Source: a virus | Virus record (IMG/VR): IMGVR_UViG_3300005534_000037 | Location: 1-28,699 of that record | Direction: 5' to 3' (one strand) | Length of the DNA stretch: 28,699 nucleotides | In this document: positions 1 through 28,699 of the stretch, piece after piece | Position numbering within the stretch: position 1 is the first letter of the stretch | Layout: every line of letters starts with the position of its first letter | Made by a program: the position numbers and the translations under genes | Notes under the pieces: generated by a model | The model's input: only the letters and a program-made list of their open reading frames with translations | Told to the model about the DNA's origin: nothing | Databases searched by the model: none

Positions 1-3000
1 TGCCGATCCCAGCCATGTCCGGCGCCTGCTCCGGCGAGCCGGCGAGCGTGTAGCTCACTGTGTCGATCGGACTCACGCCACCGTACGGATCACGGTAGCG
101 CACGCCAGCCGTGTAGGAGCCGCCGCCTAACCCGCGCAACCAGTCGATGATGCTGCCCGGGAACGCCGAGTCGACGATGTCGGCGCCGGTCGGCGGCCCC
201 GCGCCGGCGACGTTCAGCACCTCGATCGCGCAGTCAGCCTCCGTGTTGAACCAGAGGAGGAGCACCGAGCTTCCCGTGATGCTGGACGCGCTGAGCCCCG
301 TGGGCGCCGTCAGCGCCGTCGTGTCGAGGTATTCGGTGGGCGGCGGATAGACCCACGCCGAGGGGAGACCGCCTGCGCCATCAACGCCCGAGACGCTGCG
401 CGCGCGCCAGAAGATCCGCGAGCCCGACGGCAGGTCCGTGACCGAGAGCGTGCGCGACGTCGTGAGCCGCCCTGCGTAGCGCCAGCCCGGATCGCTGTCC
501 GCCGGCCGAACGGCGGTCCCCGCCGGTTGCGCGTTCCAGTAGACGGCGGCCGGATCGTTCGCGGCGTCGAGCGTGACCGCGATGTCGCCATCGAACCGCG
601 TGTCCACGCCCGCCGTCGGGCTCGCGAGCGTCGGCGTGTTGAGCGCGGTCCCCGCGCCCCCAGCGTCGATGCAACGCAGGTAGACGGTGCCGGTGTCGTG
701 GTCCTCCGTGCGCTTCAGGCAGAGGACCAGGCGCGAGCCGCCGCGCGTGTTGCTCGCGCTGTTGGGCTGCTTCGTGATCGTCGCCGTGAACCACGTGCCT
801 TCCGTGACCGCCAACGCGCGCGTCGTCGGCAGGCACCAGAGCGTCAAGTACTGCGCGCCCGCTTGGAACGGCGCCAGCGTCTCATCGAGGAGCTCGGCGA
901 GATTCGCCACCACCTCGGACACGTTGGACACGCTGCCGTCCAAGTGCACGAAGCCGTGGTACGCGAGCGCATCGAGCGTCTGCGAGTGATCGCCCAGATC
1001 CCGCGCGCGCCCGGTGTTGTTGATCAACACCTCGGGCACCTGCTGCTCGTCGATGAGACCGCCCGCGATGTCCGGAATCGTCGGGTCGTCGAAGTGCGTG
1101 AGCTTGTTGAGATTGAGCTGCTGGTCGACGTACCACGTGGCCGTCATGCGCGTGATCGCGTCGTTGTCCGCCTGCTCCCATTCGACCGCGTTCGGATCGC
1201 TCACGAGATCGGTGTCGGTGAGCTCGATCGTCGCCGCCGCCGAGGCCGAGAGGCGCAAGTCGAGCGGGATAACACTCCCGTCCTCGCCGAGTCGAAAGCC
1301 TAACGCAAACTGCGAGCAGATATTGTCGATGAGCCACGTCGACACCGACGCATCGTTGCCGGAGCCGTCTGAGGCGACGAGCTTCTTGATCACCCAATTG
1401 CCGTTGGGGATCGTGGTGTCGGCGATGAGCGCGGCGAAGGCGGCCGCGTCGTACTTGATCGCGGTGAGCGGGGCGCCCGTCGCGGCGTCCAGGTAGCCGA
1501 ACTTTCCGTCCAGGATGTCCTTCCAGAGCTGCACCGGATGGACATCGCTGATGAACATGGGCTGCGCGTCGGTGGGGCCGATCGCCGGCGTGATCGTGAT
1601 GCCGCCGATCGACCCGCCGGCTGCGGGCAGGTCGGCATCCCATGGCGACTCGGAGCCGTCGACGCCGATCTTGACGCCGTAGACCGCGCAGAGGCGGTAC
1701 GTGTCGCTCGTCTCGTGCTGACTCGGGATGTGGCTCCAGATCGAGCGGAGCGCGTACTGGTGCCCGTTGACGTTGAGGGTGATCGCGTCGCCCGTGAAGT
1801 CCCAGCGGATGGCGAAGTTCGTGTCCTCGGCCGAGGCGCGCGCGTTGAGCACCACGTTGTCGGCTTGGTCCAGGAGCGCGTGCGTGAGCGTGTTCTCGGG
1901 GTCACGGCGTCCGTTGCACTCGATGACTTTGGTGAAGCCCTGCACGGCCGCGCGGACGATGCCGGTAACCGGCGTCAGCACCGGGAAGCCGCCGAACGCG
2001 ATCGGCAAGCCTAACGGACAGTAGGGCGCGAGCGCGGCGTACGTGATCGAGGTGTGCGGCTGGCCGACAAAGAGGTCCGCTTCCATGTCGTCCTGCAGGT
2101 CGCGGATCTGGGTCGTGTAGCGCTGCAGTCCCGAGAGCACCGGATTCCGCACGCGACCCGTCGCGAAGGTCGCCCACGTTGCGCCGCCGTCCAGCGAGCG
2201 CTCGATCACGCAGCGGCACCCGCCTAACTGCACCACGCCGTCGGTCCCGCCTAAGAAGGCGGTGAGCCACCGCTCGAGGTTGGACGTGCCCGTGCGCTTG
2301 TCCAAGAACTCGAGCGTCCAGCTGCCCTTGTCCGTCGCCTTGGCTAAGAGATCGATCTGGCCGCGCTCGCCCGACACCGTGTCGAGATACGGCTTGTACG
2401 TGATGCCGGTGTCCGTGAACTCGGGCAGCGTCGACACCGCGAACACGTCGGAATGCGGCGCGCCGGCCGCGGGCACCAAGAGTTGCGACTCGGTGCTGTC
2501 GTTCTGGCTCTTCGGCTTGTAGAAGCGCGCGCGGTAGGCCGGCGTGTAGCCGGAGATGGGCACCGTGTCCGAGCGGCGCAGCACGATCTTGAGCGCGCGC
2601 GAATAGTCGGGCTCGGCCGACGGCGGGCTGCCGGCGTAATCGCCCATCGCCGGCTCCAGGAGCTCGGCGACGAAGTACGTGGGGCTCGTGCCGTCCGGGA
2701 AAAAGAGGAACGTGCCGCCGTTCCAGCAGTACTCGAGAAACGCTTCCCAGCCCGACGCGCCGTCCCAGCCGGTCGCGATCGTCGCGCCTAACCCGTTCAC
2801 CTCATCGGTCGCGGGGATGTAGCGGATCATGCCCGAGAGGCACCACTCCGTGCCCTCGGTCCAGGCGTCGGTCTCGCCGCTTCGGATCTGCTGCACGTCG
2901 GAGCCTTTCGACATGCGCGGATACGCCGCGGCCTCGTCGAGGGGGTAGCGCAGCACGAGCGGCGTCGCGAGTCCGCCCGGAAACCACGTGATCTTGGGGC

Positions 3001-3052
3001 GCGTGCCGAGCGAGGAGCCGGAGGGAATCGGGCCCGGGGCTAAGATGGTCAC
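1..3052 (-). CDS. Tail-tip / baseplate hub-like protein with Fn3-like C-terminal region (partial, runs off left edge)
   Basis: I translated the minus strand from a GTG at 3052-3050 and found no stop codon down to position 1, giving about 1017 codons with the 3' end outside the window. The start lies 4 bases after the stop of the upstream distal tail gene. Residues about 20-162 match the C-terminal domain of that upstream protein (GATIATGWD at 89-97, FFPDG at 117-121, LLEP at 131-134). The middle is a long region without a motif I can name. The last 200 or so residues are rich in Thr, Ser, Pro and Gly, with short strands like fibronectin type III repeats (for example SPTAGVDT, APTGLSASS). Position after the tape measure and first distal tail gene fits a tail-tip or host-contact protein. 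TTA-GGC Leu-Gly pairs recur (125, 1298, 2009, 2222, 2786). The function is inferred from gene order and size; the open frame is directly seen. Confidence 0.85.
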   Translation of the reverse strand, partial: MTILAPGPIPSGSSLGTRPKITWFPGGLATPLVLRYPLDEAAAYPRMSKGSDVQQIRSGETDAWTEGTEWCLSGMIRYIPATDEVNGLGATIATGWDGASGWEAFLEYCWNGGTFLFFPDGTSPTYFVAELLEPAMGDYAGSPPSAEPDYSRALKIVLRRSDTVPISGYTPAYRARFYKPKSQNDSTESQLLVPAAGAPHSDVFAVSTLPEFTDTGITYKPYLDTVSGERGQIDLLAKATDKGSWTLEFLDKRTGTSNLERWLTAFLGGTDGVVQLGGCRCVIERSLDGGATWATFATGRVRNPVLSGLQRYTTQIRDLQDDMEADLFVGQPHTSITYAALAPYCPLGLPIAFGGFPVLTPVTGIVRAAVQGFTKVIECNGRRDPENTLTHALLDQADNVVLNARASAEDTNFAIRWDFTGDAITLNVNGHQYALRSIWSHIPSQHETSDTYRLCAVYGVKIGVDGSESPWDADLPAAGGSIGGITITPAIGPTDAQPMFISDVHPVQLWKDILDGKFGYLDAATGAPLTAIKYDAAAFAALIADTTIPNGNWVIKKLVASDGSGNDASVSTWLIDNICSQFALGFRLGEDGSVIPLDLRLSASAAATIELTDTDLVSDPNAVEWEQADNDAITRMTATWYVDQQLNLNKLTHFDDPTIPDIAGGLIDEQQVPEVLINNTGRARDLGDHSQTLDALAYHGFVHLDGSVSNVSEVVANLAELLDETLAPFQAGAQYLTLWCLPTTRALAVTEGTWFTATITKQPNSASNTRGGSRLVLCLKRTEDHDTGTVYLRCIDAGGAGTALNTPTLASPTAGVDTRFDGDIAVTLDAANDPAAVYWNAQPAGTAVRPADSDPGWRYAGRLTTSRTLSVTDLPSGSRIFWRARSVSGVDGAGGLPSAWVYPPPTEYLDTTALTAPTGLSASSITGSSVLLLWFNTEADCAIEVLNVAGAGPPTGADIVDSAFPGSIIDWLRGLGGGSYTAGVRYRDPYGGVSPIDTVSYTLAGSPEQAPDMAGIG

Positions 3053-3056
3053 GGCG

Positions 3057-4076
3057 TCAGTATCCGAGCACGGGGCCGCCTAACGAGCGCAGCGTCAGGT
3101 CCTGCTTGAAGCGCTTCTGTCCGTCTTTGTCCGGCGGTCCCGCATCGATCGGCTCGACGAGCAACACGGGGTAACTCACCGCGAGGTTGGAGGCGTCGGG
3201 GTAGAACGTGAGCACCTGCTGGTCGCGCGCGGCGATGAGGAACTGCTGCCACCCGTCCGCGTCGTCCCAGCCGGTGATCGTGGCGCCGTCGTCCTGCGTG
3301 CCGCCGATCGCGGGAATGCGACGCGCGGTGCACTTGAAGAGCTCATCGATGCCGGCGAGCGCGCGGAGCCGGCCGAGCGGGCCGTCCAACATCGTGGAGT
3401 TCTTCCGCGGCTGCGGGTAGCTCTCCCCGACGTCGCAGTAGAAGCGGAGGCCGCCCGATGTGCTGAGCGGCGTGCTGATCGAGAGCGCGTCCCAGAAGAT
3501 GAGCCGCTCGAGCGAGCTGCCATCGGCGGTAAAGTCGAAGACGCCGAGCTTGACCGTGAGCTGCCCGCTCACGTCCGTGACCGCATCGATCTCGAGCGTC
3601 TCCCACTCGTCGAACGCGCCGAGGTAGGCCGATGCGGCGCCGATCTGCATGCCGATCGGCGTCGATGCTGGCGAGCCGCCGTTGTGGAAGCCCACGCCGC
3701 ACGCGCAGCGCACGACGACCGCCGTGGACGGCGGGAGCCCGGTGAACGTGCGGCTCACGTACATCGTCGGGTTGGGGCCCGGCGCGCCGCCGTCGTTGAA
3801 GAGGCAGCGGAGCGCCTGCGCGCCGTCGTACTTGGCGCCCGGCGCGAACGCGCTGCCGGCGCCCTCGCTCACGACGTCGAACGAGGAGGCGCCCGACGTG
3901 TTCACCTGGGTCGTCGGCCACGTATCGACGAGCGGGGTGAGGCCGTTGGCGTCCGTGCCTGTGCCGGTCGCGTTGTTGTTGAAGCCCTCGAAGGGCTCGA
4001 AGGCGATCGGCGTGTCAGTGGTGACGCCCACCCAATCGATGCGCGCGACCTTGCTCCGGTTGACGCCCCTACCCAC
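3057..4076 (-). CDS. Distal tail protein with carbohydrate-binding-like N-terminal half
   Basis: A 339-residue protein starting at a GTG whose bases overlap the TAG stop of the tape measure gene (GTGGGTAG), so translation is probably coupled. Residues about 24-205 look like a beta-sandwich of the type seen in carbohydrate-binding modules: FEPFEGFNN near the start, alternating beta-like stretches, and FWDALSIS near residue 194. Residues about 208-339 form a second domain with GATITGWDD (264-272), a YPDAS motif (292-296) and LLVEP (305-309). The same domain opens the next protein, which suggests duplication. The position just after the tape measure is where distal tail (Dit-like) proteins are usually encoded in siphophages. 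The structural role is inferred from order; no Dit signature was recognised in the sequence itself. Confidence 0.8.
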   Translation of the reverse strand: MGRGVNRSKVARIDWVGVTTDTPIAFEPFEGFNNNATGTGTDANGLTPLVDTWPTTQVNTSGASSFDVVSEGAGSAFAPGAKYDGAQALRCLFNDGGAPGPNPTMYVSRTFTGLPPSTAVVVRCACGVGFHNGGSPASTPIGMQIGAASAYLGAFDEWETLEIDAVTDVSGQLTVKLGVFDFTADGSSLERLIFWDALSISTPLSTSGGLRFYCDVGESYPQPRKNSTMLDGPLGRLRALAGIDELFKCTARRIPAIGGTQDDGATITGWDDADGWQQFLIAARDQQVLTFYPDASNLAVSYPVLLVEPIDAGPPDKDGQKRFKQDLTLRSLGGPVLGY

Positions 4077-7000
4077 GGCGCGAGCCTCGGCGCGTGCGGA
4101 TCACCATACGCCGGTCGCCCACCTCTTCACGCATGCGATTGTAGTTGGCGAGCTGCGTCGGGTCGCGCGGATCGAATTTGTCGCCCTCCCAGATGACGAC
4201 GGCGCTGCCGGTGAGCGCGGCCATCGCGGCCTGACTCGCCGTCTGCTGCCGGCTTGCGCTCGAGCCACCGCCGCCGCCGCCGCCACCACCACCGCCGCCG
4301 GACCCGCTGATCATGCCGCCTAACGTCGCCATCGCGGCGGCTGCCGCCATGTACTCTGCCGCAGCGGCTAAGTGCTGCCCGGCCATCGCCGGGTCCGCGA
4401 TCGCTTCCGCGATTTGCTCGATGGCCTTGCCCATCCAGAGCTTCGCGAACGACTCGGCCACCTCCGCGATCGCGCTCTTCATGGCCTTCTTGAACGCGTC
4501 GCCGGCGTTCTTGGCACCCGCGCCTAACGCCTCGAAGGATTTGATGAAGCCTTCCGCGAATGCCCCCGAGAGGAGCGACGCGATGTCCTGAATCGAGACC
4601 TTGACCTCCTGCAACCGGTTGCCGGTTTGTGTGAGGCCCTGGTTGATCTGCTGGAGCGCCGTGGTCGGACTGCTGCCCGCGTTGTGCGACTTCGACTGCT
4701 TGGTGGTCACGGTGGCGCCCGGCAGCAGCATCGCGGCCGTTGAGTCGGGCATCATCGCCATCTGCGCGAATTCCATGAACTGCTCGGCCGAGCGCTGGGA
4801 CCGCGCCGGCTCGGTCAGGATCTCGTTGAGCTTGATGAGGCGTTCCTTGAGCTTCGCGATCTCCTCGTAGGCTTTGACCTGCTCGGCGGAGCCGGGTTTG
4901 AGCGTGGCGAGCAGTTTCTCCTCAGCCGCGAGCTGCTTGTCGGTCTCGTCTTTGATCGCCGCGAGGCGGTCGAGTTCGCGTTTCCCGAACTCGGCGCGGA
5001 TGGGCTCGAGTTGCTGGTCGATCACGCCCATCTGCGCCTTGAGCCGAGCCCGCTCGCGCTCGATGCCCGCGAGGTTCTGCTCAGCGATTGCCTGCCGCGC
5101 GATGTTGTCCGGGGACAGCGGGCCGGCAACCGAGGCGAGCGATGCTTTGGTCAATTCGTCGCGCGCGGCCGCCTCCTTCTGCTGCAACTGCGCGTCGCGG
5201 ACTTGCATGTCCGCGTACTTGACCTGCAGATCGGTGACGCCTTTCAGTTCGTCGCGCTGCAGCGCGCGGATCTTCTCGAGCGCGGCAATCTCGCCGTCCA
5301 AATCCTTCTGCAGCCGCGCGGCTTTTTCGGGGTCCTCGGCGTCCGGGTTCGGCAGCGCCGGATTCGGATTCCGCGGCAGCTCCTTGCTTGAGCCGAGATG
5401 ATACGTGGCGCGGTCCGCCTGTGCCTGCGCGCTCTTGTCCTCGGGATGCGCGAGTAGGTAGTCGACGCGATCGGCGCCGAGCTTGTTCGCAGCCTCGTTC
5501 GTCGCGCGGAGTTTGACATCGGCGTCCACCAGATTGCCTAACGCGCCGACGAGCTTCTCCTGGCCCGTGATGGAGACGGTGAGTTGCTGCTCGCGCGCGT
5601 ACGCCTGCGTGCCCGGAATCCGGCTGCTGATCGGATTCCGGATTTCGTTCATGAACTGCTCGGCCTCGAGCACGAGGAGCCGCGTGCGCTCCCACGCTTC
5701 GTTCACCGCGTCGATGAAGATGCGGATCGAATCGATGCCGTATTGCAGGAACTCGGCGATCTTCGGCTGGTTCTGCGCGAGCTTGTTGACCCAGTCGATC
5801 ATCTTCTGGATCATCGCGCCGAACGCCGTGTTGACGCCGGACTCGCCGATCGCCACCGCGAGCTTGAAGAGCGCGGTCTTGAGGTTCGTGACCTCGCCCG
5901 ACAGCGTCTTCATCTGGTCCTGCGCGGCGTTCGGGAACGCCTCGCCGATGTGCTGGATGTACGCCGCGATGCTCTCCGAGTCGGCGTGCACCGTCGTGGT
6001 CATGCCGTGGAACGTGGCTGTGAACGTCTTCGTCGTTTTGTCGAGATTCGAGATCTGCACGCCCACGTTGCTCAGTTGGTTCTTGAGCGGGCGCATCATG
6101 TCGGCGTCGGCCGAGCGAATCGCGAGCGCCAGATCCTCGATCGTGCTCTTCGACAACACCGCCACGTTCGCGAACGCCTGCATCTCGCGCTTGGTGGGCG
6201 AGAGGCCCAAGCCTAACAGCCGCTGGTAGCCCTCCGTGATGTCCTGGAGGGTGAACGGCATCTTCGTTTCGATGTCGATGAGCGACGCGATCGCGTCCTT
6301 GGCGACCGTCGCACTGCCTAAGAGCGTCGTGAGGTTGATCGAGAGGCGCTGGAACTCGCTGTTCGCGTCGTAGAGCCACTTGCCGATGCCACCGAGTCCG
6401 CCTAACGCGACCAAGCCCGGGAGCGAGGCGACCGACGTCCAGATGCTCGAGATCGCGCTTCCCAGCCGTTTGACGCCGCCCCAGACGCCTTCCACGATCG
6501 AGCCCAGCCCGCGGAAGAACGCGGCGATCGGGTGCGAGGCGCCGCCCGCGACCTTCCGCTCGATGGCGGTGATCTCGTTCTCAAGCGCTTTGACGCCCTG
6601 GACGTTGGGCCCGATCTCTTTGATCCACGCGCGCTCGGCCGACGCCGCCTGCTGGAACGCTTTGACCGCATCGCGATCGGTGACATCGATCTGCTGCCGC
6701 AGCTTCGCGAAGCCAGCGATGGATTCCGCGACCTCGGCCCTGAGCGCGAGCCCCGAGGCGCCGCCGCTGACTTTCGTCGCCACGGAGGGCGCTGCAGTCG
6801 TCCGCCCGGTGATCTTGCCGAAGATGCCGGAGAGGAAGCCGCCCGCTTTCTGCGCGCCGCTCGCGAGTGCCGCGAAGGCGCTCTCGCCCACCTGCTTCGC
6901 TTTGTCGAGCGCCTGGGTGATGAGCGAGGTGTGCGACGCAAACTGGCCGGCCGTGTCGCGCCAGCGGTTCGCGACCTGGTCGAACTGGAGGCCCTGCGCG

Positions 7001-7134
7001 CGCGCGTCCACCTGGTCGAGGGACTCGCCGACGCGCGCGGCCATGTCGCGGGCCGCGTCAGCGATCGCGCGGAACGGGCCCGAGGCTTTGTCGACCGCCT
7101 CGACGATGAGCTGACTCAGGCCGTCATTCGCCAT
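4069..7134 (-). CDS. Tail tape measure protein
   Basis: A 1021-residue protein, by far the longest complete gene, directly downstream of the tail assembly chaperone pair, which is the standard siphophage position. Tape measure proteins set tail length and leave with the DNA at injection. The N-terminus (LIVEAVDKASGPFRAIADAA) is the amphipathic helical start common to this family. A hydrophobic stretch around residues 235-255 (LPGLVALGGLGGIGKW) could be a membrane-active segment. Residues about 590-790 are charged, Lys/Glu/Gln/Ala-rich helices likely to form coiled coil. Near the C-terminus there is an Ala-rich segment and then an unbroken glycine run of about a dozen, followed by Ser/Gln-rich sequence. 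The ATG at 7134 is 30 bases from the previous stop. Tail length would be long given the protein size, if the usual proportionality holds. Confidence 0.93.
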   Translation of the reverse strand: MANDGLSQLIVEAVDKASGPFRAIADAARDMAARVGESLDQVDARAQGLQFDQVANRWRDTAGQFASHTSLITQALDKAKQVGESAFAALASGAQKAGGFLSGIFGKITGRTTAAPSVATKVSGGASGLALRAEVAESIAGFAKLRQQIDVTDRDAVKAFQQAASAERAWIKEIGPNVQGVKALENEITAIERKVAGGASHPIAAFFRGLGSIVEGVWGGVKRLGSAISSIWTSVASLPGLVALGGLGGIGKWLYDANSEFQRLSINLTTLLGSATVAKDAIASLIDIETKMPFTLQDITEGYQRLLGLGLSPTKREMQAFANVAVLSKSTIEDLALAIRSADADMMRPLKNQLSNVGVQISNLDKTTKTFTATFHGMTTTVHADSESIAAYIQHIGEAFPNAAQDQMKTLSGEVTNLKTALFKLAVAIGESGVNTAFGAMIQKMIDWVNKLAQNQPKIAEFLQYGIDSIRIFIDAVNEAWERTRLLVLEAEQFMNEIRNPISSRIPGTQAYAREQQLTVSITGQEKLVGALGNLVDADVKLRATNEAANKLGADRVDYLLAHPEDKSAQAQADRATYHLGSSKELPRNPNPALPNPDAEDPEKAARLQKDLDGEIAALEKIRALQRDELKGVTDLQVKYADMQVRDAQLQQKEAAARDELTKASLASVAGPLSPDNIARQAIAEQNLAGIERERARLKAQMGVIDQQLEPIRAEFGKRELDRLAAIKDETDKQLAAEEKLLATLKPGSAEQVKAYEEIAKLKERLIKLNEILTEPARSQRSAEQFMEFAQMAMMPDSTAAMLLPGATVTTKQSKSHNAGSSPTTALQQINQGLTQTGNRLQEVKVSIQDIASLLSGAFAEGFIKSFEALGAGAKNAGDAFKKAMKSAIAEVAESFAKLWMGKAIEQIAEAIADPAMAGQHLAAAAEYMAAAAAMATLGGMISGSGGGGGGGGGGGGSSASRQQTASQAAMAALTGSAVVIWEGDKFDPRDPTQLANYNRMREEVGDRRMVIRTRRGSRRG

Positions 7135-7164
7135 GCGGCACGCTCCATCGCGTCTGGGTCCTCA

Positions 7165-7889
7165 TCACATCACCTCGTCCGCGTCGACGCGGAGCCGCTT
7201 GCGCATCATGATCGTGCCGGCCGCCTGCTCGAAGAGGTCGTCGATCGCGTTCTTGATGGACGGCGCGTTGCTCCGGCAACTCGCGTACGCCAGCTGCATC
7301 GCGTGGAGCATCGTGCGACCTTGCCGCGCCTCGAGGTGCGGGAGCGCGTCCATGGCGAGATCGAACCACGCCGCGGGAATGACGTGGTCGCTGGTCGGGT
7401 AGAGCGCGTTCCGGTAGGCGTCCATCCCGAAGCAGCGGATGAACTCCCACTGCCGCAGGTGTTGCGGCTCGATGGCGACGATTAGCTCGTGCCACTCCCA
7501 GCGGCGCCCGGCGTCGGTCCCTCCACACTCGGCGGCTTCTCGTTCGCGCTCGAGCCGAGCGGCGCGCTGCGAAGGGACTTCAGAAAACCCAGCACGATCT
7601 CGCAGGCGACTGCGGGCGGCAACGCGAGCACGCGATCGGCGACGGTGGGCTCGCGGCGCGCCAGCCACCGCGTGGGCGGCGGCGGGAAGATGCGGTCGAG
7701 CACCTTCCGCATCTGGCCGAGCATCGCGCCAAAGTCGTCGCGCTTCTCGGCGTCGCTGAGTTTCTCGAGCGTGCCTAACAGGCGGACCTGCTCCTCGAAG
7801 GAGAGGTGCCGCCCGATGAACGTCTCCCCGTGGATCTTGAGCTGCGGCGCGTCGAGCTCCGCCAGCATTGCATCGGCGTCTTGCAGCAT
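7165..7889 (-). CDS. Tail assembly chaperone long form, gpG-T-like fusion made by -1 frameshift
   Basis: The frame running to the stop at 7165 is open upstream to about 7668, but it has no ATG/GTG before the well-formed stretch WHELIVAIEPQHL. The first in-frame ATG is deep inside (CFGMDAY). The upstream short chaperone gene is in the 0 frame and contains GGGTTTT at 7590-7584, read G-GGT-TTT, a canonical X-XXY-YYZ slippery heptamer. A -1 slip after residue 102 continues in this frame as SEVPSQRAARL and so on, giving a product of about 241 residues. In siphophages the minor fused chaperone and the major short form coat the tape measure during tail assembly. This gene pair sits exactly between the tail tube and tape measure genes, as expected. 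Frameshifting itself is inferred from the slippery site, the frame relation and the missing start. Confidence 0.8.
7482..7889 (-). CDS. Tail assembly chaperone short form (gpG-like)
   Basis: 135 residues from the ATG at 7889. The protein is helical and charged through residue 102 (FEEQVRLLGTLEKLSDAEKR, then VADRVLALPPAVACEIVLGF). The tail after residue 102 is low-complexity Ser/Gly/Pro sequence ending GSGTS, which looks like a terminus not under strong structural constraint. That fits a frame that is left by some ribosomes at the GGGTTTT site (7590-7584). Position between tail tube and tape measure is the classic place for this chaperone. A strong hairpin (7925-7960) lies just upstream of the start. 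I saw no sequence match strong enough to name a Pfam family; the call rests on position, the overlapping -1 frame and the slippery site. Confidence 0.82.
   Translation of the reverse strand: MLQDADAMLAELDAPQLKIHGETFIGRHLSFEEQVRLLGTLEKLSDAEKRDDFGAMLGQMRKVLDRIFPPPPTRWLARREPTVADRVLALPPAVACEIVLGFLKSLRSAPLGSSANEKPPSVEGPTPGAAGSGTS
7584..7590 (-). other. GGGTTTT -1 ribosomal frameshift slippery site
   Basis: On the minus strand the 0-frame codons read CTG GGT TTT CTG, so G-GGT-TTT is a perfect X-XXY-YYZ heptamer. Slipping back one base lets both tRNAs re-pair (GGG, TTT). The -1 frame is open from about 7668 to 7167 and joins the chaperone short form to the downstream frame. The heptamer is in the region where both frames are open, which is required for a functional site. 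Confidence 0.8.
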
Positions 7890-7924
7890 GGGTGTGGCGT
7901 GCCCCGCGAGTGGGAAGGTGAGGC

Positions 7925-7960
7925 CACGCGTCCGAAGCCGTGAGGCGCCTCGGACGCGTG
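7925..7960 (-). other. Strong hairpin between tail tube and tail chaperone genes
   Basis: An 11-bp perfect inverted repeat (CACGCGTCCGA / TCGGACGCGTG) with a 14-base loop lies between the tail tube stop (7973) and the chaperone start (7889). No T-run follows on the minus strand, so a classical intrinsic terminator is unlikely. An mRNA-stabilising or partially terminating hairpin that lets tail tube be made in excess is plausible but inferred. Confidence 0.6.
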
Positions 7961-7972
7961 TGTGTGCGATGG

Positions 7973-8989
7973 TTAGTTGTACAGCAGCGTGACTTCGTCG
8001 TGCGCGACTTCCGTGGTCGGCCGGAACGCGAGCGAGAGCTTGAGCGTCGCGACCGCGCCCTTCTTTTCGCGCGGGTCGTCGACGATCTGCGCCGCCGGCG
8101 CCGAGAGCGCGAACTGCTTGTACTGCGTGCCGCCCACCTGCAGCGCGACCGCGAACGACGTCCCGAGTTCCTTCAAGGCCCGCGGGTTGAACGTCGTCGC
8201 CGTGTGGAACGGCGAGCCGGTGGCCAGCGTGGGGAGTTCGATCGTGCACTCGAAGGCGAAGTCCACTTCCTCGCCGAAGAAGTAGCCGCCATGGCGCGCG
8301 TTCACGTTGTCGTAGAAGCGGTCCGTGAGCCCCGTCTTCTGCGTCAGCTTGAACTCCTGCACGCGCACCGGGGCGAAGTCGGCGAGCGTCAGGTTCATCG
8401 CCGTCGCCTTCGGTCCGATCGTCGAGTTGTACACGAGGTCCGCGGGGATCGCGGCGTCCGACTCGAAGGCGGCCATGATGCCTTTGAGCTTCGACTTGAG
8501 CGACGCGATTTTAGGCAGCGTGCAATCGAGCTCGATGCCCTCGCCCAGAATGCCCTGGATCGCGTAGAGCTCGCCGTACTCGTACGCCTCGGCGCAGATC
8601 GAGAGGAAGTCGGCGTCATCGCCCGGCGTGTACGTCACCGACTCCGCGCCTGCGGTGGTGTCCACGACCGCCTTCCAGCCGTTGCAGATCAAGATCTTGT
8701 GCGCGTTGGGCAGGACGGTCGACGAGTACGCAGCGCCGGCGCCCGCGGCTTCCATGACGATGTCGCACTCGGCGGTCCGGCCTTCGGAGCCGACGAGCGG
8801 CAGCATCGCGTAGGAGCCGGGCGACTTGCCGTCGCGCTTCCCGTCGTACGCGTCGGTGACCTTGCAGCTCGGCGCGCTCGAGAGCCGGATGCCATCCGTC
8901 GCCGGCGTGAGCGCCACGGCCGTGCCGTAGGTCGCTTCGGGCTTCGCCTGGAAGCCCCATTTCCCTGTGGTCTTGGTGACGAGCGGCAT
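7973..8989 (-). CDS. Major tail tube protein
   Basis: 338 residues from ATG 8989, with a Shine-Dalgarno-like TAGGAG upstream. It begins KTTGKWGFQAKPEATYG, the pattern of phage tail tube proteins that open with an 'E-TYG-TA' segment. The rest is beta-rich with many Thr/Ala/Gly residues, and it includes GKSPGSYAML and a C-terminal segment (KLSLAFRPTTEV) typical of tail tube folds. It is the largest gene between the tail-completion/terminator genes and the chaperone pair, exactly where the tube subunit belongs. It would polymerise as stacked rings around the tape measure. There is no sheath gene nearby, which supports a non-contractile tail. It is separated from the next gene by a strong hairpin. 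Confidence 0.85.
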   Translation of the reverse strand: MPLVTKTTGKWGFQAKPEATYGTAVALTPATDGIRLSSAPSCKVTDAYDGKRDGKSPGSYAMLPLVGSEGRTAECDIVMEAAGAGAAYSSTVLPNAHKILICNGWKAVVDTTAGAESVTYTPGDDADFLSICAEAYEYGELYAIQGILGEGIELDCTLPKIASLKSKLKGIMAAFESDAAIPADLVYNSTIGPKATAMNLTLADFAPVRVQEFKLTQKTGLTDRFYDNVNARHGGYFFGEEVDFAFECTIELPTLATGSPFHTATTFNPRALKELGTSFAVALQVGGTQYKQFALSAPAAQIVDDPREKKGAVATLKLSLAFRPTTEVAHDEVTLLYN

Positions 8990-9051
8990 CGCTCCGGTCT
9001 CCTAAAGTGAGTGCAGTGCGTGAACGTCGTTAGGCGTGCAATCCGTGCGAC

Positions 9052-9396
9052 CTACTTCGCGGGCGGCTCAGGTGCCGGCGTCGGCGCATCGGCCGGCTTG
9101 GGCGCTGGCTGCGCGCGGTGCTGCGCGCGCGTGACCGGCGGCGGATTCTCTCTCGGCTTCGCCGTCACCGTGGCTTCCGCTTCCTCCTGCTGTTGCCGCT
9201 GGAGCTCCGCGATCTGGGCGAGTTTGGGCGCCCATTGTTCGGCGCGCGCCGCGGTGGTTTCGCCGGGCTCGAGCTTCGGCGCGGGGTGCGGCAGGCCGAC
9301 CTGCGACTTCAGGTCGCGCACGTAGGCTTCGATCGCGTCGTTGCCCTGCGCCTGTACGTGCGCCGGGATCCGGATGCCGTCAACGGTGAGTGCCAT
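9052..9396 (-). CDS. Hypothetical Pro/Ala-rich protein upstream of tail tube
   Basis: 114 residues from ATG 9396. The first 60 or so residues could fold (MALTVDGIRIPAHVQAQG). The middle is a Gln/Glu-rich helix (IAELQRQQQEEAEA), and the last 35 residues are almost all Pro, Ala, Lys and Thr, so probably disordered. It lies between the tail terminator candidate and the tail tube gene, both presumed structural. I do not recognise the family. It may be a minor structural or assembly factor. A GCCTAAC copy lies in each flanking gap (9029 and 9419). Confidence 0.7.
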   Translation of the reverse strand: MALTVDGIRIPAHVQAQGNDAIEAYVRDLKSQVGLPHPAPKLEPGETTAARAEQWAPKLAQIAELQRQQQEEAEATVTAKPRENPPPVTRAQHRAQPAPKPADAPTPAPEPPAK

Positions 9397-9426
9397 CGGT
9401 CAGTCCTCGCGGGAGGTCGTTAGGCG

Positions 9427-10026
9427 TTACGGATTGCGATCACGAACGTAGAGCACGAGCGTGAACACCTGCGTGGCGGCCGCCAAGCCGATGTCTTCGG
9501 ACCACGGGCCGTATGCGATGCCGACGCGGTACGTGGGCGAGTAGTCGTTGTCGCGGTAGCCGCACGAGAGGATCGCGATGCCCGATTCGTGGCTGTAGCC
9601 GCGCGCGGTCTCGCCGACATCGTCGTCCGCGAAGAACTTGTACGCGCACCGCTCGAGCGCCTTCATCGTGTACGCCGCCCACTGCTGCGAGAGCGACAGG
9701 TCGCTCTTGGCCACGATGTACTTCGTGATGAGCACCGGAATGCAGTCGCGGGGCTGGCCCGGCGAGACCTCGCCCTCGGCTGGGATCGGGCCCTCGCCCT
9801 GGATATAGAGGGCGGGGAAGTTCTGTGGCGCTTCGTTCTGCGCGACGCGGAGGCTCGCGATGTCGTTTGGCGTGTAGGGATGCGCCACGAGTGCCACGTC
9901 CGGCACCGGGTCATCGACGGCGAAGCGCGGCACCGCGGCGAGCTCCTGGTTCACGCGCCAGACGCCGCCACCCATGTCGGTGGTGAGGAAGTCGGCCCAA
10001 TAGCGGGCGCAGGCCATGTGGATCAT
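9427..10026 (-). CDS. Tail terminator-like / neck protein
   Basis: 199 residues from ATG 10026, which overlaps the stop of the upstream gene by 4 bases (ATGA). The start is followed by ATC CAC ATG, so the second Met is a possible alternative. The sequence mixes aromatic residues and acidic loops (ARYWADFLTTDMGGGVW, then YSHESGIAILSCGYRDND). It ends with a beta-like segment (TQVFTLVLYVRDRNP). In siphophages the gene following the gpG-like tail-completion protein and preceding the tail tube usually encodes the tail terminator. The function is inferred only from this order; I recognise no motif. Confidence 0.75.
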   Translation of the reverse strand: MIHMACARYWADFLTTDMGGGVWRVNQELAAVPRFAVDDPVPDVALVAHPYTPNDIASLRVAQNEAPQNFPALYIQGEGPIPAEGEVSPGQPRDCIPVLITKYIVAKSDLSLSQQWAAYTMKALERCAYKFFADDDVGETARGYSHESGIAILSCGYRDNDYSPTYRVGIAYGPWSEDIGLAAATQVFTLVLYVRDRNP

Positions 10027-10520
10027 GCGGGGAAGCTCCCGTCTTTGACCCACGCGAGCAGTTCCGAGCTCCACATCATGACCGTGGGCCGCGGAATCCC
10101 GTCGCCTAACACCGGCCGCGCCGGCATCCGGCTCGTGCCCGTGCGATGAAACTCGGCGATCGACTTCGCGCGCCCCTGGACCGAGCGGATGTAGCGGAGC
10201 CGCTGCACGATCGCGACGGCGTCCGGATGCCGCGGGTTCGTGAAGGCGCTCATCATCTCGCGCGTGTCCTGCAAGATGTGGCTGTCCGCGCCGTGGCGCG
10301 CTTTCTGGGCGCGCGTCGACTCGGCAAGCGGTGCCCACCGGCTGCCTAACCGTGCACCCTCCGACGTGAACTGCTCGAGGAGGAGCGCCGTGGTGTCCGG
10401 CTCGACGACCGCTTGGAAGAAGGGCCGGACGTCCTGCGCGCGCGCGGACGCGCGATCGAGCGCGTCGAGCAGCTGCCCGATATTCACCGCGGTGCCCACC
10501 GCACGACCCGAGCGGCTCAT
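10023..10520 (-). CDS. Phage virion morphogenesis / tail-completion protein
   Basis: 165 residues from ATG 10520. The pattern LGSRWAPLAESTRAQKARHG, followed by a hydrophobic segment and then FHRTGTSRMPARPVLG, is characteristic of phage virion morphogenesis (Mu gpG / P2 gpS-like) proteins. In these, a W-PL-T segment and a C-terminal 'R.PAR..LG' segment are conserved. They complete the tail or join it to the head. The gene starts 3 bases after the connector stop and overlaps the next start by 4 bases. The TTA-GGC Leu-Gly pair occurs twice here (10104, 10344), once inside the conserved PVLG motif. Confidence 0.82.
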   Translation of the reverse strand: MSRSGRAVGTAVNIGQLLDALDRASARAQDVRPFFQAVVEPDTTALLLEQFTSEGARLGSRWAPLAESTRAQKARHGADSHILQDTREMMSAFTNPRHPDAVAIVQRLRYIRSVQGRAKSIAEFHRTGTSRMPARPVLGDGIPRPTVMMWSSELLAWVKDGSFPA

Positions 10521-10523
10521 GGC

Positions 10524-11063
10524 TCACGCGCCGTTGTAGTGAAGGCGCACATCCCAGCGGGAGAGCTCAGAGTCCCAGCCGTCCGGGAACATCGCCTGCG
10601 CGTTCGGCACGTAGTCGTAGCCTTTGCCGCCTGAGCCGGTCACCCATTCGCGCTGCACGTTGGCGCCCGTCGACCACTGCGCGAGCCGCCAACGAATCAC
10701 CTTCGCGATGGCGCGCCGAAGTCCGTCCGCGAGCGCCGCATCGCAGAGCGACGGATTGGGGTCAAAGCCAAAGAGCCCAACGAACGTGAAGTCGTCGATG
10801 CGCGTGGCACCGTTGACCGAGAGCGGCGACATCGACGGCGGCAGCGTCGACGGGACGCTCATCACGTACGGGAAGGTCTGCGCGTCGTCGCCCTGGCGGT
10901 AATACGCAGCGTAGGCCGGGAGATCGCGCGTCGTGAACGTGAACGCCGCGATGGCGTCGGATTCGGCGGTCGCGGCGACGCCGGCGAGATCAAGGTTGTC
11001 CTGGAGCCGCTTGGGGATGAGCGCCAGGTCGTCCGGATCGGTGACGTCGAAGAAGGAGTTCAC
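10524..11063 (-). CDS. Head-tail connector / adaptor protein
   Basis: 179 residues, starting at GTG 11063 (first residues NSFFDVTDPDDLALIPKR). Asp-rich start, then a beta region ending in an aromatic, Gly-rich C-terminus (GYDYVPNAQAMFPDGWDSELSRWDVRL). It follows the capsid block and precedes the tail-completion gene, the usual place of head-tail connector genes. No specific family motif was recognised, so the name is by position. An upstream 11 bases separate it from the previous stop (TAA at 11076, itself in a GCCTAAC word). Its start lacks a clear Shine-Dalgarno, and translation may depend on readthrough from the upstream gene. Confidence 0.72.
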   Translation of the reverse strand: MNSFFDVTDPDDLALIPKRLQDNLDLAGVAATAESDAIAAFTFTTRDLPAYAAYYRQGDDAQTFPYVMSVPSTLPPSMSPLSVNGATRIDDFTFVGLFGFDPNPSLCDAALADGLRRAIAKVIRWRLAQWSTGANVQREWVTGSGGKGYDYVPNAQAMFPDGWDSELSRWDVRLHYNGA

Positions 11064-11075
11064 GGCCAGCGCGCG

Positions 11076-11393
11076 TTAGGCGCCGCCGCGCTGGCGCCTG
11101 GACCTCGGTTCGGGGTTCAAGGCTTCCTTCTCGGCCGCTTTTGCCTTCCGGACGTCCGCGTCGGCGCGCGGCCCGACGTCCGGTGCTTCTTCCTCGCTCT
11201 CCTCGGGCGCGGCGTCGCTCGGCACGACGTGCGCCCATTCCCCGGACGCGACCATCTCGCGGGCGTCGACCGGCCACGCCTCGCGCTCCTCGCCGGTCTC
11301 GACGTTCCGCACCGTCCAGCGCAGCGGGTGGTTCGTCACCACCCGCTGCCCCTGAACGCTGAGCACCCGCTTGGCTGGAAGCTGCTCAGCCAT
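11076..11393 (-). CDS. Hypothetical protein, acidic then basic C-terminus
   Basis: 105 residues from ATG 11393, whose A is the last base of the upstream TAA stop (TAATG overlap). Residues 1-60 look folded (QRVVTNHPLRWTVRNVETGEE). Residues 60-80 are strongly acidic (AAPEESEEEAPDVG), and the end is Lys/Arg-rich. It lies between the beta-rich structural candidate and the connector. I do not recognise a family. Such short proteins in head-tail junctions are often minor head proteins, but that is only a positional guess. Confidence 0.75.
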   Translation of the reverse strand: MAEQLPAKRVLSVQGQRVVTNHPLRWTVRNVETGEEREAWPVDAREMVASGEWAHVVPSDAAPEESEEEAPDVGPRADADVRKAKAAEKEALNPEPRSRRQRGGA

Positions 11394-11797
11394 TACGCGG
11401 GATCACCGCCCACCGGCGTGAGATCGACGAGCGCGCGGAACTTGAACGCGCCAGCGACCGAGCCGGGGTTCGACACGAAGAACTTCGTGACGTTGACCGT
11501 GAGCGGGCACGGCTCCGAGTGGTTGGTGTTCCACACGATCTGCGTGCCGGCGTTGATGTTGAGCGTGTCGTCCGGCGCCGACGAACTGTTCGTCTTGACC
11601 GTCATGAGCGTCGCCGCGAAGAGCACCATGGAGCGGATGTTCGCGACCGTCACCGAGATGTCGATCTCGAGGTTGACCGCGCCGGCGGGGATGATGCCGT
11701 CGTAATCGGCTTCACCGTCGCCCGTGAACACCTCCACCGTGCTGGTGATCGTGCCAGCGTCCGACTTGTAGCCGATCGTGGTCGTGTGCGTGAACAT
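11393..11797 (-). CDS. Hypothetical beta-rich structural protein
   Basis: 134 residues from ATG 11797. The composition is Thr/Val/Asn-rich with few charges (for example MFTHTTTIGYKSDAG, then VWNTNHSEPCPLTVNV), as in small phage structural proteins. It sits directly after the capsid cement gene and before the acidic protein and connector. I do not recognise the family. A second cement or decoration protein, or a minor head protein, are the likely options by position. Confidence 0.72.
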   Translation of the reverse strand: MFTHTTTIGYKSDAGTITSTVEVFTGDGEADYDGIIPAGAVNLEIDISVTVANIRSMVLFAATLMTVKTNSSSAPDDTLNINAGTQIVWNTNHSEPCPLTVNVTKFFVSNPGSVAGAFKFRALVDLTPVGGDPA

Positions 11798-11869
11798 CGA
11801 GCCCTCCGCGAGCTCAAGAGTTGCCGACTGTGGACGCCATCACCTGCCTAACTGACGAGCGCCCTCACC

Positions 11870-11908
11870 GCCGGCCGTGGGCTCCTCAAGCAGCAGAGGA
11901 CGGCCGGC
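11870..11908 (-). other. Hairpin after the capsid cement gene
   Basis: GCCGGCCGT (11870-11878) pairs with ACGGCCGGC (11900-11908), nine perfect base pairs, with an inner CCTC/GAGG pair. It lies in the gap after the cement gene stop. There is no minus-strand T-run, so an mRNA-stability or weak-termination role is more likely than full termination. Confidence 0.5.
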
Positions 11909-11927
11909 AGCGCGGCGCCGTGCTGCC

Positions 11928-12368
11928 TTACGCGCCCGGCGACGGCGCGACGTGCACCGTGTGCGTGATCGAGGGCGTGGTGCCCGCGATGCGCGTGTAC
12001 GTCCGGAGGTAGCGCCGGGTGACGCCCTCCTGGTTGTTCGTGAACGGGATCTCGTAGCGGCCCGGGACCGAGTCCACGGAGTCGTGCGAGACCGTGCTGT
12101 CGCCAAAGACCTTCTCGGCGTACACGACGACATCGCTCCCGAAGTCGGCCGCGGACGAGCCCTGGATCTCGACGCCGTAGGTCTCGTCGCCCGTGGTGAT
12201 GTCGAGCGCCGAGATGTCGACGATCGCGACCGCGTCGACGCGGCCCGTGCCGATGTCGAGGATCTCGTCCGAGCCGCCGACCTGGCCCGCTGCCGACGCG
12301 GTGATGGCGTTCGAGTCCTTGAGCTGGAGGCTCGCGTCGAAAATGTAATGCTTGTTCTGGGTGGACAT
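11928..12368 (-). CDS. Capsid cement / decoration protein, Bbp16-like
   Basis: 146 residues from ATG 12368, with a GAGGAAA Shine-Dalgarno about 10 bases upstream. It resembles the Bbp16 family of capsid cement proteins: an early 'D..LQLKDSNAITASAAGQ' segment, then a strand pattern around DIGTGRVDAVAIVDISALD, and a C-terminal strand region with LRTYTRIAGTTP. Cement proteins bind the capsid outer surface and stabilise expanded heads. The position immediately after the major capsid gene strengthens this call. Hairpins flank the gene on both sides (12446-12481 upstream, 11870-11908 downstream). Confidence 0.78.
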   Translation of the reverse strand: MSTQNKHYIFDASLQLKDSNAITASAAGQVGGSDEILDIGTGRVDAVAIVDISALDITTGDETYGVEIQGSSAADFGSDVVVYAEKVFGDSTVSHDSVDSVPGRYEIPFTNNQEGVTRRYLRTYTRIAGTTPSITHTVHVAPSPGA

Positions 12369-12445
12369 GCGCGCTATTTCCTCACTCGCGGGTGGCCCAT
12401 GGCGCTCCTAACGGAGCGTCGGCGGAGTTTCGTGTTGTGTGCTGC

Positions 12446-12481
12446 CCGGAAGGACCAGCGTCGCGGCGCGAGTCCCTCCGG
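12446..12481 (-). other. Hairpin between major capsid and cement genes
   Basis: On the minus strand CCGGAGGGAC pairs with GTCCTTCCGG, ten pairs with one G-T wobble, enclosing a G+C-rich loop that can itself fold. It lies directly after the major capsid stop. No U-tract follows, so it may act on mRNA stability or partial termination. A smaller perfect hairpin CGCTCC-TAAC-GGAGCG lies further downstream at about 12403-12418. Confidence 0.5.
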
Positions 12482-12491
12482 CCGAACGCCC

Positions 12492-13418
12492 TTACGCGAC
12501 GACTGCCGCGTCCTTGATGCCCCAGAGCCGGCTCGCGGCGCGCCCGTGCTCGAGCGCGATGCCCGCGTACCACTCGACGCGGGTGCGGTACTTGGGCTTG
12601 TCCTGCAACTCGCCCAAGTCGCGCACGTCCATGCCGCCGTTCTGGATCCCGGTGAGGAGCCCGTCGCCGAGTCCCAGGGCGTAGATCGACGTTGAGGTCG
12701 TTCCGCCGCCAGGGCCCGCTTCGGTGAAGTCGAGGAACTCCGTGCCGCCGTTGTCCTCGTAGGGCACGATGATCGGGATGTCGTTGTACATCGTGACGCG
12801 CCGGCCGAACTCGTCCTGGCCGTAGGTGATGTAGCCGCCGACGGCGGTGTTCCGCGCGGCTGCGGTCAGGCGGCGCCGCATCTGCTTGGCCATCAGCAGG
12901 TGCGTGACGTCGGCCACCGAGTCGATGAGCGCATCGAGGTTGATGAGCGAGAGCGCATCGCCGCCCGACGTGCTGCCGTTCGCGATGAGCTGATTGCCGG
13001 TCAGGCGCTTCTGCAGCCCGTCGAACTGGCGTGGATCCGCTTCCGAGTCGCCCTTGATGAAGACGCGGCTCCACTCCTGCGCCAGCGACTTCACCTTCAT
13101 CTGCTCGTGCGTCGCGCGCTGATCCATGCCCTGCGTCTGCACGATGAAGCGGTCGACGTCCAGGTCACCGCCGGCGATCGCCAGCACTTCGATGAGCGGG
13201 TTGATCACGCCCGTGGACTCGGTGTACGACTCGTTGACGCCGCGGAACGCGATGCCGGGCAGCGCCTCTTCGCGGTTATACCGCAGCGCGTTGCCCATGA
13301 TGTCGTTGAACGGCAGGACGCGGAGGACGCCCGACGTGCGGGCAAACATCTCGATGACCGCGTTGCGGATGACCTGGCCGCTGTTGAGTTTCGAGGATTC
13401 GAGCAGGGTGAGTCCCAT
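12492..13418 (-). CDS. Major capsid protein (HK97-fold-like)
   Basis: 308 residues from ATG 13418. The start GLTLLESSKL, the segment RVLPFNDIMGNALRYNREE, and later LMAKQMRRRLTAAAR and the C-terminal YRTRVEWYAGIALEHGRAA are the layout of a large family of phage major capsid proteins with an HK97-like fold. The core of a capsid block is confirmed by the scaffold-like protein directly upstream and a cement-protein-like gene directly downstream. It would form the icosahedral shell. The length is typical of mature-size capsid subunits without a long delta domain, which agrees with a separate scaffold gene. A hairpin follows the stop. Confidence 0.88.
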   Translation of the reverse strand: MGLTLLESSKLNSGQVIRNAVIEMFARTSGVLRVLPFNDIMGNALRYNREEALPGIAFRGVNESYTESTGVINPLIEVLAIAGGDLDVDRFIVQTQGMDQRATHEQMKVKSLAQEWSRVFIKGDSEADPRQFDGLQKRLTGNQLIANGSTSGGDALSLINLDALIDSVADVTHLLMAKQMRRRLTAAARNTAVGGYITYGQDEFGRRVTMYNDIPIIVPYEDNGGTEFLDFTEAGPGGGTTSTSIYALGLGDGLLTGIQNGGMDVRDLGELQDKPKYRTRVEWYAGIALEHGRAASRLWGIKDAAVVA

Positions 13419-13478
13419 CGGTCGCTGTCTCCGCGTGTGGTGGAGGCCGCCGAGGGCATCATCGCCCTGGCAGCGTGA

Positions 13479-14192
13479 TTACGTCTTGTATCCGAGCTGC
13501 CGTGCCCGTGCGATCCGTGCGGCCGGCGGCAGGCTTGAGAGGTCCTCGCCACCCGTGCCGGTGTGATCCGAGCCAACGCCCGCGCCGCCTTGCTTCGGTG
13601 GCGTCGCGAGGAACTCCTTGTTCGCGGGGTCCTTCGCCCACTGCTCCACGAGCTCCGTGATCCCGCGGTACGGCGTCTTCCCGTCGTTCGTGTTCGTGCT
13701 CCAGACCCACTCGCCCTGCGCGTTCTTGAGCCCGAACGTCCCGCTCTTCGCGTCGTAGTGCAGGTCGCGCTGATACCGCTCGACTAAGAGCTCGACCAAC
13801 CCAGGCTTCGCCACCCGGGCGAACGCCGCCTGCAGTTCCGCGCGCTTCGTCTTGCCCAGCAACTCGTCGGCGAACTTCTCGCGCTCCGTCAGCTTCTCCT
13901 TGAGCGGTTCGACCTCGGCCGCCATGATCTCGCGCTTGAGTCGGTCCGCCGCGGCGCTGTCTAACTCGGCCTTCTTCTCCGGGTCGAAGCCGCGCGTCGT
14001 CGCGAGCTTCTTCCAGAACTCGTCGTCTTTCTCGAGCCGGGCCACGACCTCGGCTTCTTTGCGCGCCAGCCGCTCCTGCACCGTGTGCGTGAGCCGCTGG
14101 TTGTGCGCGTCGGTCGTGATGAACTTCTCGTCGTCGAGATCAACCTCGGTCTCAGCCCCGTTGACGAGGGCTTTCGCCTTGAAGAGCGGCAT
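13479..14192 (-). CDS. Scaffold-like protein
   Basis: 237 residues from ATG 14192, with Shine-Dalgarno AGGAG about 12 bases upstream. The sequence from about residue 30 to 140 is Glu/Lys/Ala-rich helix (QERLARKEAEVVARLEKDDE, later PLKEKLTEREKFADELL), as in scaffolding proteins that fill the procapsid. The C-terminal part is Gly-rich and flexible (GGAGVGSDHTGTGG) and ends with a basic helix (PPAARIARARQLGYKT) that could bind the capsid protein. It lies directly upstream of the major capsid gene. The role is inferred from composition and order. Confidence 0.82.
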   Translation of the reverse strand: MPLFKAKALVNGAETEVDLDDEKFITTDAHNQRLTHTVQERLARKEAEVVARLEKDDEFWKKLATTRGFDPEKKAELDSAAADRLKREIMAAEVEPLKEKLTEREKFADELLGKTKRAELQAAFARVAKPGLVELLVERYQRDLHYDAKSGTFGLKNAQGEWVWSTNTNDGKTPYRGITELVEQWAKDPANKEFLATPPKQGGAGVGSDHTGTGGEDLSSLPPAARIARARQLGYKT

Positions 14193-14289
14193 GTGCGTTG
14201 AGTCTCCTACCGCGTCCGTTAGCCCGGACGGTGGGCGCACGCTCGAGAGCCGCGAGCGGAGCGGGGGTGGCACTGGTCCAGGATGACAA

Positions 14290-14329
14290 ACCGGCCCGGT
14301 TCGCACGTGAAGTGCAAACCCGGGCCGGT
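14290..14329 (-). other. Large hairpin in the leader of the capsid operon
   Basis: ACCGGCCCGG (14290-14299) pairs with CCGGGCCGGT (14320-14329), ten perfect pairs. The stem extends inward with one bulge and one mismatch through TTCGCAC / GTGCAAA around a GTGAA loop. It lies about 100 bases upstream of the scaffold start and downstream of a candidate promoter. Only a short TTTGTC follows on the minus strand, so it could be a weak terminator of the upstream genes or an mRNA-leader element. Its 5' flank on the minus strand (GGCCTGTCACCGGC) nearly repeats the flank of the terminator at 20.6 kb. Confidence 0.55.
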
Positions 14330-14409
14330 GACAGGCCAGCCAATGCCGTTATTGTGAGCCAGACGCGCGGGCGTGCGACCGCGTCACGCGTAGGGCCTTA
14401 ACAGGGTGC

Positions 14410-14439
14410 AGGATACAACGGCATCCGGCGCGCGTGCAA
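14410..14439 (-). promoter_or_regulatory. Candidate sigma70-type promoter for the capsid operon
   Basis: On the minus strand TTGCAC (complement of 14434-14439) is followed 18 bases later by TATCCT (complement of 14410-14415). This resembles a -35/-10 pair with 4 of 6 matches at the -10. It lies in a 260-base gap, upstream of the hairpin leader and scaffold gene. The match is moderate and a host-specific promoter could differ. Confidence 0.3.
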
Positions 14440-14453
14440 GCCCTCCCGTGGGG

Positions 14454-14624
14454 CTACTTCTTGCCGGGATTGTGCTTGTGGAACTCCACGGCGCGGAGTT
14501 GGGCCTGGGCGCGCGCCTTCGGCAGCGGCTTCCTGCTCAGCGGTTTGCCGGTCGAGCGCGCGATGACTTTGTAGCCTTTGCCGGACTTCCGGATGGGCGT
14601 GAACTTCCTCGGGTGTGCAGCCAT
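14454..14624 (-). CDS. Small basic protein, 56 residues
   Basis: Translated by hand: begins MAAHPRKFTPIRKSGKGYKV and ends FHKHNPGKK. A good Shine-Dalgarno (GAGGAGG) lies about 7 bases upstream of the ATG at 14624. The protein has many Lys and Arg residues and a conserved-looking KGKGY-type core followed by an Ala/Gln helix (KARAQAQLRAVEF). Small proteins with this KGKGY..AKAQAQ pattern occur beside capsid operons in many phages, but their job is not known to me. It stands alone: it is not overlap-coupled to its neighbours, unlike most genes here. Confidence 0.72.
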   Translation of the reverse strand: MAAHPRKFTPIRKSGKGYKVIARSTGKPLSRKPLPKARAQAQLRAVEFHKHNPGKK

Positions 14625-14665
14625 GGCGATGCCTCCTCGAGTGAGAAACGTGCGCGCCGCGGGCC

Positions 14666-14995
14666 TTACGCTGCGTCCCGCCGGCGCCGGTGCGCGCGGT
14701 CGTGCTGCCGCGCGCGCTTCCGTTGGTTCCGAGCCTTCCGCGCCTTGAGCTGCTCGGCCTCCGTCATCACAGCGTTGGCGCCAGGCAGGTGCGCCACGCC
14801 GTCCTCGACGTGGATGAAAGCGATCTTCGTCCCGTCTGGCAGCACGAAGTGCGCGCTGTTCGGCGCACGCGTCACGACAGGCCGACGCGCGTCCATCATG
14901 GCCTGCGACCCGCGCGAGCGAGCCAGGTCAGCGCGCAAGCGGTGGCGCGCCGCGTTCCGATGTTTGCTCGGCCGCCAGCGAACGATGGGCCTCAT
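14666..14995 (-). CDS. Hypothetical basic protein
   Basis: 109 residues from ATG 14995, overlapping the upstream stop by 4 bases (ATGA). Very basic ends (SKHRNAARHRLRADLARSR and KARKARNQRKRARQHDRAH) flank a short folded-looking middle (NSAHFVLPDGTKIAFIHVEDG). I recognise no family. The position between the MuF-like protein and the scaffold gene suggests a head-assembly role, and nucleic acid binding would fit the charge, but neither is shown. Confidence 0.68.
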   Translation of the reverse strand: MRPIVRWRPSKHRNAARHRLRADLARSRGSQAMMDARRPVVTRAPNSAHFVLPDGTKIAFIHVEDGVAHLPGANAVMTEAEQLKARKARNQRKRARQHDRAHRRRRDAA

Positions 14996-15141
14996 GCGGG
15001 CCGCCGCTTGATCGGACCCGTCGGCATGCGCTTGCCCGGCGGCGGCGCGATCTTCTTCTGCAACGACACGGGGACGCGCGTCGCCGGATTGCTCGCGTTC
15101 GTGTACGTCGTGGTGCGCGTGATTGCTGTCCGCTTAGCCAT
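14992..15141 (-). CDS. Small basic protein, 49 residues
   Basis: Translated by hand: begins MAKRTAITRTTTYTNASNPA and ends TGPIKRRPA. An excellent Shine-Dalgarno (GGGAGGT) lies about 7 bases before the ATG at 15141. Rich in Thr, Arg, Lys and Pro, probably unstructured. It begins 29 bases after the MuF-like stop and its stop overlaps the next start (ATGA). Function unknown. Confidence 0.65.
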   Translation of the reverse strand: MAKRTAITRTTTYTNASNPATRVPVSLQKKIAPPPGKRMPTGPIKRRPA

Positions 15142-15170
15142 CGAGACACCTCCCAAAGTGTGGACCTGCG

Positions 15171-15944
15171 TTAGGCAGCGCGCGCCGCGTCGGCCGCTTG
15201 GACGAGACTCCGCAGCACGCGCTGCGTCGGCTTGCTTGCCTTGAGCGCGGCGCGGACGCGCTGCCTAACCGCGGCGGCTTCCGGACTCGCGAGACCGGCC
15301 GGCACCGCGACCGTGGCGCTCACCTGCTCGAAGTCCTCGTTCATGGCCACCGGCGAGAGCCGGCACGCACAGAAGGGGTGCGGCGGATCCGGCAGCGCGA
15401 TGATCGGCCACACGCCGTGGCCCAACCCGTACATGTCGCTCTCGGCGTACGAGACGCAGATCGCGCACGGGTTGGCACTCGTGGTCGACCATTGCATCGC
15501 CCGCTGGTCGCGCGAGCGGAGTGCCCGCGAGATCGCGTTCTCGCGCGTCGCATTGTTCGCCTCGCTGACCGCGATCCGGAGCATCGGATAGCGGAGCTCG
15601 TGACCCACGGTGCTGACGATGTCGCTGAGCGTCGCCGACTGGTGGTCGAGCTGGCGGAGCGTGCGCACGGCCTGGCGCACGTACATGCGCACGCGGCTCG
15701 CCAAGTCGAAGCCGCCGAGTGCGGCGTAGAGCTCGGCCGCTGGCCCGGCGCGGCCGAGGATGTCGCGGACGCCGCCTAACGCTTGCGTGAGCTCGTCGGC
15801 GAGATTGCTCGCCGCCAGCGTCCAATCGATCGGCGTGCCGATCCGGCCGAGCGCGGCGGCACGCCGGGCGAATTCGATGAGCGCGTCATCGATCGCGTCC
15901 ATGACGTCGGCCGCGGTGCGCCCGGCTTTCGTGCGGCGCGTCAT
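15171..15944 (-). CDS. MuF-like phage head morphogenesis protein
   Basis: 257 residues from ATG 15944, overlapping the upstream stop by 4 bases (ATGA). The N-terminal two thirds is helical. At residues 158-194 it carries the MuF/SPP1-gp7 signature: NPCAIC (Cys 160, Cys 163), then the HPFCAC segment with Cys 192 and Cys 194, a likely metal-binding motif. MuF proteins are minor head proteins injected with or assembled near the portal, and their genes usually follow the portal, as here (two small genes lie between). Its TAA stop lies inside a GCCTAAC word. Confidence 0.88.
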   Translation of the reverse strand: MTRRTKAGRTAADVMDAIDDALIEFARRAAALGRIGTPIDWTLAASNLADELTQALGGVRDILGRAGPAAELYAALGGFDLASRVRMYVRQAVRTLRQLDHQSATLSDIVSTVGHELRYPMLRIAVSEANNATRENAISRALRSRDQRAMQWSTTSANPCAICVSYAESDMYGLGHGVWPIIALPDPPHPFCACRLSPVAMNEDFEQVSATVAVPAGLASPEAAAVRQRVRAALKASKPTQRVLRSLVQAADAARAA

Positions 15945-16123
15945 CGCTCCCACTCCGGCGGGATGGGGAAGTAGCGCTGCGCCTCGAGATCGTAGTAATG
16001 CGTGATCTCGCCGATCGTGCCCGTGCAGTCCGACGTCGACCAGCGCGCGGCGTACGCGCGTGGCGCGCGCCGCGTGTGCCGGTGAACGAACCGCCGGCGG
16101 ATCGCCGCGAGGAGGCGCCTCAT
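15941..16123 (-). CDS. Hypothetical small protein, 60 residues
   Basis: Starts at ATG 16123 in ATGA overlap with the upstream stop and shares 4 bases with the next start. The N-terminus is highly basic (MRRLLAAIRRRFVHRHTRR); the C-terminus is acidic/aromatic (THYYDLEAQRYFPIPPEWER). No family recognised. Overlap coupling on both sides supports it as a real gene between portal and MuF. Confidence 0.68.
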   Translation of the reverse strand: MRRLLAAIRRRFVHRHTRRAPRAYAARWSTSDCTGTIGEITHYYDLEAQRYFPIPPEWER

Positions 16124-16347
16124 GTCTGATCCTGCTCTTCGTCGTCCGGAATCACCGCGTCCGCGATGTCGTTCACGGCTTGCTTGAGTTGCACGATCGA
16201 CCACAGGATGAGCGCCGTGTCCTTCCTGTAGCCGGCGCGCTCGAACACAGGCCACACTTTCTCCTCGAACTCGGCGAGCATCTCGATCCACGACACCTCG
16301 GTGTCTTCCGACCACTCGATGTAGTGCTCGCGCCGCCCGGTCGGCAT
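16120..16347 (-). CDS. Hypothetical acidic protein, 75 residues
   Basis: Starts at ATG 16347, two bases after the portal stop, and its stop overlaps the next start (ATGA). Sequence is acidic and helical (EDTEVSWIEMLAEFEEKVWPV, then VIPDDEEQDQT). No family recognised. Placement directly after the portal suggests a head protein or portal-linked factor, but this is only positional. Confidence 0.7.
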   Translation of the reverse strand: MPTGRREHYIEWSEDTEVSWIEMLAEFEEKVWPVFERAGYRKDTALILWSIVQLKQAVNDIADAVIPDDEEQDQT

Positions 16348-16349
16348 CG

Positions 16350-18146
16350 TCAGGCGCCCACCACGCCGTTCTGGTTGTGGTCGCTCTTGATCCCAGCCAG
16401 CTGCTTCTCCGCCGCCGGGAACACCGAGTGCTGCGCCTCGAGCGACGTGCGCAGATCGTCCTGCTGCGCCAGCGCGAGCGCATCCTGCCGGAGCTTGTCG
16501 ATCTTGAGGATCTTGGACTTGGCGCCCTGCGTGTCCTCGACCTCAATCATCTCGCCCTCCACGACCCGCCCCTGCGCGATCGCGCAGTCCACCGTGTACT
16601 CGGCGCGCACCGACGCCGGCATGGTGACGCCCGTCTGCTGCTGGTCCTGGAACATGCGGACGCGCACGGCTGCCTTGAGGCGATAGGGATCGATCGGCAG
16701 CGCCATGTGCTGCGCGACTTCCTTCGCCGCGGCGTAGAGCGCGTCGGCGTCTAACGGGACCGACTTCTGGATGTTGGTGCCCCACGAGCGCTGGACGATG
16801 TTCGTGATGATCGTCTCCGGGTTCATCGGGTTGAAGTCGTCCGAGCGCTGCACGCGCGGGAGGAACCACACCGCCGGCTGGTCCGGGAACTCCCGCTGCG
16901 CGATGCGCCAGAGCGCGTTGTTCTCGGCCTCGTCCATGGACGACTTGAAGAGCTGCAGGAACGCGCCGACGCCCATCGCGAGGTCCTGCCGGACCTCGGT
17001 CGCCGTCCGCTGCTGCGCCGCTTGCGAGTATTCGCGGAAGCCCGTAATCCAGAGCTCTTCGACCTTCCGCTCGAGCACCTTGGTCGCAATCTCCGCGTTC
17101 TGCGTCGGCGGCGCGATGTAGTCGTGCCCCTTCCCCTGCTGCGAGGGCAGGTTGTGGAGCATGTTGACGCCTTTCGCCAGATCCTTCTCGATCTTGTTGA
17201 AGTGCTCGGACGGCCCGAACACGTTGAGGCGCGGGAAGTTGGCGACGCGGATGAGATGGTCGCGCGCCGACTCGGCGTTGTAGATCGCGTTGCATTTCTT
17301 GGCGAGGAGCCAGCCCACGTGGCGGCGGAGCGAGAGCCTGCAGGGATAGATCGGCAGCACCGGCGTGCGATCGAAGCTCTCGTAGTGGTAGGTGCCTTTG
17401 CCGGCCGCGCCTTTCACCTGGAGCGCGTCGCCCTTCTTGTTCGTATACCAGCGCGTCCAGCCGTCGAGCTCGAAGAGCACGTACCGCGTCTCCGCCGCGC
17501 CTTGCGCCGGATTCGTCTTGATGCCGGGGCGCTCGTCGCACGACTCGCGGAGCAGCACCGCCTCGAGGAGCCGCGTGGCCGGATTGATCCACCAGTTGGT
17601 GACCATGCGCGGGTCGAGGTAGCGGAGCCGCGTCTCGTCGTCGGGCCCGGCGTCGACCAGGCCCCAACTCCGGTGCATCACCGTGAAGTACATACCGAGC
17701 TGCCGATGCACGGTCTCGTAGGAGTTCCCCTCGTCATCGCACCGCACGTAGAGCTTGCCGATCGGCGTCGCGAGATCGGTCGGATCGCCTAACCCGGGCT
17801 CCTTGTCGGTGCCGAACACGCGGTTCGCGTTCGCTTCGACCGACATCGCCATGCCGATCGTGGAGTCCACGATCGCGGCAAAGTGGTTCGTGTAGTCGGA
17901 GAGCGACGCCCGCTCCTGGTACGCCTGGTTCGACTCACCTTGCGCGCGCTGCCGCAAGTAGAACTCAAGCTTCCGCGTCAGCAGGACGTCGCCCGTGTAG
18001 TGATCCATGGCGTACTCCCACTGATTCTTGAGCTTCGTGTATTCGGGATGCTCGAACTCGAGCCATGAGCGCGGCGCGGTCGTCGGATTCGCGCGCTGCG
18101 TGCTCGAGGTGGCGTAACTGGTGGTGCTTGCGGTGTTGTCGGCCAT
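16350..18146 (-). CDS. Portal protein
   Basis: 598 residues from ATG 18146. It begins with a Thr/Ser-rich flexible segment. The body then has helices and aromatic segments such as NHFAAIVDSTIGMAMSVEAN, MVTNWWINPATRLLEAVLLR and LITVANF-like stretches (LIRVANFPRLNVFG), and a long C-terminal helical crown with Gln/Lys/Glu (DALALAQQDDLRTSLEAQ). The pattern resembles the large portal families of siphophages (DUF4055-like). It forms the dodecameric channel for DNA entry. Its position immediately after the terminase large subunit is canonical. Longer in-frame sequence upstream of the ATG exists but overlaps the terminase gene, so the ATG after its stop is the better start. Confidence 0.87.
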   Translation of the reverse strand: MADNTASTTSYATSSTQRANPTTAPRSWLEFEHPEYTKLKNQWEYAMDHYTGDVLLTRKLEFYLRQRAQGESNQAYQERASLSDYTNHFAAIVDSTIGMAMSVEANANRVFGTDKEPGLGDPTDLATPIGKLYVRCDDEGNSYETVHRQLGMYFTVMHRSWGLVDAGPDDETRLRYLDPRMVTNWWINPATRLLEAVLLRESCDERPGIKTNPAQGAAETRYVLFELDGWTRWYTNKKGDALQVKGAAGKGTYHYESFDRTPVLPIYPCRLSLRRHVGWLLAKKCNAIYNAESARDHLIRVANFPRLNVFGPSEHFNKIEKDLAKGVNMLHNLPSQQGKGHDYIAPPTQNAEIATKVLERKVEELWITGFREYSQAAQQRTATEVRQDLAMGVGAFLQLFKSSMDEAENNALWRIAQREFPDQPAVWFLPRVQRSDDFNPMNPETIITNIVQRSWGTNIQKSVPLDADALYAAAKEVAQHMALPIDPYRLKAAVRVRMFQDQQQTGVTMPASVRAEYTVDCAIAQGRVVEGEMIEVEDTQGAKSKILKIDKLRQDALALAQQDDLRTSLEAQHSVFPAAEKQLAGIKSDHNQNGVVGA

Positions 18147-18163
18147 GCGTGCGGCCCCGTGTT

Positions 18164-19777
18164 TTAGAGTGTGACGAGCGCGCCGCCCATGCTCTCGTTC
18201 TGCGCCACGTTCTCGCGACCGAGCCACGCCAGCATCTCGGATACGAGCACGTCTTTCCCGGTGAGTTGCGCCGTGCCGGCGACGCCGCGGAGGACGCCTA
18301 ACGCATCGCGGAGCGCCGCAGTGGACGGGACGTCGACGCGCCGTTCGTGCGCGGCCTTGAGGAGTTGGCGCCCGGCGTCGAGCATGAGCGGCTTGGTCTC
18401 GCCCGTGGTCGCCCAGCCGATGCGGTCGTGGTAGCGCTCCGACGATTCGTCGAGCGGGGCGCGGTGGTAGAGGAGATCCGTCGGGTAGTCGTGCACGTCG
18501 CGCAGCCGGCGGAGCACGGTGATGCCGTGCATGTTCTTCTCGATCACCCAGAACGGGAGTTCGCGCGGTCCGGCGATCTCGCGCGACCAGGTGTACAGGA
18601 TGTCGGCCGCCTCGGTGGGCTCGGCGTAGCGATCTTCCCACGTCGCGACGAGCCGCCACGATGGCCAGCTCCGAATGACCCACGCCTCGCGGTCGCCGCC
18701 GCCGCCTTCGGCGGTGTCGCAGCCGCCGATGAGTCGCTCGCCGTACGGGAGATCGAGCGCGCCGGTCTCGTCGCGGCCGACGTAGAGATTGAGCGTGCCG
18801 TTCAAGTGCGTTTCGCACGGCGCAGGCGCGCGCAGGAGCAGCTCGCGCAGCATGCCGACGTCGTAGAACATGCCCTCGGCCGCGGCCCAGCAGCTCTCTT
18901 CGTCCTCGGCGTATTCCTGGAGGAAGATCGTGCGGTCGTACTCCGCGATCTTGGCGCGTCGCCACTTGATCTGCTCGAGCGTCACGCCGTGGTGCGCGAT
19001 GAGCGTGCGCTCCTCATCGGAGAGCGGGCCTAACTCGTCGGGCTCGAAAAGGGGCAGGCGATAGTTGGTCGGATCGCAGACCCACCACGGGAAGAACAGT
19101 TTGCGGTAGCCCTTCTCGGTGGCGTGCTGCCAGAAGGTGTGCGCCGCGCTCCCGTGTCCGCTGGCTGTCGTCTCGAGCACGACGACCGAGCCTTGCGGGA
19201 TGAGCGCGGGCCCAGCCGAGCCGAGCGCGCCTTCCGGATCCTCGAAGTACGCGAACTCGGAGCAGTGGAGTCGGCCTAACGTCAGGCCGCGGCCGGGCTC
19301 GCCGCGCGCGGTGTCGGTCAGGAACCGCGTGTCCAGCCCGGGGAAGGTGATCTCGCGCGTCTGCGCTTCGCCTAACACGGGGCGGAGCGCGCGCGGGAAG
19401 TGATCGATCGCCCGGCGCGTCACCTCGAAGATTTCGTCGGTGCGATCGCGCGCGTCGGCCAGCGTCAGCGCATCGGTGTAGGGCGTGCCCCACACGAGGT
19501 GCAGCGATTTCGCCTGCTCGTACGTGGTGACGCCGGGCTGGCGCGCTTTCAGCGCGAAGAGCCGCGCTTCACCTTTCCGGGCGAGATCCTCGCGTTCCGC
19601 TCGCTCGAGCGCCAGCTGCACGGCGTTGAGCCGCAATGGCTCGATGCGTTGGGCTTTCGTCCGGATGTAGTAGCAGGTCTCGGCCCACGCGCGGAACGAG
19701 CCTTTGAGACGCGCGATGCCGTGCGCGAGCGCCGGCGCGTGCGCGGTCCGCGTGTCGAATCGCACCGCCGCGGTCAT
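18164..19777 (-). CDS. terL: Terminase large subunit
   Basis: 537 residues from ATG 19777, in ATGA overlap with the small subunit stop. The packaging ATPase motifs are visible: a Walker A-like deviant KARQPGVTTY (77-86), a Walker B-like HCSEFAYF (171-178) and the coupling motif ETTASG (202-207). The nuclease half has GGCDTAEGG with Asp 354, then VIEKNMHG (Glu 413) and a helical C-terminus beginning WATTGETKP. The family couples ATP hydrolysis to DNA translocation into the procapsid and cuts concatemers. Size is normal. It also holds four TTA-GGC words (18296, 19028, 19274, 19370). No other annotation competes. Confidence 0.94.
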   Translation of the reverse strand: MTAAVRFDTRTAHAPALAHGIARLKGSFRAWAETCYYIRTKAQRIEPLRLNAVQLALERAEREDLARKGEARLFALKARQPGVTTYEQAKSLHLVWGTPYTDALTLADARDRTDEIFEVTRRAIDHFPRALRPVLGEAQTREITFPGLDTRFLTDTARGEPGRGLTLGRLHCSEFAYFEDPEGALGSAGPALIPQGSVVVLETTASGHGSAAHTFWQHATEKGYRKLFFPWWVCDPTNYRLPLFEPDELGPLSDEERTLIAHHGVTLEQIKWRRAKIAEYDRTIFLQEYAEDEESCWAAAEGMFYDVGMLRELLLRAPAPCETHLNGTLNLYVGRDETGALDLPYGERLIGGCDTAEGGGGDREAWVIRSWPSWRLVATWEDRYAEPTEAADILYTWSREIAGPRELPFWVIEKNMHGITVLRRLRDVHDYPTDLLYHRAPLDESSERYHDRIGWATTGETKPLMLDAGRQLLKAAHERRVDVPSTAALRDALGVLRGVAGTAQLTGKDVLVSEMLAWLGRENVAQNESMGGALVTL

Positions 19778-20337
19778 GTCGCGTCCTCGTCATCGGAGGC
19801 GGCCGGCACGTTCCGGAGGAGATCCTCGAGCGTGCGATCGCGCACGTCGACTACCTGGCGCAGCATGCCGAGATGCTGCATCGCGAGGCGTAGCGCGTCT
19901 GGCTTGGACCAGAGCCGGAACTCGACGGTGGTCGTGGTGTTGCCGTCCTCGTCGACCCGGCGCACGCGCTTGATGCTTTGCACCGCGCGGCTCGCGATCG
20001 ATTCGGCGTCTCCGCGCACCGTGAGCTTCCCGGAGTCCGAGACGCGGAAATCGCGAAGGTCGCTGAACGCGATCTGTTCGAGCTCGCGGAGCACGCGGTC
20101 GGCCGTGATTTCGGTGCGGCGCGCGCGGTCCGCCATCAGCCGATCGATCTCGGCACGCACGTTCGGTTTCCGATAGAGCATGTAGCCGAGCTGCTTCGCC
20201 GATCGGACGCTGTAGCCCGCACGGCGCGCAGCGGCCGTCCGGTTCAGGTCGATCAGGTACTCGAGGCAGAACTGCCGCTCCCTGTCGGTGAGCGGCTCTA
20301 GCTCCGGCGCCTCGGATACCTTGCTCGGCGTGCTCAT
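19774..20337 (-). CDS. terS: Terminase small subunit
   Basis: 187 residues from ATG 20337, overlapping the upstream stop by 4 bases. It starts with a DNA-binding helix-turn-helix region typical of terminase small subunits (LTDRERQFCLEYLIDLNRTA, AARRAGYSVRSAKQLGYMLY). A beta region (VSDSGKLTVRGD) and a helical tail follow. The subunit recognises the phage DNA and loads it into the large-subunit motor. The next gene is the large subunit, so the pair is clear. The tail is acidic (PAASDDEDAT). Confidence 0.92.
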   Translation of the reverse strand: MSTPSKVSEAPELEPLTDRERQFCLEYLIDLNRTAAARRAGYSVRSAKQLGYMLYRKPNVRAEIDRLMADRARRTEITADRVLRELEQIAFSDLRDFRVSDSGKLTVRGDAESIASRAVQSIKRVRRVDEDGNTTTTVEFRLWSKPDALRLAMQHLGMLRQVVDVRDRTLEDLLRNVPAASDDEDAT

Positions 20338-20546
20338 TGCGGCAGCGTCCAGCCCGGACGGCGGGCGTTGGACATGCGGAGCGCCCGGAGCACGGTGGTC
20401 GCCCGCTCGTAGCGCGCGATCGTCGCGGGTCGCATCCCGTCCATGCCGCCCCGGGTCAGCGAGCGGAGTTCGTCCAGCATGTCCTCGAGCACGTCGGCCA
20501 CCGCGTAGCCGCTAACGGGCTCGCTCGGTTCGGTTGGCGGTGCCAT
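20334..20546 (-). CDS. Hypothetical protein, 70 residues
   Basis: Starts at ATG 20546 and its stop overlaps the terminase small subunit start (ATGA), so the two are probably co-translated. It is helical and basic in the middle (MLDELRSLTRGGMDGMRP, then YERATTVLRALRMSNARR). It is the first gene after the intrinsic terminator at 20.6 kb and so the first of the packaging block. No family recognised. Confidence 0.66.
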   Translation of the reverse strand: MAPPTEPSEPVSGYAVADVLEDMLDELRSLTRGGMDGMRPATIARYERATTVLRALRMSNARRPGWTLPQ

Positions 20547-20572
20547 CGGTGCATTGCGCTCGAGGTGTGGGG

Positions 20573-20616
20573 AAACGAAAAACGCCGGCGCGCCCCGGGG
20601 GTGGGGCGAGCCGGCG
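20573..20616 (-). terminator. Intrinsic terminator between early and packaging blocks
   Basis: On the minus strand, a 14-pair stem with one mismatch (arms 20583-20596 and 20603-20616, CGCCGGCGCGCCCC / GGGGCGAGCCGGCG) is followed by TTTTTCGTTT. This is the only hairpin in the window with a real U-tract on the coding strand. It separates the early genes from the packaging/head genes. Confidence 0.72.
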
Positions 20617-20658
20617 ACAGGCCGGTCCGTGCTCAGGTTGTCTTACAGCGGCTGCGCC

Positions 20659-20970
20659 TTACGCGCGTGCGCCGGGTGGTGCAATGACGCCGAGGTAATG
20701 TAAGGCCTCAAACTCCGTCATGCGCTCCCGCTGGATCGCGAGCAGCTCGTCGTACGTCGCCGCGACGGTCAGGAGTTGGCTCGACGCGACGTGGTGGACG
20801 ACGTAGAGCCGGCGATCGCAGGTCGTGCATTGGAGTCCGACCTGCCCGAAGATGAAGAGCGCGCGGCTGATGCGGTGTCCGCCTCGCTCGCGTGGCCAGC
20901 AGTGGATCTTGTGGACGGTGGTCCAGAGGACAAACCGCTCGCCCGACGCAAGGTGCGTCGGGACTGACAT
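20659..20970 (-). CDS. Hypothetical protein with a Cys pair
   Basis: 103 residues from the ATG at 20970 (MSVPTHLASGERFVLWTTVH). A GTG at 21018 would add 16 residues but gives a Pro/Leu-rich start (MSAVPLPVPLLPATKP) without a clear ribosome-binding site, so the internal ATG is preferred. Contains CTTCDRR (a CxxC pair) with a WTTVHKIHCWPRER region containing further His/Cys, possibly a metal site. Last gene before the terminator. No family recognised. Confidence 0.6.
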   Translation of the reverse strand: MSVPTHLASGERFVLWTTVHKIHCWPRERGGHRISRALFIFGQVGLQCTTCDRRLYVVHHVASSQLLTVAATYDELLAIQRERMTEFEALHYLGVIAPPGARA

Positions 20971-21034
20971 CGGCTTCGTCGCCGGGAGAAGGGGAACGGG
21001 CAGCGGGACCGCGCTCACGGGATGGAGACTGTGG

Positions 21035-21394
21035 TTACGTCGGCGGTGTCACAGCGAGCGCGATGCGCGCAGCGTCAGGATCGATCCGCAGTTCACGGGA
21101 CCACACGGTCTCGGGCGACCCGGGCTGTCCCGTCTCGATCACGAGACGCCCCATCGTGAACACGGCTTCGAGCGGCGCGTCCGAGGCAATGAGCGAGGGA
21201 AACATCACCAGCCTGGCGTCCTCGCCGAACTTTGCTTTGATCGCCGCCACGACCGCGTCGTAGCCGAGTGACGGATCGACGGCGAACTCCTCGTGGAGTG
21301 CGTAGAGGATCGTGTTGTGGCCGAGCCTCGTGAACACTTGCTGCCGACGACGCTCGTTCTCGAGATCGGCGAAGGTGCGGCGCGCGTCGCTCAC
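21035..21394 (-). CDS. Hypothetical protein, 119 residues
   Basis: Starts at GTG 21394 in GTGA overlap with the stop of the small basic protein. Helical N-terminus (ARRTFADLENERRRQQVFTR), then a mixed region (LGYDAVVAAIKAKFGEDAR). No family recognised. Its position in a run of tightly overlapped genes supports coding. Confidence 0.72.
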   Translation of the reverse strand: MSDARRTFADLENERRRQQVFTRLGHNTILYALHEEFAVDPSLGYDAVVAAIKAKFGEDARLVMFPSLIASDAPLEAVFTMGRLVIETGQPGSPETVWSRELRIDPDAARIALAVTPPT

Positions 21395-21492
21395 TTCTTC
21401 TTCGGCGGCGCTGTCTTTTTCGTCGTGCCGACGCGGCCGCCGCCCTTCTTGAACTGGTGCTTCTTGAGTGCTGCCGGAAGTCGTTTGGCCAT
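21391..21492 (-). CDS. Tiny Lys/Arg-rich protein, 33 residues
   Basis: Translated by hand: begins MAKRLPAALKKHQFKKGGGR and ends TTKKTAPPKKK. Strong net positive charge; probably disordered. Its stop shares 4 bases with the next start (GTGA). Too short for family recognition. Resembles the other two tiny basic genes (14992-15141, 14454-14624) in charge and in opening MA(K/A). Reported because the overlap and compact coding context support it; confidence is moderate. Confidence 0.5.
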   Translation of the reverse strand: MAKRLPAALKKHQFKKGGGRVGTTKKTAPPKKK

Positions 21493-21526
21493 GATGATCA
21501 CCTATCGGATGAAAGGGAAGCGTGGC

Positions 21527-21679
21527 TCACGCGCGCGGCACGAGGTGCGCAGCGGCGAAGAACGCGAGGCCCAGCGCGGTGAGGTTGACGCGCGGGAACG
21601 AGACGCCGGCCGTGGCGAGCACGAAGCAGATCACGGCCAGCACGAGGAGCAGCGGGAACAGCACGGCTCTCAGCGTCAT
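21527..21679 (-). CDS. Small membrane protein, 50 residues
   Basis: Starts at ATG 21679, with Shine-Dalgarno AAGGAG about 8 bases upstream; the ATG also overlaps the upstream stop (ATGA). Residues about 5-28 are strongly hydrophobic (AVLFPLLLVLAVICFVLATA) and a second hydrophobic stretch follows (LTALGLAFFAAAHLV). Likely a two-segment membrane protein. Function unknown. Confidence 0.7.
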   Translation of the reverse strand: MTLRAVLFPLLLVLAVICFVLATAGVSFPRVNLTALGLAFFAAAHLVPRA

Positions 21680-22056
21680 GTGCCTCTCCTTGTCGGTGTA
21701 GCTTCTTCCGGCGGCAGCAGCGCCGCGATGCGACGGGCGAGCGCGAGTGCGTCGTCGGCGAGCGCGGACTCCTCTCCGTCCCGGGCCACTTCCAACAGCG
21801 CGGAGTACGCGGGGCCACGCAGGAGCTTTACATCGTCGCGCGTGAAGCCGAATGGCTGCTCGTGGAGCGCGAGCGCTGCGAGCGCGTGGAGCGCGGCTTT
21901 GTCGATCATTACCGCGTCGTCGCCGCGTGCCGCGTTGAGCGAGCCAGCGTAGATGTACGCTTCCGTGAGCGGTGGGATGCCGGTGTCGCTGCGCCGCACT
22001 GCCGCCGTCCTCCACTCCTCGGCCGTCAGCGCTGGCCTAACCGTTTCGTCGCTCAT
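21676..22056 (-). CDS. Hypothetical protein, 126 residues
   Basis: Starts at ATG 22056, overlapping the upstream stop (ATGA). Acidic/helical with no metal or catalytic motif I can name (ALTAEEWRTAAVRRS, then SALADDALALARRIAALLPP). Soluble, in contrast to the membrane proteins on both sides. Function unknown. Confidence 0.7.
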   Translation of the reverse strand: MSDETVRPALTAEEWRTAAVRRSDTGIPPLTEAYIYAGSLNAARGDDAVMIDKAALHALAALALHEQPFGFTRDDVKLLRGPAYSALLEVARDGEESALADDALALARRIAALLPPEEATPTRRGT

Positions 22057-22361
22057 CGCCGGCCACGCTCAGTGATCCGTTTCTCCCACGCGTCCGCCTC
22101 GGCGAACCATTTCCCCAATATGCGGAAGGTGAACGCGAGCACCGAGAAGGTGAACACGTAGATGGCGAGTACCCATGACCGGTCGGCGATGGCGGCGACG
22201 AGATCCGCAATCGCGCACAGTACCATGAGCGCTGCGACCGCATAGCATGCGTACGCAGACGCGGGCGTCCTAACGGTATAGGGAACGACCGAGCCCGGCG
22301 CGAGCGCCTCGCCCGACACGACGCCTATCGTCGTCGTTCTGAACACGCCGTCGTCGCTCAT
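22053..22361 (-). CDS. Small membrane protein, 102 residues
   Basis: Starts at ATG 22361, overlapping the upstream stop (ATGA). Two likely membrane segments: AYACYAVAALMVLCAIADLV and LAIYVFTFSVLAFTFRIL. N-terminus polar, C-terminus basic. No family recognised. It is one of four small membrane proteins in this early block (with 21527-21679 and 22852-23112 and others nearby). Confidence 0.72.
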   Translation of the reverse strand: MSDDGVFRTTTIGVVSGEALAPGSVVPYTVRTPASAYACYAVAALMVLCAIADLVAAIADRSWVLAIYVFTFSVLAFTFRILGKWFAEADAWEKRITERGRR

Positions 22362-22855
22362 CGCAGCTCCTCGATGGTGATTTCAGCGCGCGGCCGATCG
22401 ATGTCGATCGCCGCCCGGATCCACCGCTCGTCGACCACCTGCACGTCGTCCGCGTACGCCACGCCGCACAGCGCATCCTTCAGGCACTTGGCGAAGTTGC
22501 CGACGTCGCGGCGCTGCGCGTTAGGCGGGAAGATACGTGCGATGAGGGCGATCCGTCCAGAGAACGGGGCGCGCGGCCCCCACTGCTCGGCGGCTTCGGC
22601 GTGGGCGCGCGTCCGGGCGAGCTTGTACGCGGCAGCGTCGGCGCGCGAGCTCACGGGCCCGCGGTGTCGGTTGTCGGACATGAGGCAGCTCCACGGCAGC
22701 ACGAGCGTGACCGGCCCAGCTGGCGCTGCGGCGAGCGCCGTGCTCAGATGTTCGGACATCGGCGACATCGTGGCGCGCGCGGCCTTCTCGGGCGGCACGC
22801 CCTGCGCGATGAGCCCGCGCCGGATCTGCTCGTCGGTCAGGCCCATGCTGCTCAT
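22358..22855 (-). CDS. rusA: RusA-like Holliday junction resolvase
   Basis: 165 residues from ATG 22855, overlapping the upstream stop (ATGA). The C-terminal 120 residues carry the RusA pattern: VTLVLPWSC near 53, FPPNAQRRDVGNFAKCLKD near 110-128, then CGVAYADDVQVV with the two adjacent Asp that in RusA bind metal. RusA resolves Holliday junctions during phage replication and recombination. A roughly 50-residue N-terminal extension (SSMGLTDEQIRRGLIAQG) is unusual for the family, so a later start (for example at MSPMSEHL or MSDNRHRG) is possible, but the overlap with the upstream gene favours the longer form. Confidence 0.82.
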   Translation of the reverse strand: MSSMGLTDEQIRRGLIAQGVPPEKAARATMSPMSEHLSTALAAAPAGPVTLVLPWSCLMSDNRHRGPVSSRADAAAYKLARTRAHAEAAEQWGPRAPFSGRIALIARIFPPNAQRRDVGNFAKCLKDALCGVAYADDVQVVDERWIRAAIDIDRPRAEITIEELR

Positions 22856-23112
22856 CGACGGATCTGCCGTTTGATCTGGAGGTACGTGCGCTCTGCCGCC
22901 GCGCGGCGCACCTCCTCTGACCGATCGGCGCGCGCCACGAACGCCAACACACCCGCGAGGACGAGCAACGTGACGCCCGCGGCGATCCACAGCGGCGCGA
23001 GCACCCACCACCAGGACCACGTGATCTTGCCGACGAGCTTGAGCACGATGAACACGATCGTGAGCAGGCCGACGAATCCGATGCCGCCGCTGTTGCCGTT
23101 GTTGTCGCTCAC
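22852..23112 (-). CDS. Small membrane protein, transmembrane Fragile-X-F-like
   Basis: 86 residues from GTG 23112 (GTGA overlap). The start NGNSGGIGFVGLLTIVFIVL followed by WSWWWVLAPLWI matches a common small phage membrane protein annotated as 'transmembrane Fragile-X-F protein'. Two hydrophobic segments, then a basic tail (VRRAAAERTYLQIKRQIRR). Function in phages is not known. Confidence 0.8.
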   Translation of the reverse strand: MSDNNGNSGGIGFVGLLTIVFIVLKLVGKITWSWWWVLAPLWIAAGVTLLVLAGVLAFVARADRSEEVRRAAAERTYLQIKRQIRR

Positions 23113-23444
23113 TTCTGGGCCTCGGTTCGCGCCTTCTCGGCGTAGAGGGAGCGGACCTGTTCGCGAACACAGGTGAGTGCCATGCCGTGCCCGACGCGGA
23201 TCAGGTACAGTTCGTCCGGTCGCAATTCAGGCGGGAACGCGGCGAGTAGCTCTTCCAGCGCCGGCCGCTTCCTGAGCTCGGCGATCTCGGCGTCCTTGGC
23301 GGCCAGTTCCTGCTCGACGGCGGCGAGGTCTGCGTTGGTTAGGCGCTCGTACGACAGCGTCGTTTCGCTATACGCGGGATGCCCACAGGCAACCCGCTCC
23401 GACGTAAGCGTCGCGTGCAGCCGCTGGATCACGGTCGGGGTCAT
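23109..23444 (-). CDS. Hypothetical protein with coiled coil, 111 residues
   Basis: Starts at ATG 23444, overlapping the upstream stop (ATGA). Middle has a heptad-like helix (LAAVEQELAAKDAEIAELRK) and the C-terminus is acidic/aromatic. No family recognised. Carries a GTTAGGC word read as CTA-ACC (Leu-Thr). Confidence 0.72.
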   Translation of the reverse strand: MTPTVIQRLHATLTSERVACGHPAYSETTLSYERLTNADLAAVEQELAAKDAEIAELRKRPALEELLAAFPPELRPDELYLIRVGHGMALTCVREQVRSLYAEKARTEAQK

Positions 23445-23698
23445 TTCGCACGCTCGAACATGCTTGGCGGCGTCCGGCTAAGTTCGTCTGCGGCATCGCG
23501 AGTGAGCAGCGCGCGGCGGGCACGCTCGAACGCTCGCAGCGCCTCATTGCGCGCATTGAGGGCCCGAGTCTCATTGCTTCGCGCCTCCTGTTCCTTCCGC
23601 TTCGCGTCCGCCAGCGCCTCCTCGGCTCGTGCCAACTGGTCGGCGGTATTCTTCAGCGCGTCAAGCGCCTCACGGCTAACGACAGTCGTTGCAGTCAC
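23441..23698 (-). CDS. Hypothetical coiled-coil protein, 85 residues
   Basis: Starts at GTG 23698 (GTGA overlap). Strongly helical, with Ala/Glu/Arg/Lys repeats (ALKNTADQLARAEEALADAK) that look like a coiled coil. No catalytic motif. Function unknown. Possibly partner of the next gene, which also has a coiled-coil segment. Confidence 0.7.
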   Translation of the reverse strand: MTATTVVSREALDALKNTADQLARAEEALADAKRKEQEARSNETRALNARNEALRAFERARRALLTRDAADELSRTPPSMFERAK

Positions 23699-23889
23699 GC
23701 TCCCTCCGTTGGTTGTGGTGGTTCGGTGCACTCGCGCATCGGGTGCGGCGGTTGCTCGCCCAAGCTGCCGACGCGTGAGCCCTTCGCGCGCGAGACCCGC
23801 AAGTCAACCTTGGTCAACGTCGTCGCCTCGCCTCGTCGCTTCGCTCCGCGCAGGTCGGTAGCCCGTAGCGGCGGCGCTGGTTCGTGCAA
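23695..23889 (-). CDS. Small hypothetical protein downstream of the ATPase (low certainty)
   Basis: 64 codons from a TTG at 23889, 12 bases after the ATPase stop in the same frame, to a stop that shares GTGA with the next start. The weak TTG start and lack of a Shine-Dalgarno reduce certainty; the overlap with the next gene and unbroken frame support it. Sequence is Pro/Arg-rich (HEPAPPLRATDLRGAKRR) with Cys near the end. Its codons LTKVD overlie one copy of the GTTGAC repeat, so the bases may have a regulatory role as well. Confidence 0.4.
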   Translation of the reverse strand: MHEPAPPLRATDLRGAKRRGEATTLTKVDLRVSRAKGSRVGSLGEQPPHPMRECTEPPQPTEGA

Positions 23890-23916
23890 CCGTGGGAGTT
23901 GTCAACCTTCGTCAAC
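23803..23916 (-). repeat. Paired GTTGAC direct repeats near the end of the ATPase gene
   Basis: Two copies of the 16-base unit GTTGAC-N-AAGGTTGAC (complements of 23803-23818 and 23901-23916), 98 bases apart, differing only at one base. Each contains two GTTGAC half-sites spaced 10 bases, one helical turn. A ninth-base partial copy (AAGGTTGAC) lies at about 27922-27930. The two copies fall in different reading-frame contexts, so protein constraint does not explain them. Iteron or operator function is inference. Confidence 0.45.
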
Positions 23917-25227
23917 ACGTGGTCCGTCTTCCTGCAAGCCCAACCGCTCGTCGATCTCCGCGCGGAGGTCCCTCTCATTCTCACCCTGCGAATCACTTGA
24001 GAACGAGAATGCGGCCTGAGAATCCGGCTCTCGCAGTTGAGAACCGGCGGCGTTGTCACCGGCGCCACCTCTCTCACTAACGTGAGAGAGAGGGGGCGCG
24101 CCGGAGTGACGTTCCGTCGAATTGTCCGAGTGAGAATCGGCGTGAGAACTGGCCGCGTCCCTGAGAAACGCCTTACCGTCCGGCGTCACCGAGAACCGGA
24201 TCGAGTTGCCCTTCTCGGACATGGCGATGTACTGCAGGCGGAGGAGGTCACCGCGCGCGCGGTAGAACGTCGCGTCGGACTTGCCGCCGGCCTGTTTCCA
24301 ATCGTTCTGCGATGCCGGGCCGCCCAAGAAGTCGCGCGCGAGGATCTCGAGCCAGAAGCTCGCGCGCTTGCCGGCCGCATGGCTCTGACCGGCCCGCGGC
24401 GCCGCGATCGCGAGCGACTGCTCGCTCTTGACCAGGCGCATCGTGATCGGCGCGAACGGCGCCGCATCCTTCTGCGCCACGCATGTGAGGGTTAGGCTGT
24501 CGTTCTCCTCTTTGAGCGCCATCATGGTGTCGACGGCGCCGCGGAGGGAGCCGGAGCCGCGCTCTTCCTCGCCGGCCCGGTTCGTGTGGTGCACGACGGT
24601 CACCGTGGCACCGGTGCGCTCCTTGAGCGCGTCGAGGGCGTTCACGGCCATCCCCATATCGCGCGCCGAGTTCTCCTCGCCACCCACGAAGCAGCGCGCC
24701 AGGGTGTCGAACACAATCAGCGCTGGCGGCTCCTCGAGGAGATCGAGCTCCTTCTGGAATTCCGACATGTGCCGCTGGTCGAGGAGCTGCACCGCGCGCG
24801 GTAGGACGTGGAGTCGGACGCCGAACGTCACGCCGTGCGCCGCCTTCCACGCACGCCAGCGCTGGCCCAGGCCGGAGCGCCCTTCGCCGATCACGTACAC
24901 GACCGTCCCTTTGCGCACCTGGCGGCCAAAGAACGGTCGCCCAGACGCGACCGAGAGCGCCATGTCGAGCACGACGAACGTCTTGCCGAGCTTGGCCGGC
25001 CCGTAGATCGCTGCCAGCGCGCCGGCGGGCAGCACGCCGTCGATGAGGAACGACGGTGGCGGAATCGACTCGAGCTCCTCGATCGAGAGGAGCCGAAACG
25101 GCCGCTTGAGCGGTAACGCCGGAGCTGCATCGTCGCTGCGGCGCGCAGGCGCGTGGAGCGCGCTGTCAGCCACAGCCGCGAGATAGGACTCGCTGAGATA
25201 CGGAGCGGGCGCGAAGGGTGACGACAC
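23902..25227 (-). CDS. RepA-like RecA-fold ATPase / helicase
   Basis: 441 residues from GTG 25227. A RecA/DnaB-type core is clear: Walker A GPAKLGKT (76-83), Walker B ALIVFDT (169-175), and a HHTN segment (213-216) like motif H3 of RepA-type hexameric helicases (AAA_25 family). A winged-helix-like region at about 291-355 (LARDFLGGPASQNDW, FYRARGDLLRLQYI) may bind DNA. The last 80 or so residues are Ser/His/Asp/Glu-rich and probably disordered. The family loads or unwinds DNA during plasmid and phage replication. It is the only replication ATPase seen; no primase or replicative polymerase is in the window. A GTTAGGC word (24491) and paired GTTGAC repeats (23.8-23.9 kb) lie in or beside the gene. 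Confidence 0.86.
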   Translation of the reverse strand: MSSPFAPAPYLSESYLAAVADSALHAPARRSDDAAPALPLKRPFRLLSIEELESIPPPSFLIDGVLPAGALAAIYGPAKLGKTFVVLDMALSVASGRPFFGRQVRKGTVVYVIGEGRSGLGQRWRAWKAAHGVTFGVRLHVLPRAVQLLDQRHMSEFQKELDLLEEPPALIVFDTLARCFVGGEENSARDMGMAVNALDALKERTGATVTVVHHTNRAGEEERGSGSLRGAVDTMMALKEENDSLTLTCVAQKDAAPFAPITMRLVKSEQSLAIAAPRAGQSHAAGKRASFWLEILARDFLGGPASQNDWKQAGGKSDATFYRARGDLLRLQYIAMSEKGNSIRFSVTPDGKAFLRDAASSHADSHSDNSTERHSGAPPLSHVSERGGAGDNAAGSQLREPDSQAAFSFSSDSQGENERDLRAEIDERLGLQEDGPRVDEG

Positions 25228-25230
25228 GAG

Positions 25231-25620
25231 TTAGGCAGCATGGGAGGAAGTGGAGGGGCCAGGCTGTGACGCGAGACACTGCGCGGCCGCCAGCCGCGCG
25301 CGATGCGCGAGCCAGTGGTTGCCGTGGCGCTCGAGCTCTAGGGCGTGCGCCTCCCATGCGGCCGCGCGTTCGAGCGGTGGGCGCGCGGCGCCAGCATCGA
25401 GCACGAGCTGTCGCCACCGCTCGAGCGCGGGGTACGCGGCCTCGGCGCGCGTCGTGAATTCGGCGAGCTGCGCCCCGGCCTGGACGAGTGCCTCAGCTGC
25501 GTCGAAGAGATCGAGCAGCGCGAGAGCATCGGCCGGCGCCAGCGTGACGGGCTCGCCGGCGTACGCCGTGAGCAGTGCAGGGAACACCGCGATCGCGCGA
25601 CCGAAGGCGTCGGGCGTCAC
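25231..25620 (-). CDS. Hypothetical protein, 129 residues
   Basis: Starts at GTG 25620 (GTGA overlap) and ends in a GCCTAAC stop 3 bases before the ATPase start. Very Ala/Leu-rich, helical (PADALALLDLFDAAEALVQAGAQ), with a few Arg. No motif recognised. Directly upstream of the ATPase, so may be linked to replication. Confidence 0.68.
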   Translation of the reverse strand: MTPDAFGRAIAVFPALLTAYAGEPVTLAPADALALLDLFDAAEALVQAGAQLAEFTTRAEAAYPALERWRQLVLDAGAARPPLERAAAWEAHALELERHGNHWLAHRARLAAAQCLASQPGPSTSSHAA

Positions 25621-25793
25621 GCGACGTGCTCCTCGTTGAGTATGCCGGACTCCGCGAGCTCGTCGAGCCACCGCGCGATGCGCTCGGTCGCTCCGACGCT
25701 CAACGTGCACGAGCGCGCGCCGGTCGCCCGTTTGGTGCGGACGAGCGACGCGAGCCACGCCCGCGTGAGGTCGAGCTCCTCGCGTTCGGTCAC
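25617..25793 (-). CDS. Hypothetical protein, 58 residues
   Basis: Starts at GTG 25793 and both ends overlap neighbours by 4 bases (GTGA at each side). Helical, mixed charge (TEREELDLTRAWLASLVRTK). No family recognised. The double overlap in a run of similarly coupled genes supports it. Confidence 0.66.
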   Translation of the reverse strand: MTEREELDLTRAWLASLVRTKRATGARSCTLSVGATERIARWLDELAESGILNEEHVA

Positions 25794-25987
25794 GCGGCAC
25801 CGCGCGGCGCGGGGGGCGCAGGTTGGTCGTGCGTGGCGTGCGCACGCTCGAGCTCGCGCACCCGGCGCTTCCCGCACCGATCGCAGACGTGGTCGTAGCG
25901 GACGTTGCCGGCGCCGAGCACTTCGTGCGTTGCCGGCCGCCCGCATTGGCAGCGGGGCAGCGAGCGCAGGTAGAAGCGGCCCGTCAC
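25790..25987 (-). CDS. Small zinc-ribbon-like protein, 65 residues
   Basis: Starts at GTG 25987 in GTGA overlap with the XF1762-like gene stop. Contains CQCGRPATHEVLG and CDRCGKRRVREL, that is CxC and CxxC pairs about 20 residues apart, a layout like a zinc ribbon. C-terminus is Pro/Ala-rich. Family not recognised; nucleic-acid or protein binding is inferred from the Cys pairs. Confidence 0.66.
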   Translation of the reverse strand: MTGRFYLRSLPRCQCGRPATHEVLGAGNVRYDHVCDRCGKRRVRELERAHATHDQPAPPAPRGAA

Positions 25988-26430
25988 GACGCCGCCTCCC
26001 AACGCAGTTTCAGTTGCGTCGGATGCAGGTCCACCCGCAGCCGCGACTGACAGTTCCACGAGCCACCACCGGCCTCACCGAGACACTTCCATCCGGCCGC
26101 GACGAGCGACGTGCCCGGCTCGGTGGCGAGCGTGTACGTGATCAGTCTGCGGTAGCCTAACGCGCGCACGGCGCGCCACGCGGCGCCGTAGAGTTTGCTC
26201 GCCGCGTGTTGTGTTCCGTCCGTGCAGCAGCGCGTGACTTCAGCCGTCCACGAGGCTTGCAGGTTCCGCGCGACCGGTCGTCCGATGATCGCGACGCCGC
26301 AGATATGATCCGTACCAACGGCGACGCAACAGATACAGCCACGCGACGGGCCGTGGTGGCGATGGTGCTCGCGCACGAAGGCGTTGGCCTCGCGCAACGT
26401 GATCGGCACGAGCATGAGCGGCGGCGTCAC
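25984..26430 (-). CDS. XF1762 family protein
   Basis: 148 residues from GTG 26430, overlapping the methyltransferase stop (GTGA). The protein matches the phage XF1762 family closely: LVPITLREANAFVREHHRHH near the start, GVAIIGRPVAR around 44, EVTRCCTDGT near 64, then ASKLYGAAWRAVRALGYRRL, and SWNCQSRLRVDLHPTQ at the C-terminus. The layout suggests an acetyltransferase-like fold, but the reaction is not established in my knowledge. The gene is widespread in phage accessory blocks. A TTA-GGC word lies inside the conserved ALGYRRL segment (26155). Confidence 0.85.
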   Translation of the reverse strand: MTPPLMLVPITLREANAFVREHHRHHGPSRGCICCVAVGTDHICGVAIIGRPVARNLQASWTAEVTRCCTDGTQHAASKLYGAAWRAVRALGYRRLITYTLATEPGTSLVAAGWKCLGEAGGGSWNCQSRLRVDLHPTQLKLRWEAAS

Positions 26431-27173
26431 GCAACCTCCGCGTGGTGCTCAGGCCGATAGACGTGCGCGATGTGTTGCGCTAACGCGAGCGGGATTTTGG
26501 CAATCCGCGCCGACTCGGCCTTGCGGGATAGCGACTTGCTGTTCGTCGCGCGAATCGCGCCGGGCGATGAGTTGTGGAACCAGGTGCCACCAACCTTCCG
26601 GCCGTCAGGATTGTTTCCGCGTCCGCTGCCTGTGTTGTGCGCGACGTTGAACCACGACCCGCCACTATTCTTCATCGCCCGGTCCGCGCCCATGGTCTCC
26701 ACCTTCACGGCGCGCATCGTGATCGGCATGAGCGCCGGCACATCGCCCCACAGGTAGTAGGAGCCGTAGTGCCAGCGCGCGCGCCCAGCCCACCGCTGCG
26801 CGCCGCACACGTTCTCTTGGACCATTGGGATGTACCGTCCCGCAGCGGCGCACGCTTCGCGCTGGATGCGAGCCGCTTGCGCGAACAACTCCATGCCTAA
26901 CTCTGGCGGTCCAAGCGCCTTGGCGCGCTTCCACGGCATCGCGCGGTAGCTGAACTCCTGGCACGGCGAGCTCGCGACGATGATCGCCGCGTCCTTGAAT
27001 TGCGTGCCGTCGAGCGTGCGCACGTCTTGCAGCACGAGCTGCGCCGGGTAGCGGTGCGCGCCGTAGACGTGGCGCTCGATGTCGAAGCCGATGCACTCGT
27101 AGCCCTCGGCCAGAAACCCCTCGGTCCAGCCGCCGAGGCCGCAGAAGAGGTCTATGCAGAGCGGCTTTCTCAT
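26427..27173 (-). CDS. C5 DNA cytosine methyltransferase
   Basis: 248 residues from ATG 27173, overlapping the stop of the upstream gene (ATGA). C5-methyltransferase motifs are visible: motif I DLFCGLGG (8-15), motif IV SSPCQEFS (68-75) with the catalytic Cys 71, motif VI QENV (119-122), and a C-terminal SRKAESARIAKIPLALA segment (216-231) like motifs IX-X. It is short for a complete C5 enzyme; the region between motif VI and the C-terminus, where the target recognition domain should be, is a Gly/Asn-rich segment (GSGRGNNPDGRKVGGTWFHN). It may have a minimal recognition domain or depend on a partner. No restriction enzyme gene is nearby, so it is more likely a self-protection methylase. Confidence 0.86.
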   Translation of the reverse strand: MRKPLCIDLFCGLGGWTEGFLAEGYECIGFDIERHVYGAHRYPAQLVLQDVRTLDGTQFKDAAIIVASSPCQEFSYRAMPWKRAKALGPPELGMELFAQAARIQREACAAAGRYIPMVQENVCGAQRWAGRARWHYGSYYLWGDVPALMPITMRAVKVETMGADRAMKNSGGSWFNVAHNTGSGRGNNPDGRKVGGTWFHNSSPGAIRATNSKSLSRKAESARIAKIPLALAQHIAHVYRPEHHAEVA

Positions 27174-27736
27174 CGCCGGATGGCTCCGAACTCGGCCGCG
27201 AGCCGGTCGCGCCGGCTGGGCAGCACGCACGGCAGGTCCGCGAGCGCGAAGAACGCTTCCTCGGTCTCCGTCGGCACGATCTCGCGCGTCGCCTCGTGGA
27301 TCACGTGGCCCTCGCGGTGCACGTACCCGCGATCGATCAGCCGGCGCATCGCGAGCGCGCCTAACTCTTGGGGCCCGGTGCGAATCGCGAGCAGGCTGCC
27401 CCACGCGCTCGGCGGCATGCGCACGAAGAGCTCGCACGCGACGGCCGGGTCATCGTAGAGCGCGGCGCGCATGTGCCGGGAGCCGCCGACGCGGATGTGG
27501 CCGATGTCCAGCTCGACGCGGTGCCGGATGGCTTCGACCTCGTAGACGGGCTCGCCGAAGAGCGCGGGCTCGGTGCGCGGCTCGACCAGGAGCTCGATAT
27601 CGCCGACGTCGGGTCGTTCGCGGCGGAGCGAGCCGACGATGACGCCGCGGGCGATGACGGGCGCGAGCGTGGTGAGCACGCGGGTGGCGATCGCGAGCGC
27701 CTCCGCGCGCGGCATCCGGCGCAGCGTGACGCTCAT
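27170..27736 (-). CDS. Small polymerase-X-like nucleotidyltransferase
   Basis: 188 residues from ATG 27736, overlapping the upstream stop (ATGA) and the next start (ATGA). The DNA-polymerase-beta-type palm is visible: VIVGSLRRE (33-40), then PDVGDIELLVEP (42-53), where Asp 46 and Glu 48 match the two metal-binding acids. The segment ACELFVRMPPSAWGSLL (100-116) aligns with the third acid region; it has Glu 102 where most have Asp. The C-terminal ETEEAFFALADLPCVLPSRRD resembles the polymerase X thumb end. No N-terminal helix-hairpin-helix or PHP domain. It could be a minimal repair polymerase or a nucleotidyltransferase of another use. The two neighbours are a methyltransferase and a small unknown gene. 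Confidence 0.76.
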   Translation of the reverse strand: MSVTLRRMPRAEALAIATRVLTTLAPVIARGVIVGSLRRERPDVGDIELLVEPRTEPALFGEPVYEVEAIRHRVELDIGHIRVGGSRHMRAALYDDPAVACELFVRMPPSAWGSLLAIRTGPQELGALAMRRLIDRGYVHREGHVIHEATREIVPTETEEAFFALADLPCVLPSRRDRLAAEFGAIRR

Positions 27737-27951
27737 AGGTCGTCGACCTGAATCTGCCAGCGCACTCGTTCTTCCGCAGCCTGATACATCTCGCGCAACG
27801 CAGCGAGGTGCTCACGCCGATCACTCTCGGCGCTTTCAGGGCCGACGTATTCGTCCGTGTGCGCCTCGCAGCAGAAAATCGCAGACCGTAGAAGGTTACG
27901 GCACTCCCGCAGTCGCTTCAGCGTCAACCTTCTGGTGGGCGCGTTAGGCAT
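27733..27951 (-). CDS. Hypothetical protein, 72 residues
   Basis: Starts at ATG 27951. That ATG overlaps the stop region of the upstream HNH-DUF4326 gene (AATGCCTAAC: ATG-CCT-AAC for this gene, GCC-TAA stop for the other). Sequence is helical and basic then acidic (LTLKRLRECRNLLRSAIFCC, then REHLAALREMYQAAEERV). Two adjacent Cys (FCCEAH). No family recognised. Its stop overlaps the next start (ATGA). Confidence 0.66.
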   Translation of the reverse strand: MPNAPTRRLTLKRLRECRNLLRSAIFCCEAHTDEYVGPESAESDRREHLAALREMYQAAEERVRWQIQVDDL

Positions 27952-28354
27952 TGGCGATGTCCAGCAGCACGTCGGCGTGACAGGGGGTGTCGAGCTTGCA
28001 CCAGCACGCGAGGTTCTTCCCGCGCAGCGCGCGCCGGATTTCGCCGGTCGTCGGTGGCACTCCGATCGTGTCATTGAGTTCACCCGCGAGCCACGCGCGG
28101 AAGTCTTCGACCGCGTCGTATCGCGTGGAGCGACGATTGTCGAGCTTATCACGATTGACATGGTCGGTCTCCTGGCCCAGACGCGCGGAGATGATTTCCC
28201 TGTGTAGATAGACGGTCCTGCGTCGGCCGCCGGAATATTCAACCCGGAACGCATAGCCGTTCGGGTGTAGCCACCACCGATGCTGCGATTGCGTTGTGTA
28301 ATCGGCTTCATCGACGACCGCATGTCCGCGCGGGTGCAGCGCGATGGACATCAT
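27944..28354 (-). CDS. HNH endonuclease-like domain fused to truncated DUF4326
   Basis: 136 residues from ATG 28354 (a second ATG follows at once). Residues 5-75 form an HNH homing-endonuclease-like unit: DEADY near 15, RWWLHPNGYAFRV, VYLHREI with His 51, and DHVNRDKLDNRRS (64-76) with Asp 64, His 65, Asn 67 and Asn 73. From residue 78 the sequence matches the second half of DUF4326: YDAVEDFRAWLAGE, then LRGKNLACWC (110-119) and CHADVLLD (125-132). The usual DUF4326 start with the 'SKWGNPF' segment is missing, as if the HNH domain replaced it. No frameshift is visible. The product may be a genuine fusion or a recombinant remnant. First gene of the leftward array. Confidence 0.75.
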   Translation of the reverse strand: MMSIALHPRGHAVVDEADYTTQSQHRWWLHPNGYAFRVEYSGGRRRTVYLHREIISARLGQETDHVNRDKLDNRRSTRYDAVEDFRAWLAGELNDTIGVPPTTGEIRRALRGKNLACWCKLDTPCHADVLLDIANA

Positions 28355-28573
28355 GGGAGCGACCACCGCGCGACGGCGAAGAGGGCGCCGAGCGAGACGG
28401 GCGCACCTCCCGGACTGGTGCGGACAGACACGCGTGCGGCGCGTCGGGAACGCGCGCATCCCGATTGCGGTCCCGTTACGGTTTCAATCGCCGCCTTTGG
28501 ATGCTTTTCGGGTTCGAGAAGCGCGTTTTCTCCGCCGTTTTCGCTCTGAAGGAGCGGAGACGCGGTTTTACTG
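28355..28573. other. Gap without a recognised gene between the first phage gene and the tRNA fragment
   Basis: No convincing gene on either strand. Short frames exist, but they lack Shine-Dalgarno sites and coding-like composition. The stretch contains several TTTTC/GAAAA runs (for example GCGTTTTC, CCGTTTTCG, GCGGTTTT near 28521-28570) and an inverted CTCCGC/GCGGAG pair (about 28528-28557), which could be integrase or host-factor binding sites next to an attachment core. That use is inference. Confidence 0.4.
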
Positions 28574-28610
28574 CATCGGTAGGTTGTAGGTTCGATTCCT
28601 ACAGGGCGCA
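28574..28610 (+). other. tRNA 3'-end fragment, probable phage attachment core
   Basis: On the plus strand: variable loop AGGTT (28581-28585), T stem GTAGG (28586-28590), loop TTCGATT (28591-28597), T stem CCTAC (28598-28602), acceptor 3' strand AGGGCGC (28603-28609) and discriminator A (28610). The anticodon and D arms upstream cannot be folded and no GCGCCCT partner is found 5', so only the 3' part of a tRNA is present. A terminator follows at once. This is typical of the half of a tRNA att site that lies on the host side. Confidence 0.7.
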
Positions 28611-28612
28611 CT

Positions 28613-28657
28613 CACGAGGCGCAACGACCGATAGGCGTTGCGCCTCGTGTTCTTTCT
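28613..28657 (+). terminator. Intrinsic terminator after the tRNA fragment
   Basis: A perfect 14-pair stem CACGAGGCGCAACG (28613-28626) / CGTTGCGCCTCGTG (28636-28649), a 9-base loop, then TTCTTTCT on the plus strand. It is a strong intrinsic terminator directly after the tRNA 3' end, as in a normal tRNA gene, so the sequence to its right is probably host chromosome. Confidence 0.85.
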
Positions 28658-28699
28658 CGGCACGGTATCCACCGCGAGCATCCTTGTCGTCGATGCGCC

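Follow-up and report, generated by a model that had tools for sequence, protein, structure and literature searches.

Results

A seven-base word is over-represented in the window

The window analyzed here is the whole 28,699-nt stretch of DNA, from a virus of soil bacteria. It encodes a terminase large subunit (phrog_2) on the minus strand at positions 18164-19777, which by tblastn matches a Gemmatirosa plasmid with 55% identity over 502 residues. Scattered through the window are 35 exact copies of the word GCCTAAC or its complement GTTAGGC; the plus strand reads 26 as GCCTAAC and nine as GTTAGGC, and our recount is identical to that of a preliminary description of this DNA. The plus-strand copies lie at 125-131, 1298-1304, 2009-2015, 2222-2228, 2786-2792, 3078-3084, 4318-4324, 4522-4528, 5536-5542, 6211-6217, 6400-6406, 7773-7779, 10104-10110, 10344-10350, 11846-11852, 15263-15269, 15774-15780, 17787-17793, 22035-22041, 26155-26161, 26895-26901, and 27359-27365, with four more inside the terminase gene at 18296-18302, 19028-19034, 19274-19280, and 19370-19376. 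Five of the minus-strand copies (GTTAGGC on the plus strand) are found at 9029-9035, 9419-9425, 22520-22526, 23338-23344, and 24491-24497. The other four hold the TAA stop codon of a minus-strand ORF: 11075-11081 (ORF 11076-11393), 15170-15176 (ORF 15171-15953), 25230-25236 (ORF ending at 25231), and 27943-27949 (ORF 27944-28459). The stop codons that had been proposed at 11076, 15171, 25231, and 27944 are indeed all ORF ends.

The excess of GCCTAAC in the window is real. The earlier estimate from base composition, about three copies and so a roughly tenfold excess, agrees with our order-0 Markov expectation of 3.2 for both strands; at order 1 the expectation is only 1.1. Higher-order models do not explain the excess away, with 1.2 copies expected at order 2 and 4.6 at order 3 versus the 35 observed. 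Expectations at order 4 (19.6) and order 5 (34.3) track the observed count because the sub-words GCCTAA (38 copies) and CCTAAC (37 copies) occur almost only within GCCTAAC. When the 7-mers of the window are ranked by z, GCCTAAC comes first under both order 1 and order 3. Nineteen of its 21 one-mismatch variants have at most six copies; the two commonest are GCCGAAC (13, with 9.5 expected) and GCCCAAC (8, with 3.2 expected).

The DNA word governs an otherwise rare leucine codon

We called genes in the window with a simple in-house gene caller and found 27 of the 35 copies inside them. GCCTAAC turns up in four coding phases as well as at stop codons and in intergenic DNA. Within called genes it is read as TTA-GGC 22 times and as GTT-AGG twice; the preliminary description had counted 23 and two, so that only the second figure stands. 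Its statement that TTA is always followed by G is slightly too strong, since this holds for 31 of the 33 TTA codons, and the full word is usually present, in 22 of 33. Synonymous-codon shuffling of the window (500 shuffles) left a mean of 1.2 copies (sd 1.06, maximum 5) versus the 27 observed and thus failed to reproduce the excess. The use of four phases, stop codons, and intergenic positions, together with the shuffles, bears out the earlier proposal that selection acts on the DNA word and not on the protein. Bias at the level of codons or codon pairs is ruled out by the same shuffles and by use of the word outside genes.

The codon effect is also seen on plasmid 1 of Gemmatirosa kalamazoonensis, where 374 of 393 TTA codons (95%) lie within G-TTA-GGC and the word serves as the stop codon in 60 of 957 genes. 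The word is maintained through a Leu codon that has hardly any other use. On the coding strand of genes in the window and in G003, its closest long phage relative, there are 64 copies of GTTAGGC versus 7 of GCCTAAC; the word occupies 62 of 140 usable Leu-Gly sites and only 3 of 29 usable Pro-Asn sites. The Gemmatirosa plasmid shows the reverse, with the word at 200 of 481 usable Pro-Asn sites and 377 of 2820 Leu-Gly sites.

Gemmatirosa plasmids carry the word about as densely as the phage

Plasmid 1 of G. kalamazoonensis (Gemmatimonadota; 1,106,233 bp) contains 892 copies (436 on the plus strand, 456 on the minus) versus 50 of the reversed word and an order-1 expectation of 30.9, making GCCTAAC its top 7-mer by order-3 z; for GCCTAACG the count is 778 versus 16. 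Plasmid 2 (1.04 Mb) has 806 copies versus 44 of the reversed word, bringing the total for both plasmids to about 1,700, a density of about 800 per Mb. Under the order-1 model, the word is enriched about 30-fold in the window; the figure is about 29-fold for the Gemmatirosa plasmid and about 23-fold for a related prophage that the plasmid carries. Most one-step neighbors of the word on plasmid 1 fall below expectation, with GCCCAAC and GCCGAAC above it. The plasmid also has clustered repeats starting with GCCTAACG, mostly at 800-882 kb, that resemble a cassette array; with this integron region masked (795-885 kb), 794 words remain, or 0.78 per kb. Long word-free gaps on the plasmid show no clear drop in G+C, and windows with zero words (3 of 200) are too few for a test of recent acquisition. 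A search of the two plasmids found the Competence (ComEC) family on neither.

The preliminary description had reasoned that if the host shared the excess, this would indicate a host word, and the Gemmatirosa plasmids are about as dense as the phage. In the one host species and two plasmids examined, the source of the word is the host and not the phage. This suggests that the word is a signal marking the cell's own DNA, perhaps for DNA uptake from outside.

Copy numbers on plasmids from six other genera range from 2 to 29 and fall below the reversed control in five of the six; the plasmids of four high-G+C genera other than Gemmatirosa lack the word. We rejected Planctomycetota as host because the density is below about 60 per Mb in all 49 genomes, including the two where the word exceeds its reversed control, versus about 800 per Mb on the Gemmatirosa plasmids. 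Rhodothermota was likewise rejected, as two plasmids lack a comparable density. A major capsid protein search of genome contigs matched only a Planctomycetaceae contig and a Sulfurimonas contig.

Occurrence of the word matches composition and host, not phage ancestry

Plasmid 1 carries a 53-kb prophage in two tandem copies that are 99.99% identical over 52.6 kb. The prophage terminase is the 55% match to that of the window, and its RecT and HerA-like proteins are 51% and 50% identical to proteins of G003. One prophage unit of 53,060 bp contains 42 words versus 1.8 expected. There are 64 copies in the 46 kb of G003 and 17 in the 15 kb of G006; densities per kb are 1.22 in the window, 1.39 in G003, 1.11 in G006, and 0.79 in both L036 and the Gemmatirosa prophage. 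G003 encodes RecT, and its phage integrase match scores 25 bits, with a cut-off of 27.1. The window, G003, and G006 have putative hosts only, and the window and G006 are putatively temperate.

By tetranucleotide composition, four of the five word-rich phages tested (the window, G003, G006, and L036) have Gemmatirosa as their best match, and all six word-poor high-G+C relatives are closer to another genus. In a 21-row terminase tree, the word appears in three separate places, requiring three changes, of which at least two are forced; 15 of the 21 rows have zero or one copy in the stretch examined. The distribution of the word tracks composition and host, not the ancestry of the phages. The fifth word-rich phage, G060, belongs to an unrelated clade with 43-45% G+C. 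It is word-rich yet quite unlike Gemmatirosa in tetranucleotides (r -0.21), and the word therefore extends beyond the Gemmatirosa host group. No host was found for the G060 clade, and the G060 terminase only weakly matches named phages.

G060 came from scans for three spaced copies of the word, which returned 60 and 17 stretches, mostly local clusters resembling tandem repeats; among the six stretches for which whole contigs were counted, it is word-rich throughout, and the short contig G066, with nine copies in 11.5 kb and 1.3 expected, may be as well. A scan for pairs of GCCTAACG returned at least 120 stretches; of the 78 examined, 16 have at least five copies and five times the expectation, and among four whole contigs counted, G073 is word-rich throughout (71 copies in 82 kb). 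The remaining many-copy stretches among the matches listed are, judged by spacing only, mostly integron-array-like clusters.

Strand, spacing, and flanks of the word

The 26:9 strand bias in the window is genuine; its eight copies not lying fully inside called genes divide 2:6. In G003 the corresponding copies divide 10:10, and the overall balance is near even in G006 (9:8), L036 (4:4), and G073 (32:39). On plasmid 1, where a weak GC skew defines the leading strand and so limits the test, leading and lagging copies number 428:464 overall, the leading strand holding 135 of the 267 copies that are intergenic or overlap a gene edge and, with the integron region masked, 376 of 794.

With the integron region masked and the duplicate prophage left in, words on the plasmid are spaced more evenly than random (CV 0.822; the lowest value among 2000 simulations was 0.884). 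No significant evenness is seen in the window or G003, and the words of G060 are more clustered than the simulated mean. Neighboring copies on the plasmid occur in near-even orientations (210/210/245/226), and inverted pairs are few; the window has no word pairs within 60 bp. The base after the word is G in 87% of plasmid copies, 15 of 17 copies in G006, 17 of 35 in the window, and 4 of 51 in G060, a variation at the edge of the core that may be dialect-like. The word lacks a long AT-rich flank like that known from Haemophilus and shows only a mild AT rise at the third and fourth bases after it that is partly due to integron repeats. Between the window and G003, 16 of 24 ungapped words are kept each way, plus one gapped, a sample too small to prove selection alone.

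Discussion

We propose that GCCTAAC is a host-wide word of a member of the Gemmatimonadota or a close relative, adopted by the phage, and that it may be an uptake recognition word, a reading to which we give a probability of about one half. The DNA-import (natural transformation) machinery of the host would prefer kin DNA by means of GCCTAAC. By analogy with the Pasteurellaceae, biased uptake and recombination would then load the word into every long-resident replicon, temperate phages included. The word has several traits of uptake words: over-representation on host plasmids, presence on both strands without polarity, even spacing in the host, and accumulation in the Gemmatirosa prophage. A more specific version, which we hold tentatively and at somewhat less than even odds, is kin-recognition uptake in Gemmatimonadota with its own word, GCCTAAC(G), phage mimicry that reserves a Leu codon, and a second, low-G+C host lineage (that of the G060, G070, and G071 phages) sharing the word.

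The word might instead be recognized by a host protein that binds or methylates DNA (HIP1-like, a nucleoid protein, or a BREX-type self mark), a target that phage DNA must carry to be tolerated. Host and phage have similar densities on both strands, and the word is exact over seven bases, its one-mismatch variants for the most part not exceeding expectation, as would fit such a target. Asymmetric words containing A, like this one, are characteristic of methylation by MmeI-like and BREX systems. The HIP1 word of cyanobacteria is found in and between genes on the order of once per kb genome-wide, as GCCTAAC is; however, HIP1 is a palindrome and GCCTAAC (complement GTTAGGC) is not. Phages also usually avoid restriction or modification sites rather than gather them, and we consider this explanation unlikely. 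Slightly less likely still, in our view, is a Chi-like role, in which the word halts a host end-processing nuclease (RecBCD, AddAB, or AdnAB) and starts recombination to the benefit of host and phage DNA. Chi (GCTGGTGG in E. coli, and relatives) is likewise a short, asymmetric, over-represented word. The length and density of GCCTAAC fit; direct benefit to phage DNA could explain why the window and G003 are denser than the host plasmid, and orientation is biased in the genes of both. Known Chi words, though, have one active orientation and prefer the leading strand, whereas GCCTAAC lacks strand polarity on the plasmid (within the limits set by its weak skew), and the non-genic copies of G003 and the copies of G006, L036, and G073 are at or near balance. 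G003 also carries its own RecT. The recombination hotspot raised in the preliminary description is thus disfavored, at least in its usual polar form.

An effect of codon pairs, composition, or mutation that leaves the word without a role is very improbable. TTA is rare and tied to GGC, and a mutation bias toward the word would leave its one-step neighbors depleted, as most are on the plasmid. But GCCCAAC and GCCGAAC are above expectation, synonymous shuffles fail to yield the excess, the word occurs in four coding phases, as stop codons, and outside genes, and the plasmids of the four other high-G+C genera lack it. We give hardly any credence to the idea that the words are attC or secondary integron sites. 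GTTAGGC does fit the integron core consensus GTTRRRY, it is found in the array-like GCCTAACG repeats of plasmid 1, and several scan matches are dense, array-like clusters. Integron attC arrays, however, have paired R''/R' boxes in hairpin sites between short cassettes; the word shows no such arrangement in the phage or the plasmid at large, where GCCTAAC..GTTAGGC pairs (210 of 891 neighbor pairs) are as frequent as the reverse order. Most plasmid words persist outside the masked region, and most window copies lie in called genes. A phage-specific signal for packaging, replication, or repressor binding is just as hard to credit, despite the many sites and the favored orientation in the window and G003. 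Stoperator-type repressor sites are confined to phages and lie mainly between genes, unlike GCCTAAC; similarly dense host plasmids refute a phage-only role, leaving the packaging signal and phage-only binding site of the preliminary description unsupported, and 15 of the 21 terminase-tree rows have at most one copy.

The pattern seems to us to resemble DNA uptake words more than Chi because it combines a lack of replication-strand bias with more-even-than-chance spacing on the plasmid, and because there is a precedent in Pasteurellaceae phages. The DUS of Neisseriaceae often form inverted pairs at terminators, whereas GCCTAAC has only three convergent pairs closer than 60 bp on the plasmid. 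DUS, a continuous short word as GCCTAAC is, has dialects (PMC12616744). The Pasteurellaceae uptake signals (Hin-USS and Apl-USS) are also short exact words present at hundreds per Mb; according to PMC6776037, Hin-USS saturates near 750 per Mb, most temperate phages accumulate the word of their host, and dialects follow host lineage. As a counterpoint, PMC6776037 also reports that the host uptake word is missing from one cluster of phages and from all of the large, probably lytic ones. GCCTAAC differs from USS in phylum and sequence, in length (7-8 bp versus 9), and in lacking a comparable long AT-rich flank, and its own role in uptake is a proposal by analogy. The window and G003, at 1,220 and 1,390 per Mb, are also denser than the host plasmid, which simple passive accumulation would not predict; G006, L036, and the Gemmatirosa prophage come closer to the plasmid value. 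One orientation dominates in their genes, and their Pro-Asn and Leu-Gly usage is opposite to that of the plasmid; these are counterpoints to the uptake reading. We found no report of the GCCTAAC word or of uptake words in Gemmatimonadota in the largely open-access literature searched, and the main text of a ComEC survey mentions neither Gemmatimonas nor Gemmatimonadota (PMC6299819).

If the uptake reading is true, GCCTAAC would be a case of an uptake word outside the Neisseriaceae and Pasteurellaceae. To our knowledge, two families of Proteobacteria have established uptake words specific to self DNA; a third example, from another phylum whose members are hard to culture, would allow hypotheses on how uptake specificity arose to be tested. 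Irrespective of what the word does, its density is a practical host tag for phages and mobile elements of this host group in metagenomes, where hosts are otherwise only weakly assigned; one caveat is that the G060 clade has the same word. And on a 1.1-Mb replicon, as 374 of 393 TTA codons attest, it is a DNA word and not translation that governs the use of a codon.

GCCTAAC is in large excess in the window

The preliminary description had counted 35 copies of the heptamer GCCTAAC (GTTAGGC on the other strand); our recount is identical, with 26 copies as GCCTAAC and 9 as GTTAGGC within 28,699 bp. It had also proposed that a Markov model or a shuffle of synonymous codons could refute the excess, and the excess stands under both. 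Among all 7-mers in the window, none is more over-represented than GCCTAAC, whether the Markov model is of order 1 (1.1 copies expected) or order 3 (4.6); higher-order models match the observed count because GCCTAA and CCTAAC are nearly absent outside the word. Of its 21 one-mismatch variants, 19 occur at most six times. The 27 coding copies compare with a mean of 1.2 and a maximum of 5 in 500 synonymous shuffles of all called genes.

The record stands alone as a virus, without an attached host genome. All of its 36 genes, called with a simple script, are on the minus strand, among them genes for tail tape measure, major capsid, portal, large terminase and head morphogenesis, as well as a replicative helicase/primase-type ATPase. 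A C5 cytosine methylase gene (26427-27173, minus strand) aligns only with positions 3-79 of the 324-position Pfam profile, its N-terminal first quarter. The gene at 27170-27736 (minus strand), which has a similar counterpart in the related contig G003 (44206-44772), encodes a product that scores 23.8 bits against the DNA polymerase beta palm domain, below the cut-off of 25. Bases 1-25,000 gave no DNA-level match to named phage records, and the 18 matches of the terminase to named phages are each below 35% identity.

The word is abundant on two Gemmatirosa plasmids

Gemmatimonadota was our initial guess for the host, from the style of the proteins and the source of the window, which we take to be soil; two plasmids of a single species served to test it. 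Plasmid 1 of Gemmatirosa kalamazoonensis (NZ_CP007129.1; 1,106,233 bp, 72.7% G+C) carries 892 words (436 on one strand, 456 on the other) versus 50 copies of the reversed word, with 30.9 expected at order 1; the 8-mer GCCTAACG was observed 778 times versus 16. Plasmid 2 carries 806 words versus 44 reversed. None of six plasmids from other genera has a comparable density: Methylorubrum (29 words per 1.26 Mb), Rhodococcus (10 per 1.12 Mb), Cupriavidus (21 per 452 kb), Deinococcus (4 per 177 kb), Rhodothermus (2 per 125 kb) and Salinibacter (4 per 36 kb, 3.0 expected). All 49 Planctomycetota genomes counted have fewer than about 60 words per Mb.

Part of plasmid 1 resembles an integron. The integron core consensus is GTTRRRY, and GTTAGGC fits it. 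Clustered repeats starting with GCCTAACG, mostly at 800-882 kb, look like an integron-like cassette array, in which GATTCGTTAGGC-type repeats are separated by short stretches and the repeat boxes coincide with the host word; 59 of 61 copies of GATTCGTTA lie within 800-900 kb. Removing 795-885 kb leaves 794 words (0.78 per kb), so the array is not the source of the excess. Four virus-labelled contigs (L330, L288, L298 and L303) have dense word clusters (2 to 4.7 per kb over the part examined) that resemble integron cassette arrays and are possibly mislabelled or virus-borne.

Plasmid 1 also holds a 53-kb prophage at about 0-106 kb (L172-L177), present twice side by side; the two copies agree at 99.99% over 52.6 kb, a pairing that may be an assembly artefact; an extra copy of about 5 kb adjoins the pair. 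A single unit has 42 words (1.8 expected). Over 502 residues the terminases of prophage and window share 55% identity; the RecT and HerA-like proteins of the prophage match their G003 counterparts at 51% and 50%. This likeness is an independent link between the window's phage and Gemmatirosa.

The word does not follow phage descent

Among relatives of the window, G003 (46 kb; terminase 81% identical) has 64 words versus 1.7 expected, 44 of them coding versus 1.7 under synonymous shuffling. G006 (49%) has 17 words per 15.4 kb (0.6 expected), L004 (62%) has none in 6.4 kb and G005 (50%) one in 74 kb. Of 74 further loci in the terminase alignment, which retained 80 of 100 relatives, L036 has 8 words (10.2 kb), L041 has 3 (4.8 kb), two loci carry 2 each and the other 70 at most 1; many are short, so that a single low count tells little. 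In a 21-row terminase tree, 6 rows have the word and three changes are needed, at least two of them forced by well-supported branches; the word therefore tracks something other than phage descent. G073, a phage of 67% G+C with 71 words over 82 kb, gave a single weak match to proteins of the window, G003 and G006 when a 12.5-kb part of it was compared.

With the words retained in the sequences, Gemmatirosa is the best fit in tetranucleotide usage for the window, G003, G006 and L036, and all six word-poor high-G+C relatives are closer to another genus. The window and G003 are closely related and so do not count as independent cases. The fifth word-rich phage in this test, G060, correlates at r = -0.21 with Gemmatirosa. 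With G070, G071 and G072 it forms a clade, of 43-45% G+C in G060, G070 and G071, for which our searches found no terminase link to the window. G060 itself (L170-L171; 38 kb, 43.5% G+C) has 51 words (3.7 expected), 35 of them coding versus 2.0 under synonymous shuffling; the relatives are G070 (44.9 kb, 38 words), G071 (32.9 kb, 26) and G072 (10.5 kb, 7). The flanks in G060 are different, with A or T following the word in 37 of 51 cases, and its words are more clustered than the average simulation. The clade represents either a second host lineage with the same word or a coincidental match. Another motif, AAGGTCCGC/GCGGACCTT, occurs in 12 copies in G060. A different dispersed word, CGGGTAC/GTACCCG, occurs in the high-G+C phage contig L107 (IMGVR_UViG_3300044720_000012; 32 versus 2.5 expected), as does ACGGGTA (25 versus 1.4).

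We read GCCTAAC as a host word, near certainly so for Gemmatirosa and very likely (probability about 0.93) for the window's host.

Form and possible function of the word

Of the 393 TTA codons on plasmid 1, 374 fall within the word, so this leucine codon is effectively reserved for it. Other coding uses are Pro-Asn, Leu-Thr and Val-Arg; GCC-TAA-C is the stop in 60 of 957 genes, and intergenic copies occur too. Once the integron region is masked, fully non-coding sequence holds 1.07 words per kb and genes hold 0.66. Spacing is clearly even, beyond random, in plasmid 1 and G006, and not significantly so in the window and G003. The next base is G for 87% of the words on the plasmid, 33 of 42 in the prophage, 15 of 17 in G006 and 9 of 12 in the part of G073 examined, but less often in the window (17 of 35) and G003 (29 of 64), as if the word's edge varied from host to host.

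Within genes of the window and G003, orientation relative to the coding strand is nearly always one way (64 to 7, with 16 sites common to both phages); 16 of 24 genic words of the window with an ungapped G003 counterpart are kept. Per usable codon pair, Leu-Gly is used in 62 of 140 cases and Pro-Asn in 3 of 29, a preference opposite to that on the plasmid, and this normalisation does not remove the bias. Beyond genes or at their edges, the two orientations are about equal in these phages (16 to 12, taking the main coding strand as reference). A Chi role, which the word may have, would account for its density in these two phages being above the host plasmid's, but polarity is absent. With the leading strand of plasmid 1 assigned from GC skew, which is weak there, 428 of 892 words lie on it (135 of 267 among non-genic and gene-edge words), counts that, like the non-coding flank profile, are unmasked and so affected by the array; masking gives 376 of 794. 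The word may also be one for binding or methylation.

We put the chances at about even that the word acts as a DNA uptake word of the host. Such a role would fit an exact short core present at hundreds of copies per Mb, on both strands and evenly spaced, and would also fit the possible edge differences between hosts and a word common to resident phages. The Competence family was on neither of the two Gemmatirosa plasmids, the replicons searched. The closest precedent is that of the Pasteurellaceae, whose temperate phages gather the host uptake word (PMC6776037). There, the word was missing from one prophage cluster and from large, likely lytic phages, and its counts picked out all 12 such temperate phages among 2,045 (PMC6776037).

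What the first reader, a model, noticed from the sequence alone, without database searches (positions are those of the whole stretch)
27944..28354. HNH endonuclease-like domain fused to a DUF4326 that lacks its N-terminal half
The protein joins an HNH-type unit (LHREI, DHVNRDKLDNRRS) to the C-terminal part of DUF4326 (LACWC...CHADVL) with no linker and no stop between. The DUF4326 start normally contains a SKWGNPF-type segment, and that is absent. The joint lies right after the conserved DNRRS of the HNH unit. It could be a new domain architecture with both activities, or the fossil of an HNH gene that invaded a DUF4326 gene and deleted part of it. I know of no described protein with this layout, but I cannot search.
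Basis: partly seen in the sequence, partly recalled or inferred. Interest (0 to 1): 0.6.

Follow-up and report, generated by a model that had tools for sequence, protein, structure and literature searches.

The report
Broken HNH nuclease joined to DUF4326
A phage gene really does join the front of a homing nuclease to the back of another phage protein, but the joint removes essential parts of both, so it is most likely an inert one-off recombination scar rather than a new two-headed enzyme.

Summary
The 136-aa ORF at 27944-28354 (-) is real. Residues 1-76 are the N-terminal half of an HNH-AP2 homing nuclease. Residues 77-136 are the C-terminal half of DUF4326 (PF14216).

It lies just before the "N" of H-N-H: the equivalents of I-HmuI Asn87 and Asn96 (Asn in 89/89 and 87/89 relatives) are Thr77 and Arg86, and the AP2 domain is gone. 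On the other side, the whole DUF4326 front is missing: two core beta-strands and the GNPF loop, which about 160 of 168 distinct relatives keep in some form.

No other HNH-DUF4326 fusion turned up: none among 176 other distinct DUF4326 ORFs, 754 surveyed genomes, or the phage and plasmid collections. A frameshift is excluded, because the missing parts are in no reading frame. A syntenic relative (G003) has unrelated genes at this spot, an accessory region beside a possible att site.

Best reading: an HNH gene and a DUF4326 gene fused by illegitimate recombination or deletion, giving a probably inactive product. Neither half shows decay, so it is recent, or less likely repurposed. An assembly chimera cannot be excluded. 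Low interest.

The parts
27944..28354 (-). Chimeric ORF, 136 aa (P0001): HNH N-terminal fragment joined in frame to DUF4326 C-terminal fragment
28127..28354 (-). HNH fragment, aa 1-76: keeps H51-R52 and D64-H65, ends at DNRRS; lacks the catalytic Asn helix and the AP2 domain. GC 0.59, GC3 0.68
28126..28127 (-). Joint between codons 76 (Ser) and 77 (Thr); ...CGTCGCTCC|ACGCGATAC...
27947..28126 (-). DUF4326 fragment, aa 77-136: keeps C117, C119, C125, H126, A127, A134, N135; lacks beta1, beta2 and GNPF. GC 0.66, GC3 0.82
27733..27951 (-). 72-aa ORF whose ATG overlaps the end of the chimera (ATGCCTAA); no relatives found
28562..28610 (+). tRNA 3'-end-like sequence, a possible att site (sub-threshold: 22 bits against gathering score 29)
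   Evidence: ARAGORN found no whole tRNA

Best explanation
A recent chimeric gene remnant. In a variable accessory region next to the phage's possible att site, an HNH-AP2 homing endonuclease gene and a DUF4326 gene were joined in frame by illegitimate recombination or deletion, which removed the 3' part of the first (both catalytic Asn and AP2) and the 5' part of the second (two core strands and the GNPF loop). The ORF can be translated, but the product is predicted to have neither HNH nicking activity nor the DUF4326 activity, whose nature is only predicted in the literature. Shown: the ORF, the exact joint, which conserved parts are missing from each half, and the absence of the same fusion elsewhere in what was searched. 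Inferred: the recombination route, loss of activity, and recency (from intact conserved residues and frame).
For: HNH side: the H+12 residue is Asn in 89/89 relatives and H+21 is Asn in 87/89, but Thr77 and Arg86 here; the profile aligns to I-HmuI 1u3e, whose residues at these spacings correspond to Asn87 and Asn96 (Asn87 role in PMC2816704). L127 shows the complete HNH_3 + AP2 relative. DUF4326 side: 150 of 168 distinct relatives have the letters GNP, about 160 with variants; intact DUF4326 is modelled with confidence (pLDDT 93.8) with strands at 2-4, 17-19 and 86-89, and the first two are missing here. In the fusion model the HNH N-lobe is good (about 94), but the DUF part drops to 57-64 and the LACWC strand does not form. 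Uniqueness. Region variability: relative G003 shares the 27170-27736 gene at 87.5% DNA identity but has unrelated genes upstream of it, after an integrase-like gene. The HNH half has lower GC than the other half and most neighbours.
Against: No stop, frameshift or loss of conserved residues in either half, which could also mean selection. The fusion model used only 6 DUF rows, so its low confidence there is partly a shallow-alignment effect. The recombination parents were not found, so the route is not shown.
Confidence: 0.66

Rival explanations
1. Assembly chimera: the contig joins reads of two phages at this place, and no such gene exists.
For: No second contig carries the joint. The two halves differ in GC. 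The near-identical contig L129 stops at window 25295 and does not cover the joint. The locus is 345 bases from the contig end.
Against: The joint is in frame, and each side continues as a normal gene: a complete HNH start upstream, an overlapping ATGCCTAA gene junction downstream. No reads were available to test it directly.
Confidence: 0.17
2. Functional new architecture: the HNH beta-rich lobe serves as a binding or scaffold domain for a DUF4326 C-terminal unit, giving a repurposed protein.
For: Intact frame; all residues invariant in the C half of alignment A1 are kept; the HNH N-lobe is modelled with confidence. DUF4326 fusions to other domains, including R-M components, are described (PMC7824862).
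Against: Found once only. Both halves lack near-universal functional parts. DUF4326 loses two of its core strands and the model does not rebuild the fold. The AP2 DNA-binding domain is missing.
Confidence: 0.09
3. Split gene: an intron or homing insertion carrying HNH sits inside a DUF4326 gene, with the DUF4326 5' exon beyond the contig end.
For: HNH genes live in phage introns and as in-frame insertions (PMC3428280, PMC11855218).
Against: No intron family match in 27900-28699. No DUF4326 N-terminus in the window. The HNH itself is truncated. A tRNA-like possible att site lies between the ORF and the contig end.
Confidence: 0.04
4. Frameshift or base-call error that merged two adjacent intact genes.
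For: HNH genes do occur within about 1.3 kb of a DUF4326 gene in another phage, L221.
Against: The missing parts (HNH Asn helix, AP2, GNPF segment) are in no reading frame near the joint.
Confidence: 0.01

Closest known systems
HNH_3 (PF13392) / HNH-AP2 phage homing endonucleases, I-HmuI type (PDB 1u3e); nearest copies L127 and Bacillus phage Stahl gp75
   Same: N-terminal lobe, LHRE and the TDHVNRDKLDNRRS segment with the general-base His; 40-44% identity over 76 aa
   Different: Ends before the central Asn, the metal-binding Asn helix and the AP2 domain
DUF4326 (PF14216; phrog_464), described in PMC9503650 as a rhodanese-phosphatase clade predicted to process ADP-ribose-related phosphates
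   Same: C-terminal half with the GKNLACWC...CHADVLL.IAN motif; up to 65-67% identity to relatives
   Different: Lacks the RIQL...NTVKVDR...GNPF half (two core strands and the conserved loop)
Other N-terminally short DUF4326 ORFs (L075/L080, L116)
   Same: C-terminal motif without the GNPF half
   Different: No HNH part; may be remnants or start-site or frame issues

Membership tests
HNH homing endonuclease (I-HmuI / HNH_3 type) | General-base His in a D-H motif | tested here: met
   D64-H65
HNH homing endonuclease (I-HmuI / HNH_3 type) | Central Asn (I-HmuI Asn87 equivalent, H+12) | tested here: not met
   Thr77; Asn in 89/89 relatives
HNH homing endonuclease (I-HmuI / HNH_3 type) | Metal-binding Asn/His in the helix (Asn96 equivalent, H+21) | tested here: not met
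   Arg86; Asn in 87/89 relatives
HNH homing endonuclease (I-HmuI / HNH_3 type) | C-terminal DNA-binding domain (AP2 in the nearest relatives) | tested here: not met
   Absent from P0001; present in L127
HNH homing endonuclease (I-HmuI / HNH_3 type) | DNA nicking activity | not testable with these tools
   Needs an assay
DUF4326 (PF14216) | Profile score above the curated cut-off | tested here: met
   50.7 bits against 25, nearly all from positions 33-81
DUF4326 (PF14216) | C-terminal LxCWC...CHAD motif | tested here: met
DUF4326 (PF14216) | N-terminal half with two core strands and the GNPF loop | tested here: not met
DUF4326 (PF14216) | Enzymatic activity predicted in PMC9503650 | not testable with these tools
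   No activity has been shown for the family in the papers read

The most novel reading that the evidence does not exclude
A selected, functional chimera in which the HNH beta-rich N-lobe replaces the front of DUF4326, so a nuclease-dead HNH module aims or stabilises a minimal DUF4326 C-terminal unit: a case of new protein birth from two phage gene fragments.
Probability: 0.08. Interest if true: 0.5.

Novelty: new variant of a known kind. Interest (0 to 1): 0.18.

Why it matters
If real, it is a clean example of how phage accessory regions make in-frame chimeras from a homing nuclease gene and another gene. It would matter more only if the product proved functional. It also warns that a profile hit well above the Pfam cut-off (DUF4326, 50.7 bits) can come from little more than half a domain.

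Tried and rejected
Frameshift between adjacent genes: rejected. Intron: no Rfam match. Mycobacterium abscessus prophage hits covering 99% of the query: looked like the same fusion, but the genes there are ordinary DUF4326 proteins with an RIQRKRTRGWRMP...GNPF start, and the N-terminal alignment is a chance extension. DSS3_MAL1 hit: likewise ordinary DUF4326 with GNPF. phiGD53-3 has an HNH gene directly before DUF4326, but of another HNH type. The mixed alignments A3 and A6 for structure prediction misplaced HNH rows and were discarded for the smaller A5. No solved structure matches DUF4326 by sequence.

Full report
Observation. The ORF at 27944-28354 on the minus strand is open, 136 aa, and starts where HNH relatives start (MMSIALH... 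against MKxIPLS...). Its C half matches Pfam DUF4326 at E=2e-12, but only profile positions 33-81 of 82. Its N half matches phage HNH endonucleases: Stahl gp75 40% over aa 1-76, E=5e-8; others ending at aa 75 or 76. A small HNH profile and a DUF4326 C-terminal profile built here give 1e-21 and 4e-26 for this ORF in a six-frame search of the window, with nothing else near. The joint is codon 76/77.

What is missing on the HNH side. Relatives continue DNRRS-NLR.CT..QN..N and then an AP2 domain (L127: HNH_3 E=9e-9; AP2 E=3e-6, just below its curated cut-off). The relatives' profile aligns to I-HmuI, PDB 1u3e. Counting from the general-base His, I-HmuI Asn87 is H+12 and Asn96 is H+21. The role of Asn87 (hydrogen bond to the base) and of an Asn metal ligand in I-HmuI is summarised in PMC2816704; the number 96 is from my own knowledge of the I-HmuI structure and agrees with the spacing seen. 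Among 89 distinct relatives H+12 is Asn in 89 and H+21 is Asn in 87; in P0001 they are Thr77 and Arg86. So the protein keeps only the first H of H-N-H.

What is missing on the DUF4326 side. Of 168 distinct DUF4326 ORFs from viral and cellular contigs, 150 carry GNP and about 160 a recognisable variant; the others are short, cut or apparently frameshifted copies. AlphaFold2 on an intact relative (L008, 79 sequences) gives pLDDT 93.8, with strands at 2-4, 17-19 and 86-89 plus a hairpin at 35-46 and three helices. P0001 lacks everything before the first helix. Its own model (20 sequences) has a good HNH N-lobe (about 94 up to residue 50), a weak HNH core (68-73), and a DUF part falling to 57-64 in which the LACWC strand is not formed.

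Search for the same fusion. Two scans of IMG/VR for DUF4326, one from the HNH side, one across the joint, an exact 32-base joint search, one scan of 84,980 species genomes, the phage and plasmid collections, and a survey of 754 genomes of two classes gave no second case. Every hit of the class surveys is either HNH ending at aa 77-78 or DUF4326. Across all loci fetched by then, 176 other distinct DUF4326 ORFs carry no HNH domain. The scans need short conserved peptides and keep the best 80, so a rare diverged fusion could be missed.

Surroundings. The window is a phage fragment with terminase, portal, major head protein and tape measure genes. Its 46-kb relative G003 (L131; 82-92% DNA identity over long stretches) carries the 27170-27736 gene at 87.5% identity. 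Upstream of it, where the window has the chimera, G003 has unrelated genes, preceded by what reads as a tyrosine-recombinase-type integrase (my reading of the translation). The window has a tRNA-3'-end-like sequence at 28562-28610 (below threshold), a possible att site. The chimera thus sits in a variable region between that site and the early genes. The HNH half has GC 0.59 and GC3 0.68 against 0.66 and 0.82 for the DUF half and 0.80-0.93 GC3 for most other genes, consistent with a foreign origin but not proof; the 72-aa gene next to it has a GC3 just as low.

How it most likely arose and what it does. A frameshift is excluded, because the lost segments are in no frame. Simple insertion of an HNH gene into DUF4326 is unlikely, because the DUF4326 front is not upstream within the 345 bases available and the HNH is itself truncated. 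Illegitimate recombination, or one deletion between an upstream HNH gene and a downstream DUF4326 gene, explains both losses in one step; HNH genes on either side of a DUF4326 gene on the same strand are seen in L221. The product is most likely inert. The conserved residues that remain are intact, so the event is recent or, less likely, the protein is used.

Known context. [quoted passage not shown] An HNH-DUF4326 fusion was not mentioned in the passages read (the HNH fusions named there are to SLOG). In-frame HNH-bearing insertions in phage genes are known (ShiLan, PMC11855218), but there the element is an insertion in a methylase gene and not a joint of two truncated genes.

Verdict. Observation confirmed; the two-activity reading is disfavoured; the fossil reading is supported with the change that both partners are broken.

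Noticed in passing
L221:938-1586, 2812-3208, 3551-4226: A DUF4326 gene flanked on both sides, within about 1.3 kb and on the same strand, by HNH-AP2-type genes: a layout from which such a fusion could arise by deletion.
   Followed up: partly
L075:4995-5360 and L080; L116:2947-3348: DUF4326 ORFs without the GNPF half; possible remnants or short versions.
   Followed up: partly
L123:2638-3126: DUF4326 ORF whose GNPF region and C-terminus look frameshifted.
   Followed up: no
window 26427-27173 (-): C5 cytosine-specific DNA methylase-like gene (PF00145, E=4e-10, matching only residues 6-79).
   Followed up: no
window 27170-27736 (-): Gene with a sub-threshold DNA polymerase beta palm match (PF14792); 87.5% DNA identity in relative G003.
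   Followed up: partly
G003 (L131, L154, L155): 46-kb relative with the same gene order but a different start point: its last bases match window 25.6-25.7 kb and its first few hundred match around window 23.7 kb, suggesting a circularly permuted genome.
   Followed up: partly
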